Assembly (NCBI RefSeq): GCF_000711885.1
Contig: NZ_JONK01000015.1
Coordinates: 1 to 64,000 of the forward strand
From: Chromobacterium haemolyticum DSM 19808
GTDB taxonomy: Bacteria; Pseudomonadota; Gammaproteobacteria; Burkholderiales; Chromobacteriaceae
DNA: 64,000 bases
Direction of reading: 5' to 3'
Under the pieces are notes generated by a model, which ran no database searches, had not been told where the DNA came from, and saw nothing but the letters and a program-made list of their open reading frames with translations. The translations under genes were made by a program, and so were the position numbers. Positions within the stretch are counted from its first letter, which is position 1. The number at the start of each line of letters is the position of its first letter. Below are positions 1 to 64,000 of this stretch, piece by piece.

Positions 1-183
1 GAAGAGAAGCGAGCTGCATACGTTCAAGGTGATGCCAAAACGATGGATTGTGGAGCGCAGCTTCGCTTGGTTGGAAAAGAGCAGAAGGCTGTGGAAGAAC
101 TGTGAGCGGAAACTCAATACCAGCTTGCAGTTCATCCACTTGGCTTTCCTGGCTCTATTGCTCCGGAGATCGTAAACAGGTTC
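1..183 (+). mobile_element. Right end of an IS5-family insertion sequence (truncated by window start)
   Basis: Only the last 183 bp of the element are in the window. It contains the C-terminus of an IS5-type transposase and ends with the terminal sequence GATCGTAAACAGGTTC at 168-183, followed by TTA at 184-186. The same terminus closes the short inverted-repeat elements scattered over the rest of the window, and their flanking TNA duplications match what is known for the IS1031 subgroup of IS5. The left end lies outside the window, so the element's own target duplication cannot be checked. Confidence 0.8.
2..175 (+). CDS. IS5-family transposase, C-terminal fragment
   Basis: The frame is open from the window edge and gives 57 residues. 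It includes WIVERSFAWLEKSRRLWKNC, the conserved C-terminal region of IS5-type DDE transposases, where the catalytic Glu lies in the VERSFAW segment. The protein would cut and join the ends of the insertion sequence. The reading frame stops at TAA 173-175, inside the terminal inverted repeat. This part is intact, but most of the gene is off the window, so activity cannot be judged. It is a plausible source of transposase for the related short elements. Confidence 0.8.
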   Translation, partial: KRSELHTFKVMPKRWIVERSFAWLEKSRRLWKNCERKLNTSLQFIHLAFLALLLRRS

Positions 184-186
184 TTA

Positions 187-326
187 GAGCCAGTTCAAAG
201 TCTCGCGAGCCAGAGCGAGACAAGGCGAAAACGAGCGAAAAAGCGGAATGTACACACGGTACATGAACATTCTGAAGCTGTTCTCAACGCCGTATCGCCA
301 ACGCGCAGCAGATCGTAAACAGGTTC
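187..326. mobile_element. MITE-like inverted-repeat element, copy 1 (140 bp)
   Basis: The element starts GAGCCAGTTCAAAG and ends GATCGTAAACAGGTTC. It is flanked on both sides by TTA (184-186 and 327-329). The left TTA directly abuts the right end of the IS5 element, so one inserted next to or into the target duplication of the other. The right end stops 27 bp before the start codon of the cupin gene. The internal sequence is shared with copies 2, 3, 5 and 8. It has no transposase of its own. Confidence 0.85.
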
Positions 327-352
327 TTAGAACCCTTGCAGAGGAGCCTCCC

Positions 353-682
353 ATGAAAATATCCGACATCCCGTTTGGAATCAGCGACTGGTCCGCGCTG
401 GAGCCCACCCGACACGACGGCGAAACCGGCTGTGCCTATTGGCGCACGCAGCGTTTCGGCGACATCCGCGTCCGCATGGTGGAATACACGCCGGGTTACA
501 AAGCCGATCACTGGTGCGTCAAAGGCCACATCCTGTTGTGCCTGGAAGGAGAACTGCACACCACGCTGGCGGACGGCCGCAGCTTCACCCTGAAGCCGGG
601 CATCAGCTACCAGGTGGCCGACGACGCCGAGCCACACCTATCCCATACCGAAACAGGGGCCAAGCTGTTCATCGTTGATTGA
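353..682 (+). CDS. DHCW-motif cupin-fold protein
   Basis: This small (109 aa) single-domain protein has the signature of the family called DHCW-motif cupins: KADHWCVKGHILLCLEGEL at about residues 49-67, then the second cupin strand set with PGISYQVADD near 83-92. His and Cys in the first motif could bind a metal, but no reaction is established for the family. The start was chosen at 353 because GAGGAG (341-346) lies at the right distance; the frame is open further upstream but that part is MITE sequence. The 5' region is entirely MITE and IS DNA, so its promoter must be in or beyond those elements. Confidence 0.85.
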   Translation: MKISDIPFGISDWSALEPTRHDGETGCAYWRTQRFGDIRVRMVEYTPGYKADHWCVKGHILLCLEGELHTTLADGRSFTLKPGISYQVADDAEPHLSHTETGAKLFIVD

Positions 683-688
683 CACCCA

Positions 689-1615
689 CTAAGCCGCTTC
701 CCCCGTCTTTTGCCGCATTCCCAGTATCTGCTTGCAGCGAGGGTAGTTAGGACACCCCCAAAAATCCGGGCGGCCGGCCTTGCCGGCGACATGGCGCATA
801 GCGATGCCGCAGCCGGGACAGGTAGGGGTGCGGTAATCGCCGGCAGTGGCGAACTCCAGCAATTGCTGCCGAGTAGCGCTTGGCAGGCGCTCAATCAGCG
901 TCAACAGCATTTCGCCGTCGATCAACGTAATGCGGTTGCTTCGCGCAACAATCTTGGCGTCGTCGGAGAACCTGCCGCTAGTCATGAAAAAAGCCTTAGC
1001 GATTTTCTCGTGGGTCATTACCCCCAGCAGCTCGCGGATCGGCTTCACGCCAACATAACGCTCACCCCAAGCCTTGCATTGCACTACCGAGGTGGCGCGG
1101 CCGGAATCATCCTGAAACAAACGAATATCAATGCCGCCGTCCGGCCCAAGCGGCGTGGTTTCGGAACGGATGCCTTTTAATTCGTAGAACTTCTGGCAAA
1201 CATCCTCGAAACGTTTCCATTCGATATCGCGAATCAAGGCCAGCGTCCATTGCGCCGGCCGCTCCGCACGGGTAGCCTCCGGCTCCTTCCACGCCCTATT
1301 CTCCCGTGGCGCCAGGCCCAACGGCGGCACACTTGGCCGCTCCACCGGATCAAGCTTGAAGCTGAACCGCGGTTTGGCGGTCCGTCGCAACAAAGACCAC
1401 GCGGCTACAGCCAGGAAGAACAACGCAATGGGCCAGCTCAGCGCGGAAAAAGCATCGGCTATCGGTTTCAAAAACGGATTTTTAGCCCAGATCGCAGGTA
1501 GAACACTTTTCAAGCCCAGCAGGCTAAACCCGGCTAAAATCGCGCTGACGTACCAGGGCGCAGCGACGAGAAGCTGGACGAAGCTTTCCTTTCTTTGCCG
1601 ATATTTGCGTGCCAT
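689..1615 (-). CDS. Membrane-anchored Mrr-like restriction endonuclease with C-terminal zinc finger
   Basis: The protein has 308 residues. Two hydrophobic segments (about 15-35 and 55-77) suggest membrane anchoring. A proline-rich linker follows, then an Mrr-type endonuclease domain (about 125-240) with FEDVC, GPDGGIDIRLF and VVQCKAW, giving the Glu, Asp and Q-x-K residues of the PD-(D/E)xK fold. The C-terminus (about 265-300) carries a topoisomerase-type four-cysteine zinc finger (CPGC...CPNYPRC). The family cuts DNA, often modified or foreign. No methyltransferase is nearby, so a modification-dependent or DNA-uptake role is possible but unproven. The gene converges on the cupin gene, with only 6 bp between their stop codons. 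Confidence 0.8.
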   Translation of the reverse strand: MARKYRQRKESFVQLLVAAPWYVSAILAGFSLLGLKSVLPAIWAKNPFLKPIADAFSALSWPIALFFLAVAAWSLLRRTAKPRFSFKLDPVERPSVPPLGLAPRENRAWKEPEATRAERPAQWTLALIRDIEWKRFEDVCQKFYELKGIRSETTPLGPDGGIDIRLFQDDSGRATSVVQCKAWGERYVGVKPIRELLGVMTHEKIAKAFFMTSGRFSDDAKIVARSNRITLIDGEMLLTLIERLPSATRQQLLEFATAGDYRTPTCPGCGIAMRHVAGKAGRPDFWGCPNYPRCKQILGMRQKTGEAA

Positions 1616-1820
1616 GTTTCACCATTAAATTATACCAAAAGCATTTTAACTGCCGTGCGCGCATTATCGCAAACTGAATGCACAGGGCCGCCTCCGCGGC
1701 ATGAGCGTAAACTAATCTCTCCTCACTCCATGCCATACACTTGGCTTTCGAATCCCGTTTCCAAGCATTTTGGCCTTGGACGCTCAAACTCCGTCACCTC
1801 AATCGCGATTAAGGGACTCC

Positions 1821-2519
1821 ATGAAAAAACTCGGCCTGCTAGGCGGCATCAGTTGGGTATCAACGCTGGATTACTACCGTTATCTAAACGAAGGCGTCAA
1901 CGCCGCGCTGGGCGGCCTCAACTTCGCCGAGTGCGTTGTCTACTCGCTGAATTTCAACGATATTCAGCGACGTGGATGGGATGACTGGGACCATACTCAC
2001 GCGCTGCTGCTTAAAGGCTGTCTGCATTTGAAAGCCGCCGGCGCCGACGCCATTGTGCTGTGCGCCAATACCGCGCATGCGGTTGCCGATCCGTTGGAAA
2101 CGGCCGTGGGCCTCCCTATCATCCATATCGCCGACGCGACGGCGCGGGAAATCTCGCGGCGACAGTTGCAAACCATCGGCCTGCTAGGCACCAAGTTCAC
2201 CATGGAACTACCGTTTTTTCAGGACAAGCTAAGCCGGCACGGCATTCGCGCCTTGATCCCGGAGCAGCAGAATACGCGCGATTTCATTCAGCGCACCTTG
2301 CGCGACGAGCTGGGCCGCGGCATGGTTTCGCCAGCCACCAAGCGCGCCTATCTGGAAGTGATCCGGCAGCTGATCGAACGCGGCGCCGAAGGCATCGTCT
2401 TCGGCTGCACCGAACTGCCGCTGCTGTTGAGCCAGACCGACGTGCCGGTGCCGGTATTCGACACCACTCAGATTCATATCCGTGCCGCGCTAGAGTTTGC
2501 GCTCTCCGATACGGAGTGA
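1821..2519 (+). CDS. Aspartate/glutamate racemase family protein
   Basis: This 232-residue protein belongs to the Asp/Glu/hydantoin racemase fold. It has both catalytic cysteines, in VLCANTAH (about 78-85) and FGCTELPLL (about 194-202), and the N-terminal GLLGGISW strand-loop. Close relatives are the YgeA-type amino-acid racemases, which interconvert L- and D-amino acids without PLP. The substrate cannot be told from sequence. The start at 1821 gives a family-typical N-terminus. It stands alone, divergent from the nuclease gene and followed by an old MITE copy. Confidence 0.85.
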   Translation: MKKLGLLGGISWVSTLDYYRYLNEGVNAALGGLNFAECVVYSLNFNDIQRRGWDDWDHTHALLLKGCLHLKAAGADAIVLCANTAHAVADPLETAVGLPIIHIADATAREISRRQLQTIGLLGTKFTMELPFFQDKLSRHGIRALIPEQQNTRDFIQRTLRDELGRGMVSPATKRAYLEVIRQLIERGAEGIVFGCTELPLLLSQTDVPVPVFDTTQIHIRAALEFALSDTE

Positions 2520-2535
2520 GCGCAATAGGCGCTTG

Positions 2536-2672
2536 GAGCTGGTTCTACGCCTAGCTAGCAAGAAACAAGGCAAAGACGACCCAAAAAAGCGAAATGTACT
2601 CGTGCTACATAAGCATTTTGAAGCCGCTTTCAACGCCGTATCGCCGAAGCGCAGCAGACTTTGAACAGGTTC
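2536..2672. mobile_element. MITE-like element, copy 2 (137 bp, degenerate left end)
   Basis: The right end is intact, ACTTTGAACAGGTTC followed by TTA (2673-2675). The internal part matches copy 1, including CAACGCCGTATCGCC. The left end (from 2536, GAGCTGGTTC) has diverged and is preceded by TTG rather than TTA. It looks like the oldest full-length copy in the window. It begins 16 bp after the racemase stop codon. Confidence 0.75.
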
Positions 2673-2775
2673 TTAGGTCGAAAGAGCTACAGGCGCGGCC
2701 CCCGCTTCTACATATACTGCCGGCAGATTGCCTATGGCGAAAACACACCCACCCATCCGACATCAAGGACACTCC

Positions 2776-3204
2776 ATGCTCACTAGCGCCCGCAATCAAT
2801 TCGCCGGCAAGATCGCCGCCATCCATCCCGGCGTCGTCAATGATGAGATCGACATCGCCCTGCCGGGCGGCGACATGATCACCGCCGTCATCACCCAGCG
2901 CAGCACCGCCAATTTGGGCCTGACCGTGGGCGGCGAAGCCTTGGCCATCATCAAGGCGCCCTGGGTGGTTCTGGCTAACCCCGAGGCCGGCATCAAACTC
3001 TCCACCCGCAACCGCCTGGAAGGCCGGGTGTCGGCGCTGCGTCCGGGCGCGATCAATACCGAGGTTGAAATCCGCCTCAACGGCGGAGACGCCCTGGTGG
3101 CCATGGTCACCAAGGAGAGCGCGGATGGTCTGGATCTGGCCGTCGGCAAGGCGATCGTCGCCTTCTTCAAGGCCTCGCACGTGATTGTCGGTGTCCGCAC
3201 CTGA
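2776..3204 (+). CDS. Molbindin: two-TOBE-domain molybdate-binding protein
   Basis: The protein (142 aa) consists of two tandem TOBE/Mop domains (about 1-68 and 73-142). Each begins with a pattern like ARNQFAGKI or TRNRLEGRV and contains the conserved I(D/E)I(A/R)L-GG-D core. Such molbindins oligomerise and store or buffer molybdate in the cytoplasm. No modABC transporter is adjacent. The start at 2776 is the methionine immediately before the first domain; the upstream in-frame extension has no domain content and was rejected. Confidence 0.85.
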   Translation: MLTSARNQFAGKIAAIHPGVVNDEIDIALPGGDMITAVITQRSTANLGLTVGGEALAIIKAPWVVLANPEAGIKLSTRNRLEGRVSALRPGAINTEVEIRLNGGDALVAMVTKESADGLDLAVGKAIVAFFKASHVIVGVRT

Positions 3205-3527
3205 GCCCACCAGCCCTGCAGGGAAGTATCGCCCACGGCTCCACCCGCCCTACGCGCGGCCGCTAGCCATGTGAAGGAGAGATGGAGCGCGGCGATGCCC
3301 GCGCGGGAATTCCATAGGCTCCATGCGGCAAGCCATTGCGTCCTCCCGCGCGCCGCCGGACGCGGATGCCGCAGCCAGAACGGGGCCGTCTGACTGTCTC
3401 GGGCCAGAATGCCCAGCCTCACCCCATAAGGCCGTTCCGGCGCGGAAACCGCCATGCCGAAACTACCGCACAACTCCGCCGCCAGCCGCGCCTGCGGCTG
3501 TTCCATGCCCAACTCGGACTGGGCCGC
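3205..3527. other. Intergenic region without a supported gene
   Basis: This GC-rich stretch separates the molbindin gene from the convergent efflux operon. Open frames cross it on both strands, but none has a recognisable domain, a good ribosome site or a sensible start. A decayed gene fragment on the minus strand is possible because the codon pattern is partly gene-like; I could not identify it. Confidence 0.4.
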
Positions 3528-3553
3528 AAAAAAACCCCGCCAAGGCGGGGTTT
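3528..3553 (-). terminator. Rho-independent terminator of the efflux operon
   Basis: The stem CCCCGCC-AAGG-CGGGG lies at 3535-3550. On the minus strand it is followed by a run of seven T residues. It sits 18 bp beyond the oprM-like stop codon. Confidence 0.9.
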
Positions 3554-3571
3554 GTCGTTTGCTGCCGCGGA

Positions 3572-4972
3572 TCAAGACTTGGCCGGTGTTTCCCAACCGC
3601 CGCCCAGCGCCTTGTACAGGCCCACCACCGCGTTGAGTTGGTCCAGCTTGGCGCTGACCAGGCCCAGTTCCGCCTGAAAGCTGTTGCGCTGCGCGTCCAG
3701 CACGTCCAGATAGCTGGCGTAGCCGTTGTCGTAACGCAGGTTCGCCAGACGCAGCGATTTGTTCAAGGCCTGGAACTGCGTGGTCTGCGCCGCCTGGATG
3801 TCCCGCGCCGCGCTGTAGCCGGACAAGGCGTCCAGCGCGTCCTTGAACGCGCTCTGCACCGTCTTTTGGTACTGCGCCAGCGCCTGCTTCTGCCGCGCAT
3901 TGGCCGCGTCCACCGCGTAGCCGGTCTGGCCAAAGTTGAACACCGGCGCCGCCAGGTTGCCGACGAAGCTCCAGGTCCGCGTCGGGCCGGTGAACAGCGT
4001 GTCCAGCGACAGGCTTTGCGAACCCAGCGCCCCGCTCAGGCTGATGCTGGGGAAATAAGCCGCGCGCGCCACGCCGATGCGGGCGTTGGCGGCGATCAAC
4101 TGCTGCTCGCTGGCGGCGATGTCCGGCCGACGCTCCAGCAAGCTGGAGGACAGGCCCGCCGGCACTTCCGGCGGCGCGGACAGCGCGTCCAGGCTTTGGC
4201 CGCGCTGGATGCCACCGGCCACCAACTGCTTGGGCGAGTAGCCGAGCAGCACGCCCAGCGCGCTTTCGGTCTGCGCCAGCGCGCTGGCGATCTGCGGCAC
4301 CTTGGCGCGGGCGGAAGCCGCTTCGGCCTCAGCCTGCTGCTGGTCCAGCTCGGAGATCAAACCGCCCTTGAAACGCTTGGTTTGCAGCTTCAGCGATTCC
4401 TCGCGGCTTTGCAGCGTGCGCTTGGCGATGTCCAGCTGGGCGTCGTAGGCGCGAAGCTGGAAATAGGTCTGCGCGGTTTGCGCGGCGATCGCCAGCTTCG
4501 AACTGTCGCGGGCGAAGCGGCTGGCGGCGAAGTCCGCGCGCGCCGCCTCGTTGCCGCGGCGCAGCTTGCCCCACAGGTCCAGTTCCCAGGACGCGGTGAG
4601 GTTGGCGTTGCGCACGTCGCTGACCAGCGGCGCGCCCGGCGTGGTTGTCGCCGTGGAGGTGCGGCCGCGCTGATAGCCGGCGTTGGCGTTCAACGCCGGC
4701 AGCAACTGGGCGCGGGCGATGCCGGCCTGGGCCGCGGCTTCGTCGACGCGGGCGGCGGCGGCGGCCAGGTCCTGGTTATGCTCCAGAGCCTCTGCGATCA
4801 GCTGGTCCAGCACCGGATCGTTGAACTGTTTCCACCAGTCCATGGCGATGGCCGGACTCTGGACCTGGGCGCTGTCCGGCAGCTCCAGTTTGGGGCGGCT
4901 ATAGTCGGGGCCAACCGCGCAAGCGGTCAGCGCCAGCGCCACCAATGAGGGAATCAGGGCGCGTTTAAGCAT
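3572..4972 (-). CDS. oprM: Outer-membrane efflux channel, OprM/NodT family lipoprotein
   Basis: This 466-residue protein is the TolC-like outer-membrane duct of a tripartite pump. The N-terminus is a lipoprotein signal with lipobox LTAC (Cys at about 18), followed by GPDYSRP, typical of the OprM/NodT branch. Two OEP repeats fill about 55-250 and 265-460. The start codon overlaps the end of the RND transporter gene by 8 bp, which implies translational coupling. It forms an operon acrA-acrB-oprM read right to left. The symbol is given by family similarity; substrates are unknown. Confidence 0.9.
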
Positions 4973-7900
4973 CGGCCTTGTCTCCTGCCTCGGCCGCGGG
5001 CTGAGGCTGTTTCGGTTTGCTGAACTTCATGATGAGCATGAAGAACATCGGGATGAAGAAGGTGGCGATGAAGGTGGCGGCCAACATGCCGCCCACCACG
5101 CCGGTGCCGATCGAGTGGCGGCTGGCGGAGCCGGCGCCGCTGGAGATGGCCAGAGGCATACAACCCAGCACGAAGGCCAGCGAAGTCATCACGATTGGAC
5201 GGAAACGCAGCTTGGCGGCGGCGATGGCGGCGTCTACCACGCTCAGTCCTTCTTCTTCCATTTGCTGGACGGCGAACTCCACGATCAGGATCGCGTTCTT
5301 GGCCGATAGGCCGATCAGTGTCACCAGCGCCACTTGGAAGTAGACGTCGTTGGCGAGACCGCGCAGCCAGTTGGCCATCAGCGCGCCGAACATGGCGAAG
5401 GGCACCGCCATCAGCACGCTGATAGGCAGGCTCCAGCGTTCATACTGCGCCGCCAGGATCAGGAACACCATGATCATGCCGAAGCCGAACACCACGGCGG
5501 ACGAGCCGCTGGTGGATTTCTCCTGGAAGGCGGAACCGGTCCACGCCAGGGTGTAGCCGTCCGGCAGGGTTTCCTTGGCCACGGCTTCCAGCACGTTCAG
5601 CGCCTCGCCGGAGCTGAAACCTGGCGCGGGACCGCCCACCAGCTTGGCCGCCGGGAAGATGTTGAAGCGTTCCAAGCTTTCCGGGCCGGTGGTGTGCTTG
5701 ATGGTGACCAGCGCCGTCAGCGGGATCATATTGCCGTCCTGCGAACGCACGTAGATGTTGCGCAGGTCTTCAACCCGGGTGCGGAAGTCCGCCTCCGATT
5801 GCAGCTGCACGCGGAAGGTGCGGCCGAATTTGTTGAAGTCGTTGACGTACAGTGCGCCGAAGGTGCTCTGCATGGTGTCGAACACGGTGTTGACCGGCAC
5901 GCCCAGAGACTTGGCCTTGGCCCGGTCCAGCTTGACGTAGATCTGCGGCACGCTGGCGGAGAAGGTGGTTTGCACCCCTTTCAGCTCCGGACGTTTGGCG
6001 GCCGCTGCCACCAGTTTCTTGGTGACCTCGCCCAGTTCCACGGAGCTGGCGCCGCCGCGGCTTTGCACATAGGCCTCGAAACCGCCGGTGTTGGACATGC
6101 CGGAGATCGGCGGCGGGTTGAAGGCCAGCACGATGCCGTCGGTAATGCCCATCATGCCTTTGGCGAAGGTGTCGCCCACCACCGCCTGCGACGACAGGTT
6201 GGGCGCTTTGCGCTCATCCCACGGCTTCAGGGTGATGAAGGACACGCCTGCGTTGGTCTTGTTGCCGCCGGTGAGGATGTCGAAGCCGGCGAAGCTCATC
6301 ACGTCCTTGACCGCCGGGTTCTTGCTGGTCATTGCGTCCAGCTTGGTCATGGTGGCCGAGGTGCGCTGCATCGACGCGCCATCCGGGAGGAAGGCGGCGG
6401 CGATGATGTAGCCCTGATCCTCGTCCGGCGCCAGGCTGGACGGGATCATGCGGAACAGGCCAACGCAGATGGCGATCAGGCCGGCGAACAGCAGGATGCC
6501 TACCGCGCTGCGCTTGATCAGGAACACCACGCCGCGGGAATAACCCTGGGTCAGGCGGTCGAACCAGTTGTTGAACCAGACGAAGAAGCGGGCCGGATGC
6601 TGATGGCCTTCTTTCAACAGCAGCGCGCACAGCGCCGGGGTCAGGGTCAGGGCCACCAGGCCGGAAATCGACACCGACACCGCGATGGTGATGGCGAACT
6701 GTTTGTACATCTGGCCTGCGATGCCGCCGAGGAAGGCGACCGGGATGAATACCGAGCACAGCACCAATACGATGGCCACCAGCGCGCCGGATACCTCATC
6801 CATCGCCTTGAAGCTGGCTTGCAGCGGCGACAGTTTTTCCTGCGTCATCAGGCGTTCGACGTTTTCCAGCACCACGATGGCGTCGTCCACCACGATGCCG
6901 ATGGCCAGTACCAGGCCGAACAGCGTCAGGGTATTGATGGTGAAGCCGAAGGCGTACATGCCGGCGAAAGTGCCGATGATGGAGACGGGCACCGCCAGGC
7001 AGGGAATCAAGGTTGCGCGCCAGTTCTGCAAGAACAGGAACACCACCAGGAATACCAGCACCATGGCTTCGGCCAGCGTGGAGTACACCTCCTTGATCGA
7101 CACTTCCACGAACTTGGTGGTGTCGTAGGGGATGGCGTAGTTCAGACCTTTGGGGAAGCTCACAGCCAGCTTCTGCATGGTCTGTTCCACGGCTTGCGCG
7201 GTGGCCAACTGGTTGGCGCCCGGCGCCAGGAAGATGCCGATCGGGATGGTGGGCCGGCCGTTGTGCGTGCCGGTGAAGTCATAGGACAAGGCGCCCAATT
7301 CCACGCGTGCCACGTCCTTCAGCCGCACGGCGGAACCATCCGAGTTGGAGCGCAAGATGATGTTCTCGAACTCTTCCGGCTCGGACAGGCGGCCCTGGGT
7401 GGTCACGGTGTAGGTGAAGTCTTGCTTGCCTTTGACCGGCTCTGCGCCCACCTTGCCGGCGGCGAACTGCGCGTTCTGCTCGCGGATGGCGGCGGCCACG
7501 TCGCTGGGCGTCAGCTTGAGCTGGGCCAGGCGATCGGGTTTCAGCCAGACGCGCATCGAGTAGTCCTGGCCGGCGAAGTTGATCACGTCGCCCACGCCCG
7601 GAACCCGCTTCAGCTCGTCCACCACGTTCAATAGCGCATAGTTGCTGATGAACAGGGTGTCGTAGGTCTTGTCCGGAGAGAACAGCGAAATCACCTGCAG
7701 GAAGGCCGAGGATTTCTTGGTCACGTTGACGCCCTGCCGGCGCACTTCTTCCGGCAGTTGCGACAGCACCGACTGCACGCGGTTGTTGACGTTGATGGTG
7801 GCCTGGTCGGCGTCGGTGCCGATCTTGAAGGTCACGCTCAACGACAGCTTGCCGCTGGAGGAACTGGTGGACTGCACGTAGAGCATGTCGTCCACGCCGT

Positions 7901-8111
7901 TGATCGCCTGTTCCAGCGGCGAAGCGACGGTGTTGGCGATCACCTCGGCGGAGGCTCCCGGGTAGCTCGCGCTCACCGAGATCATCGGCGGCACGATTTC
8001 CGGGTACTGCTCAATGGGCAATGCCTTGAGGGCGGCCAAGCCGGCCAGTGTGATCACGATGGAGATCACGCTGGCGAAGATGGGCCGCCTGATGAAAAAG
8101 GCGGAAAACAT
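4965..8111 (-). CDS. acrB: RND multidrug efflux transporter, AcrB/MexB family
   Basis: This 1048-residue inner-membrane proton/drug antiporter has the family's usual length. Twelve membrane segments are arranged as 1 + 5 and 1 + 5 around two large periplasmic loops. TM4 carries the proton-relay aspartates in [17 protein letters not shown] (about 400-416), and the N-terminus [20 protein letters not shown] is typical of HAE-1 pumps. A good ribosome site (AAGGGG) precedes 8111. It should export hydrophobic or amphipathic compounds from the periplasm through AcrA and OprM. It lies between them in one operon. Confidence 0.95.
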
Positions 8112-8130
8112 GGATGGTTACCCCTTTGCC

Positions 8131-9321
8131 TTATTGTTTGGGCGCGGCGGCGGGCGCGCTGGCGTCGGCCTTGAACGGATGCGGTTTCACGTCCGCGCCC
8201 GGGCGCAGTTTGATGATGTTGTCCACCACCACCTTGTCGCCGGCTTTCAGGCCGCTTTCCACCAGCACGTTGAGGCCCACATCCTGGGACACGGTGATGG
8301 GGCGCGGCTGCACCTTGTTGTCGGCGCCGACAACCCACACCATCTTGCCCTGCTGCGAGGTCAGCACCGCGCGCTGCGGCACGGCGATGGCGTTGCTGCG
8401 CTTGGCGCCTTGCAGGATCACGCGCACGAACTGGCCGGGCAGGATGCCGCCGTCCGGATTGGCGAAAGTGGCGCGCGAGCGGATGGTGCCGGTGCTGGCG
8501 TCAACCAAGCTGTCGGTAAAGTTCAAGCGGCCGCTTTTGCCATAGGTGGAGCCGTCGGTCAGCTTCAGCTGCACGTTGAAGTGGCCGTTGGCGGCCAGCT
8601 TCAATTGGCCGGAATCCTGCATCTTGCGCAGATTCATCATGTCGTTGTCGGACATGCTGAAGTTGACGTAGATCGGGTCCAGCTGGGACACCTTGGTCAG
8701 CAGGCTGCCGTCGGCGGTGGTGGACACCAGGCTGCCTTCGGAGCGGGTTTCCTGGCTGGTCATGCCGGAAATCGGCGCGGTGACGCGGGCGTAGCCAAGA
8801 TTGATCTTGGCCTGCTGCACCTGAGCCTGGGCGGCTGCGACGGACGCCTTGGCGGCCTCGTAAGCGCTGACCGCGTCATCGCGGTCCTTCTGGCTGACTG
8901 CGTTCTCCTTGAACAGTGGGGTGATGCGGTCGTAATCCTGTTTGGTGCGCACCAACTGAGCCTGTTGCACTTGCAGATTGCCCTGGGCTTGGTCCAGCGC
9001 CGCCTTCAACGGCTCCGGATCAATCTGGAACAGCAAGTCGCCTTGTTTCACCGGCTTGCCTTCGGTGTAGGCGCGCTTGAGCAGAATGCCGCCCACACGG
9101 GCGCGTACTTCCACTTCGCGCGAACCGGCGGCCTGGCCGACGAATTCGAAAGAGACGGGCACATCGCTAGGCGCGATCTCGAGCACGCCCACCGGCATCG
9201 GCGGCATGGCGCCGGCATGCTTGTCGTTTTTTTGACCGCAGGCCATCAGGCTGGCGGCCAAGGCAGTGAGCAACAGCCATTGCCCGCCTTTCTGGGCGAA
9301 GGTGTTTCCTTGCATCTTCAT
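8131..9321 (-). CDS. acrA: RND efflux periplasmic adaptor, AcrA/MexA family
   Basis: This 396-residue membrane-fusion protein begins with a lipoprotein signal (lipobox LMAC, Cys near 28). It continues with a barrel-sandwich half (RARVGGILLKRAYTEGKPVKQGD region, about 73-95), an alpha-helical hairpin (about 105-180), the second lipoyl half, a beta-barrel and a membrane-proximal domain. It bridges AcrB to the outer-membrane channel. The start at 9321 has GAGGACA upstream. It is the first gene of the operon; the regulatory palindrome lies about 95 bp upstream. Confidence 0.95.
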   Translation of the reverse strand: MKMQGNTFAQKGGQWLLLTALAASLMACGQKNDKHAGAMPPMPVGVLEIAPSDVPVSFEFVGQAAGSREVEVRARVGGILLKRAYTEGKPVKQGDLLFQIDPEPLKAALDQAQGNLQVQQAQLVRTKQDYDRITPLFKENAVSQKDRDDAVSAYEAAKASVAAAQAQVQQAKINLGYARVTAPISGMTSQETRSEGSLVSTTADGSLLTKVSQLDPIYVNFSMSDNDMMNLRKMQDSGQLKLAANGHFNVQLKLTDGSTYGKSGRLNFTDSLVDASTGTIRSRATFANPDGGILPGQFVRVILQGAKRSNAIAVPQRAVLTSQQGKMVWVVGADNKVQPRPITVSQDVGLNVLVESGLKAGDKVVVDNIIKLRPGADVKPHPFKADASAPAAAPKQ

Positions 9322-9416
9322 GGGATGTCCTCAGGAATGTGGAGATATGAGTGTTATAAGTAAAAGGTACTGCAATTTTTCTTTGATAGTGGAAATTGAT
9401 CGATATTGGATCGCGA

Positions 9417-9450
9417 CATTTTACATACATGCGTGTACGTATGTAAAATG
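9417..9450. promoter_or_regulatory. Perfect palindromic operator for the TetR-family efflux repressor
   Basis: Twelve-base arms CATTTTACATAC (9417-9428) and GTATGTAAAATG (9439-9450) are exact inverted repeats separated by 10 bp. The core TACATAC...GTATGTA resembles the known AcrR operator of enterobacteria. It sits in the divergent intergenic region between acrA and the TetR gene, so one site could control both directions. Confidence 0.85.
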
Positions 9451-9517
9451 CTTCCAGCGACGCATTGTGTTATGGTGCGGGCTTCCGACAGACTCCTTGA
9501 TCAGCGATACGTTCAAC

Positions 9518-10165
9518 ATGGCACGCAAAACCCGGGAAGAAGCCGAACAAACGCGGCATTTGCTGCTGGATACGGCGGAGCAGCTCTTTAGCGAGAAGGG
9601 TGTCTCCAAAACGACACTGGCCGACATCGCCAGCGCGGCAGGATTGACGCGCGGCGCTGTGTATTGGCATTTCCAGAACAAGCTGGACTTGTACCGGGCA
9701 ATGCTGGACAGGATGAGCGGACAGTTTGATGACATCTGTGAGCACTTGTTGAGAACGGCACACTCGAGTCCGGCACTGGCCTTGTGGAACCATAGCCACC
9801 GGCTGCTGACCATGATTGGGGATAACCCACAGGTTCGTCGTATTTTACTCATTCTGTTTATGCGGAGCGAGCATGTCGGCGAGCTGGCCCCCATTCACGA
9901 CGAGTGTGTTGCGCATATGCAAGAAACCCGCGAGCAGTTGACCCTGGTGGTGCAAATGGCGGTGGATGCCGGCCAGACCTTGCCGTACGTGAATCCGGAA
10001 ACGGTGGCCGAGGTGTTGCAATCGATGCACCACGGCCTGATCAACCGTTGGCTGGCGGACGGCAGCCAGACCAATTTGGGCGAGAATGCCACGCAACTGT
10101 TGCAGTATGTCTATCGCGGCATTTTCTTGCCGGAAGTGATGGAAGAACTCTCCCCTCAAACGTAG
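9518..10165 (+). CDS. acrR: TetR-family repressor of the efflux operon (AcrR/TtgR-like)
   Basis: The protein has 215 residues. The N-terminal helix-turn-helix (about 10-57) reads like AcrR/MtrR/TtgR: KTREEAEQTRHLLLDTAEQL, then TTLADIASAAGLTRGAVYWHF. The C-terminal half is the AcrR-type ligand-binding domain. It should bind the palindrome at 9417-9450 and release it when drugs bind. The start at 9518 was chosen because the domain begins there; the long in-frame extension upstream would run across the operator. It is divergent from acrA-acrB-oprM. Confidence 0.9.
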   Translation: MARKTREEAEQTRHLLLDTAEQLFSEKGVSKTTLADIASAAGLTRGAVYWHFQNKLDLYRAMLDRMSGQFDDICEHLLRTAHSSPALALWNHSHRLLTMIGDNPQVRRILLILFMRSEHVGELAPIHDECVAHMQETREQLTLVVQMAVDAGQTLPYVNPETVAEVLQSMHHGLINRWLADGSQTNLGENATQLLQYVYRGIFLPEVMEELSPQT

Positions 10166-10251
10166 CCCAGCGCTATAATTGACCTTTTTTGTCAAACCAT
10201 TAGCGTCGTTGGCGGCTTACGCCGTGCGGCGTTGTCGGTGTTACCTCTCTC

Positions 10252-11157
10252 ATGCCCCAGGCTATTGAAATTCAGGCGGTGAGCAAGCGCTATGGCCAGC
10301 TGCAGGCGCTGGACCAGGTGGGCTTCACCGTCGCCCCCGGCGAATTCTTCGCCCTGCTCGGTCCCAACGGCGCCGGCAAGACCACGTTGATTTCCGCGAT
10401 GGCCGGCTTGTCGCGGCCGGACAGCGGTTCCATCCGCATCATGGGGCACGATGTGGTTGGCGATTTCCGCGCCGCGCGCAAGGCGCTGGGCGTGGTGCCG
10501 CAGGAACTGGTGTTCGATCCCTTCTTGTCGGTGCGCGAAACATTGCGTTTTCAGTCCGGCTACTTCGGCTTGGGCCGCAACGACGACTGGATAGACGAAC
10601 TGCTGTTCAAGCTGGGCCTGGCGGACAAGGCGCACAGCAATATGCGCGCGCTGTCCGGCGGCATGAAGCGCCGGGTGATGGTGGCCCAGGCCTTGGTGCA
10701 CCGCCCGCCGGTCATTGTGCTGGACGAACCCACCGCCGGCGTGGACGTTGAACTGCGCCAGAGCCTGTGGGTGTTTGTGCAGGAACTGAACCGCGCCGGC
10801 CACACCATCGTGCTGACCACCCATTACTTGGAAGAAGCCGAGGCTTTGTGCTCGCGCATCGCCATGTTGAAGAAAGGCCGGCTGGTGGCGCTGGAGAGCA
10901 AGGACAAGCTGCTGGCGCACAGCGCGCGTCGCGAAGTGGCGCTGCTGTTGTCCGGCGAGTTGCCGACGGCGCTGTTGCCTCTGAAGCTGCGCGACGAAGA
11001 CCGCCGCGTGGTGTTGCAGCTGGAGCATCTGGGCCAGCTGGAGTCCGTGCTGGCCGCGCTGCGCGAAGCGGCGGTGGAAGTGCGCGAACTGAATGTGGTG
11101 GAGACGGATCTGGAAAGCGTGTTCGTCAAGATGATGAATGGAGGGCCGCAGCCATGA
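10252..11157 (+). CDS. yadG: ABC transporter ATPase, YadG family
   Basis: This 301-residue ATPase has Walker A GPNGAGKTT (about 37-45), the signature LSGGMKRRVMVAQALVHRP (about 134-152), Walker B VIVLDEPTAGVD and the switch His in TTHYLEEAE. The C-terminal extension of about 80 residues is typical of the YadG/DrrA group. Its stop overlaps the permease start by four bases (ATGA). A TATAAT at 10174-10179 may be its -10 box. The pair exports an unknown substrate; in many beta-proteobacteria it sits beside mla and murA genes, as here. Confidence 0.9.
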   Translation: MPQAIEIQAVSKRYGQLQALDQVGFTVAPGEFFALLGPNGAGKTTLISAMAGLSRPDSGSIRIMGHDVVGDFRAARKALGVVPQELVFDPFLSVRETLRFQSGYFGLGRNDDWIDELLFKLGLADKAHSNMRALSGGMKRRVMVAQALVHRPPVIVLDEPTAGVDVELRQSLWVFVQELNRAGHTIVLTTHYLEEAEALCSRIAMLKKGRLVALESKDKLLAHSARREVALLLSGELPTALLPLKLRDEDRRVVLQLEHLGQLESVLAALREAAVEVRELNVVETDLESVFVKMMNGGPQP

Positions 11158-11909
11158 CCGGCTTCATGACCCTCTTCAAAAAAGAACTGGTCCGCTTCTG
11201 GAAAGTGGCGTTCCAGACCGTGGCCGCGCCGGTGTTGACCGCGCTGATGTATCAGTTGATCTTCGCCCATGTGCTGTCGCGCCATGTCGAGGCTTACCCT
11301 GGCATCAGCTACACCGCCTTTCTGATTCCGGGCCTGGCGATGATGTCGATGGCGCAAAACGCCTTCGCCAACAGCTCCAGCAGCCTGATCCAGTCCAAGA
11401 TCACCGGCAATATTGTGTTCCTGCTGCTGCCGCCGCTGACCGCGGTGGAGTTTTTCGGCGCCTATCTGCTGGCCTCCGTCGTGCGTGGCCTGGCCGTGGG
11501 CGCCGGGGTCTTGCTGATCACCGGTTGGTTCGGCCTGCCGCTGCCGGCACAGCCGTTGTGGGCCTTGGTCTTCGCTGTGCTGGGCTGCGGCGTGCTGGGC
11601 GCGCTGGGCATCCTGGCCGGCATCTGGGCGGAAAAATTCGATCAGCTGGCCGCTTTCCAGAACTTTCTGATCATGCCGCTGACTTTCCTATCGGGCGTGT
11701 TCTATTCGATCAACAGCCTGCCGCCGTTCTGGTACGCCGCGTCTCATCTGAACCCGGTGTTCTACATGATAGACGGCTTCCGCTACGGCTTCTTCGGCCA
11801 GGCCGACGTCAGCCCCTGGCTATCGGCCGGGGTGGTGGGCGGCAGCTTCGCCGTCTTGTCGGGCCTGACGCTATGGCTGATCAAATCTGGCTATAAACTG
11901 CGCCATTAA
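11154..11909 (+). CDS. yadH: ABC-2 type permease, YadH family
   Basis: This 251-residue inner-membrane protein has six predicted helices and the ABC-2 signature region, here PLTFLSGVFYSINSLPPFWY (about 180-199). It is the membrane partner of the upstream ATPase. The start at 11154 overlaps the ATPase stop (ATGA), and the usual 250-260 residue length fits. The substrate is unknown; the position beside the cell-wall gene murA is conserved context, not proof of a wall-related role. Confidence 0.9.
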   Translation: MTGFMTLFKKELVRFWKVAFQTVAAPVLTALMYQLIFAHVLSRHVEAYPGISYTAFLIPGLAMMSMAQNAFANSSSSLIQSKITGNIVFLLLPPLTAVEFFGAYLLASVVRGLAVGAGVLLITGWFGLPLPAQPLWALVFAVLGCGVLGALGILAGIWAEKFDQLAAFQNFLIMPLTFLSGVFYSINSLPPFWYAASHLNPVFYMIDGFRYGFFGQADVSPWLSAGVVGGSFAVLSGLTLWLIKSGYKLRH

Positions 11910-11930
11910 GGCGTATCCACGGGATTTCTC

Positions 11931-12179
11931 ATGATTACTCCGCAACAAGTCAAAGAATACATCGAGGCCGGTTTGGCCTGTACCCACCTGGAAGTGGAGG
12001 GCGACGGCCACCACTTCTACGCCACCATCGTGTCGGCGGCTTTCGAGGGCAAGCGCCTGATCGATCGCCACCGCCTGGTCAAGGAGGTGATCGCCACCCG
12101 CCTGGCCAGCAATGAAATTCACGCTCTGTCCATCGTCAAGGCCGCCACGCCGGACGAATGGCAAAAACTGCAAGGCTGA
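11931..12179 (+). CDS. ibaG: BolA-family protein IbaG
   Basis: This 82-residue protein has the BolA fold, with the conserved HLEVEGDGHHFYATIVS (about 20-36) and the RHRLVKEV helix (about 48-55). The missing C-terminal extension marks the short IbaG/YrbA subgroup. BolA proteins partner monothiol glutaredoxins and help handle iron-sulfur clusters. It lies 21 bp after yadH and 6 bp before murA, the same ibaG-murA order as in E. coli. Confidence 0.9.
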   Translation: MITPQQVKEYIEAGLACTHLEVEGDGHHFYATIVSAAFEGKRLIDRHRLVKEVIATRLASNEIHALSIVKAATPDEWQKLQG

Positions 12180-13439
<1,260 letters not shown>

Positions 13440-13582
13440 GCGCCTGTTTACGATCTGCTGCGCGTCGTCGAGCGTTGCACGGTGAGTACGCCTTTGAAAT
13501 GCTCATGTACCATATGTACATTCCGCCTTCTCAGCCGTTTTCGCCTTGTCCCGCTCTAGCTCACGGGATCGTAGACAGGCTC
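13440..13582. mobile_element. MITE-like element, copy 3 (143 bp) at the murA stop codon
   Basis: The termini GCGCCTGTTTACGATC and GATCGTAGACAGGCTC form an imperfect inverted repeat. TAA flanks both sides (13437-13439 and 13583-13585), and the left one is the murA stop codon. The insertion therefore left the protein unchanged. The copy is full length and shares the internal GCTCATGTACC...TTCGCCTTGTC sequence. Confidence 0.9.
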
Positions 13583-13609
13583 TAAGCGATAAGCTTGCTT
13601 TTGCAATGA

Positions 13610-13639
13610 AAAACGCCACGGCTGGAACCGTGGCGTTTT
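13610..13639. terminator. Bidirectional rho-independent terminator between murA and yjdM
   Basis: A perfect 12-bp stem AAAACGCCACGG (13610-13621) / CCGTGGCGTTTT (13628-13639) with a 6-base loop has A and T runs at both ends. It can serve murA on the plus strand and the convergent yjdM on the minus strand. Confidence 0.92.
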
Positions 13640-13656
13640 GCTTTGCGGAGCGGGCG

Positions 13657-13992
13657 TTACGCTTTCTTGACGAATTCGGACTTGAGGCTCATCGCGCCGA
13701 TGCCGTCGATTTTGCAATCGATGTCGTGATCGCCGTCGACCAGGCGGATGTTCTTCACCTTGGTGCCTACTTTCACCACCAGCGAGGAGCCTTTGACTTT
13801 CAGGTCCTTGATCACGGTAACGCTGTCGCCGTCTTGCAGCACATTGCCGTTGGCGTCCTTGATCACGCGGGTTTCTTCGGCGGGGGCGGCTTGCTCGTTC
13901 CATTCGTGCGCGCACTCCGGGCAGACATACATCGCGCCATCCTGATAGGTGTATTCGGAGTTGCATTGCGGACAGGCTGGCAGATTGCTCAT
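13657..13992 (-). CDS. yjdM: Zinc-ribbon protein YjdM (PhnA family)
   Basis: The protein has 111 residues. The N-terminal zinc ribbon [13 protein letters not shown]...CPECAHEW (about 7-34) is followed by the PhnA C-terminal domain with [10 protein letters not shown] and [20 protein letters not shown]. It was once named for alkylphosphonate uptake, but no phosphonate genes are nearby and it is not phosphonoacetate hydrolase. Its role is unknown. It is a single gene between two terminators. Confidence 0.88.
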
Positions 13993-14012
13993 GGCGTTTC
14001 CTGTTGAGAAGT

Positions 14013-14051
14013 GAAAAAGAACGCTGCCGGCTCGTTGAGACGGCCGGCAGC
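14013..14051 (-). terminator. Terminator of the mla operon
   Basis: A stem GCTGCCGGC (14023-14031) / GCCGGCAGC (14043-14051) is followed on the minus strand by a T-rich tract (GTTCTTTTTC). It lies just past the mlaA stop codon. Confidence 0.8.
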
Positions 14052-14064
14052 GGAGGGTGCGGAT

Positions 14065-14874
14065 TTACTGCGGGGCGGAGGCTGCGGCCTTGGCGTTGGG
14101 AGCGGCCGTAGCCGGCGCCGAGCTGTCCTGCTTGCCGGCCGGGGAGTCAACCAGCTCGTCAAGGTTGAAATTGTCGGTGGCCTGGGTCGGGTTGGGCAGG
14201 CCCAGCTGCTGTGCGCGCAGCTGCATATAAGCGTCGCGGGTATACGTGTACGGGTCCAGCGCCGCGGTGTTGAGCATGGCTTCCACGCCCAGGTAGCGGG
14301 CGCGGGTATTCACGCCGTACAGGCCGTAAAAGCCCACCGCTTGCCAAGTGGTGTCGTAAAACATCTTTTCTGGACCGGGGCCGGCCAGCGAGACGGTCAG
14401 GCCGGTGCCGTCGCGCACGGTGGACGGGCCGAAGAAGGGCAGCACCAGATAGTTGCTGTCGTGCCATCCCCAGGCGGCGAAGGTGTCGCCCAGCGTGGTC
14501 TTGTTGTTCTTCAGGCCGGCCTGGCTGGCGATGTCGATCAGGCCGAACAGGCCGAAGCCGGTGTTCATCGCCACCCGCATCACGTCGTTCAGCGCTTTTT
14601 CCGGCTCGGCGCGCAAGGCATTGGACAGCGCGCTGTAGACATCCTTGAGGTTGTCGAAGAAATTGCTGACGCCAGTGCGCACCGGCGACGGCGTGATGGC
14701 CTTGTAGCCTTCGGCCACGGGCTTGATCACGTAGCGGTCCGCGGTATCGTTGACCTGGTACATGGCGCGGTTGTACGGCTCGAAGCGGTCGTAAGGCACC
14801 GTTGGGTTGCTGGCGCAGCCGGCTAGCAGCAGCGATAGCGCCAGGCCGGTCAGCGCGGGTTTCAGGGACGACAT
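14065..14874 (-). CDS. mlaA: Outer-membrane lipoprotein MlaA (VacJ)
   Basis: This 269-residue lipoprotein carries lipobox LAGC (Cys near 20) and the VacJ/MlaA family core, with DRFEPYNRAMYQVND (about 30-44) and LPFFGPSTVRDGTG. It sits in the outer membrane and removes misplaced phospholipids from the outer leaflet, passing them to MlaC. The start at 14874 was preferred over the ATG 15 bp upstream because GGAGAGG lies between the two. It is the last gene of mlaFEDCBA, 16 bp after mlaB. The C-terminus is Ala/Pro-rich. Confidence 0.93.
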   Translation of the reverse strand: MSSLKPALTGLALSLLLAGCASNPTVPYDRFEPYNRAMYQVNDTADRYVIKPVAEGYKAITPSPVRTGVSNFFDNLKDVYSALSNALRAEPEKALNDVMRVAMNTGFGLFGLIDIASQAGLKNNKTTLGDTFAAWGWHDSNYLVLPFFGPSTVRDGTGLTVSLAGPGPEKMFYDTTWQAVGFYGLYGVNTRARYLGVEAMLNTAALDPYTYTRDAYMQLRAQQLGLPNPTQATDNFNLDELVDSPAGKQDSSAPATAAPNAKAAASAPQ

Positions 14875-14890
14875 AAATCCTCTCCGCATA

Positions 14891-15184
14891 TCATTCCGCC
14901 GCTGGGGCGGATAGCAATTCCGCCAGCGAGTAAAGGTCGAGCAGGGCGCTGAGCCCGCTTGGCCAGTTTTCCAGGGACAGGGCGTGACCGGCGGCGTCGG
15001 CGGCGCGACGCGCGCCGAGCAACAGAGCCAAGGCGGCGGAGTCGGCTCCGGCTATGCCGGACAAGTCCAGGCGCAACGGCGCTTCACCGGCGAGTTTGGC
15101 CAGCGGCGCGGCCAGCGGGCCGCAGCTATCCATGTTCAGCCGGCCGCTGAGCCGCGCCTGACCGGGGGCGGTGCGCTCCAACAT
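14891..15184 (-). CDS. mlaB: STAS-domain protein MlaB
   Basis: A 97-residue single STAS domain contains the LDLSGIAGADSAALALLL segment that is the usual MlaB core. MlaB binds the MlaF ATPase and is needed for assembly and activity of the MlaFEDB complex at the inner membrane. Sequence conservation in the family is low, so the call rests on fold pattern plus position between mlaC and mlaA. Its start overlaps the mlaC stop (TGATG). Confidence 0.88.
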   Translation of the reverse strand: MLERTAPGQARLSGRLNMDSCGPLAAPLAKLAGEAPLRLDLSGIAGADSAALALLLGARRAADAAGHALSLENWPSGLSALLDLYSLAELLSAPAAE

Positions 15185-15813
15185 CAGCCGTTGCCCTTAT
15201 TTGCGGGCGCCGCGGCCACCGGAGCGGCGTTCTTGTTCTGCAGCAGCTTGATCAGACCGTCCACGCCGTTTTTGCGCACTTCTTCATTGAAGGAATTGCG
15301 ATAGACGGTGACCAGGCTGGCGCCTTCCACGCTCACGTTATAGATCTTCCAGCCTTGCGGGCCCTTGTTCAGTGAGTAGTCCACCGCTACTGGGTTGGCG
15401 TTGCCCGGCAGGCTGACCGTGGTTTTCACCGTGGCGTCGCGGTCGCCGTTGCTCATCAACGGATTGGGCTTGACGTCGACCTGAGCCGTTTTGAAACGGG
15501 TCATGGTGGCGGAATAGGTGCGCACCAGCAGGGTCTGGAACTGCTGAGTCAGTTGGGCGCGCTGTTCGGCGCTGGCCTGACGCCAGCCCAGGCCCACGGC
15601 CAGCGCGGTCATGCGCGGGAAGTCGAACATCGGCACCGCCACCGCTTCCGCCTGCTGGCGGATTTGCTTGGTGTTCTTGCCGTTGTCCTGTTTCAGCACT
15701 TCCAGCACCTGGCGGGATGCGTCTTTGATTACATCGGTGGGGGCGTCGCCGGCGGCTTGGGCCACAGCGGACAGGCCGAACAGCAGACAGCAGAATGCGA
15801 GCAGTTTTTTCAT
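15184..15813 (-). CDS. mlaC: Periplasmic phospholipid-binding protein MlaC
   Basis: This 209-residue protein has a Sec signal peptide (MKKLLAFCCLLFGLSAVAQA). The mature part has the MlaC/Ttg2D pattern: the FDFPRMTALAVGLGWRQAS region (about 72-91), a GWKIYNVSVEGASLV strand and the YRNSF segment. It shuttles phospholipid between outer-membrane MlaA and inner-membrane MlaFEDB. An 89-bp gap containing a GC-rich hairpin separates it from mlaD. Confidence 0.93.
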   Translation of the reverse strand: MKKLLAFCCLLFGLSAVAQAAGDAPTDVIKDASRQVLEVLKQDNGKNTKQIRQQAEAVAVPMFDFPRMTALAVGLGWRQASAEQRAQLTQQFQTLLVRTYSATMTRFKTAQVDVKPNPLMSNGDRDATVKTTVSLPGNANPVAVDYSLNKGPQGWKIYNVSVEGASLVTVYRNSFNEEVRKNGVDGLIKLLQNKNAAPVAAAPANKGNG

Positions 15814-15902
15814 CGTTTTTCCAATCGATTGCGAGTAAGCCGGCGGCGCGGACGGCTCGCCGGCCGGCAGTTTGTTGCGGGGTGCCCCGTCTTTGTGCCG
15901 CG

Positions 15903-16376
15903 CTATTTGTCAGCGCTCTTGTTGCTATCGGTAAAGCCCGTCATGAACTTACCGATCAATTGTTCCAGCACCATGGCGGAGGAGGTGATGGTGATGGTGC
16001 CGCCCGGGGCCAGATTGGTTTCCGAACCGCCCTGCAGCATGCCGATATATTGTTCGCCCAGCAGGCCGGCGGTCAGAATGGACGCGCTGGCGTCGTCGCT
16101 GATCTGATAGGCCTTGTCAATATTCAGAGTCACGCGGGCGCGATAAGTTTTCGGGTTGAGCCGGATGTCGGCCACGCGTCCGATCACCACACCGGCTTCC
16201 TTGACCGGCGCTTTGACCTTCAGTCCGCCGACATTGTCGAAGTCGGCGTACAGCACATAGGTCTGGTTGGCGCTTTGCGGGACCAGGTTGGCCACTTTCA
16301 GCGACAGGAAGGTGACGGCGGCAATGCCCAGCGCCACGAAAATGCCTACCCACAAGTCAATAGTAGAGCGTTTCAT
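15903..16376 (-). CDS. mlaD: MCE-domain lipid transport protein MlaD
   Basis: This 157-residue protein has one N-terminal membrane helix (about 7-27) and one MCE domain (about 38-117), with YADFDNVGGLKVKAPVKEAG and VGRV-type motifs and the LLGEQYIGM end. MlaD forms a hexameric ring in the periplasm that binds phospholipid. The start at 16376 gives the standard MKRSTIDLWVGIFV beginning; the longer open frame upstream is overlap with mlaE. Confidence 0.94.
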   Translation of the reverse strand: MKRSTIDLWVGIFVALGIAAVTFLSLKVANLVPQSANQTYVLYADFDNVGGLKVKAPVKEAGVVIGRVADIRLNPKTYRARVTLNIDKAYQISDDASASILTAGLLGEQYIGMLQGGSETNLAPGGTITITSSAMVLEQLIGKFMTGFTDSNKSADK

Positions 16377-16387
16377 TCGGGTTTTTC

Positions 16388-17173
16388 CTAGAACATGAAG
16401 GCGGTCAGGATGAAATCCAGCGCCAGGATGACCAATGCGGAGGTGACGACAGTCCGGGTGGTGGCGGCGGACACGCCGCTGGCCGTCGGAGTGGCGTCGT
16501 AGCCTTCGAACACGGCGATCAGGGTGACGGCGACGCCGAAGCACAGGCTCTTGATCAGTCCGTTGACCACGTCGAAATGCAGGTCGACGTTGGCCTGCAT
16601 CTGCGACCAGAACGTGCCGACATCCAGGCCTATCATCACCACGCCCACCAGGTAGCCGCCAAAAATGCCGACCACGTTGAACAGCGCGGCCAGGATGGGC
16701 ATGGAGATGACGCCGGCCCAGAAGCGGGGCGCCACCACGCGAGCGATGGGATCGACCGCCATCACGCTCATCGCGTCCAGTTGCTCGGTGGTTTTCATCA
16801 GGCCGATTTCGGCCGTCATCGCGCTGCCGGCGCGGCTGGCGAACAATAGCGCGGCCAGCACCGGGCCCAGCTCGCGCAGCAGCGCCAGCGCCACCACCGC
16901 GCCCAGCGCGTCGGCGGAGCCGAACTTGGCGAGGGTGCTGTAGCCTTGCAGGCCCAGCACCATGCCGACGAAGAGGCCGGACACCAGGATGATGATCAAG
17001 GACATCACGCCGGCGAAATAGACCTCGCGTATGGTCAGCTGCGGCCGCAGCAGGCTCTGGCCGCTGCCCCGCAGGATGGCCACGAGGAAGCGGCAGGCGA
17101 AGCCCAGCCGCCAGACGGCGTTGATGGTGAGGTGGCCGAGCTTGCGCAGGGGCGAGGCGATCAAATCAAGCAT
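16388..17173 (-). CDS. mlaE: ABC permease MlaE
   Basis: This 261-residue inner-membrane protein has five to six helices and the MlaE family core LLRELGPVLAALLFASRAGSAMTAEIG (about 98-124). It is the permease of the MlaFEDB phospholipid transporter. The start overlaps the end of mlaF by 8 bp; mlaD follows 11 bp later. Confidence 0.95.
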   Translation of the reverse strand: MLDLIASPLRKLGHLTINAVWRLGFACRFLVAILRGSGQSLLRPQLTIREVYFAGVMSLIIILVSGLFVGMVLGLQGYSTLAKFGSADALGAVVALALLRELGPVLAALLFASRAGSAMTAEIGLMKTTEQLDAMSVMAVDPIARVVAPRFWAGVISMPILAALFNVVGIFGGYLVGVVMIGLDVGTFWSQMQANVDLHFDVVNGLIKSLCFGVAVTLIAVFEGYDATPTASGVSAATTRTVVTSALVILALDFILTAFMF

Positions 17174-18002
17174 GGCGGCCTCCGTTGAGTCCCAGATCTT
17201 CGGCGAGAGAGCGCTCCGCCGGGTAGGCGTAATGCACCGGACCGTCGGCCTCGCCCCAGATGAACTGGTGAACCCATGGCGAATCCGAGTTGCGCACTTG
17301 GTCCGGCGTGCCTTGGGCGACGATCTCGCCGCCGGCGACGAAGAGCACGTGATCCACGATCTCCAGCGATTTGTGCACGTCGTGGGTAACCATCACCGCG
17401 GTGGTGCCCAGCGCGTTGTTGAGTTTTTTGATCAGGTGGGCGATCACGCCCAGCGAGATCGGATCCAGTCCGGTGAAAGGCTCGTCGTACAGCATCAGCT
17501 GGGGATCCAGCGCGATGGCGCGCGCCAGCGCCACCCGGCGCGCCATGCCGCCGGACAGCTCGGCCGGCATCAGCTGCTGGGTGCCGCGCAAGCCAACGGC
17601 TTCCAGCTTCATGGTCACCAGGTCGCGGATCATGCTGTCCGGCAGCTTGGTGTGCTCGCGAATGGGGAAGGCGACGTTGTCGAACACCGACAGATCGGTG
17701 AAGAGCGCGCCGAACTGGAACAGCATGCCCATGCGGCGGCGGTGTTGATAAAGCTCGGCGGAGCTCATCTTGGCGACGCTCTTGCCGTCAACCAGCACTT
17801 CGCCGCTTTGCGGACGGTTCTGGCCTGAGATCAGCCGCAGCAGCGTGGTTTTGCCACTGCCGCTGCCGCCCATGACGGCCACCAGCTTTCCGCGCGGAAT
17901 AGCAAGGTTGAGGTTTTTCAGAATGGGCCGCTCGCCATAGGCGAAGCTGACGTTTCTGAATTCAATGAAATTGTCAGAAGACACAAAGTTTCCAGATAGC
18001 AT
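17166..18002 (-). CDS. mlaF: ABC ATPase MlaF
   Basis: This ATPase of the Mla transporter has 278 residues from the ATG at 18002. It shows Walker A GGSGSGKTT, signature LSGGMARRVALARAIALDPQ and Walker B LMLYDEPFTGLDP, and the MlaF-typical FGALFTDLSVFDNVAFPIREH Q-loop region. An alternative GTG at 17984 would remove six residues; neither start has a strong ribosome site. It is the first gene of mlaFEDCBA, which is convergent with yadGH-ibaG-murA. Confidence 0.94.
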   Translation of the reverse strand: MLSGNFVSSDNFIEFRNVSFAYGERPILKNLNLAIPRGKLVAVMGGSGSGKTTLLRLISGQNRPQSGEVLVDGKSVAKMSSAELYQHRRRMGMLFQFGALFTDLSVFDNVAFPIREHTKLPDSMIRDLVTMKLEAVGLRGTQQLMPAELSGGMARRVALARAIALDPQLMLYDEPFTGLDPISLGVIAHLIKKLNNALGTTAVMVTHDVHKSLEIVDHVLFVAGGEIVAQGTPDQVRNSDSPWVHQFIWGEADGPVHYAYPAERSLAEDLGLNGGRHA

Positions 18003-18330
18003 GCGTGAAGCCGCGGACGGCTTCGGTTGAAACGGCGGACCCGGAGCGGTGCGATGGCGGGCCGTTCAGGCAAAGCGGCTCTTGAAGCCCGTCATTCCCG
18101 CGCTGACCTTGCATTGCGCCTTGGAGTGAGAGGTGCTTGGAGAGCGGCCGCTTTTTTGCCGATTCTTTTCGAACTGGAGATTTTATAGACTTGTCGTGGA
18201 CTAGCCAAATTTCAACAGCATTTAAGATGCAAATATGCTGCATTGCAATGCGGCTGGCGGCGCGATGGAGGGAAAAGGAGCGTGCAGCGGGCGAGCCGAC
18301 TGCCCGCCCGCGCCGGCGGATGGAGGGGGC
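18003..18330 (-). promoter_or_regulatory. mla operon upstream region with candidate promoter
   Basis: No gene is supported here. The stretch 18160-18250 is AT-richer than its surroundings. On the minus strand a TATAAA (18182-18187) with TTGGCT about 15-16 bp upstream could be the mlaF promoter. GCATTGCAATGC near 18240 is a perfect 12-bp palindrome. The part next to dapD is GC-rich and featureless. Confidence 0.4.
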
Positions 18331-19152
18331 TTACACGCCGCGCAGCAGCTCGTTGATGCTGGTTTTGCTGCGAGTCTGAGCGTCCACTTTCTTAACGATC
18401 ACCGCGCAGTAAAGGCTGTGGCTGCCATCCTTGCTGGGCAGGTTGCCGGATACCACCACCGAGCCCGGCGGCACGCGGCCGTAGCTGATCTCACCGGTTT
18501 CGCGGTCGTAGATCTTGGTGGACTGGCCGATGTAGACGCCCATGGAGATCACCGAGCCTTCGCCGACGATCACGCCTTCGACGATTTCCGAACGCGCGCC
18601 GATGAAGCAGTTGTCCTCGATGATGGTGGGGTTGGCCTGTAGCGGCTCCAGCACGCCGCCGATGCCGACGCCGCCGGACAGGTGCACGTTCTTGCCGATC
18701 TGGGCGCAGGAGCCGACGGTGGCCCAGGTGTCCACCATCGCGCCTTCGTCGACGTAGGCGCCGATGTTGACGTAGGAGGGCATCAGCACGGTGTTCTTGG
18801 CGATGAAGCTGCCCTTGCGCGCCACCGCGCCCGGCACCACGCGGAAACCGGCTTCCTGGAAGCGGGCCGGCGTCCAGTCGGCGAACTTGGTGTCGACTTT
18901 GTCGAAGTAGCGGTTGACGCCATCGTCGGAGAGTTCATTGTCGCGAATGCGGAAGGACAGCAGCACCGCCTTCTTCACCCACTGGTTCACCACCCAGTCG
19001 GCCCCCTGTTTTTCCGCCACGCGCAGGCGGCCCGCGTCCAGTTCGGCGATCACCTGGCCGATGGCGGCCTTGAGTTCGGCGGAGACGGTGGCGGGCGTGA
19101 TCTCGGCGCGCTTCTCAAACGCTTCTTCGATCAGGGTCTGGATCGGATGCAT
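18331..19152 (-). CDS. dapD: 2,3,4,5-tetrahydropyridine-2,6-dicarboxylate N-succinyltransferase
   Basis: DapD succinylates tetrahydrodipicolinate in the succinylase branch of diaminopimelate and lysine synthesis. It has 273 residues. It shows the family N-terminal helical region, then a left-handed beta-helix of hexapeptide repeats (about 100-230: [30 protein letters not shown]...). The start at 19152 has AAGGACT at the right distance; upstream in-frame ATGs lack one. It is followed by dapC of the same pathway, so both likely share an operon. Confidence 0.96.
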
Positions 19153-19236
19153 GGTGTTCAGTCCTTTGGCAATGTGGATGGAAGTCGTCATTCAATTCGC
19201 TTTCAAGCGGCCGCGCCGGTGGCGGGCCGCGTAGAT

Positions 19237-20439
19237 TCAGGGGGTCTGGCGCTGTTTGCGTTCGGCGAAGGCGACGATGCGCTCGACGCCGGCCACGCAC
19301 TCTTCCAGCGTGGCCACCAGCGCGACGCGGACATAGCCGGCGCCGGGGTTGACGCCGTGGGCCTCGCGCGCCAGGTAGCTGCCCGGCAGCACGGTGACGT
19401 GTTCTTCGGCGAACAGCGCCTTGGCGAAGTCTACATCATTCCCGTCCGGCACCTTGGCCCACAGGTAGAAGCTGGCGTCCGGGCGGCGCACCTCCAGCCC
19501 CATCGCCAGCCGCGGGGTGACCGCGTCGAACTTGGCGATGTATTGAGCCCGGTTGGACTCCACGTGATCCTCGTCGTTCCAGGCCGCCACGCTGGCCGCC
19601 TGTATCGCCAGGCTCATCGCGCTGCCGTGGTAGGTGCGGTAGAGCAGGAATTTCGCCAGGAGCGCCGCGTCGCCGGCGACGAAGCCGGAGCGCATGCCGG
19701 GGACGTTGGAGCGCTTGGACAGGCTGGTGAACATGACCAGCCGTTCAAAGCCGCGGCCCAGCTTGCGCGCCGCTTCCAGCCCTCCCAGCGGCGGGCGGCC
19801 GAAGTGGATTTCGGAATAGCACTCGTCGCTGGCGATGACGAAGCCGTAGCGATCCGACAACTGGAACAAGGTTTCCCAATCGGCCAGCGACATCACCGCG
19901 CCGGTGGGATTGCCCGGGCTGCACACGACCACCAGCTGGGTACGCCGCCACACTGTTTCCGGTACCTGGCTCCAGTCCGGCTGGAAGCGCTGTTCGGCCA
20001 GGCAGTTGACATAGTAGGGTTCGGCCCCGGCCAACAGTGCCGCGCCTTCGTAAATCTGGTAAAAAGGATTCGGGGATATCACTACCGGCGCCGGCTCAAC
20101 GCTTGCGTCGATCACTGTCTGCACAAAAGCAAACAAGGCTTCACGGCTGCCGTTGACCGGCAGTATCTCGCTTTGCGCATCCAGGTTCAGATCGTAACGT
20201 CGCCGCATCCAGGCCGCGCAGGCCTGGCGCAGCGCTTCGCTGCCCAGCGTGGCCGGGTATTGCGACAAGCCGCCCAGATTGTCGATCAGCGCCTGTTCCA
20301 CCAGCGCCGGCGTCGGGTGCTTGGGCTCGCCTATCGACAAGTTGATGTGCGCCTTGTCCGCGGGCGGCGTTGCGCCGGCGAGCAGCGCGCGCAGGCGTTG
20401 AAACGGGTAGGGCTGCAATTGGGCCAGGCGAGGGTTCAC
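19237..20439 (-). CDS. dapC: Succinyldiaminopimelate transaminase
   Basis: This 400-residue class I/II PLP aminotransferase forms N-succinyl-diaminopimelate from the keto acid. It has the PLP-lysine motif SLSKRSNVPGMRSGF, CSPGNPTGAVMS and an N-terminus MNPRLAQLQPYPFQRL typical of DapC. The start is GTG at 20439 with GGAG six bases upstream; the longer open frame to 20592 overlaps the divergent exporter gene and was rejected. It lies 84 bp upstream of dapD, the next enzyme context for lysine and cell-wall synthesis. Confidence 0.93.
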   Translation of the reverse strand: MNPRLAQLQPYPFQRLRALLAGATPPADKAHINLSIGEPKHPTPALVEQALIDNLGGLSQYPATLGSEALRQACAAWMRRRYDLNLDAQSEILPVNGSREALFAFVQTVIDASVEPAPVVISPNPFYQIYEGAALLAGAEPYYVNCLAEQRFQPDWSQVPETVWRRTQLVVVCSPGNPTGAVMSLADWETLFQLSDRYGFVIASDECYSEIHFGRPPLGGLEAARKLGRGFERLVMFTSLSKRSNVPGMRSGFVAGDAALLAKFLLYRTYHGSAMSLAIQAASVAAWNDEDHVESNRAQYIAKFDAVTPRLAMGLEVRRPDASFYLWAKVPDGNDVDFAKALFAEEHVTVLPGSYLAREAHGVNPGAGYVRVALVATLEECVAGVERIVAFAERKQRQTP

Positions 20440-20497
20440 GGGTATCTCCAGAAAAGCGGGCGCAAGCAAACGAACAGCGAACATCTTAAGAACAGCA

Positions 20498-21412
20498 ATG
20501 ACACCTGTAAAACAAAAGTTTCTGGCCACCACCGGCATTCTGACCACTGCGCTGGTGTGGGGGCTGATGTGGTATCCGTTCCGTAGCCTCAATCAAAGCG
20601 GCGTCAGCGTGGCGATGACCTCGCTGGTGGTGTACCTGGTGGCGATCTCCTTGGGCGTGATCACCTTTTTCGACGTCTATCGCCGCCAGTTCCGGCTACA
20701 GCCGGTGTTGCTGGTGCTGACCGCGGTGTTTGGCTGGTGCAACTACAGCTATACCTGGGCGGTGTCCGAGGGGCAGGTGATGCGGGTCTTGCTCTTGTTC
20801 TACCTGTCGCCGCTGTGGACGGTGTTCCTGTCGCGGCTGATCCTGAAGGAGCGTTTGACCCGCAGCGGCTGGCTGGTGGTGGCCTTGTCGCTGCTTGGCT
20901 GCTTCATCTTCATTTATCGGCCCGGCTTGTTCGCCGGCGAACTGCCGCTCAGCCATCGCTATGAATGGCTGGCTCTGTCCGGCGGCATGGCCTTTGCGCT
21001 GGGCAATGTGATCAGCCGAGGCGCCCAGTCCATCCCGGTGCCGGTCAAGTCGGCGTCGATCTGGTTTGGGGTGGCGTCCATCGGCGCGATCAAACTGGCG
21101 CTGGCCGGGCAGTTGGGCGGCATTCTGCAGATACCGCCGCAAAGTTGGCTGGTATTGGGCATTCTGGGCGTGACCCTGTTGTGCACCAGCGTGATATCGC
21201 AGCACGGGGTGTCCATTCTGCCGGCAACGCAGACGATGACGCTGATGCTGATGGAGCTGTTGTTCGCGGCGGCGTCGGCCTATCTGCTGGCCGGAGAGGC
21301 GATGACGCCGCGCGAATGGGCGGGCGGCGCCTTGATCGCCAGCGCCAGCTTGTTGTCTGGACGCATGACTAGAAAGCCGGGGACGGCGCAACTGAAACAG
21401 GAGACGGCATGA
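20498..21412 (+). CDS. DMT-superfamily (EamA) transporter
   Basis: This 304-residue membrane protein has about ten helices in two EamA repeats (about 12-140 and 155-290). The first repeat contains TTALVWGLMWYPFRSL and the conserved LLLFYLSPLWTVFLSRLILKERL. Such proteins usually export amino acids or other small metabolites; the substrate is unknown. Its stop overlaps the next start (ATGA), so the acetyltransferase is probably co-translated. It is divergent from dapC with 58 bp between start codons. Confidence 0.88.
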   Translation: MTPVKQKFLATTGILTTALVWGLMWYPFRSLNQSGVSVAMTSLVVYLVAISLGVITFFDVYRRQFRLQPVLLVLTAVFGWCNYSYTWAVSEGQVMRVLLLFYLSPLWTVFLSRLILKERLTRSGWLVVALSLLGCFIFIYRPGLFAGELPLSHRYEWLALSGGMAFALGNVISRGAQSIPVPVKSASIWFGVASIGAIKLALAGQLGGILQIPPQSWLVLGILGVTLLCTSVISQHGVSILPATQTMTLMLMELLFAAASAYLLAGEAMTPREWAGGALIASASLLSGRMTRKPGTAQLKQETA

Positions 21413-21984
21413 TTACGATCCGACCGATGAACGACGGTGATTTCGAGCGTTTCTGGCCCGTGTTCCACGCGGTGGTGGCGGCTAGGGAGACCTATGCCTT
21501 CGATCCTGAGATGACGTGGGAGCAGGCGCGAGAGCTGTGGCTGCGGCTGCCCTTGCACACACTGGTGGCGGAGGAGGACGGCGCGCTGCTGGGCTCGTAT
21601 TTCCTCAAGCCCAACGCCGCCGGCCCGGGCGGCCATGTCTGCAACTGCGGTTATATGGTGGCGGAGGAGGCGCGCGGCAAAGGCGTGGCGCGGCTGATGT
21701 GCGAGCATTCTCAGAAATTGGCGCGGGACAGCGGCTTTCTGGCGATGCAGTTCAATTCGGTCGTGGCCAGCAACGAAGTGGCGGTGGCTCTGTGGCGCAA
21801 GCTGGGTTTTGAGCCGGTGGGCCGTTTGCCGCGCGCTTATCGTCACGCGCGGCTGGGGCTGGTGGACTGTCTGGTCATGTACAAGTGGCTGGGAGACGCC
21901 GCGCCGGAGATGCCGGAGCCGGCGCCGTTGATTGGCCGCAAGAACATTGAGGCGACCGTGTCGCGGCGCAAGGCCGGCCGCTAG
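21409..21984 (+). CDS. GNAT-family N-acetyltransferase
   Basis: This 191-residue protein has the GNAT core at about 5-165, with the acetyl-CoA loop MVAEEARGKGVARLMCEHS (about 84-102) and SNEVAVALWRKLGFEPVG. The substrate is unknown; coupling to a metabolite exporter suggests a small amine or amino acid. The TAG stop (21982-21984) is formed by two genomic bases plus the first G of MITE copy 4, so the insertion sits exactly at the stop. If TAA was the original stop, the protein is unchanged. Confidence 0.88.
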   Translation: MITIRPMNDGDFERFWPVFHAVVAARETYAFDPEMTWEQARELWLRLPLHTLVAEEDGALLGSYFLKPNAAGPGGHVCNCGYMVAEEARGKGVARLMCEHSQKLARDSGFLAMQFNSVVASNEVAVALWRKLGFEPVGRLPRAYRHARLGLVDCLVMYKWLGDAAPEMPEPAPLIGRKNIEATVSRRKAGR

Positions 21985-22075
21985 AACCTGTTCAAAGCCT
22001 GCTGCGCGTCGGCGGTACGGCGTTGAAACCGTTTTCGCCTTGTCTTGCCCTTGCTCACGGATCGTAAGCAGGTTC
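21984..22075. mobile_element. MITE-like element, copy 4 (92 bp, internally deleted)
   Basis: The ends GAACCTGTTCAAAGCC and GATCGTAAGCAGGTTC are flanked by TA (21982-21983 and 22076-22077). Compared with full copies, about 50 bp around GCTCATGTACC are missing. The first base completes the TAG stop of the acetyltransferase gene. Confidence 0.88.
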
Positions 22076-22090
22076 TAAACCGCCGTCGGT

Positions 22091-22321
22091 TCAATAATGC
22101 GGCGGAATCTCGTCGCGCAAGCTGAGGCCGGACGCGCTATCGTCCGGCTGAGCTTGGCGGAATTGCTGGTAGAGCAGGCGCATTTGCTGTTGCAGCAGTT
22201 CCATGTCTTTTTGCTGACGCGCCACGGTGGCGTTCAGCGCGTCCAATAGTTCGTCCTGGAAGGCGAGCTTCACTTCCATTTCGGCCAGGCGGGCATCGAT
22301 TTGATCATCCATGCCGGCCAT
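22091..22321 (-). CDS. slyX: SlyX family protein
   Basis: This 76-residue protein is almost entirely a predicted coiled coil (about 5-60, with LAEMEVKLAFQDELLDALN and a Gln-rich second half) and ends in the SlyX-type SLRDEIPPHY. Its function is unknown. The start at 22321 lies one base past the TAG stop of the preceding antiporter gene, so it is probably translated by coupling; the methionine at 22312 is an alternative. Confidence 0.85.
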   Translation of the reverse strand: MAGMDDQIDARLAEMEVKLAFQDELLDALNATVARQQKDMELLQQQMRLLYQQFRQAQPDDSASGLSLRDEIPPHY

Positions 22322-22322
22322 T

Positions 22323-23636
22323 CTACAACACCATCGCCGCAATCCAGCCGGCTGCCAGCACCGGCAGGTTGTAGTGCAGGAAGGTGGGCAGCACGGTGTC
22401 GCGGATATGGTCGTGCTGGCCGTCCACGTTCAGGCCTGAAGTCGGTCCCAGCGTGGAGTCCGAAGCCGGCGAGCCGGCATCGCCCAACGCGCCGGCGGTG
22501 CCGATGATGGCCACCGTGGCCAGCGGCGAGAAGCCCAAGTGCATGCACAGCGGAACATAGATGGCGGTGAGAATGGGCACGGTGGAAAAGGAAGAGCCTA
22601 TGCCCAGGGTCACCACCAGGCCAACCAGCAGCATGGCGAAGGCGGCCACGCCCTGATTGCCGGCGAACAGGCCGGCGCTGGCGGTCACCAGCGCGCTTAC
22701 CTGGCCGGTGGCCTTCAGCACCTCGGCGAAGCCTTGGGCGGTGATCATGGTGAAACCTATCATCGCCATCATCTTCATGCCTTCGTTGAACAGACCGTCC
22801 GCGTCCTTCCATTTCACCACGCCGGTGGCGAGGAATAGCAGGAAGCCCGCCAGCGCGCCCATGATCATCGAATCAGTGTACAGCTGCACCGCGAAGGCCA
22901 GCATGATCGCCAGCAAGGCGGTGGCCAGCGACTTGCGGCTGACCTTGGCGCGGGTGCGTTCGACGTTTTCTATCTTGCCCAGGGCGTACTGGCGCGGTTT
23001 GCGGTAGCTGACCAGCACCGCCCACAGCAGGCCGGCCACCATGCCCAGCGCCGGAATCGCCATCGCGTGCATCACATTGAGGCCGCGCACATCCATGCCA
23101 GATTTGGCGATGTTGCCGAGCAGGATCTGCTTCAGAAAGATGTCGCCGAAGCCCACGGGAAACACCATGTAGGGCGTGACCAGGCCGAAGGTGATCACGC
23201 AGGCGACCAGGCGGCGGTCCAGATGCAGCCGCGCCATCACATAGAGCAGCGGCGGCACTAGCAAGGGAATGAAGGCGATGTGGATGGGCACCAGATTCTG
23301 GCTGGCGACGCTGACCAGTGCCAGCAACAGGATCAGCGCCCATTTCAAGCGGCTCTGGCCGCTATCGCGCTCCAGCCGCTTGACCGCCAGATCCGCCATG
23401 GCGTGCGGCAGGCCGGATTTGGCGATGGCCAGCGCGAAGGCGCCCAGCAGGGCGTAGGACAAGGCTACCGAGGCGCCGCCGGTGATGCCGTTATTGAAGG
23501 CTTCCAGGGTGCGGGACAGGGACAGGCCGCCGCTGAGGCCGCCGATCAAGGCGCCGAGCAGCAGGCTGATAACGACGTGGGTGCGCAACAGCGCCAGCCC
23601 GAGCATGACGATGACGGCCAGAAGAACTGCGTTCAT
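22323..23636 (-). CDS. Na+/H+ antiporter family membrane protein (NhaC/YuiF-like)
   Basis: This 437-residue protein has about 11-12 membrane helices. Conserved segments include ALLGAFALAIAKSGLPHAMADL (about 66-87), QNLVPIHIAFIPLLVPPLL and a C-terminal GSSFSTVPILTAIYVPLC plus GDAGSPASDSTLGPTSGLN. This is the Na_H_antiport family, whose members move Na+/H+ or amino acids. The exact substrate is not known. slyX follows directly. Confidence 0.85.
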   Translation of the reverse strand: MNAVLLAVIVMLGLALLRTHVVISLLLGALIGGLSGGLSLSRTLEAFNNGITGGASVALSYALLGAFALAIAKSGLPHAMADLAVKRLERDSGQSRLKWALILLLALVSVASQNLVPIHIAFIPLLVPPLLYVMARLHLDRRLVACVITFGLVTPYMVFPVGFGDIFLKQILLGNIAKSGMDVRGLNVMHAMAIPALGMVAGLLWAVLVSYRKPRQYALGKIENVERTRAKVSRKSLATALLAIMLAFAVQLYTDSMIMGALAGFLLFLATGVVKWKDADGLFNEGMKMMAMIGFTMITAQGFAEVLKATGQVSALVTASAGLFAGNQGVAAFAMLLVGLVVTLGIGSSFSTVPILTAIYVPLCMHLGFSPLATVAIIGTAGALGDAGSPASDSTLGPTSGLNVDGQHDHIRDTVLPTFLHYNLPVLAAGWIAAMVL

Positions 23637-23971
23637 TTGTATATACAGATCAATAGGTTGGGCGGAGGTGCCGAGGGCGCGGAGCGTAGCGGGTTTCGGT
23701 TTTTCTGTCGATAGTCTTGCTTGAAACTAAGGACGGGGCGACAGGGTTGGGCGTCGGCCGCCGCTGTAACGAGAGAGCCTTGCTTTGCGCCGAAATTTCA
23801 AAGACTTGCCGGTTTATCGCCCAAGGAAGAGGCGTGGCGGGGGCGTTGCGGCATTTATATACTTTTTGGAAATAAAAAACTAATTTTATATATCTTTACT
23901 GCGCTATTACGCCGGCTTAGAGTAGGGGCATGTCAAGGCGCGTCCCGCGCCGCGCTGAGAGGAGGTGGCCG
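23637..23971. promoter_or_regulatory. Divergent intergenic region with an AT-rich block
   Basis: No gene is supported. The block 23850-23910 (ATTTATATACTTTTTGG and onward to TTTTATATATCTTTACTGC) is far more AT-rich than the 65% GC surroundings. It lies about 60-120 bp before the DUF2325 start. Several -10-like TATA sequences are present, and it may be that gene's promoter or a silencer-binding site. Confidence 0.45.
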
Positions 23972-24268
23972 ATGAACGCCCTGTTGATAGGCGCGGACAG
24001 CCTGGGGAACATTCCGGCGGTTCTGCAAAGCTACGATATCCGGATCGCTCGCCATATTTGCGGGCGCAACGTCGCGCATCAGCGCAAGGCGCCGTTGCCG
24101 GGCAAGCCGGATCTATTGATCCTGCTCACCGATTTTCTGGGGCACAATGTGATGCGCAATTACCGGGACAGCGCTTACGCGCTGGGCATCCCTGTGGTGG
24201 CCTGCCGACGTTCCGCCACCGCGGTTGAGCGGCGTTTGCAACATGAGGGCTGGAGGAAGCTGTCATGA
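23972..24268 (+). CDS. DUF2325 domain protein
   Basis: This 98-residue protein matches the DUF2325 pattern: an N-terminal ALLIGADSLGNIPAVLQSYDI strand-helix, KPDLLILLTDFLGHNVMRNY in the middle and an IPVVACRRSATAVERRL end. The Rossmann-like alternation and conserved Cys suggest ligand or redox sensing, but no function is established. GAGAGGAGG lies just before the ATG at 23972. Its stop overlaps the start of the next small frame (ATGA). Confidence 0.8.
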   Translation: MNALLIGADSLGNIPAVLQSYDIRIARHICGRNVAHQRKAPLPGKPDLLILLTDFLGHNVMRNYRDSAYALGIPVVACRRSATAVERRLQHEGWRKLS

Positions 24269-24420
24269 TTTTCTCAGGCAATGAAAACTGGCTGGCCAGT
24301 TTGGCGCGCGCAGAGGACTCTGCGCTGCCTTTGCGCGACGATACGGTGACGGTGGAGTGGGCCGGGCTAACGCCGCCGCCCTTGCCGCCGACGGCGGCGC
24401 AACCGTCGCAGCCGGCTTGA
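24265..24420 (+). CDS. 51-residue protein of unknown function coupled to DUF2325
   Basis: The ATG at 24265 overlaps the DUF2325 stop (ATGA) and opens a 51-codon frame ending at TGA 24418-24420. The product starts MIFSGNENWLASLARAEDSA and ends in a Pro/Ala/Gln-rich tail (LTPPPLPPTAAQPSQPA). There is no signal peptide or membrane helix. I recognise no family. The translational coupling and lack of another use for this DNA support it as a real gene. Confidence 0.6.
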   Translation: MIFSGNENWLASLARAEDSALPLRDDTVTVEWAGLTPPPLPPTAAQPSQPA

Positions 24421-24439
24421 TCCGGCTGTGAGCCGGTTC

Positions 24440-24910
24440 TTATTCGCGGTGATAGGGGTGGTTGTTGAGAATGGAGTAGGCGCGATATATCTGCTCGGCC
24501 AGCATCACCCGCACCATCCCGTGCGGCAGCGTCATCGCCGATAGTTGCAGCAGCACGTCGGCGCGCTGCTTCAATTCCGCCGCCAGGCCGTCGGCGCCGC
24601 CGATGATGAAGGCCACGTCGTCGCCGCCGGCCATCCATTCCTTCAGGCCTTCGGCCAACCGCACCGACGTCCAGTTCTTGCCGCGCTCGTCCATCACCAC
24701 CAGCCTTGCGCGCGGAGGAATGGCGGCGAGCAAGCGTTCGTGCTCGGCGGCGATGCCTTTTTCGGCGGTGACGCCGCCGCCCCGTTTCTCAGGTTTGATT
24801 TCCTTCAGTTCCAGCGTGATGTCGCGGCCAAAGCGCTTGGCGTAATCGCCGTAAGCCTCGTCGACCCAACGCGGCATCTTGGTGCCGACGGCGAGAATAG
24901 TGATTTTCAT
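24440..24910 (-). CDS. rlmH: 23S rRNA (pseudouridine-1915 N3) methyltransferase RlmH
   Basis: This 156-residue SPOUT methyltransferase methylates pseudouridine 1915 in helix 69 of 23S rRNA on assembled ribosomes. It shows AFIIGGADGL (about 101-110), LSAMTLPHGMVRVMLAEQIYRA and the terminal NNHPYHRE, all diagnostic. It normally follows rsfS directly; here 217 bp containing MITE copy 5 and a hairpin intervene. Its TAA stop reads TTA on the plus strand, preceded by GGTTC. Confidence 0.97.
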   Translation of the reverse strand: MKITILAVGTKMPRWVDEAYGDYAKRFGRDITLELKEIKPEKRGGGVTAEKGIAAEHERLLAAIPPRARLVVMDERGKNWTSVRLAEGLKEWMAGGDDVAFIIGGADGLAAELKQRADVLLQLSAMTLPHGMVRVMLAEQIYRAYSILNNHPYHRE

Positions 24911-24936
24911 CGTGAGTGAGCCAGGGGAGTAAACGC

Positions 24937-24960
24937 AAACGGGGACTTGCGTCCCCGTTT
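24937..24960 (-). terminator. Hairpin between rsfS and rlmH
   Basis: The 10-bp stem AAACGGGGAC / GTCCCCGTTT has a 4-base loop. In the minus-strand direction it follows rsfS and the MITE and lies 26 bp before rlmH. There is only a short T tract (GTTTGCG), so it may be a weak terminator or attenuator. Confidence 0.6.
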
Positions 24961-24974
24961 CGATGAGCGGCTTA

Positions 24975-25113
24975 GAACCTGTTTACGATCTGCCACGCGT
25001 TGGCGGTACGGCGTTGAAACCGCCCTCGAAATGCTCATGTACCACTTGACCATTCCGCTTTCTCAGCCGTTTCGCCTTGTCTCGCTCTTGCTCGCGAGAT
25101 CGTAAACACGTTC
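24975..25113. mobile_element. MITE-like element, copy 5 (139 bp) between rsfS and rlmH
   Basis: The ends GAACCTGTTTACGATC and GATCGTAAACACGTTC are near-perfect inverted repeats. TTA flanks both sides (24972-24974 and 25114-25116). This full-length copy interrupts the normally tight rsfS-rlmH arrangement, 14 bp beyond the rsfS stop codon. Confidence 0.92.
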
Positions 25114-25127
25114 TTAGCGCAGCCGGA

Positions 25128-25496
25128 TCAGGTGGCCGACCACGGACGGCCGCCGGCCGGCAGGAAGCTGGGCTTCTGGCCGCCCCACAACGCTTCGATG
25201 TCGTAGTAGTCGCGCACGGCGGGCAGCATCACGTGCACGACCACGTCGCCGGCGTCCACCAGCACCCATTCGCCGCTTTCATGGCCTTCGCTGCCGACGA
25301 TGTCCACGCCGGCTTCCTTCAGCTTGACGTGCACGCTGTTGGCCAGCGCCTTGACCTGGCGGTTGGAGTCGCCGGTGGCCACGATCATGCATTGGAACAG
25401 CGAGGTCAGCTTGCTGGTGTCCAGTTCGATGATGTCCTTGCCCTTGACGTCTTCCAGGGCTTCGATCGCCAGCTTGGCAATGTCTTGCACTTCCAT
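25128..25496 (-). CDS. rsfS: Ribosomal silencing factor RsfS
   Basis: This 122-residue protein of the Iojap/RsfS family binds ribosomal protein L14 and blocks subunit joining in stationary phase. Motifs include ALEDVKGKDIIELDTSKLTS (about 13-32), the CMIVATGDSNRQVKAL segment and EGHESGEWVLVDAGDVVVHVM. A Pro/Gly C-terminal tail is slightly longer than usual. nadD lies 177 bp upstream, a looser spacing than typical. Confidence 0.96.
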   Translation of the reverse strand: MEVQDIAKLAIEALEDVKGKDIIELDTSKLTSLFQCMIVATGDSNRQVKALANSVHVKLKEAGVDIVGSEGHESGEWVLVDAGDVVVHVMLPAVRDYYDIEALWGGQKPSFLPAGGRPWSAT

Positions 25497-25673
25497 AATG
25501 TCCTTTTCCTGTGCGGGGTTCGCGTTGGCCGGGGCCGGCGCGAAGCTGCCGCAAAATGACGGGCGGGGCCGGCGCGCGAAGCGCGGCCGGCAGGCCTGCC
25601 GTATTGCTTTATTAAAGTGAATCGCAGCCGGCCGTCTGCTGACGGCCTGGCGGAAAGTGGCCGGACACGGCGG

Positions 25674-26312
25674 CTACACTGTCTGGTATAGCCGGTGTTG
25701 GCGGATATAGGCCAGCACCGCGGGCGGCAGCACATCGTCCACCGCGTCGCCGCGCGCCAGGCGCTGGCGGATGTCGGTGGCCGCGATGTCCACCGGCGGC
25801 AAGGCCAAGGGGCGGATTGTACCGGATGCGGTTCGATTTGAAAAATCAGAGACTTGCCGGGCGCGCCACAAGGCTTGCACCGGCGTGGACAGCCCGGCCG
25901 GATCGAAGCCGGGGCGCAGGGCCACGGCCAGGTTGGCGAAACGCAACAGTTCGTCCCAGCGCTTCCAGGTGTGCAGCGTGGCAAGCGAGTCGCCGCCGAT
26001 CAAAAACCATAGTTCGGCGTCCGGACCCAGTTCGGCGCGCAGCTCTTCCAGCGTGTTTATGGTGTAGGCGGCTCCGGGGCGACGCACTTCGCGCTCGTCC
26101 ACCGTCAGCCTCGGGTGGTTCGCCACCGCCAGCTCCGTCATGGCGAGGCGCTGCGCCGGCGCGGCGCACGGCCCCTGACTGCGATGATAAGGCCGGCCGG
26201 CCGGAATCAGCCTGACCTGGTCCAGCGCCAGCTCCGCGGCGAAGGCGTCGGCCATGCGCAGATGGGCGTTATGGATGGGATCGAAGGTGCCGCCGAACAG
26301 GCCCAGGCGCAC
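25674..26312 (-). CDS. nadD: Nicotinate-nucleotide adenylyltransferase
   Basis: NadD makes nicotinic acid adenine dinucleotide in NAD synthesis. It has 212 residues. The nucleotidyltransferase signature GLFGGTFDPIHNAHL (about 4-18) and the C-terminal DIAATDIRQRL (ISSTxIR-type) motif are present. It starts five bases after the carbonic anhydrase stop region, so can-nadD are likely cotranscribed. The order nadD-rsfS-rlmH is conserved in bacteria. Confidence 0.96.
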   Translation of the reverse strand: MRLGLFGGTFDPIHNAHLRMADAFAAELALDQVRLIPAGRPYHRSQGPCAAPAQRLAMTELAVANHPRLTVDEREVRRPGAAYTINTLEELRAELGPDAELWFLIGGDSLATLHTWKRWDELLRFANLAVALRPGFDPAGLSTPVQALWRARQVSDFSNRTASGTIRPLALPPVDIAATDIRQRLARGDAVDDVLPPAVLAYIRQHRLYQTV

Positions 26313-26316
26313 AGGT

Positions 26317-26895
26317 TTACTCCTGCGCGTCGTCGTTCTGGTAGCCGTCGACGATGACTTCCAGCCGGCCGGTGGACGGGTGGATCACCATGCCGTGCAC
26401 CGGTACGTCCTTCGGCATCAAGGGATGGTTGCGGATGGTCTGCACGGTGTGACGCACGCTGTCGGACACGTTGTCGAAGCCTTTCAGCCAACCGTCCAGG
26501 TCAATGCCGGCCGCGCGCAGCGTGGCGATGGTGTCTTCCGATACGCCGCGTTCCAGCGCGTGGTCCAGCACGCGCTGCGGGTCGACCGCGCGCATGCCGC
26601 AGTCGCGGTGGGCGACCACGCAAATCTCGTCGGCGCGCAGTTCGTACACCGCCATGATCAGGCTGCGCATCACCGATCCCCACGGATGGGTGATCAGCGC
26701 GCCGGCGTTCTTGATCAGCTTGGCGTCGCCGTTCTTCAGGCCCATGGCCTTGGGCAGCAGTTCCACCATCCGCGCGTCCATACAGGCCAGGATGGCGAGA
26801 CCCTTGCCGGGAAACTTGTCGGTCTTGAATTGCTCGTATTCGCGGTTTTCCACGAACTGGCGATTGTGTTCGAGCAGAGCGCTTAATCTATTCAT
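26317..26895 (-). CDS. Beta-class carbonic anhydrase
   Basis: This 192-residue protein reversibly hydrates CO2. Zinc ligands are seen in ILACMDARM (Cys and Asp, about 35-43) and VVAHRDCGM (His and Cys, about 92-100). It belongs to the short bacterial type rather than the longer Can/CynT type. Only 17 bp separate the start codon from the target duplication of MITE copy 6, so the promoter lies in or beyond the element. nadD follows immediately. Confidence 0.9.
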   Translation of the reverse strand: MNRLSALLEHNRQFVENREYEQFKTDKFPGKGLAILACMDARMVELLPKAMGLKNGDAKLIKNAGALITHPWGSVMRSLIMAVYELRADEICVVAHRDCGMRAVDPQRVLDHALERGVSEDTIATLRAAGIDLDGWLKGFDNVSDSVRHTVQTIRNHPLMPKDVPVHGMVIHPSTGRLEVIVDGYQNDDAQE

Positions 26896-26914
26896 GATGG
26901 CAATCTTCTACTGA

Positions 26915-26969
26915 GAGTCTGTTCATGAGCGTTCTGGAGCACGGACGCAAAAGGATCATGGACAGGCTC
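26915..26969. mobile_element. MITE-like element, copy 6 (55 bp, terminal repeats only)
   Basis: The ends GAGTCTGTTCATGA and TCATGGACAGGCTC form an imperfect inverted repeat with little between them. TGA flanks both sides (26912-26914 and 26970-26972). It sits in the 5' region of the carbonic anhydrase gene. The diverged ends make it less certain than the long copies, but the duplication supports it. Confidence 0.7.
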
Positions 26970-27155
26970 TGAAGGTTTGTTAGGTTTGGCGGTTTAGAGA
27001 GAATACTCGGTTGCGGGCGCATCCTACCACTGTTGTTCCAGCTGGTCTTGTGTTTTTGCAAACTAGGGATTTCCCTGGTTACGGCAGAGAATTGCGATGA
27101 ACTCCAGTTAATGGCGGCGAAAGGCGGTAGGCGTGCCGCATCGAGCGGGCTACGT

Positions 27156-28193
27156 TCACCAACGCGACAGATGGTCCTCGGTCACGCCCAGCAAGTCGCT
27201 TACCACATGGACGGCGCCGCTGTCCGGATCCTGGATCTGGCCGTTGAAGCGGCCGATGGGCTGCACATAGCGGCTGGCGGCGATCAGCAGGTTCTTGTCT
27301 TCGCGCCGCGCGCCCTCCGGGGCGAAGTTCAGGTCCAGCAAGCCGTTGTCGCTGCGTATGCGCCAGCCTTGCAGCGGGTCGTCCGGTTGGTAATCGAAGC
27401 TTACGGGTCCCAGCCGGATCAGCTTGCTTCGCAACCAGGCGGCGTTCTCGGTGTCGCCCATATAGCCTTGCTGCAGATTGAAACCCAGTTCCAGAGAATG
27501 CGCACTGGCCCAGCGCCAGCGGGTTTCCCGCGCCAGCAGGCCGTTGGAGTAGTCCAGCGACGCTACCGCTCCGTCCAGGGAATAGCGCCGGTCTTGGCAG
27601 TCGGCGAAGCCGCTGATTCTGAGGCCGCCGCTTTTATGGGTGGAATGGGCCAGCCAGTTGGCCGGCGCAATCACCGCCAGTACCGGCGGCATGTCGGCCA
27701 ATTGGATATGCGCGGCCACTTTCAACTGAGGGGAGTCCACCGCCAGCTCCAGCCGTTCGCCGTCGCGGCGAAAACTCAGGCGGCAGCGGCCGGCCTGGAA
27801 GGCGGCGTCGCCGAAGGCGCGGTCTTCTATTTGCGTGGAGAAACCCGGCAGGCCGTTGGCGCTGGCGGCGGCGATGACCTCGCCGCTCTTGCGGTCGAAC
27901 AGATAGGCGAAGGCGGTGCCGGTCCAGCCGACGTCGACGATGGCGACGCCGATGAAAAAGGCCGGATGGGCGATGGCCGCGTATTGCCAGCGTTTGTGGT
28001 GCAGCCGGCGTGTCAGCCGTTGATAGGGCGTGGTTTTCAGCGCGCGCCAGTCCAGCCGGTCAATGATGCCCTGATATACGCCGAAGGCGGGAATGCCGCG
28101 TTCGTGCACCAGTTGTCTGGGGGCGGGCGGGAGTCGAGTCGAGGACATGGCGCTGGATGGCCGGGCCGGCGCCGCGGCTGGAAATAGGTTCAT
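27156..28193 (-). CDS. DUF2804 domain protein
   Basis: This 345-residue protein matches the DUF2804 family: a beta-rich fold with WQYAAIAHPAFFIGVAIVDV (about 69-88), the YSNGLLARETRWRW segment and WRIRSDNGLLDLNFAPEGAR near the end. No enzymatic role is established. There is no clear signal peptide. The start at 28193 has AAGG upstream; Met16 is an alternative. The gene stands alone between MITE copy 6 and the divergent bigR operon. Confidence 0.8.
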   Translation of the reverse strand: MNLFPAAAPARPSSAMSSTRLPPAPRQLVHERGIPAFGVYQGIIDRLDWRALKTTPYQRLTRRLHHKRWQYAAIAHPAFFIGVAIVDVGWTGTAFAYLFDRKSGEVIAAASANGLPGFSTQIEDRAFGDAAFQAGRCRLSFRRDGERLELAVDSPQLKVAAHIQLADMPPVLAVIAPANWLAHSTHKSGGLRISGFADCQDRRYSLDGAVASLDYSNGLLARETRWRWASAHSLELGFNLQQGYMGDTENAAWLRSKLIRLGPVSFDYQPDDPLQGWRIRSDNGLLDLNFAPEGARREDKNLLIAASRYVQPIGRFNGQIQDPDSGAVHVVSDLLGVTEDHLSRW

Positions 28194-28286
28194 GGCCTTG
28201 AGTCTACAACAGTTTTTCCCAGCGCGATGGTGACTGATAGGCCATGTGGCGGCGCGTGGGCCGTGTGGCGCGGCGGTAACAGTTAG

Positions 28287-28317
28287 TTGATTTACATTAT
28301 ATTATAAAACATAATGT
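28287..28317 (+). promoter_or_regulatory. bigR operon promoter with overlapping palindromic operator
   Basis: TTGATT (28287-28292) and CATAAT (28310-28315) have 17-bp spacing. An inverted repeat ACATTAT (28294-28300) / ATAATGT (28311-28317) overlaps the spacer and the -10 box. The arrangement fits autorepression by the downstream ArsR-type regulator. Confidence 0.75.
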
Positions 28318-28352
28318 TTGCGACGCCGGATGCCGGCGGCGGGAGAACGAAT

Positions 28353-28670
28353 ATGGATTTGAACATGCTGCGCGCCAATGCCGGCCGCGCCGCCTTGTTG
28401 TTGAAGGGCCTGGCCAACGAGGACAGGCTGCTGTTGCTGTGCCAACTGGTGGACGGGGAAAAGTCGGTGTCGGAACTGGAGCGTTTGACCGGCATCCGAC
28501 AGCCCTCCTTGTCGCAGCAGTTGGGTGTGTTGCGCAATGAAGGCCTGGTGGCGACCCGGCGCGAAGGCAAATGGGTTTATTACAGCGTGGCCAGCGCTGA
28601 CGCCTTGGCTTTGCTGAACGCCTTGCACGCGCTGTTTTGCTCAGACCGGCCCGAGGGAGAGGCGCGATGA
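28353..28670 (+). CDS. bigR: ArsR-family persulfide-responsive repressor, BigR/SqrR type
   Basis: This 105-residue winged-helix repressor aligns by pattern with BigR/Sqr[19 protein letters not shown] (about 26-43), [16 protein letters not shown] (about 46-61) and NALHALFC (about 89-96). Cys30 and Cys96 match the pair that forms a tri- or disulfide with reactive sulfur. It probably represses its own operon and releases DNA under sulfide stress. GGGAGAA precedes the ATG at 28353. Its stop overlaps the next start (ATGA). Confidence 0.88.
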
Positions 28671-29098
28671 CGGTGGATTGGGCGGCCTTCACGCCGTGGC
28701 CTGCTTTATTGGGCGGGGTATTGATCGGAGGGGCGGCGGGCTGGCTGGTCTTGCTGCATGGGCGCATCGCCGGCATCAGCGGCATGGCGGCCGGCCTGTT
28801 GGATGGGCGCGCGGACTGGCGCGCGCGGCTGGTTTTTCTCTTGGGCTTGATGGCGGCGCCGGCCTTGTGGCGTCTGGGCGTTGGGGAATGGCCCGCTGTC
28901 AGCGTGGAAGCCGGCGGCGTGCGCTTGTTGGTTGCCGGCTTGTTGGTGGGCATCGGCGCGCGCTTAGGCTCCGGCTGCACCAGCGGCCACGGTGTTTGCG
29001 GTCTGGCGCGGCAGTCGCCTCGTTCGCTGGCGGCGACGGCGGCTTTCATGCTTGCCGGTTTCGTTACGGCGGCGGTGCTCGGACATTGGGGTGCATGA
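28667..29098 (+). CDS. pmpA: YeeE/YedE-family sulfur transporter subunit (PmpA-like)
   Basis: This 143-residue membrane protein has about four helices and the family motif [20 protein letters not shown] (about 101-120). The conserved cysteine in GCTSGHG is thought to relay sulfur species in YeeE-type thiosulfate channels. PmpA/PmpB pairs occur with BigR and are implicated in moving sulfur-containing ions. It is coupled by ATGA overlaps to genes on both sides. Confidence 0.87.
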
Positions 29099-29529
29099 AG
29101 ATGACGGCGGAGTGGAAACGCTTATTGTCTATGGCGGGCGCGGGCCTGTTGTTCGGCCTGGGCTTGTTGTTGTCCGGCATGGGTAATCCAGCCAAGGTAT
29201 TGGCTTTTCTGGATCTGGGCGGCGCCTGGGATCCCAGCTTGGCGCTGGTGATGGCCGGAGCCGTCGCCATGGCCTGGCCGGCGTTCCGTCTGGCCGAGCG
29301 CCGCCCGCGCGCCTTGCTGGGCGAGCCGACGCAATTGCCGGCCAAGACGCCGCTGACGCGCCGCTTAATCGGCGGCAGCCTCTTGTTTGGCGTTGGTTGG
29401 GGATTGGCCGGCATCTGTCCGGGACCGGCCTTGCTGTTGGGCGGCATGGCGTTGCCGCAGAGCGCTTGGTTTTTGCCGGCGATGGCGGCCGGCCTGTGGC
29501 TGGCCGGACGATGGGAGCGGCGCGGATGA
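29095..29529 (+). CDS. pmpB: YeeE/YedE-family sulfur transporter subunit (PmpB-like)
   Basis: This 144-residue membrane protein with four helices is the second half of the split YeeE-type transporter. It shows [26 protein letters not shown] (about 24-49) and [16 protein letters not shown] (about 98-113), the counterpart of the Cys motif in PmpA. It should pair with PmpA in the inner membrane. The start overlaps the pmpA stop, and its stop overlaps the SulP start. Confidence 0.87.
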
Positions 29530-31250
29530 GGTTTGGGCTGCCGGGCTGGCTGCGCGGCTATCGGCGCGCCTATTTGCCGGGGGACCTGGGCGCGGGACTG
29601 GTGGTGACCTTGTTGCTGGCGCCGCAAGGTCTGGCTTATGCGCTGGTGGCCGGCTTGCCGGCGCAGGCGGGCCTGTACGCCAGCATCGCCCCCTTGCTGA
29701 TTTACGCATTGGCCGGGCGCAGCCACGCGCAGTCGGTGGGGCCGATGGCGATGACTTCCTTATTGGTGGCGGCCACGCTGACGCGGTTGGCCGAACCGGG
29801 CTCGGGCGATTATCTGGCGCTGGCCATCGGTCTGGCGCTGTTGTCCGGGGCGATGTTGGCGGCGCTTGGCCTGCTGCGGCTGGGTTTTATCGCCGATCTA
29901 TTGTCCGAGCCGGTGCTGGCGGCCTTCACTTCGGCGTCGGCCTTGCTGATTGTGCTGTCGCAATTGGGCCCCTTGCTGGGCGTGCAGGCCGGCGGCGCAT
30001 CCTTGCCGCAACTGTTGGCCGGGCTGTGGAAGGCGGTGGACGGGCTTAACCCGTTGGCGCTGCTGTTTGGCGCTGCGGCGCTGGCCATGCTGTTGTTGGC
30101 GCGTTGGTTGGGCGAGCCGTTGTTGCGCCGCTGCGGCCTGGGCGGGCCGTCGCGGCAGCTTTGGCTGCGTTTGGCGCCGCTGCTGGCGGTGTTGTTGGGC
30201 ATGGCGCTGGTGGCAGGCCTGGGTCTGCGATCCACCTTGCCGGTGGTGGGTGAGATTCCGCCGGGTCTGCCGGCCCCGACTTGGCCGGGCTTGAGTTTGG
30301 ATCAGTGGTCGCAGTTGGCGCTGCCGGCCTTTTTCATCGCTTTGATCAATTACGTGCAGAGCCTGGCGGTGGCCCAGGCGCTGGCGCAGCGCCGCGGAGA
30401 TGAAGTGGATCCGGACCGGGAGCTGCTGGCGCTGGGTCTGTGCAATATCGGCGCCGGGCTGTCCGGCGGTTTTCCGGTCACCGGCGGACTCACGCGTTCC
30501 ATGGTCAACGCGGAGGCCGGCGCCCAGACTCAACTGGCCTCGGTGGTGGCCGCCCTGGGCATCATGCTCTTGGCCAGCTTCGCCGCCGGCGCGCTGGCCT
30601 TGCTGCCGCTGGCGGTGCTGGCGGCGATGATCATCGCATCGGTCAGCGCCATGATACGTTTCGACAGCCTGAGGCTGGCCTGGCGAATCGACCGCGCCGA
30701 CGCGGCGGCCTTCGCGCTGACTTTCATTCTGGTGCTGTGGCTGGGAGTGGACTCCGGCATTGTTGCCGGCGTGCTGATGTCGCTGGCCGCCATGTTGTGG
30801 CGCAGCAGCCGGCCGCATATCGCCGAGCTGGGCCGGCTGCCGGGCAGCCATCATTTTCGCAACCGGCTGCGCTTTGCCGTCGAGAGCCTGCCCGGCGCGC
30901 TGTTTTTGCGCGTGGACGAGAGCCTGTTTTTCGGCAACGCCCGCCAGGTGCGGGGCGAGGTGTTGCGTCGGCTGGCCGCCCAGGCGGGAGCGACACGGCT
31001 GGTGTTGATCATGAGCGCGGTCAATCGCGTGGATACCAGCGCCTTGCTGATGCTGGCGCGGCTGGACGCCGAGCTGGCGGCGCGCGGCGTGACGCTGCAT
31101 CTGGCCGAGATCAAGGGGCCGGTGACGCAGCGCATGGAGAGCGGCGGCCTGCTGGCCGGCTTTGCCGGCCGCGTGCATTTGAGCGCGCAAGCGGCCTGGG
31201 AAGCGCTGGCCGCGCCGCGGCGGGGAGGCGGGGAAGCTCATACTCTTTGA
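29526..31250 (+). CDS. SulP-family anion transporter with C-terminal STAS domain
   Basis: This 574-residue protein has 10-14 membrane helices (about 15-420) and a cytoplasmic STAS domain (about 445-560, with VNRVDTSALLML). The SulP signature QGLAYALVAGLPAQAGLYAS lies near 37-56. SulP proteins carry sulfate, bicarbonate or dicarboxylates; the operon with bigR and pmpAB favours a sulfur oxyanion. No persulfide dioxygenase or sulfide:quinone reductase gene is in this operon. It ends the ATGA-coupled four-gene operon. Confidence 0.88.
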   Translation: MRFGLPGWLRGYRRAYLPGDLGAGLVVTLLLAPQGLAYALVAGLPAQAGLYASIAPLLIYALAGRSHAQSVGPMAMTSLLVAATLTRLAEPGSGDYLALAIGLALLSGAMLAALGLLRLGFIADLLSEPVLAAFTSASALLIVLSQLGPLLGVQAGGASLPQLLAGLWKAVDGLNPLALLFGAAALAMLLLARWLGEPLLRRCGLGGPSRQLWLRLAPLLAVLLGMALVAGLGLRSTLPVVGEIPPGLPAPTWPGLSLDQWSQLALPAFFIALINYVQSLAVAQALAQRRGDEVDPDRELLALGLCNIGAGLSGGFPVTGGLTRSMVNAEAGAQTQLASVVAALGIMLLASFAAGALALLPLAVLAAMIIASVSAMIRFDSLRLAWRIDRADAAAFALTFILVLWLGVDSGIVAGVLMSLAAMLWRSSRPHIAELGRLPGSHHFRNRLRFAVESLPGALFLRVDESLFFGNARQVRGEVLRRLAAQAGATRLVLIMSAVNRVDTSALLMLARLDAELAARGVTLHLAEIKGPVTQRMESGGLLAGFAGRVHLSAQAAWEALAAPRRGGGEAHTL

Positions 31251-31307
31251 CAGTTGATGTTGCGTCGCCTCATGCAACTTGGGGCGGATCATGGCTATCA
31301 TAGCCGG

Positions 31308-32744
31308 ATGACCAAACAGACCTTGCTGGCCGGCGTGCTGGCGCTGAGCTTGTTGCACCCGTCCGTCAGTTATGCCGATTTGCCCGATCTGGGCGAGGTG
31401 TCGGACGCCTCGCTAACGCTGGCGGATGAAAGCCGCATTGGCCGGCAGGCCTGGCGCGCGATGTTGGAGGCGGGAGACATCGTCGACGATCAGGAAGTCA
31501 ACGATTACCTCAACGACATCGGCGGCCGGCTCTCCAGCGGCGTCAAGCTGCCCGGCGTCAGTTTCACCTATTTCTGTGTCAACGACAGCGGCATCAACGC
31601 CTTTGCCATGCCAGGCGGCTATATCGGCATCAATATCGGCCTGTTGCTGGCGACCCAGAGCGAAGGCGAACTCGCCTCGGTGCTGGGGCATGAAACCGCC
31701 CACGTCGCCCAGCGCCACATTGCGCGGATGAAGGCGGCCAGCAGCGCCACCAGCCCCTTGCTATTATTGGGCACCATCATCGCCGCGGCGCTGGCGGCAA
31801 AGGCCGGCAGCGGCCAGGGCGCGATGGGCGTGGTTTCCGCCGGCATGGGCCTGTCGATTTCCAATCAGCTGGCGTTTTCGCGCGATTTCGAACGCGAAGC
31901 CGACCGTGTCGGCATGCAGTATATGAGCCAGGCCGGTTTCGACGTGCGCAGCATGCCGGCCTTTTTCCAGCGGCTGCAGCAGAACGAGCGTTACAGCGAC
32001 AATGCGGCGCTGGCCTTTCTGCGAACCCACCCGGTGACGCTGGAGCGCATCAGCGAAGCGGAAAACCGCGCCTTGGATTACCCGGTGAAGATGCGCGCGG
32101 ACAGCATCGACTACCTGCTGGTGCGGGAGAAGCTGCGCGCCGCGACGCTGACGCCGGACGAGGGGCTGCGCCACTACGAGGCGTCGTTGGACCGCGGCCT
32201 GTATCTGAACGAGGGCGCGCAGTGGTATGGCTTGGCTCAGGTCAAGCTGCGCCAGCGCGATATCGCCGGCGCGCGTCAGGCGCTGGCCAAGGCGCGGACC
32301 AAGCTGCCGGATCACCCGATGCTGAGGGGGCTGGAGGTGGCGATAGAGCGCGAACGCAAGGACTGGCCCGCCGCCCGCAACGCCGTGCGCGCCGCTTTGG
32401 CCCGTTTCCCGCAGAGCTTGTCGCTGCAACTGCTGGACATCGACGTCGCCGTCGCCAGCGGGGACAGCCAGGGGGCGCTGAGTCTGATCAAGACTCAGTT
32501 GAGCCGTCATCCGGACAACGCGGGCCTGTATCGGCGCCAGGCCAGTTTGTACGCCGACCGCGATCCGTTGCGTTATCACGCGGCGCTGGGCAACGCCTTC
32601 TATTATGAACAGCGTTATCAGCCGGCGATGGAGCAATTCCAACTGGCCAGCAAGGCCAAGGGAGACGACTTTTACCTGCGCTCCTCAATCGAAGCGCGCA
32701 TCCGCGAACTGGATAGGCTGGTCAGGGACGAGAGGAAGAAGTAA
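31308..32744 (+). CDS. bepA: Periplasmic M48 metalloprotease with TPR repeats, BepA family
   Basis: This 478-residue protein has a signal peptide (about 1-23). The M48 protease domain (about 40-270) carries HETAH zinc ligands at 128-132 and FEREADRVGMQ with the third ligand. C-terminal TPR helices (about 290-470) complete the BepA/YfgC layout. BepA degrades or helps assemble outer-membrane proteins such as LptD. The start at 31308 was chosen at the methionine before the signal peptide; upstream in-frame codons are not signal-like. Confidence 0.9.
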   Translation: MTKQTLLAGVLALSLLHPSVSYADLPDLGEVSDASLTLADESRIGRQAWRAMLEAGDIVDDQEVNDYLNDIGGRLSSGVKLPGVSFTYFCVNDSGINAFAMPGGYIGINIGLLLATQSEGELASVLGHETAHVAQRHIARMKAASSATSPLLLLGTIIAAALAAKAGSGQGAMGVVSAGMGLSISNQLAFSRDFEREADRVGMQYMSQAGFDVRSMPAFFQRLQQNERYSDNAALAFLRTHPVTLERISEAENRALDYPVKMRADSIDYLLVREKLRAATLTPDEGLRHYEASLDRGLYLNEGAQWYGLAQVKLRQRDIAGARQALAKARTKLPDHPMLRGLEVAIERERKDWPAARNAVRAALARFPQSLSLQLLDIDVAVASGDSQGALSLIKTQLSRHPDNAGLYRRQASLYADRDPLRYHAALGNAFYYEQRYQPAMEQFQLASKAKGDDFYLRSSIEARIRELDRLVRDERKK

Positions 32745-33056
32745 GCGCGCAACTGAAACGAATGTTTCAATTTACGACAGCAAATCGCAAAAAAACAACA
32801 TGGTGCGGCGCAATAACCGCTGTTTTACGCCCTTAAACAAGCGTTAGTACGCTTGACCTATTCCTTTGTGAAAGCGGGAAGACGTACACTTGCTCAAGAC
32901 ACGGCGCTCTTTTCGTAAATGAACATTTTTATTTGCGATTGCGTTCGTTTATAATCTGAAGCTAATAAATTGGTTCGAATCCGAGCCAATTGCAATAACG
33001 CGGGGCCGCGCAGTGCTACATACGGCCCCCGATCCACCTTGCTGTGAGGACCAGAG
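32745..33056 (+). promoter_or_regulatory. Upstream region of the pyruvate dehydrogenase operon
   Basis: No gene is supported. The region is AT-richer than average (32750-32990). TATAAT at 32950-32955 is a consensus -10 box about 100 bp before aceE, but the matching -35 (about TTTTAT) is weak, which suggests an activator or a repressor-controlled promoter. A small stem TGAAACGAATGTTTCA lies at 32754-32769. Confidence 0.55.
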
Positions 33057-35720
33057 ATGGCTGCAACTTTCCCTGACGATATCGATCCGTTGGAAACCCA
33101 GGAATGGACTGAAGCGCTGGAGTCGGTGCTGGACGCCGAAGGCCCGGAGCGCGCGCATTACCTGTTGGAGAAACTGGTCGAGCGCACCCGCCGCCGCGGC
33201 GCCCATCTGCCGTTTGACGCCACCACCGCATACCAGAACAGCATTCCGCTCGGCAAAGAAGCCAAGTCGCCGGGCAACCACGAGCTGGAGCACCGCATTC
33301 GCTCGATCAATCGCTGGAACGCCGCCGCTTTGGTGCTGCGCGCCGGCAAGAAGGACTTGGAGCTGGGCGGCCACATCGCCTCCTTCCAATCCTCCGCCAC
33401 TCTGTACGATGTGGGTTTCAACCATTTCTGGCGCGCTCAGAACGATGAGCAAGACGGCGATCTGATCTACTTCCAGGGCCATATTTCCCCGGGCGTGTAC
33501 GCACGCGCCTTCATGGAAGGCCGCCTATCCGCGGAGCAGCTGGACAGCTTCCGTCAGGAAGTGGACGGCAACGGTCTGTCCTCTTACCCGCACCCGTGGC
33601 TGATGAAGGACTTCTGGCAGTTTCCGACCGTCTCGATGGGCCTGGGCCCCTTGATGGCCATCTACCAGGCCCGCTTCCTCAAGTATCTGGAAAGCCGCGG
33701 TCTGGCCAAGACTCCGGGTCGCAAAGTGTGGTGTTTCTGCGGCGACGGCGAGATGGACGAGCCGGAATCCCTGGGCGCGATTTCGATGGCGTCCCGTGAA
33801 GGCCTGGACAACCTGATCTTCGTGATCAACTGCAACCTGCAGCGTCTGGACGGCCCGGTGCGCGGCAACGGCAAGATCATCCAGGAACTGGAAGGCGATT
33901 TCCGCGGTTCCGGCTGGAACGTCCTGAAAGTGATCTGGGGCTCGCGTTGGGATCCGCTGCTGGCGATGGATACCAAGGGCTTGCTGAAGAAGCGCATGGA
34001 CGAGTGCGTGGACGGCGATTACCAGACCTTCAAATCCAAGGACGGCGCTTACGTTCGCGAACACTTCTTCGGCAAATACCCGGAGCTGCGCGAAATGGTC
34101 GCCAATATGTCCGACGACGAGATCTGGGCGCTGAACCGCGGCGGCCATGATCCGCACAAGGTGTACGCCGCTTACCACGAGGCGTCCAATAACGCCAACG
34201 GCCGTCCGACCGTGATCCTGGCCAAGACCATCAAGGGTTACGGCATGGGCGCGTCCGGCGAAGCCAAGAATATCGCGCACCAGGCCAAGAAAATGGATCT
34301 GGATTCGCTGCGCAAATTCCGCGATCGCTTCGGCATTCCGGTGTCCGACGAAGAGCTGCCGAACGTGCCGTACTATCTGCCGGCCGAAGACAGCCCGGAA
34401 ATGAAGTACATGCGTGAACGCCGCGCAGCGCTGGGCGGCTACCTGCCGGCGCGCAAGCCGGTGACCACCCCGCTGCAAACGCCGGAACTGTCCGTGTTCG
34501 ACGCGCAGCTGCAAGCGTCCGGCGATCGCGAGTTCTCCACCACGATGGCCTTCGTCCGCATGCTGGGCACCATCATGAAGGACAAGAACATTGGTCAGCG
34601 CGTGGTTCCGATCGTGCCGGACGAATCCCGTACCTTCGGCATGGAAGGCATGTTCCGCCAGTACGGCATCTGGTCCACCCAGGGTCAGAACTACGTGCCG
34701 CAGGATCATGACCAGCTGATGTTCTACAAGGAATCCAAGGACGGCCAGATTCTGCAGGAAGGCATCAACGAGCCGGGCGCGATGGCCGACTGGATCGCCG
34801 CGGCGACCAGCTACGCCAACAGCAGCCAGCCGATGATTCCGTTCTACATCTACTACTCGATGTTCGGCTTCCAGCGCATCGGCGATCTGGCCTGGGCCGC
34901 CGGCGACATGCGCGCCCGCGGTTTCCTGCTAGGCGGCACCGCCGGCCGCACCACGTTGAACGGCGAGGGCCTGCAGCACGAAGACGGTCACAGCCACATC
35001 CAGGCCGGCTTGATTCCGAACTGCATCAGCTACGACCCGACCTTCGCTTATGAGCTGGCGGTGATTGTGCAGGACGGCCTGCGCCGCATGTACGCCGAGC
35101 AGGAAGACGTCTTCTACTACCTGACCCTGATGAACGAAAACTACGTTCATCCGGCCATGCCGGCGGGCGCGGAAGAGGGCATCCTGAAGGGCATGTACCT
35201 GCTGCAGGACGGCGGCGACGCCAAGGTTAAAGTGCAGCTGATGGGCTCCGGCACCATCCTGCGCGAAGTGATGGCCGCGGCCGACTTGCTGAAGGCTGAT
35301 TTCGGCATCGGCGCCGACATCTGGAGCGTGACCTCCTTCAACCAGCTGCGCCGCGACGGCATGGAAGCCGAGCGTCACAACCTGCTGAACCCGACCGCCG
35401 AAGCGCGCGCCTCCTACGTGGCGCAGCAACTGTCCGGCCGTCAAGGTCCGGTCGTGGCCGCAACCGACTACATCCGCAACTACGCCGATCAGATCCGCGA
35501 ATACGTTCCGGGCCGTTACGTGGTGCTGGGCACCGACGGCTTCGGTCGCTCCGACAGCCGCGCCAACCTGCGCTCCTTCTTCGAGGTGGATCGCTACCAC
35601 GTGGCTCTGGCGGCGCTGTCCGCTCTGGCGCGCGACGGCAAGATCGAAGCATCCAAGGTGGCCGAGGCGATCGCCAAGTACGGCATCAAGACCGACAAGC
35701 TGCCTAGCTGGAAAGTGTAA
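33057..35720 (+). CDS. aceE: Pyruvate dehydrogenase E1 component, homodimeric type
   Basis: AceE decarboxylates pyruvate with thiamine diphosphate and loads acetyl groups onto the lipoyl arms of E2. It has 887 residues, standard for the homodimeric E1 of proteobacteria. It shows the TPP-binding motif GDGEMDEPESLGAI (about 230-243) and conserved GRTTLNGEGLQHEDGHSH. It is the first gene of aceE-aceF-lpdA. A GC hairpin (35734-35753) follows within the operon. Confidence 0.98.
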   Translation: MAATFPDDIDPLETQEWTEALESVLDAEGPERAHYLLEKLVERTRRRGAHLPFDATTAYQNSIPLGKEAKSPGNHELEHRIRSINRWNAAALVLRAGKKDLELGGHIASFQSSATLYDVGFNHFWRAQNDEQDGDLIYFQGHISPGVYARAFMEGRLSAEQLDSFRQEVDGNGLSSYPHPWLMKDFWQFPTVSMGLGPLMAIYQARFLKYLESRGLAKTPGRKVWCFCGDGEMDEPESLGAISMASREGLDNLIFVINCNLQRLDGPVRGNGKIIQELEGDFRGSGWNVLKVIWGSRWDPLLAMDTKGLLKKRMDECVDGDYQTFKSKDGAYVREHFFGKYPELREMVANMSDDEIWALNRGGHDPHKVYAAYHEASNNANGRPTVILAKTIKGYGMGASGEAKNIAHQAKKMDLDSLRKFRDRFGIPVSDEELPNVPYYLPAEDSPEMKYMRERRAALGGYLPARKPVTTPLQTPELSVFDAQLQASGDREFSTTMAFVRMLGTIMKDKNIGQRVVPIVPDESRTFGMEGMFRQYGIWSTQGQNYVPQDHDQLMFYKESKDGQILQEGINEPGAMADWIAAATSYANSSQPMIPFYIYYSMFGFQRIGDLAWAAGDMRARGFLLGGTAGRTTLNGEGLQHEDGHSHIQAGLIPNCISYDPTFAYELAVIVQDGLRRMYAEQEDVFYYLTLMNENYVHPAMPAGAEEGILKGMYLLQDGGDAKVKVQLMGSGTILREVMAAADLLKADFGIGADIWSVTSFNQLRRDGMEAERHNLLNPTAEARASYVAQQLSGRQGPVVAATDYIRNYADQIREYVPGRYVVLGTDGFGRSDSRANLRSFFEVDRYHVALAALSALARDGKIEASKVAEAIAKYGIKTDKLPSWKV

Positions 35721-35733
35721 TCGCAAAGCGGAA

Positions 35734-35753
35734 GCCCCGGTTCAGGCCGGGGC
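35734..35753 (+). other. Intercistronic GC hairpin after aceE
   Basis: The stem GCCCCGG / CCGGGGC lies 13 bp after the aceE stop. No T tract follows, so it more likely protects the mRNA or modulates read-through than terminates. Confidence 0.6.
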
Positions 35754-35770
35754 CTTCCGCCTTTGCATGG

Positions 35771-35840
35771 CAAGCGAATCTGTAGCGGATATCCGGCGGC
35801 AGGCCCCGAAAGGGGCTTCCGCCTTACGAATGGAAAGCTC
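35771..35840 (+). promoter_or_regulatory. Structured leader of aceF, duplicated before lpdA
   Basis: About 70 bp before the aceF start matches the DNA just before lpdA (37530-37598): CAAGCGAA, ATATC-GGCGG and GGGCTTCCGCCTTACG are shared, then ATGGAAA and the start codon. Each copy can fold a hairpin with outer arms GGCGG/CCGCC (35795-35823 here). The leader probably travelled with the lipoyl-domain duplication. Confidence 0.65.
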
Positions 35841-37484
35841 ATGAGCAATCTGATCGAATTGAAAGTGCCCGACATCGGCGGTCACAGCAATGTAGACATC
35901 ATCGAAGTATTCATCGTCCCGGGCCAGACCGTGTCCGTGGACGACAGCCTGATCACGCTGGAAACCGACAAGGCCACCATGGAAGTGCCGGCGGAAACCG
36001 CGGGTGTGATCAAGGAAGTCAAAGCCGTCGTCGGCGGCAAGATTTCCGAAGGCGACGTGATCGCCATCCTGGAAGTGGGCGCCGCCGCGTCCGCGCCGGC
36101 CCCGGCGGCCGCAGCCCCGGCTCCCGCAGCCGCGCCTGCAGCGGCTCCGGCTCCAGCGGCAGCCGCTCCGGCCGCAGCGCCCGCGGCCTCCGGCCGCAGT
36201 GAAATCCGCGTGCCGGACATTGGCGGTCACAATGGCGTCGACGTGATTGAAGTCACCGTCAAGGTCGGCGATGACATCGCCGTCGACGACAGCCTGATCA
36301 CGCTGGAAACCGACAAGGCCACCATGGAAGTGCCGGCCTCCGCCGCCGGCCGCGTGGTGGAAGTCAAAGTGAAAGTGGGCGACAAGGTCAGCGAAGGCGA
36401 TCTGATCGTGGTGGTGGAAGGCGCTGTCGCAGCCGCCTCCGCCCCGGCAGCCGCCGCGCCGGCTCCGGCAGCAGCTCCGGCCGCACCGGCCCCGGCAGCC
36501 ACCGCACCCGCCGTGGCACCGGTCGCCGCGGCCGTGGCCGCCGCCATCGACGAAATCGCCTTCTCCAAGGCCCACGCCGGTCCGTCCGTGCGCCGTCTGG
36601 CGCGCGAACTGGGCGTGGATCTGGGCAAGGTCAAGGGCAATGGCCGCAAGGGCCGCATCACGGAAGACGACGTCAAAGCCTTCGTCAAGGGCGTGATGCA
36701 GAACCCGGCCTCGCTGGCCCCTGCCGCCGCGCCGGCGGGTTCCGGCGCGGGTCTGGATCTGTTGCCGTGGCCGAAAGTCGATTTCGCCAAGTTCGGCCCG
36801 ATCGAAACCAAGCCGCTGTCCCGCATCCAGAAGATTTCCGGCGCCAATCTGTCGCGCAACTGGGTGATGATCCCGCACGTAACCTTCAACGATGAGTGCG
36901 ACATCACCGAGCTGGAAGACTTCCGCAAGACCGTGGGCAAGGAGTGGGAAAAGTCCGGCCTGAAGATCAGCCCGCTGGCCTTCATCATCAAGGCGGCCGC
37001 CGAAGCGCTGAAGGCCTTCCCGACCTTCAACAGCTCGCTGGATGGCGACAACCTGGTGCTGAAGCAGTATTACCACATCGGCTTCGCCGCCGACACGCCT
37101 AACGGCCTGGTGGTGCCGGTGATCAAGGACGCGGATAAGAAGGGCCTGCGCCAGATCGCTCAGGAACTGACCGACCTGTCCAAGCTGGCCCGCGAAGGCA
37201 AGCTCAAGCCCACCGACATGCAGGGCGCGACCTTCACCATCTCCAGCCTGGGCGGCATTGGCGGCACCAGCTTCACGCCTATCGTGAACGCGCCGGAAGT
37301 GGCCATCCTCGGCGTCTGCAAATCGCAGATCAAGCCGGTGTGGAACGGTAAGGAATTCGCGCCGCGCCTGATGTGCCCGCTGTCGCTGTCCTTCGATCAC
37401 CGCGTGATCGACGGCGCCGCCGCCGCGCGCTTCACCGTGCATCTGGGCAAGCTGCTGTCCGACGTGCGCCGCCTGATTCTGTAA
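35841..37484 (+). CDS. aceF: Dihydrolipoamide acetyltransferase (E2 of pyruvate dehydrogenase)
   Basis: This 547-residue core enzyme moves acetyl groups from lipoyl arms to CoA. It has two lipoyl domains (about 3-77 and 119-195; modified Lys at 44 and 159 in ETDKATME) with Ala/Pro linkers, then the E3/E1-binding domain [14 protein letters not shown] (about 249-262) and the catalytic domain ending [14 protein letters not shown]. The start at 35841 is at the first lipoyl domain; the upstream in-frame extension covers the leader hairpin and was rejected. Confidence 0.97.
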
Positions 37485-37500
37485 TCGCCAGTAGAACGGC

Positions 37501-37521
37501 CGCTCCGGTCTAGCCGGAGCG
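37501..37521 (+). other. Intercistronic GC hairpin after aceF
   Basis: The stem CGCTCCGG / CCGGAGCG around a short loop lies 16 bp past the aceF stop. It has no T tract, like the hairpin after aceE. It may stabilise segments of the polycistronic mRNA. Confidence 0.55.
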
Positions 37522-37529
37522 CGCCGCTC

Positions 37530-37598
37530 AAGCGAACGATTCTGCTGAATATCGGCGGAGGCCTCCGGGCTTCCGCCTTACGTTGCGGATGGAAAACC
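37530..37598 (+). promoter_or_regulatory. Structured leader of lpdA (copy of the aceF leader)
   Basis: This is homologous to 35771-35840, including GGGCTTCCGCCTTACG and ATGGAAA before the start codon. The hairpin arms here are GGCGGA (37554-37559) and TCCGCC (37572-37577). The loop sequence differs while the stem pairs, which favours a structural constraint. Confidence 0.65.
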
Positions 37599-39398
37599 AT
37601 GAGCAATCTGATTGAACTGAAAGTCCCGGACATCGGCGGCCACAACAACGTGGACGTGATCGAAGTCTTCGTCAAGCCGGGCGACGTGATCGCGAAAGAA
37701 GCCAGCCTGATCACGCTGGAAACCGACAAGGCCACGATGGAAGTGCCGGCCGAAACCGCCGGCACCGTCAAGGAAGTGCGCGTCGCCGTGGGTGGCAAAG
37801 TCTCCGAAGGCGATGTGATCGTGATAGTAGAAGCCGCCGGCGCAGCCGCCGCGGCTCCGGCTGAAGTGAAGCCGGTGGAAACCACCGGCGTCGCGTCCGC
37901 CACCACCCAGGCCGGCTTCGCGCCGCAGGCCGCTCCGGTCGCCGCCAGCCATAGCGGCGGCGCCGACATCGAATGCGACGTGATGGTGTTGGGCGGCGGT
38001 CCCGGCGGTTATTCCGCCGCCTTCCGCGCGGCCGACCTGGGCCTGAAAGTGGTCATCGTCGAGCGCTATTCCACCCTGGGCGGCGTCTGCCTGAACGTGG
38101 GCTGCATCCCGTCCAAGGCGCTGCTGCACAATGCGGCGGTGATCGACGAAGTCAGCCATCTGGCCGCCAACGGCATCAAGTTCGGCAAGCCGGAAGTGGA
38201 CATCGACATGCTGCGCGGCTACAAGGAAAAGGTCATCGCCAAGCTGACCGGCGGCCTCGCCGGCATGGCCAAGGCGCGCAAGGTGGAGATCGTGCGCGGT
38301 AACGGCCGTTTCATCGACCCGCACCACATCGAAGTGTCCGCCACCACCGGCAAGGGCCGCGAAGAGAGCGGCGAGAAGAAAATCGTCAAATTCAAGAACG
38401 CCATCATCGCCGCCGGTTCCCGCGTGGTGAAGCTGCCGTTCATTCCGGACGATCCGCGCGTGGTGGACTCCACCGGCGCGCTGGAGCTGAAGGGCGTGGC
38501 CAACCGCATGCTGATCATCGGCGGCGGCATCATCGGCCTGGAAATGGGCACCGTCTACTCCACGCTGGGCGCGCGCCTGGACGTGGTGGAAATGATGGAC
38601 GGCCTGATGCAGGGCGCGGACCGCGACCTGGTCAAGGTTTGGCAGAAGTGGAACGCCCATCGTTTCGACAACATCATGCTGAACACCAAGACCGTGGCCG
38701 TGGAACCCAAGGACGACGGCGTGTGGGTGACTTTCGAAGGCGATCAAGCCCCGAAAGAACCGCAACGCTACGACCTGGTGCTGTACGCCACCGGCCGCGC
38801 GCCCAACGGCAAGCTGATCGGCGCCGAGAACGCCGGCATCGCGGTGACCGATCGCGGCTTCATCCCGGTGGACAAACAGCAGCGCACCAATGTGCCGCAC
38901 ATCTTCGCCATCGGCGACATCGTCGGCCAGCCGATGCTGGCGCACAAGGGCGTGCATGAAGGCCATGTGGCGGCGGAAAACTGCGCCGGCCAGAAGTCCT
39001 ACTTCGACGCGCGCGTGATCCCGGGCGTGGCTTACACCGATCCGGAAGTGGCTTGGGTCGGCGTCACCGAGGACGAAGCCAAGAAGCAAGGCCTGAAGAT
39101 CGAGAAGGGCGTGTTCCCGTGGGCCGCCTCCGGCCGCGCCATCGCCAATGGCCGCGACGAGGGCTTCACCAAGCTGATCTTCGACGCGGAAAGCCACCAG
39201 ATCATCGGCGGCGGCATCGTCGGTCCGCATGCTGGCGACATGATAGGCGAAGTGTGCCTGGCCATTGAAATGGGCTGCGACGCCACCGATATCGGCAAGA
39301 CCATCCACCCGCATCCCACCATGGGCGAGTCCATCGGCATGGCGGCGGAAGTGGCGCACGGCACTTGCACGGATTTGCCGCCGCAGCGCAAGAAGTAA
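37599..39398 (+). CDS. lpdA: Dihydrolipoamide dehydrogenase with N-terminal lipoyl domain
   Basis: This 599-residue E3 flavoprotein reoxidises dihydrolipoamide and makes NADH. It differs from standard E3 (about 470 aa) by an extra lipoyl domain (about 3-78, Lys44) and linker before the FAD domain, as known in Neisseria and relatives. The redox pair is in [13 protein letters not shown] (Cys164 and Cys169). FAD (GGGPGGYSA) and NAD ([12 protein letters not shown]) motifs and the C-terminal HPHPTMGES are intact. The first 48 residues are nearly identical to those of AceF, which points to duplication within the operon. Confidence 0.97.
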
Positions 39399-39414
39399 GC
39401 GCGGCTCGGCAAGG

Positions 39415-39447
39415 AAAAGGGCGAACCTCCGGGTTTGCCCTTTTTTA
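39415..39447 (+). terminator. Rho-independent terminator of the pyruvate dehydrogenase operon
   Basis: The stem AAAAGGGC-AACC / GGGTTTGCCCTTTT is followed by a T run (39441-39446), 17 bp after the lpdA stop. Confidence 0.92.
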
Positions 39448-39730
39448 TGCGCCCGACCATTTTGAGCCGGCGCTATAAAAACCGCTGAGGGTAAAACTAT
39501 TGCCGGCGCGGCCAGTCATACCTCATTGCGCCTAAATGGCGCGTGTGGCCGGCTTGCGATGAGCAAAGTGAATGCCTACGCGCCGTTTTCTAAATTTAAA
39601 TTGAATATAAATTAAGCTTTTGGTTTAAGAAAACACCGGCCTGTCCGCGCGATTTTGAAGCCGCCCAGCCGCTTCTCGCCAGCCGCCGCAAGTTTCGTTA
39701 CCATGGCCTCGACACTAAACGAATCGGACC
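39448..39730 (+). promoter_or_regulatory. Upstream region of tamA with an AT-rich block
   Basis: No gene is supported. The segment 39587-39630 (TTTCTAAATTTAAATTGAAT and onward) is strongly AT-rich and lies about 100-140 bp before tamA. It probably holds the tamAB promoter. A -10 such as TATAAA at 39607 is possible but not certain. Confidence 0.4.
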
Positions 39731-41473
39731 ATGCCAAGCTCCCGCCTGCTCATTTCATTGATCTTATTGCTGTCGGCGACGCCCGCCTGGGCCAAGCTGG
39801 ATTACAGCGTGCGCGTCGACGCGCCTTCCGGCCTGGCCGGTTTGCTGCAAGACAATCTGGAATTGGTCACCAGCCGTCTGGAAGAAGAAATGGACGAAAC
39901 GCTGCTGGCCGAACTGGTGCGGAGCACCCCGGAGGATGCGCGCAAGCTGCTGGAGACCGAGGGTTACTTCGACGCGCGTGTCAATGTGCGCGAAGAAAGC
40001 CCCCGGCAGTACGTGATCGAGGTCAAGCCCGGCCAACCCACGCTGATCGACGACGTCACCATCCGCCTGAACGGGCCGATACGCGACGAAGGCGATTTCC
40101 AGCAACGCTTCGCCGCGGTGCTCGAGGCCTGGTCTCTGCCGATGGGCGCACCTTATCGGCAATCCGACTGGGACGGCAGCAAGCGCGCGGTGATGCGTCT
40201 GATCACCGCCGACCGCTTCCCCAGAGCGCAGATCAGCAAAAGCGTGGCGGAAATCGATCCGGCCACCCGCCGCGCGCAGCTGGTGGTGGACATCGACAGC
40301 GGCCCGGTGATCCTGTTCGGCGACATCACCGTCAAAGGCATGAAGCGTTATCCGGAAAAGATCGCCACCGGCTTGGCGGATTTCTCCCCCGGCACCGCCT
40401 ACCGGCTGCAGAAAATTTTTGATTACCAGTCGGCGCTGGAGCAGGCGCCGCATTTCTCCAATGTGGTGGTCAGCGCCGACATGGCCCGTATCGACCCGGA
40501 GACCCACCGGGTGCCGGTGGAAGTGGACGTCACCGAAATGCCGCGCCAGAAGCTGGAGCTGGGCTTGATCTACGACTCCGGCGACGGCCCCGGCGTGCGC
40601 GTCGGTTACGACCATTACAATATCTTCCGCCGCGGCTACACCGGCTCGCTGGTGACCAACTGGAAGAAAAACCAGCAATCGCTGTCGTTGGGTCTGGGCT
40701 TTCCGCGCCAGTCCGACGGCTATTCCCACTCCATCACCAGCGCTTTCAAGACCGACGACGTGCAGGGCCTGAAAACCCGCAGCAGCGATGTGGGCGGCTG
40801 GCGCACCCGTACTCGCGGCAATATCGAGGCGCGCCTCGGCCTGCAGTACCTGATGGAAAGCGAGGAGGCCGGCGGCGTGTCCAACAAGGACACCCGCGCC
40901 TTGCAGCTGGTCTACGGCTGGACCCAGCGCGCGGTGGACGATCTGATGCGGCCGCGCTCCGGCGTCTTGCTGGACTTTCAGCTTTCCGGCACGGTCGGCA
41001 GCGCGCTGTCCTCAACCTCCTATGTGCGCGGCTACGCCCGCACCGTTGCTTACTGGTCGCCGTTTCCCAAGTACGGCACCTTCGTCGGCCGGCTGGAATT
41101 GGGCCAAGTGTGGGCCAACGACAAGGATGCGGTGCCGTCCTCCATCCTGTTCCGCGCCGGCGGCGCCAACAGCGTGCGCGGCTACGATTACCAGAGCCTG
41201 GGCCTGCCGGGCCCCAACGGCTCGGTGCTGGGCGGCCGCGTGGTGGCCACCGGCAGCCTGGAGTATCAAATCCCGATCAAGCCGGACTGGTATCTGGCGT
41301 TGTTCACCGACGCCGGCAACGCCAGCCAGAGCTGGAAGGGCTTCCAGGTGGAGCGCGCCAACGGCGTAGGGGTGCGCTGGATGAGCCCCGTGGCCCCGCT
41401 GGCCTTTGACTTCGCCAAGGCGGAGCGCGACGGCAAAATCCGCTGGAACCTCAGCCTGGGCCTGGCCTTCTGA
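39731..41473 (+). CDS. tamA: Outer-membrane translocation and assembly protein TamA
   Basis: This 580-residue Omp85-family protein has a signal peptide (MPSSRLLISLILLLSATPAWA), POTRA domains (about 25-265) and a C-terminal 16-strand barrel (about 275-580, ending FDFAKAERDGKIRWNLSLGLAF). It works with TamB in outer-membrane protein assembly and lipid movement across the envelope. The barrel motif FRAGGANSVRGYDYQSLG (VRGY/F lid lock) is clear. tamB follows 13 bp later. Confidence 0.93.
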   Translation: MPSSRLLISLILLLSATPAWAKLDYSVRVDAPSGLAGLLQDNLELVTSRLEEEMDETLLAELVRSTPEDARKLLETEGYFDARVNVREESPRQYVIEVKPGQPTLIDDVTIRLNGPIRDEGDFQQRFAAVLEAWSLPMGAPYRQSDWDGSKRAVMRLITADRFPRAQISKSVAEIDPATRRAQLVVDIDSGPVILFGDITVKGMKRYPEKIATGLADFSPGTAYRLQKIFDYQSALEQAPHFSNVVVSADMARIDPETHRVPVEVDVTEMPRQKLELGLIYDSGDGPGVRVGYDHYNIFRRGYTGSLVTNWKKNQQSLSLGLGFPRQSDGYSHSITSAFKTDDVQGLKTRSSDVGGWRTRTRGNIEARLGLQYLMESEEAGGVSNKDTRALQLVYGWTQRAVDDLMRPRSGVLLDFQLSGTVGSALSSTSYVRGYARTVAYWSPFPKYGTFVGRLELGQVWANDKDAVPSSILFRAGGANSVRGYDYQSLGLPGPNGSVLGGRVVATGSLEYQIPIKPDWYLALFTDAGNASQSWKGFQVERANGVGVRWMSPVAPLAFDFAKAERDGKIRWNLSLGLAF

Positions 41474-41486
41474 CCTGAATGCATTC

Positions 41487-44400
41487 ATGAGCGAAACCGA
41501 CACCTCCCCCACTCCCGACACCGCCCCGCCGCCGCCGGCCAAGCCCAAGCGCCGTCGTTGGCGCTGGCTGCTGTGGCTGCCCTTGTTGCTGGTCGCGCTG
41601 CTGCTGGCCGCCAGCGCCTGGTTGACCGGCAGCCGCGCCGGTTTCGCCTGGCTGATGCAGTCGCTGGGCGGCCTCAGCGGCAACACCGTCAGCGTCAAGC
41701 ACGCCGAAGGCACGCTGTGGGACGGCTTCAAATTGAGCGAGGTGCGCGTGCGCAGCGCCGGCAGCGACGTGGACATCGAGTCCGTGCAGCTGGACTGGCG
41801 GCCGGGCGCCTTGTGGCAGCGCCAATTGTGGGTGCGGCAATTGGCCGTGGGCCACGTCAAGGTGGCGGTGAAACCGACGCCGGCCACCCCGCCCAGCGGT
41901 GCGCCGGAGTCTCTAGCCTTGCCGCTGGAGATCCGTCTGGACCGGCTGAGCGTGGCCAGCGTGACGCTGGAGCCGGCCAAGCTGCGGCTTTACGGCCTGG
42001 AAGCCGGCTACGTCTACGATGGCCGGCGCCACGATCTCAAGCTCAAGCGCCTGGGTTCGCCCTGGGGCGAGGCCGCGGCGGCGCTGCAATTGGCCGATGC
42101 CAAGCCCTTCGCGCTGCAGGGCAAGCTCAGCGCCGACGGCGAACTGGACAAGATTCCCTATCAGGCGCGGCTGGCGCTGGGCGGCAATCTGCTGCACCTG
42201 AGCTTTGACGGCGAGTTATCCGGCAAAGACTTGGTGGCCGACGTCAAGGGCGGCCTGCTGCCCTTCGCCAGCAATCCCTTCAATAGCTTTACCCGGCTGG
42301 ACGCGCGCATGGCCGGCATCAATCCGCAAGCCATCCTGCCGGAATGGCCGCGCGCCAAACTCAGTTTGGCGGTGTTTGCGGAGCCGGACGCCGGCCAGCG
42401 CGTCAAAGGCGGGCTGACCCTCCTCAACGAGCAGGCCGGCCCCTTGTCCGATCAGCGCTTGCCGCTATCCTTGCTGGTAAGCGAGTTCCGCGCCGACGAC
42501 AAGGCGCTGGAGCTGTTCAGCACCCACGCCCGGATCGCCGGCGGCGAAATCGGCCTGGCCGGCCAGGTGCAGCCGGACCGGCTCAAGCTGGCGTTGGATA
42601 TTTCCAAGCTGGGCCTGCGGCAATTGCACGCCGACGCGCCGGACGACAGTCTGGACGGCCGAGTGACGCTGGACGGCCCTCTGAGCGGTCCCAACATCCT
42701 GGCACAGCTCAAGGGCAAAACCCTGCAGGCCAAGGCCAATGTCGGTTTTGCGCCGGCGCCGCACCCGGCGCTGCTGATCCGGCAGGCGGAATTGACCGCC
42801 GGTGTGGGCAGCCTGGCTCTATCCGGCCAATTGGGGCTGGATGGCAAGCAGTTGTTCGATTTCAACGGCAAGCTCAATCGCGCAGATCCGTCCAAGCTCA
42901 AGCCCGGCTTGCCTAGCGGCGACCTCAACGCCAGTCTGCAGGCCAAGGGCCAACTGGCCAGCCCGCTGAATGTGGCGGCCAAGCTGCAATTCTCCCCCAG
43001 CAAGCTGTCCGGCGCGCCGCTAAGCGGCGCCGCCGACCTGCAACTGCAGGGCGAACGCCTGAAATCGCTCAGTGCCGACCTGAGGCTGGCGCAGAACCGG
43101 CTGCAGGCCAACGGCGCTTACGGCGCCGCCGGCGACAAGCTAAAACTCTTGATCGACGCGCCCAACCTCGGTCTGATCGGCCCCGGCTTCTCCGGCGTGG
43201 TCAAGGGGCAGGGAGAACTGGCTGGCACGCCCAAGGCACCGTTGATCAGCGCCAATCTGCAAGCCGACCGTCTGAAGCTGCCGGGCAATATCGCCGTGCA
43301 GAGCATGCAATTCAGCGGCAACGTCAAAGCCGACCAGAACAGCCCGTTCCAGCTCAAACTGGATGTGGCCGCGCTGCAGGCCGGCGGTTTCCGCGCCGAG
43401 CAATTGCGCGCCAGCGCCAACGGCACCCGTGCGCGCCACGCTCTGCAGTTGGACGGACGTTTCCGTCTGGCCGATCACCCCTACGCGCTGCAACTGGCGG
43501 CTAGCGGCGGCTTGCGCGGCGAGGCCGGGCCTTGGGCCGGCACCTTGAGCAAGCTGGAGTTGAGCGGTCGTCCCGGCCTCAGCCTGCTGGCGCCGGTGGC
43601 GCTGGAGCTGGGCGAGCAGATCAAGGTGGGCAACGCCCGCTTGGCCGCGCTGGGCGGCAGCATTACCCTGGCGGAACTCAACCGCGGGGCCAACGGAGCG
43701 CTCAGCACCCGCGGCTCCGCGCGCGGCTTGAGGCTGGCGGAGCTGGGCCCCTTGCTCAGCCTGCCGGTGAAGCAGGATCTGAGCTTCGACTCCGACTGGA
43801 ATCTGAATCTGGCGGCCAACGCCAAGGGCCAATTCGTGCTGCGCCGCGCCGGCGGCGATGTGCAATTGCCGGGAGACAAGGGCAAGGACGTGGCGCTGGG
43901 CTTGAAGACCGCGGTCGCCACCCTGACGTTGGACGGCGGCCGCGCCTTGTTCGATCTGAATTTGGACAGCCGCTACGCCCAGCTGCAAGGCAAGGGTTCC
44001 GTGCCGTGGAACGGCGGCGCCATCGACGCCAAAACCCCGCTCAACGCCACCGTCAGCGCTAGCGTGCCCTCGCTGGCGACGCTGGCCAGCTTCGCCGGCC
44101 CTTCTTTGGAACTGGGCGGTCAGATCGGCGCCAATCTGGCGCTGACCGGCGCGCTGAGCCTGCCGATGGCGCAAGGGACGATACGCGGCGACAAATTATT
44201 GCTGGCCGACCGCCGCACCGGCATCCGCCTGGGCGACGGCAGCCTGCTGGCGCGGCTGGACGGCCGCAAGCTGGTGTTGGAGCGCTTGCGTTTCGCCGGC
44301 GGCGAAGGCGAGGTGGCGGCCAGCGGAGCGCTGGATCTCAGCGGCGACACCCCGGATGCGCGGGTGGCGGTGGAGTTGCGCAAGTTTGGCGTGTTCGACC

Positions 44401-45299
44401 GTCCCAACCGCCGGCTGGTGGTGTCCGGCCGCACGGAACTGGCGATGGTGGCCGGCAAATTGTCGCTGACCGGCCATATCCGCGCGGATCAGGGCCGCAT
44501 CGGCCTGCCCAAGTTCGGCGCGCCCAGCCTGAGCGACGACGTGATGGTCAAGGGCCGGCCCGGGCCGGAGCCGTCGGCCTTCGCCAGCATGCCGCTGACA
44601 GTGGCGCTGGATCTGGACCTGGGAGATCACTTCCGCTTCTCCGGCCAGGGCTTGAACGTGGACTTGACCGGCTCGGTGCGCGTGAGCGCCAATCCGGGCG
44701 AAGCGCCGGGCGCCAAGGGTCAGGTACGTGTGGTCAAGGGCCGTTACAAGGCTTACGGACAGGACCTGGACATCGAGTACGGCGCGATCACCTTCAACGG
44801 CCCTCTGGATAATCCGCTGCTCAATGTGCGCGCCAAGCGCCGCCTGTCGCCGGTGGGCGCCGGCGTGGAAGTCAGCGGTTCGGTGTCGGTGCCCAAGGTG
44901 CGTCTGATCGCGGACGAGCCGATGTCGGAAAAGGACAAGCTGGCCTGGCTGGTGTTGGGCCGGGCGGCGAGCGGCGAGCGCGACGACAACGATCTGGCGG
45001 CCTCCGCCGGCATGATGTTGGCCGGTTCGCTCAACGACCAGATCGGCCTGTTCGATGACTTGGGCGTGTCCAGCCGCAAGGAAAAAACCTTGGCCAACGG
45101 CACGGTGAGCCCGGCGGAGCAGGTGGTGACGGTGGGCCGTCAGCTGACTCGCGAACTGTATTTGGGCTACGAGTACGGCGTAACCAGCGCGAACCAGGCG
45201 GTGAAGCTGGCCTATCAACTGAGCAAGGGCTGGTCGATGGTGCTGCGGGCGGGTACCGACGCCTCGGTAGAGTCGCGTTACACCTTGCGCTTTGATTGA
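41487..45299 (+). CDS. tamB: Translocation and assembly module protein TamB
   Basis: This 1270-residue AsmA-like protein has a Pro/Arg/Lys cytoplasmic head, one inner-membrane helix (about 28-48), a very long beta-taco periplasmic part and the conserved DUF490 C-terminus (about 900-1270, ending SKGWSMVLRAGTDASVESRY-type). It spans the periplasm to meet TamA and is thought to conduct phospholipids. The start at 41487 was chosen after the tamA stop; the longer in-frame opening lies inside tamA. Confidence 0.93.
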   Translation: MSETDTSPTPDTAPPPPAKPKRRRWRWLLWLPLLLVALLLAASAWLTGSRAGFAWLMQSLGGLSGNTVSVKHAEGTLWDGFKLSEVRVRSAGSDVDIESVQLDWRPGALWQRQLWVRQLAVGHVKVAVKPTPATPPSGAPESLALPLEIRLDRLSVASVTLEPAKLRLYGLEAGYVYDGRRHDLKLKRLGSPWGEAAAALQLADAKPFALQGKLSADGELDKIPYQARLALGGNLLHLSFDGELSGKDLVADVKGGLLPFASNPFNSFTRLDARMAGINPQAILPEWPRAKLSLAVFAEPDAGQRVKGGLTLLNEQAGPLSDQRLPLSLLVSEFRADDKALELFSTHARIAGGEIGLAGQVQPDRLKLALDISKLGLRQLHADAPDDSLDGRVTLDGPLSGPNILAQLKGKTLQAKANVGFAPAPHPALLIRQAELTAGVGSLALSGQLGLDGKQLFDFNGKLNRADPSKLKPGLPSGDLNASLQAKGQLASPLNVAAKLQFSPSKLSGAPLSGAADLQLQGERLKSLSADLRLAQNRLQANGAYGAAGDKLKLLIDAPNLGLIGPGFSGVVKGQGELAGTPKAPLISANLQADRLKLPGNIAVQSMQFSGNVKADQNSPFQLKLDVAALQAGGFRAEQLRASANGTRARHALQLDGRFRLADHPYALQLAASGGLRGEAGPWAGTLSKLELSGRPGLSLLAPVALELGEQIKVGNARLAALGGSITLAELNRGANGALSTRGSARGLRLAELGPLLSLPVKQDLSFDSDWNLNLAANAKGQFVLRRAGGDVQLPGDKGKDVALGLKTAVATLTLDGGRALFDLNLDSRYAQLQGKGSVPWNGGAIDAKTPLNATVSASVPSLATLASFAGPSLELGGQIGANLALTGALSLPMAQGTIRGDKLLLADRRTGIRLGDGSLLARLDGRKLVLERLRFAGGEGEVAASGALDLSGDTPDARVAVELRKFGVFDRPNRRLVVSGRTELAMVAGKLSLTGHIRADQGRIGLPKFGAPSLSDDVMVKGRPGPEPSAFASMPLTVALDLDLGDHFRFSGQGLNVDLTGSVRVSANPGEAPGAKGQVRVVKGRYKAYGQDLDIEYGAITFNGPLDNPLLNVRAKRRLSPVGAGVEVSGSVSVPKVRLIADEPMSEKDKLAWLVLGRAASGERDDNDLAASAGMMLAGSLNDQIGLFDDLGVSSRKEKTLANGTVSPAEQVVTVGRQLTRELYLGYEYGVTSANQAVKLAYQLSKGWSMVLRAGTDASVESRYTLRFD

Positions 45300-45317
45300 G
45301 CGAGGCAATCGCCGGTC

Positions 45318-45357
45318 AACGCCGTATCGACGAATCTTCGCGGCTTTGAACGGGTTC
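45318..45357. mobile_element. MITE-like remnant, copy 7 (right half) at the LysR stop codon
   Basis: CAACGCCGTATCG and CTTTGAACGGGTTC match the end of copy 2, but no left end is recognisable after the tamB stop. The terminal C (45357) pairs with TA to form CTA, the reverse of the TAG stop of the LysR gene. It separates the convergent tamB and LysR genes. Confidence 0.7.
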
Positions 45358-46304
45358 TAAAACCGCAGCGTCAGCATGCGCGCCAGCGCCCGGTCCTCTG
45401 GCCGGGCGGAGCCCATGCGTTGGCGCAGCGTCTGCCGCAGACAGTCGATGAAGCCGCGCGCGGCATAACCGTGAGCCTGCCCTTGCAGGCTGATCACGCC
45501 GATGACGATCTCTTCCATGTCTTCCCGCAGCGACAAGGCCTGGACCTTGCCGGCGAACTCCGGACACAGCAACAAGGGTTCCGGCCCATAGCTGAGCATG
45601 CCGGCCTGAACCAGGCCGGCCAGCAGCGCCATCGACTGCGCGCAGATCAGCCGTTCCGGCGCGATAGCCAGGCCGTGGCGGGTGAACAACTGGTCCAGCA
45701 CGTGGCGGTAGCTGGCCGGGCTGTAATTGACCACCCAATCCTGCTCCAGCAGCGCGGACAAGGATTGTGCGCGCAGCGCAGGATGCCCGTTGCGGGCGAA
45801 CACTCGGCCGCCGTGGCTGAACAGCGGCTGGCAATGGAATTCCTGCGCCAGCGGCTCGAACAGCGGGCCGATGGCGAAATCCATCTGGCCGTCGCGCAAG
45901 CGCGGCAGCGCCACCGCCAGCAAGCCTTCGAACAGTTCCAGCCGGATTTCCGGCAGACGTTGGCGAAAGCGCAACACCACTTCCGGCAATAGCGTGGGCA
46001 CCAGCCAGGGCGTGACGCCTATGCATAGCCGGGCGTCGCGTTGGCCGCGCAGCGCTTCCATTTCGCCGTGGGCGCGTTCCAGTTGCATCGCCACCTGGCG
46101 AGCATGGATCAGCAGCGCCTGACCCGCCTCGGTCAGCCGTGCGCCGCTGGCGTGACGCTGCAACAGGGGCAGCCGCTGTTCTTGCTCCAGCTCGCGCAGC
46201 GTCTTGCTGACCGCGGCCTGGGACAGATCCAACATGCGCGCGGCGGCGCGAATGCCGCCGCCGTCGGCCAGCGCGATCAGCGCTTGCAGTTGCTGCAGTT
46301 TCAT
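45357..46304 (-). CDS. LysR-family transcriptional regulator
   Basis: This 315-residue regulator has the LysR helix-turn-helix at about 1-60 (MKLQQLQALIALADGGGIRA, then LSQAAVSKTLRELE) and a periplasmic-binding-like effector domain (about 88-290). It is divergent from the amidohydrolase/transporter pair and probably controls it in response to the substrate. The start at 46304 has GGAGAAA before it; the upstream extension lacks one. The TAG stop uses one base of MITE copy 7. Confidence 0.88.
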   Translation of the reverse strand: MKLQQLQALIALADGGGIRAAARMLDLSQAAVSKTLRELEQEQRLPLLQRHASGARLTEAGQALLIHARQVAMQLERAHGEMEALRGQRDARLCIGVTPWLVPTLLPEVVLRFRQRLPEIRLELFEGLLAVALPRLRDGQMDFAIGPLFEPLAQEFHCQPLFSHGGRVFARNGHPALRAQSLSALLEQDWVVNYSPASYRHVLDQLFTRHGLAIAPERLICAQSMALLAGLVQAGMLSYGPEPLLLCPEFAGKVQALSLREDMEEIVIGVISLQGQAHGYAARGFIDCLRQTLRQRMGSARPEDRALARMLTLRF

Positions 46305-46468
46305 CTTTTCTCCAAGTGGACAACCAGAAGTGTTCTCGATCACTTTCTCAAGTCTATTCACCTGTTAACTATTGCCGCTAGTCTGTGATCGCTGTTTCGG
46401 CGTCGTGTCCATCGCCGCCAAGACAGTGTGCGACAAGAGGCTCATAGACACCATAAGGAGACAAGGCC

Positions 46469-47662
46469 ATGAACGCTCACATTCTGCCCGGCATCCGCGA
46501 TATCGCTCCGGCGATGACAGAACTGCGCCACAAGATACATGCCCACCCGGAGTTGGGTTTCGAGGAGGTGGAAACCCGCCGCCACGTGATCCGCTGTCTG
46601 CGCGAATGGGGCTACGAGATCCACGAAGGATTGGGCGTCACCGGCGTGGTCGGCACCCTGCGCCGCGGCGAGGGGCCGCGCATAGGCCTGCGCGCAGACA
46701 TGGACGCGCTGCCGATTCAGGAAAGCACCGGCTTGCCCTGGGCCAGCCGCGTGGAGGGAAAAATGCACGCCTGCGGCCATGACGGTCATACCGCGATGCT
46801 GCTGGCCGCCGCTTGCGAGCTGGCGCGGCGGGACAGTTTTAGCGGCACCGTGCATCTCTTTTTCCAGCCCGCGGAGGAGGGGCATGGCGGCTCCGGCGCC
46901 AAGCGCATGCTGGACGACGGCCTGTTCCGCTTGTTCCCCTGCGACGCCATCTTCGCCATGCACAATATGCCGGGCTTTCCAGTGGGACAATTAGGTTTCC
47001 GGTCCGGTCCGTTCATGGCCTCCACCGACACCGCGGTGATTCGCATTCACGCCACCGGCGGCCACGGCGCGATGCCGCACACAGCGGTGGACCCCATCGT
47101 GGTGGCGGCTTCGCTGGTGATGGCCTTGCAAAGTGTGGTGGCGCGCAATGTGCCGCCGCTGGACATGGCCGTGGTGACGGTGGGGGCCATCTTGGCTGGG
47201 GAGGCGCCGAACGTGATTCCTGAGCGCGCGGAAATGCGTTTGAGCATCCGCGCCTTGCGGCCGGAGGTGCGCGCTTTGCTGCGCCAGCGGATCGAAGCGT
47301 TGGCCGAAGCGCAGGCCGCCGGTTTCGGCGCGCGCGCCGAAGTGGATTATCAATACGGCTATCCGGTGTTGATCAACGACGAGGCGGCCACCGCGTTGGC
47401 GCGGCAGGTGGCGTTGGACTGGCTGGGCGAGGACGGGGTGGCGGCGGAGATGCCGCCGCTGACCGGCAGCGAGGATTTCGCCTTCTGGCTGGAACGGGTG
47501 CCGGGCTGTTATCTGATCATCGGCAACGGCGATGGAGAGGGCGGCTGCATGGTGCATAACCCCGGCTACGACTTCAACGACCAGGCTTTGCCGGTGGGCG
47601 CCAGCTACTGGGTCAAGCTGGTGGAGCGTTATCTGGGCGGCGAGGCCGGGGGCGGGCAATGA
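46469..47662 (+). CDS. M20-family amidohydrolase (hippurate hydrolase-like)
   Basis: This 397-residue zinc peptidase belongs to the M20D group. Metal ligands lie in GKMHACGHDGHTAMLL (Cys/His, about 95-110) and FFQPAEEGHGG (Glu pair, about 130-140), with HNMPGFPVGQLG and a C-terminal TGSEDFAFW. Enzymes of this group split N-acyl amino acids such as hippurate or auxin conjugates. The coupled MHS transporter and divergent LysR gene suggest an uptake-and-hydrolysis unit. The exact substrate cannot be told. Confidence 0.88.
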   Translation: MNAHILPGIRDIAPAMTELRHKIHAHPELGFEEVETRRHVIRCLREWGYEIHEGLGVTGVVGTLRRGEGPRIGLRADMDALPIQESTGLPWASRVEGKMHACGHDGHTAMLLAAACELARRDSFSGTVHLFFQPAEEGHGGSGAKRMLDDGLFRLFPCDAIFAMHNMPGFPVGQLGFRSGPFMASTDTAVIRIHATGGHGAMPHTAVDPIVVAASLVMALQSVVARNVPPLDMAVVTVGAILAGEAPNVIPERAEMRLSIRALRPEVRALLRQRIEALAEAQAAGFGARAEVDYQYGYPVLINDEAATALARQVALDWLGEDGVAAEMPPLTGSEDFAFWLERVPGCYLIIGNGDGEGGCMVHNPGYDFNDQALPVGASYWVKLVERYLGGEAGGGQ

Positions 47663-48951
47663 CGGCGGCGCAATGGGCGGCAGCGCGGCCGGCCGCGCCC
47701 AGCCGCCGCGCGATCATCGCCATCACCGTGGGCAATGCGTTGGAGTTCTACGATTTCATCGTCTACAGCGCGCTGGCCACCTTGATGGGGCGCTTGTTTT
47801 TTCCGTTCAGCGACGAGCCGCTGCTGCAACTCATGCTGTCGTTCGCCGTGTTCGGCACCGGCTTCGTCAGCCGGCCGATAGGCGGCATCGTCATCGGCCT
47901 GTACGCGGATCGCAAGGGGCGCAAGCCGGCCTTGCGGCTCAGCCTGTGGTTGATGGCGATAGGCTCGTTGTTGTTCGTGGTGGCGCCCACCTATGCGCAG
48001 GCTGGCTTGCTTGGGCCGGCGCTAGTGGTGCTGGGGCGGCTGGTGCAGGGCTTCGCCGTCGGCGGCCAGGTGGGCGCGGCCACCTCCATGTTGATGGAGT
48101 ACGCCGATGATAAGTCGCGCGGCTATTACTGTAGCTGGCAGTTGTTCAGCCAGGGGCTGGGGGTGTTGGCCGGCACGCTGACGGTGAGCTTGCTTAGCGG
48201 GATGTTGTCCGCGGCGGCGATGGATGCCTGGGGTTGGCGTCTGGTTTTCGCCATCGGCGTGCTGGCGATCCCGGTAGGCGAGTACATTCGCCACCAACTG
48301 GACGAGACTGCGTCGTCGGCGATCGCGCCCCGGGCGACGGTGGAGCCGGCCGGCCCTTTGTTGCGACGGCATTGGCGGCAGCTGCTGGCCGGGGTGTTGT
48401 TGACCATAGGCGGCACGGCGCCTACCTTCATCGTCGGCCATTATCTGGCCAACCACGCGGTGACGGTGCTGGGCATGCCCTTGGCGGTGGCGATCTGGGC
48501 CGCGTCGACCGCGGCATTGCTGCAAGTGCTGTTGTCGGTGCCGGCCGGGCGGTGGAGCGACCGCATCGGCCGGCGCAAGTCCATTCTGTGGCCGCGCTTG
48601 CTGCTGTTGCTGTTGATCTATCCGGGTTTCATGTTGGTCAACGCGGCCTCGAGCTGGCCGGTGCTGCTCTTGGTGGTGGCGATATTGACCTTACCGCTGG
48701 TGTATACCTCGGTGCCGAGCATCGCCTTGCTGCCGGAACTGTTTCCACGTCGCATCCGCGCCAGCGGCATGTCCATTGTTTATTGCGTGGGGGTGATGAT
48801 CTTCGGCGGTTTTGCGCAGTTCTTCGCCGCCGGTCTGATCAAGTTGACCGGAGATCCTAATGCGCCGGCCTTGTACGCGGGGCTATGCATGTTGGTATCG
48901 CTGATTGGGCTGGCGATGGTGCCGGAAACGGCGAACCGGCCGCTGGACTGA
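47659..48951 (+). CDS. MFS transporter, metabolite:H+ symporter (MHS) type
   Basis: This 430-residue protein has 12 membrane helices. The start region NALEFYDFIVYSALATLMGR and GGIVIGLYADRKGRKPAL (loop 2-3 motif) place it with MHS symporters such as the citrate and shikimate carriers. The N-terminus has an Ala/Arg-rich head. The ATG overlaps the amidohydrolase stop (ATGA). It probably imports the substrate of that enzyme or its product. Confidence 0.88.
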   Translation: MTAAQWAAARPAAPSRRAIIAITVGNALEFYDFIVYSALATLMGRLFFPFSDEPLLQLMLSFAVFGTGFVSRPIGGIVIGLYADRKGRKPALRLSLWLMAIGSLLFVVAPTYAQAGLLGPALVVLGRLVQGFAVGGQVGAATSMLMEYADDKSRGYYCSWQLFSQGLGVLAGTLTVSLLSGMLSAAAMDAWGWRLVFAIGVLAIPVGEYIRHQLDETASSAIAPRATVEPAGPLLRRHWRQLLAGVLLTIGGTAPTFIVGHYLANHAVTVLGMPLAVAIWAASTAALLQVLLSVPAGRWSDRIGRRKSILWPRLLLLLLIYPGFMLVNAASSWPVLLLVVAILTLPLVYTSVPSIALLPELFPRRIRASGMSIVYCVGVMIFGGFAQFFAAGLIKLTGDPNAPALYAGLCMLVSLIGLAMVPETANRPLD

Positions 48952-48992
48952 GAGGCGAAGCGTCCGGTCCGGCGTGCGCCGGGCCGGACTCA

Positions 48993-49135
48993 TAACCGGT
49001 TCAAAGCCTGCTGCGCTTTGTGAGGCGTTGCATGGTGAGTACAAGCTCAACATGCTCATGTACCCCTCGGCCATTCCGTTTTTTCGCTCGTTTTCGCCTT
49101 GTCTCGCCCTTGCTCGCGAGGCTTTGAACAGGTTC
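48993..49135. mobile_element. MITE-like element, copy 8 (143 bp) at the GGDEF-EAL stop codon
   Basis: The ends TAACCGGTTCAAAGCC and GGCTTTGAACAGGTTC are inverted repeats. TCA flanks both sides (48990-48992 and 49136-49138). The right TCA is the reverse of TGA, the exact stop codon of the minus-strand GGDEF-EAL gene. It is full length, with GCTCATGTACC inside. Confidence 0.9.
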
Positions 49136-52100
49136 TCAGACCGATAGCCGCTGCCGCAAGGCGTCCATGCGCTGTTCCATCGCTTCGGCGGACAGCGGCG
49201 CGCCCAGCAGATAGCCCTGCATCGCCGAACAGCCGAGTTTACCCAGGTAGATTTGCTGCTGCGGGTGTTCGACGCCCTCGGCCAGCGTGTCCATGCCCAG
49301 GGCGTTAGCCAGGTGAACGATGGCGGAGACGATGGCCGCGTTTTCTTCATCCTGCGGCAGATCGATGATGAAGGAACGGTCTATTTTGATGGTGTCCGGC
49401 GCGAACCGCTTCAGATAGGCCAGGCTGGAGTAGCCGGTGCCGAAATCGTCTATCGACAAGCGCACGCCCATTGCTTTGATCACCGCCAATTGGCGCGCGG
49501 CGAAGTCCGCGTCCTCCATCAGCGTGCTTTCGGTGACTTCGATTTCAAGGCAGTAGCCGGGCAGGCCGCTGCTTTGCAGCGCATCGCGCACGTCGTCGAC
49601 GAAGTCCGGCCGCGTCAGTTGCCGCGCTGAGACGTTCACCGCCATGCGCACCGGGCGCAGGCCGCTGTCGTACCATTGCGCCGCCTGGCGGCAAGCTTCG
49701 CCCAGCACCCAGCGTCCCAGCGGCACCACCAGGCCGGTGTCCTCTGCGATGGGAATGAAGCGAGAGGGCATGATCAAGCCGTGCTCCGGATCGCGCCAGC
49801 GCACCAGCGCCTCGCAGCCGAGCAGGCGCTCGCCGCTCATATTGAACTGCGGCTGATACACCAGATAGAGCTCGCCATGTTCGATGGCGCGGCGCAGCCG
49901 GGTTTCCAGATGCAGCCGTTCAGCCACTTCCACGTTCATTTCCCGGGTGTAGAAGCGGAAGGTGCTGCGGCCGTGCGCCTTGGCGTGGTACATGGCGAGA
50001 TCGGCGTTCATCAGCAGATTCTGCAGGTCGCGGCCGTCGTCCGGCATCAGGCTGATGCCTATGCTGCAACTGACGTTGAGCTGGTGGGCGCCGATGTCGA
50101 AGGGGCGTTGCATCGCGGCCAGCACGCGTTCGGCCACTTGAGCGGCCTCGCCGGGCTGATCGATGGACGGCAGGATGAGCACGAACTCGTCGCCGCCGGT
50201 GCGGCCGACGGTGTCCAGCGCACCCACCGCGGCGCTTAGGCGGCCGGCCGCCTGTTTCAACAGCTCGTCGCCCAAACCGTGGCCCAGGGTGTCGTTGATG
50301 TTCTTGAAGTGATCCAGATCGACGAACAGCACCGCCAGCTGGCCCTGACGCAACTCTGCCTGGCGGATCGCCTGCTGCAGCCGGTCGTTGATCAGCACAC
50401 GGTTGGGCAGGTCGGTCAGCGCGTCGTACTCGGCCAGGTGCTGGACCCGCGCCTCTTGCTCCTTGCGTTCGGAGATGTCGGTGAACAGCGCCACGTAATG
50501 GCTGATTTCACCCTGTTCGTTTTGCAGCACGCTGATGTTCAGCCATTCCGGGAAGATGTCGCCGTTCTTGCGGCGGTTCCAGATCTCGCCGGACCATTGG
50601 CCGCGCTGGGTCAGTTGCTGCCACATGTTTTCGAAGAAGGCCGGTTCGTGGCGGCCGGAGGCGAGCAGGGCTGGAGTCTGACCCAGGGCCTCGCTCTCTT
50701 CGTAGCCGGTGATCGCGCAGAAGGCGCGGTTGACCGCCAGGATGCGGTTGTCCGGGTCGGTGACCAGGATGGCCTCGTTGCTGGATTCGAACACCTTGGC
50801 GGCCAGCCGCAGTTGGCGGTCGGTCTGGCGGCGAGCGGTGATGTCGCGGCCGGTGGCGCACAGATAGTCTTCGCCTTGGTAGTTGAGCGGGCTGACGGTG
50901 ACTTCCAGCCATTGCTCTTCGCCGCAGCATTGCAGGCGGGTGTCGAAGGTGTGAGGCAGGGCGTCCGTGGCCGGGCGGAACAGCGCGCGAGTCAGCGTCG
51001 CGGCGTCGCAACCGCAATCCAGCCGTTGACGCGCTGCTTGGTTGCAGTAAACGATGTCGCCGGCGGCGTTGCGAAGCGCGATCAGATCGGTGGCGTTGTC
51101 CACCATGAAGTGGCTGAGGCGCAGGTCGCGCGAGCGCTGCTCCAGCGAGAGGTGGCTTTGCTGCAGGTCCTGGCGGTAGCGCTGCACCAGCGCGTTGAGC
51201 CAGCGCAGGAAGCACCAGCAGAAGGCCGCGGCGGCCAACAGGGCGGCCAGGGTCAGCAGCAAGGTGGCGACAATGCGTTCGCGCAGGCTGAGCTCGAGTT
51301 CCTGTCTCGCCCGCTGGCTGCTGTCCTCGATGGACTGCACGCGCAGGCTGGTGACCAGGGTCCAGTCCCAGCCGGGCAGCTGGCGCGCATAGGACAGATA
51401 GCGCTCGCCCTGCGGCGCGTCCAGGCTGCTGATCAGGTATTCCATGAAGCCGCCTTGCTTGCCGCGGCGGATCAGTTCGGCAATGCGGCCGCGGTCGGCG
51501 CCGGGCAGGGCGGAGTAGTGCTTGCCGTTCATCGTCGGATTGGACGGGTCCAGCAGGATCACGCCGTGGCGGTCTATGATCATGAAGTCGCCGCTGTCGT
51601 GGCCGAAGCGCATCCGCGCCAGCATCTCCAGGCCTTGCTTCTGCATATCGGTTTCGACGTTGTTCAGATACTCGCCGCTGCCTATCAGCCAGTTGTAAGG
51701 TCCGAAACGGCGGGCGTAGGCGACTTTCTCGCTCATCTCGCCGCGGCCCGGCTGGTACCAGCGGTAAGAGCTGAAGCCGCGCTGTTGGGGGTTGTCCACG
51801 GACTCGATCAGCGCGCGCATGATGTAGCGGCCTTGATCGTCGCGGTTGGCCAGCAGCGAGCCGCCTTCCAACTGCGGCGCGGTGGGCAGCAGCACGCAGC
51901 GCCCGTCCAGGCCGTCGATGAAGAAGTAGCCGCGGCCATCGAAATAGCGCAGCGGCCGCAGCGCTTCCGCGATCAGCCGCTGCACTTGATGCGGGGGCCG
52001 GCGCAGGCGCTCCTGGCGCCAGACGGCGTCGGCCAGGTTCCACGCCTGGTCCACTTGTTCGCGCAGTCTTTGCTTCAGGGTGTCGTTGGTGCGTTCGCGC

Positions 52101-52315
52101 AGCGCGGACAAGGTTTGCGCGGCGTGATCGGCATAGGAGCGCAGGTAGTCGCGCGCGCGCGCGTAAGCGTCCTGACGTATGGTGTGCTGGCGAGTCTGGA
52201 AGTCATTCCAACTGCTCAGCAGGAAGTAGCTGGACAAGGTCAGCGCCAGCATGAACACAATAGCGAGCGTGCCAAACAATTGCAGACGGGACAGCTTGGC
52301 TTGATTCAGCTCCAT
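49136..52315 (-). CDS. Membrane-bound Cache-PAS-PAS-GGDEF-EAL cyclic-di-GMP protein
   Basis: The protein has 1059 residues. Rough layout: helix at 10-35, Cache sensor (about 40-340) with two repeats (FDGRGYFFIDG, GDFMIIDRHG), second helix about 345-368, PAS domains at about 395-500 and 505-620, GGDEF (about 630-790) and EAL (about 805-1050). The cyclase motif GRTGGDEF is intact, but the inhibitory site expected as RxxD reads GALD, so product inhibition may be lost. The EAL motifs (EALVRW, DDFGTGYSSL, LEIEVTES) look active. The cytoplasmic output could make or degrade c-di-GMP. The stop codon is the target duplication of MITE copy 8. Confidence 0.92.
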   Translation of the reverse strand: MELNQAKLSRLQLFGTLAIVFMLALTLSSYFLLSSWNDFQTRQHTIRQDAYARARDYLRSYADHAAQTLSALRERTNDTLKQRLREQVDQAWNLADAVWRQERLRRPPHQVQRLIAEALRPLRYFDGRGYFFIDGLDGRCVLLPTAPQLEGGSLLANRDDQGRYIMRALIESVDNPQQRGFSSYRWYQPGRGEMSEKVAYARRFGPYNWLIGSGEYLNNVETDMQKQGLEMLARMRFGHDSGDFMIIDRHGVILLDPSNPTMNGKHYSALPGADRGRIAELIRRGKQGGFMEYLISSLDAPQGERYLSYARQLPGWDWTLVTSLRVQSIEDSSQRARQELELSLRERIVATLLLTLAALLAAAAFCWCFLRWLNALVQRYRQDLQQSHLSLEQRSRDLRLSHFMVDNATDLIALRNAAGDIVYCNQAARQRLDCGCDAATLTRALFRPATDALPHTFDTRLQCCGEEQWLEVTVSPLNYQGEDYLCATGRDITARRQTDRQLRLAAKVFESSNEAILVTDPDNRILAVNRAFCAITGYEESEALGQTPALLASGRHEPAFFENMWQQLTQRGQWSGEIWNRRKNGDIFPEWLNISVLQNEQGEISHYVALFTDISERKEQEARVQHLAEYDALTDLPNRVLINDRLQQAIRQAELRQGQLAVLFVDLDHFKNINDTLGHGLGDELLKQAAGRLSAAVGALDTVGRTGGDEFVLILPSIDQPGEAAQVAERVLAAMQRPFDIGAHQLNVSCSIGISLMPDDGRDLQNLLMNADLAMYHAKAHGRSTFRFYTREMNVEVAERLHLETRLRRAIEHGELYLVYQPQFNMSGERLLGCEALVRWRDPEHGLIMPSRFIPIAEDTGLVVPLGRWVLGEACRQAAQWYDSGLRPVRMAVNVSARQLTRPDFVDDVRDALQSSGLPGYCLEIEVTESTLMEDADFAARQLAVIKAMGVRLSIDDFGTGYSSLAYLKRFAPDTIKIDRSFIIDLPQDEENAAIVSAIVHLANALGMDTLAEGVEHPQQQIYLGKLGCSAMQGYLLGAPLSAEAMEQRMDALRQRLSV

Positions 52316-52407
52316 GTTTTTGTCGTTATCGCTCGGTGGACCCGCCAGTATAAGGGATTATCGCGTTTGTCATGGCAAAATGTCGGGCCGGCCGGGGCGG
52401 AATCGGG

Positions 52408-52413
52408 TAGAAT
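52408..52413 (+). promoter_or_regulatory. Candidate -10 box of rnpB
   Basis: TAGAAT lies 9 bp before the predicted 5' end of RNase P RNA. The upstream -35 is not convincing by eye. Confidence 0.4.
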
Positions 52414-52421
52414 GGCGGCCG

Positions 52422-52882
52422 GAAGTTGGCCAGACAGTCGCCGCGCAAATTCGCAAGAAGGAGCGGGGAGGAAAGTCCGGGCTCCATAGAGCAGGATGCC
52501 GGTTAACGGCCGGACGCCGTGAGGCGATGGAAAGTGGCGCAGAGAGCTGAACCGCCGATGGCCGGAAGAAGCGCCCGCAAGGGCGCGGATTCTTTATTTC
52601 GCCGCGCAAGCGGCGGGACGGATCAGGCAAGGGTGAAAAGGTGTACTGGCCGGGCGAGAGTCCGGTCGGACAGGTAGGGTGTGGTGCCCTATTCTGCGGT
52701 AAGAGCGCACCGCGGACGTGGTAACACGGACGGCAGGCAAAACCCCATCCGGAGCAAGACCAAATAGGGGGAATTGACGTTGCTCGCGTATATCCCCGGG
52801 TAGGTCGCTTGAGCCTGTCGGTAACGGCAGGCCTAGAGGAATGACTGTCCAACGACAAGACCCGGCTTATCGGCCAACTTCC
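52422..52882 (+). ncRNA. rnpB: RNase P RNA component, bacterial type A
   Basis: This is the catalytic RNA that trims the 5' ends of tRNA precursors. The conserved block GAGGAAAGTCCGGGCTCC lies at about 52468-52485, and AGAGGAATGACTGTCC with CCGGCTTATCGGCC near 52835-52875. The 5' end GAAGTTGGCC pairs with the 3' end GGCCAACTTC, forming P1. The total of about 460 nt is long for a type A RNA but still plausible. It lies between the divergent GGDEF-EAL and dusB genes. Confidence 0.95.
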
Positions 52883-52898
52883 ACCTCATCCCCGCGAT

Positions 52899-52925
52899 CC
52901 CATGGCTTGCCGCTATGGGGTTTGC
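52899..52925 (+). terminator. Weak terminator after rnpB
   Basis: The stem CCCATGGC / GCTATGGG with a 5-base loop is followed by GTTTGCTC. It lies 17 bp beyond the RNA end. Confidence 0.6.
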
Positions 52926-53013
52926 TCAAAAAATAAGCAAAAAAAATCCACGTCCCTGGGAAAAAGCTTTACAATACCGGCCCTTCAGTCAGTTATCCCA
53001 GAGTTTCGCACGC

Positions 53014-54057
53014 ATGCGCATTGGTTCGTACACATTGAAAAACCGGCTGATCGTGGCGCCCATGGCCGGAGTGACGGATAGACCGTTCCGCATGCTGTGC
53101 AAGCAGTTGGGCGCCGGCATGGCGGTATCGGAAATGATCACCTCCAACAAGGCGCTGTGGACCACGGCCAAGACCTTGCGCCGCGCGGATCACACCGGCG
53201 AGGTGGAGCCGATCTCGGTGCAGATCGCGGGTTCCGATCCGGCGCAAATGGCCGAGGCGGCGCGGCTCAACGTGGAGCGCGGCGCGCAGATCATCGACAT
53301 CAATATGGGCTGTCCGGCCAAAAAAGTGTGCAATGTGGCCGCCGGTTCGGCGCTGCTGCGCGACGAGGCGCTGGTGGGCCGCATCCTGGAGGCGGTAGTC
53401 AAGGCGGTGGATGTGCCGGTGACGCTGAAGACGCGGACCGGCTGGAGCCCCGAGCACCGCAACGCCTTGAGAGTGGCCAGGCTGGCGGAGGATTGCGGCA
53501 TTGCCGCGCTGGCCTTGCACGGCCGCACCCGCGAGGACATGTATCGCGGCGCGGCCGAGTACGACACGATACGCGAGGTGAAGCGGCAGATCCGGATTCC
53601 GTTGATCGCCAACGGCGACATCGATACCCCGCAGAAAGCACAGTGGGTGCTGGAACATACCGGCGCCGATGCCATCATGATAGGACGGGCGGCCCAGGGG
53701 CGCCCGTGGATTTTCCGCGAAATTCAGCATTTTCTGGAGAGCGGCGAATGCCTGCCGCCGCCGAAGGTGAGCGAGATCCGTCAGCTCTTGCTGGGGCATC
53801 TGGATGAGCTATACCAGTTTTACGGCGAATACTCGGGCTGCCGCATCGCCCGCAAGCACATCGCCTGGTACACCAAGGGGCTGCAGGGCGGAAATGCGTT
53901 CCGCCAGCAGATGTACCAACTCGAGTCCACGGCGGAACAGCGCTTGGCCGTGGCGGCTTATTTCGACCGTTTGGCGGGGGACTCCGAACGGCTGGTGTAT
54001 TTGGATGGCGCTGGGGAAGCGTTGGACCACGACTCGGAGACGGTGGTGGATGGCTAA
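53014..54057 (+). CDS. dusB: tRNA-dihydrouridine synthase DusB
   Basis: This 347-residue flavoenzyme reduces uridine to dihydrouridine in tRNA, at position 17 in E. coli. It shows APMAGVTDRPFRMLCKQLGAG (about 14-34), INMGCPAKKVCN with the catalytic Cys (about 97-108) and IGRAAQGRPWIF. The start at 53014 matches the family N-terminus MRIGSYTLKN; the frame is open upstream but that part is promoter DNA (TACAAT at 52970). It forms the classic dusB-fis pair. Confidence 0.96.
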   Translation: MRIGSYTLKNRLIVAPMAGVTDRPFRMLCKQLGAGMAVSEMITSNKALWTTAKTLRRADHTGEVEPISVQIAGSDPAQMAEAARLNVERGAQIIDINMGCPAKKVCNVAAGSALLRDEALVGRILEAVVKAVDVPVTLKTRTGWSPEHRNALRVARLAEDCGIAALALHGRTREDMYRGAAEYDTIREVKRQIRIPLIANGDIDTPQKAQWVLEHTGADAIMIGRAAQGRPWIFREIQHFLESGECLPPPKVSEIRQLLLGHLDELYQFYGEYSGCRIARKHIAWYTKGLQGGNAFRQQMYQLESTAEQRLAVAAYFDRLAGDSERLVYLDGAGEALDHDSETVVDG

Positions 54058-54087
54058 TTCCAATCAGACTTGGACAGAATAATAACC

Positions 54088-54324
54088 ATGCAGAACAATG
54101 ACCATATCTCGCAGTCGGTGCGGCTGGCGATGGAACAGTATTTCAGAGACCTGGATGGCGAGAACCCCTCCGCCATCTACGACATGGTGTTGGCTTGCGT
54201 GGAAAAGCCATTGCTCGAGGTGGTGCTGATACACACCCAGGGCAATCAGACCCGGGCGGCGGAGTTGCTGGGATTGAACCGCAACACCCTGCGCAAAAAG
54301 ATGAAGTCTTATGATTTGATATGA
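54088..54324 (+). CDS. fis: DNA-binding protein Fis
   Basis: This 78-residue nucleoid protein bends DNA and regulates rRNA and many other operons. The C-terminal helix-turn-helix GNQTRAAELLGLNRNTLRKKM (about 53-73) is complete; the N-terminal arm is shorter than in enterobacteria, as in other beta-proteobacteria. It starts 30 bp after dusB and is followed by a strong terminator. Confidence 0.96.
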   Translation: MQNNDHISQSVRLAMEQYFRDLDGENPSAIYDMVLACVEKPLLEVVLIHTQGNQTRAAELLGLNRNTLRKKMKSYDLI

Positions 54325-54328
54325 AGAC

Positions 54329-54366
54329 AAACCGGCCATACCGAACAGGGTGGCCGGTTTTTTTTG
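54329..54366 (+). terminator. Rho-independent terminator after fis
   Basis: The stem AAACCGGCCA / TGGCCGGTTT is followed by eight T residues (to 54365). Confidence 0.94.
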
Positions 54367-54397
54367 TGTTTCTTTTTAGTTAACGCGGTAGAGAACC

Positions 54398-55975
54398 ATG
54401 AGCAAAATCGAACGCGCGCTGATCAGCGTCTCCGACAAGAGCGGCATTCTGGAATTCGCCCAGGCCCTGGCCTCCCAAGGCGTGCACATCCTGTCCACCG
54501 GCGGCACCGCCAAACTGCTGGCCGACGCAGGCGTGCCGGTGACTGAGGTGTCCGACTACACCGGCTTCCCGGAAATGCTGGACGGCCGGGTCAAGACCTT
54601 GCATCCGAAAGTGCACGGCGGCATTCTGGGCCGCCGCGATCTGCCGGAACACGTGGCCAAGATGGCCGAGCACGATATCGGCAACATCGATCTGGTTTGC
54701 GTCAACCTCTACCCGTTTGAAGCCACCATCGCCAATCCCGACTGCGAGTTGGAAGACGCGATCGAGAACATCGACATCGGCGGGCCGACCATGGTGCGTT
54801 CCGCCGCCAAGAACTGGGCGCACGTGGCCATCGTCACCGACGCCGCCGACTATGCGGCATTGGCCGAGGAAATGCGCGCCAACGGCGGCGCGTTGTCCAA
54901 GGCCACTCGCTTTGAGTTGGCCAAGAAGGCCTTCACTCACACCGCCGCCTACGACGGCGCCATTTCCAACTATCTGACCAGCCTGGCCGACGGCGCGCTG
55001 GCGGGCAAACCGGAACGCGTGGCCTTCCCCAAACGCCTCAACGCTCAGTTCGTCAAAGTTCAGGACATGCGTTACGGAGAGAACCCGCACCAGGCGGCCG
55101 CTTTCTACCGAGACCTGGACCCGGCCGCCGGCTCCATCGCCAATTATCGCCAGCTGCAAGGCAAGGAACTGTCCTACAACAATATCGCCGACGCCGACGC
55201 CGCCTGGGAAGCGGTGAAGACCTTCGACGATACAGCCTGCGTCATCGTCAAGCACGCCAACCCCTGCGGCGTGGCGGTGGCGGGCGACACGCTGAGCGCT
55301 TACCGGCTGGCCTTCGCCACCGATACCACCAGCGCTTTCGGTGGCATCATCGCCTTCAACCGCCCGGTGGACGCCGCCACGGTGGAAGCGGTGACCGGCC
55401 AGTTCCTGGAGGTGTTGATCGCGCCGGCCTTCACCGAGGAAGCCAAGGCCGTCATCGCCGCCAAGAAGAATGTGCGCGTGCTGGAAATTCCGCTGGAAGC
55501 CGGCTCCAACCGCTTCGAGCTGAAGCGGGTGGGCGGCGGCGTGCTGGTGCAGACGCCGGACATCCGCAATGTGGGCCTGGACGAGTTGCGTGTGGTGACC
55601 CAACGTCAACCGACGCCGCAGGAACTGTCCGACCTGCTATTCGCCTGGCGCGTGGCGAAATATGTGAAGTCGAATGCAATTGTTTTCTGTAAAAATGGTC
55701 AGACTGCCGGTATCGGCGCTGGTCAGATGAGCCGCGTGGACTCCACCCGCATCGCGGCGCGCAAGGCGGCAGACGCCGGCTTGAGCCTGCAGGGCGCGGT
55801 GGCGTCGTCCGACGCCTTCTTCCCGTTCCGCGACGGTATCGACGTCATCGCCGAACAGGGGATCAAGGCCATCATCCAGCCGGGCGGTTCGATGCGCGAC
55901 GAGGAGGTCTTCGCCGCCGCCGACGAGCACGGCATCGCGATGGTGCTGACTGGAGTGCGCCACTTCCGCCACTGA
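54398..55975 (+). CDS. purH: Bifunctional AICAR transformylase / IMP cyclohydrolase
   Basis: PurH catalyses the last two steps of IMP synthesis. It has 525 residues: an MGS-like cyclohydrolase domain (about 1-140, with [16 protein letters not shown] and [16 protein letters not shown]) and an AICAR transformylase domain (about 145-525), with KHANPCGVA and [13 protein letters not shown]. It is followed 29 bp later by pagP, and then purD, whose enzyme acts earlier in the same pathway. Confidence 0.97.
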
Positions 55976-56004
55976 GTTTTTCCGATTAACCGGAGGAGGC
56001 CGGC

Positions 56005-56598
56005 ATGCCGGCTTCTTTGCATGGATTTGTTGTTTTTCTGATGAGAGCAATTGCCTGTTGGCTGGGCGCCGGCTTGTTGGCGTCCTGCAGCCTGGCGGCG
56101 CGGGCCGAAGAGCCGGCCGCCGAATCGCAAGGTTTCTGGCAGCGGAGCCGCGCCAATATCGAGGCGGCCTGGCGTTCCGACCAGTACGAGCTGTACGTGC
56201 CGGCGGTGACGTGGCACAACCGCGCCTTCTACGATAGAGAGAAGATCAAGCAGTTCAACGAACGGCCGTGGGGCTTGGGCCTGGGGCGTTATCGCTACGA
56301 CGCCGACGGCGATTGGCACGCGCTGTACGCGATGGCCTTCCTTGATTCGCATAAGGACGTGGAGCCCTTTGTGGGCTACGCCTTCCAGAAAGTGTGGCGT
56401 CCGCTGGAAGGCTGGCGCTTGGGAGCGGGCTTTACCGCCGGCGTCACCGCGCGCTCGGACTACAGTTACGCGCCGTTGCCGGCGGTGCTGCCGCTGGTGT
56501 CGGTGGAATACCGCCGGCTGGCCTTGCAGGCCACTTATATTCCCGGCGGGCACAACAACGGCAATGTCCTGTTTGCCTGGTTGCGTTGGCAATTGTGA
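56005..56598 (+). CDS. pagP: Lipid A palmitoyltransferase PagP
   Basis: This 197-residue outer-membrane enzyme moves palmitate from phospholipid to lipid A. It has a signal peptide (up to about 35), the amphipathic helix, the [18 protein letters not shown] motif with catalytic His, and [19 protein letters not shown] with the catalytic Asp-Ser pair. The beta-barrel ends in W and L aromatics. GGAGGAGG precedes the ATG at 56005; an internal ATG at 56041 has no such site. Its place between two purine genes has no functional logic that I can see. Confidence 0.92.
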
Positions 56599-56655
56599 TC
56601 GAATGAGAAATCCGGCGCGCCGAGGCGCGCCGCAAAAACGAGTGGAGCATCGCAC

Positions 56656-57933
56656 ATGAAAGTACTGGTAATCGGCTCCGGCGGGCGCGAGCACGCGCTG
56701 GCCTGGCGCATCGCCAAGTCGCGCCGGGTGTCCAAGGTCTTTGTCGCGCCCGGCAACGCCGGCACCGCGCTGGACCCCAATCTGACCAACGTCGATCTTG
56801 GCAGCGTGGCAGAGTGGGTGGCTTTCGCCAAGCAGGAGAAAATCGAGCTGACCGTGGTGGGCCCGGAAGCGCCGCTGGCGGCCGGCGTGGTGGATGCCTT
56901 CCGCGCCGAGGGGCTGCGGATATTCGGCCCCACTCAATACTGCGCGCAGTTGGAGAGCTCCAAGGATTTCGCCAAGGCCTTCATGAAGCGCCACGGCATC
57001 CCCACCGCCGCTTATGAAACCTTCAGCGACGCCGCCGCCGCCCATGCTTATGTCGATTCCAAGGGCGCGCCCATCGTGATCAAGGCCGATGGCCTGGCCG
57101 CAGGCAAGGGGGTGGTGGTGGCGTTGACGCTGGACGAGGCGCACGCCGCCATCGACGACATGCTGGTGGGCAACAAGATGGGCAGCGCCGGGGCGCGGGT
57201 AGTGATAGAGGACTTCCTGCAAGGCGAGGAGGCCAGCTTTATCGTGATGGTGGATGGTGACCATGTGCTGCCCATGGCCACCAGCCAGGATCACAAGCGG
57301 CTGCTGGACAACGATCAGGGCCCGAATACCGGCGGCATGGGCGCGTACAGCCCGGCGCCGGTGGTGACGCCGGCGGTGCACAACCGGGTGATGCGCGAAA
57401 TCATCCTGCCCACAGTGCTGGGCATGAAGAAGGACGGCCACAGCTATACCGGCTTTCTCTATGCAGGCCTGATGATAGACGCCCAAGGCAATCCTTATAC
57501 CATCGAGTTCAATTGCCGCTTCGGCGATCCTGAAACTCAACCCATCATGGCGCGGCTGAAGTCGGATTTCACCGTGCTGCTGGAAGCCGGCGTCAACGGA
57601 CGTCTGAACCAGGTAGAGGCGGAATGGGACCGGCGCGTGGCGCTGGGCGTGGTGCTGGCGGCCGAAGGCTATCCGGAAGCGCCGCGCAAGGGCGATCTGA
57701 TCAGCGGCCTTCCGCCGGAGAGCGAGGACGGCATGGTGTTCCACGCCGGCGTCAGCCTGGACGCGGACAAGCAACTGCGCAGCAACGGCGGCCGAGTGCT
57801 GTGCGCGGTAGGCCTGGGCGACAGCGTCAAGATGGCGCAGGGCAAGGCTTACACGTTGGCTGACCAGATTCAGTTCGCAGGCAAGCAGTTGCGCCGGGAC
57901 ATAGGCGCGCGCGCGATTGGCCGCAAGCACTGA
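56656..57933 (+). CDS. purD: Phosphoribosylamine-glycine ligase
   Basis: PurD makes glycinamide ribonucleotide, step two of purine synthesis. It has 425 residues with the ATP-grasp layout: N-terminal [16 protein letters not shown] (about 2-17), [13 protein letters not shown] and [15 protein letters not shown] (about 275-289). Its TGA stop (57931-57933) is the left target duplication of MITE copy 9, so the protein is untouched. Confidence 0.97.
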
Positions 57934-57981
57934 GAGCCCGTTCAAAGTCTCGCTCTAGCTCGCGAGATCGTGAACAGATTC
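57934..57981. mobile_element. MITE-like element, copy 9 (48 bp) at the purD stop codon
   Basis: The ends GAGCCCGTTCAAAGTC and GATCGTGAACAGATTC are flanked by TGA (57931-57933 and 57982-57984). The left TGA is the purD stop. Only the terminal regions remain, joined by a CTCGC segment. Confidence 0.85.
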
Positions 57982-58052
57982 TGAGCCCCGTCGTTTGAAG
58001 CAAAAACAGCGTCGTTCGCGGCGCTGTTTGCATTTCCGGGCTTGGGTCCGGC

Positions 58053-58598
58053 TCAGCCTAATTCGGCCAGGCGCAGGCCAGGCGCGGCGCCGTCCTTAGG
58101 CGATAGTTGGGGTTCTTCGTCCAGCGGCCAGGCGATGTTCAGCTCCGGGTCGTTCCAGGCGATGGCGCGCTCCAGGTCCTTGAACCAGTAATCCGTGGTC
58201 TTGTACAGGAATTCGGCGTTGTCCGACAGAGTGAGGAAGCCGTGGGCGAAGCCCGGCGGCACCCATAACTGACGCTTGTTGGCGGCGGACAGGCGCACGC
58301 CTACCCATTGACCGAAGCTGGCCGAGTCGCGGCGGATGTCGACGGCGACATCGAAGACCTCGCCTTCAACCACCCGGACCAGTTTGCCTTGAGCGTGCGG
58401 CGCCAATTGGTAGTGCAGGCCTCGCAGCACGCCTTTGGCCGAACGGCTGTGATTGTCCTGAACGAAGTGGACCGGGCGGCCGACGGCGGCTTCGAAGCGC
58501 TGCTGATTGAAGCTTTCGAAGAAGAAGCCGCGCTCGTCGCCGAACACGGCGGGCTCGATGATTTTGACGTCGGGAATAGTGGTGTCGATGATGTTCAT
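58053..58598 (-). CDS. rfbC: dTDP-4-dehydrorhamnose 3,5-epimerase
   Basis: This 181-residue cupin-fold epimerase converts dTDP-4-keto-6-deoxyglucose to the 4-keto-rhamnose form. It shows NHSRSAKGVLRGLHYQL (catalytic His, about 50-66) and WVPPGFAHGFLTLSD. It is the last gene of rfbB-rfbD-rfbA-rfbC, read right to left, 16 bp after rfbA. Confidence 0.96.
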   Translation of the reverse strand: MNIIDTTIPDVKIIEPAVFGDERGFFFESFNQQRFEAAVGRPVHFVQDNHSRSAKGVLRGLHYQLAPHAQGKLVRVVEGEVFDVAVDIRRDSASFGQWVGVRLSAANKRQLWVPPGFAHGFLTLSDNAEFLYKTTDYWFKDLERAIAWNDPELNIAWPLDEEPQLSPKDGAAPGLRLAELG

Positions 58599-58614
58599 GC
58601 GCTGCTCGTCGGCA

Positions 58615-59502
58615 TCAATAGACTGGTTGATCCAGCATCGCCAGCAGATAACGGCCGTAGCCGGTTTTCTGCAGCGGCTTGGCTAGTTGGCGCACCTGTT
58701 CGTCGCCTATCCAGCCGGAGCGGTAAGCCACCTCTTCCGGGCAGGCCACTTTCAGGCCCTGACGGCTTTCAATGGTGGCGATGAATTGGCTGGCTTCCAG
58801 CATCGATTCATGGGTGCCGGTGTCCAGCCAGGCGTAGCCGCGGCCCATGGTTTGCACCGATAGCTGTCCCTGTTGCAAATAGACGTTGTTGACGTCGGTG
58901 ATCTCCAGCTCGCCGCGAGGGGAGGGTTTGATGGACTTGGCGATGTCGACTACCTGCTCGTCGTAGAAGTACAGGCCGGTCACCGCGTAATTGGATTTGG
59001 GCTGCGTCGGCTTTTCCTCAATGGACAGTGCCTTGCCGTCGGCGTCGAAGGCCACCACGCCGTAGCGCTCCGGGTCGTTGACGCGATAGGCGAACACGCT
59101 GGCGCCGCTGCGTTTGGCGTTGGCGTCTTGCAGCAAGGCGGAAAAGTCGTGACCGTAATAGATGTTGTCGCCCAGCACCAAGGCGGACGGCGCCCCGGCC
59201 AGGAAATCCTCGCCGATGATGAAGGCCTGGGCCAGACCGTCCGGGCTGGGTTGCACCGCGTATTGCAGTCGGATGCCCCATTGGCTGCCGTCGCCCAGCA
59301 ACTGCTCGAAGCGCGGCGTGTCCTGCGGAGTGGAGATGATCAGGATCTCGTGGATGCCGGCCAGCATCAGCGTGGTCAGCGGATAGTAGATCATCGGTTT
59401 GTCGTAGATGGGCAGCAATTGCTTGCTGACCGAAATGGTGGCCGGATAGAGCCGGGTGCCGGAGCCGCCGGCCAGGATGATGCCTTTGCGTGCCAGAGTC
59501 AT
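58615..59502 (-). CDS. rfbA: Glucose-1-phosphate thymidylyltransferase
   Basis: This 295-residue enzyme forms dTDP-glucose, the first step of the rhamnose pathway. It has [30 protein letters not shown] (about 8-37), the usual RmlA nucleotide-binding start, and [12 protein letters not shown]. Its start overlaps the rfbD stop (ATGA). Confidence 0.97.
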
Positions 59503-60425
59503 TGGATGTCTTTCTGTTGCGGTTGGGCGGCCAGTTCGGCCAGCACTTGCTCGACGCCGCTTTCCCAGCGCGGCAGCGTGAGGCCGAAGGTCCGCTGCAG
59601 CTTGGCGCAGTCGAGCCGGGAGTTGGCGGGGCGGGGCGCCGGCAATGGGTAGTCGGCGGTGGCGATGGGCGTGATGTCGGCGGGCGACAGCCGCAGCGGG
59701 AAGCCGAGTTTTTCCGCCTCGGCAACCAGGAAGCGGGCGTAGCCGTGCCAGCTGGTTTCACCTTGCGGCGCCAGATGGTAGCTGCCGTAGGCGAAATCGG
59801 CCGGCTTGCGCAGATAGTCGCGCAGCAGCGCCGCGGTCACGTTGGCGATCAGCGCGGTGGAGGTGGGCGCGCCGATCTGATCGGCGACCACCCGCAAGTT
59901 GTCGCGCTCCTGGGCCAGCCGCAGAATGGTTTTGAGGAAATTGCCGCCGTGGGCGCCGAACACCCAACTGGTGCGGAGGATCAAATGCCGAGGCGCGGCG
60001 GCGCGCACCGCCTCCTCGCCCTCCCATTTGCTTTGGCCGTAGACCGAGCGCGGCCGGGCCGGGTCATCCTCGCGCCAAGGCCGTTCGCCGGCGCCGTCGA
60101 ACACGTAGTCGGTGGAGTAATGCAGCAGCAGCGCTTGTCGCCTCGCCGCCCATTGCGCCAGCAACGCCGGCGCGGCGGCGTTGACCGAGCGGGCCTGCTC
60201 CACTTCGCTTTCTGCGCGGTCCACGGCGGTGTAAGCGGCGGGGTTGACGATGATGTCGGGCTGGTGGCGCTCCAGTGCCTGGAGGATGCTGTCGGTCTGG
60301 CTCAGGTCCAGTTCGGTCCGGTTCAACGCGACGATATTGCTCAGCGACGCCAGCGCGGTCCGCAGCTGATGACCGAGCTGGCCGTTGACTCCGGTCAGCA
60401 ATATGGTGGGTTCGCGCTCAGCCAT
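59499..60425 (-). CDS. rfbD: dTDP-4-dehydrorhamnose reductase
   Basis: This 308-residue SDR-type reductase makes dTDP-L-rhamnose in the final step. It has [17 protein letters not shown] (NADPH site, about 10-26) and the YGQSKWEGE catalytic Tyr-Lys. It overlaps rfbB by 8 bp at its start and rfbA by 4 bp at its end. Confidence 0.96.
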
Positions 60426-61479
60426 AGTGCCGGTTCACCCAGTCGCGATAGGCGCCGCTGCTGACGTTGGCCACCCAGTCTTGATGTTGCAGATACCAGG
60501 CCACGGTTTTGCGGATGCCGCTATCGAAGGTTTCCTGTGGTTTCCAGCCCAAGTCGCGCTCCAGCTTGCGCGCGTCTATCGCGTAGCGGCGGTCATGGCC
60601 GGGCCGGTCGGCGACGAAGGCGATCTGATCGGCATAGCGGCGAGCCGGGTCGGCGTGCGGCGCCAGTTCGTCCAACAGCGCGCAGATGGTCTTCACCACG
60701 TCCAGATTGGTTTTTTCGTTCCAGCCGCCGACGTTATAGGTTTCGCCGGGCACGCCGGCTTCCAGTACGCGGCGGATGGCGGAGCAATGGTCTTTGACGT
60801 AGAGCCAGTCGCGCACCTGACTGCCGTCGCCATAGATGGGCAGCGGCTTGCCGGCCAGCGCGTTGAGAATGACCAGAGGAATCAACTTTTCCGGGAAATG
60901 ATAAGGGCCGTAATTATTGCTGCAATTGGTGGTCAGCACCGGCAGGCCGTAGGTGTGGTGCCACGCGCGTATCAGGTGGTCGGACGCGGCCTTGGAAGCT
61001 GAGTAGGGGCTGTTGGGCTCATAACGGTGGCGTTCGGAGAACGGCGCGTCGTCGGGCCCCAGCGTGCCGTAGACCTCGTCGGTGGATACGTGCAGCAGGC
61101 GGAAGCCCCGTCGCTCCTCGGCGGGCAGCTGGTTCCAGTAACCGCGCACGCTTTCCAGCAGATTGAAGGTGCCCACCACATTGGTCTGGATGAAGTCGCC
61201 CGGCCCGTGGATGGAGCGGTCGACGTGGCTTTCCGCGGCGAAATTGATCACCGCTCGCGGCTGGTGCTCGGCCAGCAGGGCGCTGACCAGAGCGTGGTCG
61301 CCGATGTCTCCGCGCACGAAAACGTGGCGCGTGTCCTGTTCAAGCGTTTTCAGCGTGTCGAGATTGCCGGCGTAGGTCAGCGCGTCGAGGTTGATGATGC
61401 GCTCATCGCTCTGCGCCAGCCAGTCCAGCACGAAATTGCCGCCGATGAAGCCGGCGCCGCCGGTTACCAAAATGCTCAT
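60418..61479 (-). CDS. rfbB: dTDP-glucose 4,6-dehydratase
   Basis: This 353-residue extended SDR makes dTDP-4-keto-6-deoxyglucose. It has [14 protein letters not shown] (NAD site, about 6-19), STDEVYG and [11 protein letters not shown] (catalytic Tyr-Lys). The start at 61479 gives [11 protein letters not shown] and has an AAAGAACG ribosome site; a methionine 10 codons upstream lacks one. It is the first gene of the rhamnose operon, serving O-antigen or other surface glycans; no glycosyltransferase gene is adjacent. Confidence 0.97.
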
Positions 61480-61799
61480 AACGTTCGTTCTTTCAATGGC
61501 CTGAATCAAGAAATGGGGTCATTGCCGCCTCAGGAAGGTAGGACGGCAAGAGGGTGGCAAAAATATTCAATACGCTGCTTATGGACTTCAATGAATGATA
61601 TCGACAGCTTGGCTAGGTTCCAACTGCTTAAAAATATCGGTGCAGACCGGGGGAGGGAAAGAGGCGGATTTATAGCATTTTTGCAGCTGTCGTCGAAAAT
61701 TCGACATTGGCTTAATGCGGCTTCTCCTAGATTTGGAAGCGACAGATGAAGGCCGGCCTGCTGCTGGCCGGAGACTGAGCCTGATGTCGAGGAGAATAG
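61480..61799. promoter_or_regulatory. Divergent region between rfbB and a small gene
   Basis: No gene is supported. The region 61555-61700 is AT-richer than its surroundings (for example CAAAAATATTC and TTAAAAATATC) and probably contains the rfbB promoter. No JUMPstart/ops element was recognised. Confidence 0.4.
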
Positions 61800-62009
61800 A
61801 TGATGACCGACAATCACATCGCGCCGGCGGCAGCGCTGGAAGCAGGAAGCTGGCGGCGCAGGATGATGCATTTCCTGCGTCATGAGCGCCGCTGTTGGTG
61901 CCGGCTGGCGTACTGGTTGAAGCAGTTCGGCGAGGAACAGCCGTCCTGGCGCTGCTACGCCTGGCGGCCGGCGCCGGAGGATATCGACGACCGGGCATCG
62001 AAGCGCTAG
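61800..62009 (+). CDS. Small Arg/Trp/Cys-rich protein of unknown function
   Basis: The frame encodes 69 residues. It is preceded by GAGGAGA at a good distance, and an ATGATG start at 61800/61803. The product is basic and aromatic-rich (RRRMMHFLRHERRCWCRLAY in the middle) with three Cys and an acidic tail. There is no signal peptide or clear membrane helix. I recognise no family; the ribosome site is the main support. It lies 55 bp before the tsaC-like gene. Confidence 0.5.
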   Translation: MMTDNHIAPAAALEAGSWRRRMMHFLRHERRCWCRLAYWLKQFGEEQPSWRCYAWRPAPEDIDDRASKR

Positions 62010-62064
62010 GTCGCCGCCGCGGACAGCGGTACAATGCGGCTTTACTTTCGCATCGCCGTCCATC

Positions 62065-62655
62065 ATGAAGTTCACGCCAGGCCGGGTGCGGCCCTTGCCC
62101 CGTCTGCCCGGCCGCGCCCTGCAACAGCAGGCCCGCGCGGCCTTGAAGCAAGGCGAGGTCATCGCCTATTCCACTGAGTCCTGCTACGGCTTAGGCTGCA
62201 ATCCGTTGGATGTGCGCGCCATCCGCAAAATTCTGGCGATCAAGGCCAGGCCCAATCACAAAGGGCTGATCGTGATCGCGGCCGACGTGTCCCAGATCCG
62301 CCACCTGATCCGTCCTTTGACCGCCGCCCAATACGCGGAACTGGCGCGCTATTGGCCCGGTCCATATACTTTTTTGCTGCCGGCTTCGCGTCGAGTGCCG
62401 CCGGCCTTGCGCGGCAAACACGACAAGATCGCCGTGCGCGTCACAGCGCATGGGGAGGCTGCGGCCTTGTGTCGCACCTTGGGTTCCGCGCTGGTGTCCA
62501 CTTCGGCCAACCGCGCCGGCCAGCAATCGTTGAAGAGCGCGCGCGCCTGTCGCGAGGCGTTCCGCCAACGGGTGTTGACCCTGCCGGGGCGTATCGGCAA
62601 GCGGCGCAAACCGTCCACCATCATTGATTTGGAAACAGGCCGCGTATTGCGCTGA
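62065..62655 (+). CDS. tsaC: Threonylcarbamoyl-AMP synthase (TsaC/YrdC family)
   Basis: This 196-residue protein makes threonylcarbamoyl-AMP for the t6A modification of tRNA. It shows GEVIAYSTESCYGLGCNP (about 30-47), KARPNHKGLIVIA (about 60-72), WPGPYTFLLPAS and STSANRAGQ, the complete TsaC set. The short length without a C-terminal Sua5 domain fits TsaC. Confidence 0.93.
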   Translation: MKFTPGRVRPLPRLPGRALQQQARAALKQGEVIAYSTESCYGLGCNPLDVRAIRKILAIKARPNHKGLIVIAADVSQIRHLIRPLTAAQYAELARYWPGPYTFLLPASRRVPPALRGKHDKIAVRVTAHGEAAALCRTLGSALVSTSANRAGQQSLKSARACREAFRQRVLTLPGRIGKRRKPSTIIDLETGRVLR

Positions 62656-62681
62656 GCCTGGCGATTACAAGAGGAGTTGCC

Positions 62682-63350
62682 GTGCAACAGATTTCCTTCC
62701 TGAGCCTGATCCTGGACGCCAGCCTGATGGTGCAACTGGTGATGGCCGGCCTGGCCTTGATGTCGGTGCTGTCCTGGGCCCTGATCTTCAACAAGATCTC
62801 GGTGCTGCGCGCGGCGCGGCGCAATAGCGACGAGTTCGAGCGCAATTTCTGGAGCGGCGCGGACCTGAACCGACTGTACGAAGACGCCAGCCGCCGCAGC
62901 GACACGGTGGGCATGGAGCGCATCTTTCAGTCCGGCTTCGCCGAGTTTTTGAAGCTTCGCGGCCGCAACGGCACCGAGCTGTCGGACATCATGGCCGGCT
63001 CGCGCCGCGCGATGAAGGCGGCGGCGCAGCGCGAGCTGGACGCCCTGGACAGCCATACCTCCTTCCTCGCCACAGTGGGCTCGGTTAGCCCCTATATCGG
63101 CCTGTTCGGCACGGTGTGGGGCATAATGCATGCCTTCATCGGCCTGGGCAACGCTGGTCAGGCCACCTTGTCCACCGTGGCGCCGGGCATCGCCGAGGCG
63201 CTGGTGGCCACGGCTATCGGCCTGTTCGCGGCCATTCCGGCGGTGGTGGCCTACAACCGCTTCGCCACCGACGTTGATCGGCTGGCCACCCGTTTCGACA
63301 GCTATATGGAAGAGTTTTCCAACATCCTGCAGCGCCTGGCCACACGCTAA
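62682..63350 (+). CDS. tolQ: TolQ/ExbB-family proton-channel protein
   Basis: This 222-residue inner-membrane protein has three helices (about 10-35, 125-150, 165-190) and the MotA/TolQ/ExbB core TVGSVSPYIGLFGTVWGIMHAF (about 129-150). It matches TolQ better than ExbB. The start is GTG at 62682. TolQ and TolR together use the proton gradient to power Tol-Pal outer-membrane constriction. tolR usually follows within a few bases, but here a hairpin and a drug/metabolite exporter follow instead. Confidence 0.9.
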   Translation: MQQISFLSLILDASLMVQLVMAGLALMSVLSWALIFNKISVLRAARRNSDEFERNFWSGADLNRLYEDASRRSDTVGMERIFQSGFAEFLKLRGRNGTELSDIMAGSRRAMKAAAQRELDALDSHTSFLATVGSVSPYIGLFGTVWGIMHAFIGLGNAGQATLSTVAPGIAEALVATAIGLFAAIPAVVAYNRFATDVDRLATRFDSYMEEFSNILQRLATR

Positions 63351-63360
63351 GTGGGGCCGC

Positions 63361-63390
63361 GTCCGTGGCAAAATTGGGCTTGCCACGGAC
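63361..63390 (+). terminator. Strong hairpin after tolQ
   Basis: The perfect 11-bp stem GTCCGTGGCAA / TTGCCACGGAC has an 8-base loop, 11 bp past the tolQ stop. No T run follows, so it may act as a 3'-end stabiliser or a factor-dependent stop. Confidence 0.6.
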
Positions 63391-63436
63391 ATTCCCATAC
63401 GGGATGGTATTCGGTTCCACTTTCTTGAGCCGCACC

Positions 63437-64000
63437 ATGCCGTTTTCGCGCATTCCCCCGCTGACCCTAGCCGCTTTCTTCGCCCTGTACGTGATCTGGG
63501 GCTCCACTTACCTGGGCATACGCATAGGAGTGGAGTCCTGGCCGCCGATGATGATGGCCGGCTTGCGCTTTTCCTTGGCCGGTTGGCTGATGCTGGCTTA
63601 TTTGTGCGTGCGCAAATACCCGATGCCTAACGCGCGCGAACTGGGCGGCGCCGCCTTGCTGGGCGTATTGATGCCGGCAGTGGGCAACGGCCTGGTCACG
63701 GTGGCGGAGAAAGATGTGTCCTCCGGCGTGGCCGCATTGGTGATCGCCACCGTTCCCCTGTTCACCTTGCTGTTCGCGCGCATGTTCGGCCAGAAGGCGC
63801 GCAAGGTGGAGTGGGCCGGCATCGGCCTGGGGGTGTGCGGCATGGTGCTGTTGAACATGGGGGCCAATCTGAAGGCCAGCCCCAGCGGCGCGGCCTTGCT
63901 GTTGCTGGCTTCCGCCGGCTGGGCGCTGGGTTCGGCCTGGAGCCGCCATTTGGCTCAGCCAAAGGGACCAATGGGCAGCGCCTGGATGATGATCTTCGGT
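63437..64000 (+). CDS. yedA: YedA-like EamA family transporter (partial, runs off the window)
   Basis: The ATG at 63437 opens 188 codons with no stop before the window end. The product shows FFALYVIWGSTYLGIRIGVESWPPMMMAGLRFSLAG (about 13-48), then VTVAEKDVSSGVAALVIATVPLFTLLFARMFG and a KVEWAGIGLGVCGMVLLNMG helix, matching YedA of E. coli. About six of ten helices are seen. It should export amino acids or other small metabolites; the substrate is unknown. Confidence 0.88.
   Translation, partial: MPFSRIPPLTLAAFFALYVIWGSTYLGIRIGVESWPPMMMAGLRFSLAGWLMLAYLCVRKYPMPNARELGGAALLGVLMPAVGNGLVTVAEKDVSSGVAALVIATVPLFTLLFARMFGQKARKVEWAGIGLGVCGMVLLNMGANLKASPSGAALLLLASAGWALGSAWSRHLAQPKGPMGSAWMMIFG

Follow-up and report, generated by a model that had tools for sequence, protein, structure and literature searches.

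The closest described systems are MITEs of the IS5 family, which, like the elements reported here, share their ends with an IS of about 850 bp from the same genome, are flanked by a 3-bp TSD, are short, and occur in many copies. A TNA target defines the IS1031 subgroup of IS5, to which our elements might belong. In the literature searched, we met neither a stop-codon excess nor an orientation dependence of IS5-family MITEs, no report of a stop-codon preference of any bacterial MITE, and nothing on MITEs of Chromobacterium.

The available part of the work on Coxiella burnetii describes QMITE1 and QMITE2 as small MITEs, QMITE2 lying mainly in 3' untranslated or intergenic DNA, and names genes whose ends are overlapped by 1-50 bp ('C-terminal' overlaps), in some of which the element supplies the stop alone (PMC5896051). 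The direct repeats are 2-3 nt long and of variable sequence for QMITE1 and 7-11 nt long for QMITE2; unlike the present case, this part of the description contains no fixed TNA target, enrichment test or orientation effect (PMC5896051). For ISLxc2 and ISLxx4 of Leifsonia xyli, the duplicated host target NCTAGN contains a stop which, in the portion of the paper at hand, serves the outward-reading transposase, whereas here the stop is that of the host gene (PMC2516522). Prokaryotic MITEs in general are presented, in the accessible text of a review, as intergenic, with stable stem-loop transcripts, waning direct repeats and nested insertions, features shared with the present elements, but as AT-rich and residing in AT-rich intergenic DNA, which differs from our case; a term search of this main text did not return 'stop codon' (PMC10969869).

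The window, the whole stretch of 64,000 nucleotides that was analysed, includes eight recognisable copies and one end of a parental element, as follows (coordinates, strand, feature, evidence).

1..183, plus strand: 3' end of a parental IS5-family element (PF01609 match C13:14-163, sequence)
187..326, minus strand: 140-bp MITE with TSD TTA/TTA, adjoining the parental IS end, without stop contact (ends, pairing, profile match)
2536..2672, minus strand: 137-bp MITE shortly 3' of a gene's stop, the gene end being at 2519 (profile match)
13440..13582, plus strand: 143-bp MITE on the murA TAA stop (sequence, end pairing, profile match)
21984..22075, plus strand: truncated MITE of 92 bp, in contact with the TAG that ends a GNAT acetyltransferase gene (sequence, two profile matches, Pfam)
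24975..25113, plus strand: 139-bp MITE shortly 3' of the stop of the minus-strand gene 25128-25496 (end match, profile match)
45347..45357, no strand assigned: degraded element end in contact with the TAG of a minus-strand LysR gene (sequence, end match with one mismatch)
48993..49135, plus strand: 143-bp MITE in contact with the TGA of a minus-strand Cache-PAS-GGDEF-EAL gene (sequence, profile match)
57934..57981, no strand assigned: 48-bp element consisting of two terminal repeats, on the purD TGA stop (sequence, end pairing)

Five of the eight copies, including one truncated copy and one faint remnant, contact a gene at its stop, and the products of the contacted genes were checked with Pfam. 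An earlier reading of this DNA from the sequence alone had placed five copies at gene stops, and all five contacts are there to the base. Its further claim that insertion duplicates the stop holds for the three contacts in which an exact TSD is the stop. The TSD of the murA copy is TAA/TAA, at 13437-13439 (the murA stop, left TSD) and 13583-13585, with the CTGC end of the element pointing to the gene. The GGDEF-EAL copy has TCA/TCA, of which the right one, plus-strand TCA 49136-49138, is the stop, and here the CTCG end points to the gene. The purD copy has TGA/TGA, the left one being the stop at 57931-57933. In the congener G013, the murA TAA and the GGDEF-EAL TGA are empty, as is the purD orthologue, which has TAG at the homologous place. 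In a comparison that may lack near records, the closest relatives of purD, at 82-85%, belong to Chromobacterium, Pseudogulbenkiania, Vogesella, Paludibacterium and an unclassified Neisseriaceae.

The duplication claim fails for the other two contacts, where a TAG stop is completed by the terminal base of the element. In the acetyltransferase gene (TAG, 21982-21984), TA precedes the element, whose first base is the G, and the flanks are non-identical (CTA vs TAA). The LysR TAG reads CTA at 45357-45359 on the plus strand, its C being the last base of the degraded end; only the right terminal repeat of this copy is recognisable, and the copy is absent from the profile search matches at E <= 1e-5. 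In the copies at 2536-2672 and 24975-25113, the TSD starts 16 and 14 nt, respectively, past the first base of the gene's stop. The parental 3' end comprises a transposase fragment (14-163) and a terminal repeat up to 183, followed by TTA.

The elements are IS5-family MITEs, of a known kind but with an unusual distribution; ends, TSDs, multiple copies and empty orthologous sites all agree with their earlier description as MITEs. They fall into size classes of 48, 140 and 143 bp, have the ends GARCCTGTTYA and carry no transposase gene, and such ends have 518 matches in the genome with at most two mismatches. The terminal repeats are shared with a parental IS5-family element of about 850 bp in the same genome, represented by C3:189664-190513, an IS whose ends match and which lies between two TTA. 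Its transposase, in two overlapping frames, matches NF033580 (transpos_IS5_3), PF13340 (DUF4096) and PF01609 (DDE_Tnp_1), and is the putative mobiliser of the MITEs. TNA had been proposed as target, and TSDs are indeed TNA, with TAA and TGA as legal versions, but the target logo is more extended, namely C-TNA-G with N mostly A or T, with a 3-bp TSD. By profile search, identical TNA is found on both sides in 68 of the 123 copies in the sample of this genome (G000). The MITEs insert into this target, TAA and TGA stops included, leaving the upstream TSD copy as the stop and therefore the protein unchanged, as the sequence-only reading had rightly supposed.

We counted stop contacts in 1.657 Mb of this genome (about a third) and 0.80 Mb of G013, using as main element set the matches of a profile search blind to TSDs, and gene ends from a home-made codon-usage caller rather than public annotation. 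Among 153 full copies in the two samples, 70 are on stop codons, 73 are intergenic and 10 are coding. Operon-terminal stops account for 63 copies, where intergenic TNA sites weighted by their flanks predict 11.6 or 17.1, a rate of 3.7-5.5 times the intergenic mean; some stops are occupied in both genomes, so that the pooled p-values are not fully independent. A simple TNA null, in which stops form 10.6% of non-coding TNA sites, was rejected as too crude in favour of flank-stratified and of motif-weighted nulls. The first 70 nt downstream hold 33 copies, an excess at the stop of 2.5-2.9-fold after weighting (p 5.6e-7 weighting ±1 base, 1.2e-5 weighting ±4 bases, expected stop share 0.40-0.43). 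Operon-terminal stops are struck more than neighbouring targets of like sequence. An outcome in which stop contacts are no more frequent than TNA sites near gene ends predict is not what we observe in the sampled third and the congener. The coincidence with stops is borne out as an excess over the expectation from target sites, although under half of the copies in G000 contact a stop (57/123: 50 operon-terminal, 3 tight, 4 overlapping). A smaller sample from G004, with 16 paired copies in 20 stretches (5 exactly on stops, 2 overlapping stops, 6 intergenic, 3 coding), was too small and was left out of the tests.

One explanation of this distribution would be target supply and gene-sparing selection alone, stops being both C-TNA-G-like and harmless. 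Coding sites hold 10 copies vs 150-166 expected at the intergenic rate, a depletion of about 15-fold, and 3' flanks are struck more often than the remaining intergenic DNA. The weighted test also gives no excess at tight stops (3 observed, 3.5-4.2 expected) or at stop-overlapping sites (3 observed, 3.0-3.2 expected). A sparing of tight operon stops is suggested by the TSD-dependent set, in which none of 353 TNA stops having a co-directional neighbour no more than 20 bp away is hit, but is not claimed, as the profile set has three, near the intergenic mean. Nevertheless, the equally harmless 3' flank is struck 2.5-2.9-fold less than operon-terminal stops after weighting, and the orientation of the elements reverses from stop to flank, which make this explanation improbable and already disfavoured in this genus.

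The stop excess is confined to one orientation, in which the CTGC end lies towards the gene (forward). Forward copies occur at stops 53 times and in the flank 11 times (p 3e-12 to 1e-10 against the target share of operon-terminal stops), whereas the reverse ones, 17 and 23, are distributed about as target supply predicts (p 0.75 to 1.0). The ratio of forward to reverse is 53:17 at all stop contacts vs 11:23 in the flank (Fisher 3.3e-5), and among copies 3-40 nt downstream of a stop only 5 of 23 are forward. A palindromic target and simple gene-sparing selection both fail to predict an excess in one orientation, and the choice offered earlier between transposase preference and selection is incomplete, as the excess is tied to the orientation of the element.

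The TSD middle base at the CTGC end also shows a skew. Whole-genome pattern counts, which require an intact end plus TNA and are undercounts, give purine to pyrimidine 479:268 over five congeners and 112:69 in G001 alone (p 0.0017), in favour of our main explanation. A purine preference beside the CTGC end was rejected as cause of the orientation bias, given 31 purines to 40 pyrimidines in intergenic copies (G000 plus G013). At the CTCG end, where the TSD copy is not the stop in forward copies, the count is 316:209 over the five congeners; this skew is significant singly in two of the five genomes, and it counts against our main explanation.

The counts of empty sites were repeated on unedited sequence, since the first ones used sequences purged of well-preserved copies alone and overlooked copies on those stops that were worn or different, e.g. 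at G000 C1:340168 and at the gene with its end at C13:64300. Ten hits (2 stop, 8 intergenic) were dropped, the flank falling short of the site, and the samples lacked a counterpart for most of the 139 queries. From G000 to G013, no element end is seen at 10 of the 13 stop sites that could be placed by their upstream flank, among them murA and GGDEF-EAL with the stop codon conserved, or at 7 of 11 intergenic sites, confirming that uninterrupted orthologous loci exist; from G013 to G000, the numbers are 3 of 8 and 1 of 4. Taking both directions together, the other genome has an element end at the corresponding position for 8 of 21 stop sites vs 7 of 15 intergenic sites, and from this similar sharing we conclude that stop copies are not retained longer. 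Nearest-neighbour identity does not differ between stop and intergenic copies (p 0.26), and stop contacts by age tertile, from youngest to oldest, number 18, 16 and 12 of 33. A greater age of stop copies was rejected on the identity and site-sharing comparisons.

An artefact of gene calls, TSD-dependent detection or shared descent is highly improbable. TSD identity entered the scoring of the first element set, which was thereby biased towards stops, since a TSD is protected where it is a stop; that set had 41 of 78 copies exactly on stops vs 13.8 expected. Some stop sites are occupied in G000 and G013 alike. However, the excess is repeated with the TSD-blind profile, only 2 of the 41 TSD-identical stop genes in G000 are shorter than 40 codons, at most of the G000 stop sites that could be placed, G013 has no element end, as given above, and the purine skew is independent of gene calls.

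In our preferred reading, purifying selection would clear nearly all coding insertions and, together with the target motif, give a baseline of stop contacts, and the orientation-specific excess probably reflects early selection. In this genus, a further excess is present at operon-terminal stops, carried by copies with the CTGC end towards the gene. The target and the intergenic insertions lack a matching asymmetry, and the bias shifts between the stop and the next 3-40 nt; we infer that the excess depends on the border of translated and untranslated RNA. Most likely, selection that depends on orientation would act early on the 3' end of the mRNA, where the element would form one long hairpin, biased integration being less likely. 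While the target, TSDs, empty sites, enrichment and orientation effect are observed, selection is the cause that we infer for the orientation effect, and the identity, tertile and site-sharing comparisons of stop vs intergenic copies speak against it.

Biased integration, in which the transposition complex prefers stops in one orientation by sensing the end of the translated gene, through coupled transcription and translation, an RNA-DNA hybrid or a bound factor, is a tentative alternative. It is consistent with a stop fraction that is not lower among the youngest copies, with stop copies being common to G000 and G013 no more than intergenic ones, and with an orientation effect that is strong although base N shows no such asymmetry in intergenic copies (purine 31/71). 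On the other hand, the TSD-identical set retains a 4.9-5.0-fold excess over the intergenic mean when weighting is extended to ±6 bases, so local DNA sequence is insufficient, and we know of no IS5-family mechanism that senses stop codons. An IS5-type system that recognises where translation ends, landing in one orientation on the stop itself and not just close to gene ends, and thereby spreading through a coding-dense genome without harm to proteins, is possible but rather unlikely.

A relative from another family, G057, has the same target logo and shows neither a stop excess nor an orientation effect. Profile search finds 44 copies there, 5 at operon-terminal stops vs 19 in the flank (3:3 by orientation), close to the target supply of 1.65 : 5.51, which argues against biased integration and fits supply alone. 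The TSD-dependent set had given no exact stop contact among 31 TSD-identical copies in G057; the five were found by the profile search.

Genes lacking a transcription terminator, or a stabiliser of the RNA 3' end, might also have recruited the element as one. On either strand, it forms a single long hairpin over its whole length (-64 and -70 kcal/mol), and the orientation effect suggests a strand-specific RNA role. Yet terminator-like hairpins lie behind 17 of 62 occupied and 339 of 1466 free stops, forward copies are few 3-40 nt downstream, where such a role should work too, and we find this recruitment quite doubtful. Terminator replacement was rejected on these similar frequencies, and they lend no support to the earlier idea of a mechanism for filling 3' ends. 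Forward-occupied and reverse-occupied stops have such hairpins in 12 of 47 and 5 of 15 cases, the distance to the next gene is alike for both orientations, and polarity on the next gene was rejected on these gap sizes. With hairpin counts and next-gene distances alike, an RNA function is hypothetical.

If the excess arises at insertion, a simple DDE transposon would have the stop codon as a gene-sparing 'safe harbour'; if selection produces it, the natural insertions, in their hundreds, would show which RNA structures, in which orientation, genes tolerate directly after stops. Either way, the result concerns the accommodation of hundreds of copies in a genome that is, by our home-made gene calls, about 87% coding in the sampled third.

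The short repeats of the window share the ends GARCCTGTTYA...TRAACAGGYTC, lie between TNA triplets and group at lengths of 48, 140 and 143 bp. Across the source genome (G000; 5.03 Mb, 63 contigs), of which the window is C13:1-64000, the left-end pattern, with up to two mismatches, finds 518 matches, and its reversed control one. The element is predicted to form a single hairpin on either strand (-64 and -70 kcal/mol). We also observe an insertion sequence (IS) whose ends are the same:

C3:189664-190513, IS with MITE-type ends, 850 bp, TTA at either side

It carries two overlapping frames with matches to NF033580 (IS5 family transposase), PF13340 and PF01609, and window position 1 falls within a further IS of this type. 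This MITE family is of a known kind. Among 78 copies with identical TNA target-site duplications (TSDs), C precedes in 65%, G follows in 72% and roughly 80% carry A or T as N, which gives C-TNA-G, a nearly palindromic target.

The sequence-only reading had placed five copies exactly on the stop codons of murA, acetyltransferase, LysR, GGDEF-EAL and purD, and inspection of the sequence confirms every contact to the base. Its further claim, that insertion duplicates the stop, holds for murA, GGDEF-EAL and purD, where the stop is the TSD, and fails for the acetyltransferase (a truncated copy) and LysR (a remnant absent from the profile search results), whose TAG stops take their final base from the element. 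Uninterrupted orthologous loci exist in the copy-rich congener G013: murA and GGDEF-EAL lack the element there and end in the same TAA and TGA, and the purD site is also empty, the gene terminating in TAG.

Stop contacts were then counted against the number of TNA sites in 1.657 Mb of G000 (C1 1-400k, C2 1-320k, C3 1-200k, C4 1-320k, C5 1-300k and whole C13), 0.80 Mb of G013 and 0.38 Mb of G057, a relative from another family whose stretches were picked for containing copies; 20 short stretches of the congener G004 were also sampled. Gene calls came from a codon-usage model that had learned from long ORFs and gave 1459 genes in the G000 sample, 87% of which is coding. Because a stop preserves its own TSD copy, which biases detection, copies were re-detected by a profile search independent of TSDs, yielding 123, 30 and 44 full copies, respectively.

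Full copies by class of site (operon-terminal stop; tight stop; stop overlap; up to 70 nt past stop; other intergenic; coding)
G000: 50; 3; 4; 29; 32; 5
G013: 13; 0; 0; 5; 7; 5
G057: 5; 0; 1; 19; 16; 3

With each TNA site of G000 and G013 weighted by its flanking bases (±1 or ±4), operon-terminal stops carry 5.5 or 3.7 times the intergenic mean, the 3' flank (first 70 nt after the stop) 1.9 or 1.5 times, and coding sites 0.06-0.07 times; no excess appears at tight stops (0.7-0.9 times) or stop-overlapping sites (about 1.0). The proposed comparison with TNA-site expectation thus reveals an excess at operon-terminal stops, 63 copies vs 33 in the flank for an expected share of 40-43% (p 5.6e-7 and 1.2e-5), the flank count being 33 and not 34 because only sites whose retained TSD copy is TNA were counted. 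The 44 copies of G057 come close to target supply, and this genome differs from the genus with a Fisher p of 1.4e-4 on raw counts uncorrected for exposure.

The excess depends on orientation. Calling a copy forward when its CTGC end (the other being the CTCG end) points towards the gene, forward:reverse counts at stops, exact and overlapping, are 42:15 in G000 and 11:2 in G013, vs 9:20 and 2:3 in the flank; G057 shows no such contrast (3:3 and 10:9). Beside co-directional neighbours, stop contacts split 36:10 and copies whose TSD lies 3-40 nt from the first base of the stop split 1:13 (Fisher 2.5e-6), the contrast being weaker beside convergent neighbours (17:7 and 4:5). Over G000 and G013, reverse copies (17 at stops vs 23 in the flank) follow target supply and forward copies (53 vs 11) deviate, where the counts take in all stop contacts and the expected share refers to operon-terminal stops. 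Since the orientation split was first seen in these same data, the p-values are exploratory.

A check free of gene calls is available, as the TSD of a forward copy sitting on a stop is centred on a purine.

Purine:pyrimidine at the TSD middle, CTGC end, whole genomes (G001, G004, G013 and G018, copy-rich congeners)
G000 89:52
G001 112:69
G004 74:42
G013 102:53
G018 102:52
G057 73:66

This count is not a clean hold-out: matched motifs were already known for G018 and, in part, for G001, and the G018 list prompted it. G000 and the four congeners together give 316:209 at the CTCG end, individually significant in G004 and G013. Intergenic copies tend towards a pyrimidine (40 vs 31 purine, n=71), so the skew is not a base preference. 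In other genera of the same bacterial family, G022 (29:10) and G031 (15:4) also show a strong CTGC-end skew, G028 (21:21) shows none, and G034 (5:7) and G036 (3:6) show the opposite one on small counts.

Target sequence and gene-sparing selection together account for a baseline of stop contacts and are enough for G057. The residual excess requires an orientation-sensitive factor able to distinguish the stop from the next few nucleotides. We lean towards early selection at the RNA level as its source, the main rival being a bias of integration itself. Against selection as the cause, stop copies are not older than others, and they recur in both G000 and G013 no more frequently than intergenic copies do (8/21 vs 7/15); the distance to the next gene is not larger for either orientation. 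Terminator replacement was rejected: terminator-like hairpins are not missing behind occupied stops.

Of the placed stop sites, 3/13 from G000 and 5/8 from G013 have an element end at the corresponding stop of the other genome; with insertions in common, the genomes are not fully independent. Stops occupied in both are C13:64300 (G013 C1:72091), C1:340168 (G013 C12:131353) and C1:343976 (G013 C12:127455). For at least two of these a different element end adjoins the stop in each genome, possibly reflecting successive insertions at a single stop, or replacement.

MITEs that lie at gene 3' ends, and stops provided by MITEs, have been described in Coxiella (PMC5896051), and a stop within a duplicated target, there the transposase's own, in Leifsonia (PMC2516522). 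A term search of the main text of a review (PMC10969869) found no 'stop codon', and the open-licence literature searched yielded no report of an orientation-specific stop preference of a MITE.

In ten contigs (C12, C13, C17, C19, C30, C31, C33, C39, C40 and C45; in C13, window 1-183) a piece of an IS transposase gene starts within the first 50 bases. Assembly breaks therefore probably conceal complete IS copies, which are undercounted. Tandem copies share one TSD (C3:30807/30950, C4:280861/281004, C5:113839/113985), and their TTC-TNA-GA junction restores the extended target, indicating insertion beside each other's ends. On the CTGC-first strand of the consensus, frame 2 terminates on a right TSD of TAA, and it is open end to end in 79/123 copies of G000 (5-29 of 123 for the other frames) and 20/30 of G013; a MITE inserted in a gene could append a C-terminal tail. 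At window 26915-26969, a 55-bp family-like pair of imperfect ends with TGA on either side, not in the profile results, is possibly chance or a decayed copy. Expansion of the element is patchy in the genus: the end pattern (at most one mismatch) is unmatched in congeners G002, G006, G007 and G014-G017 and has 215-298 matches in other congeners.
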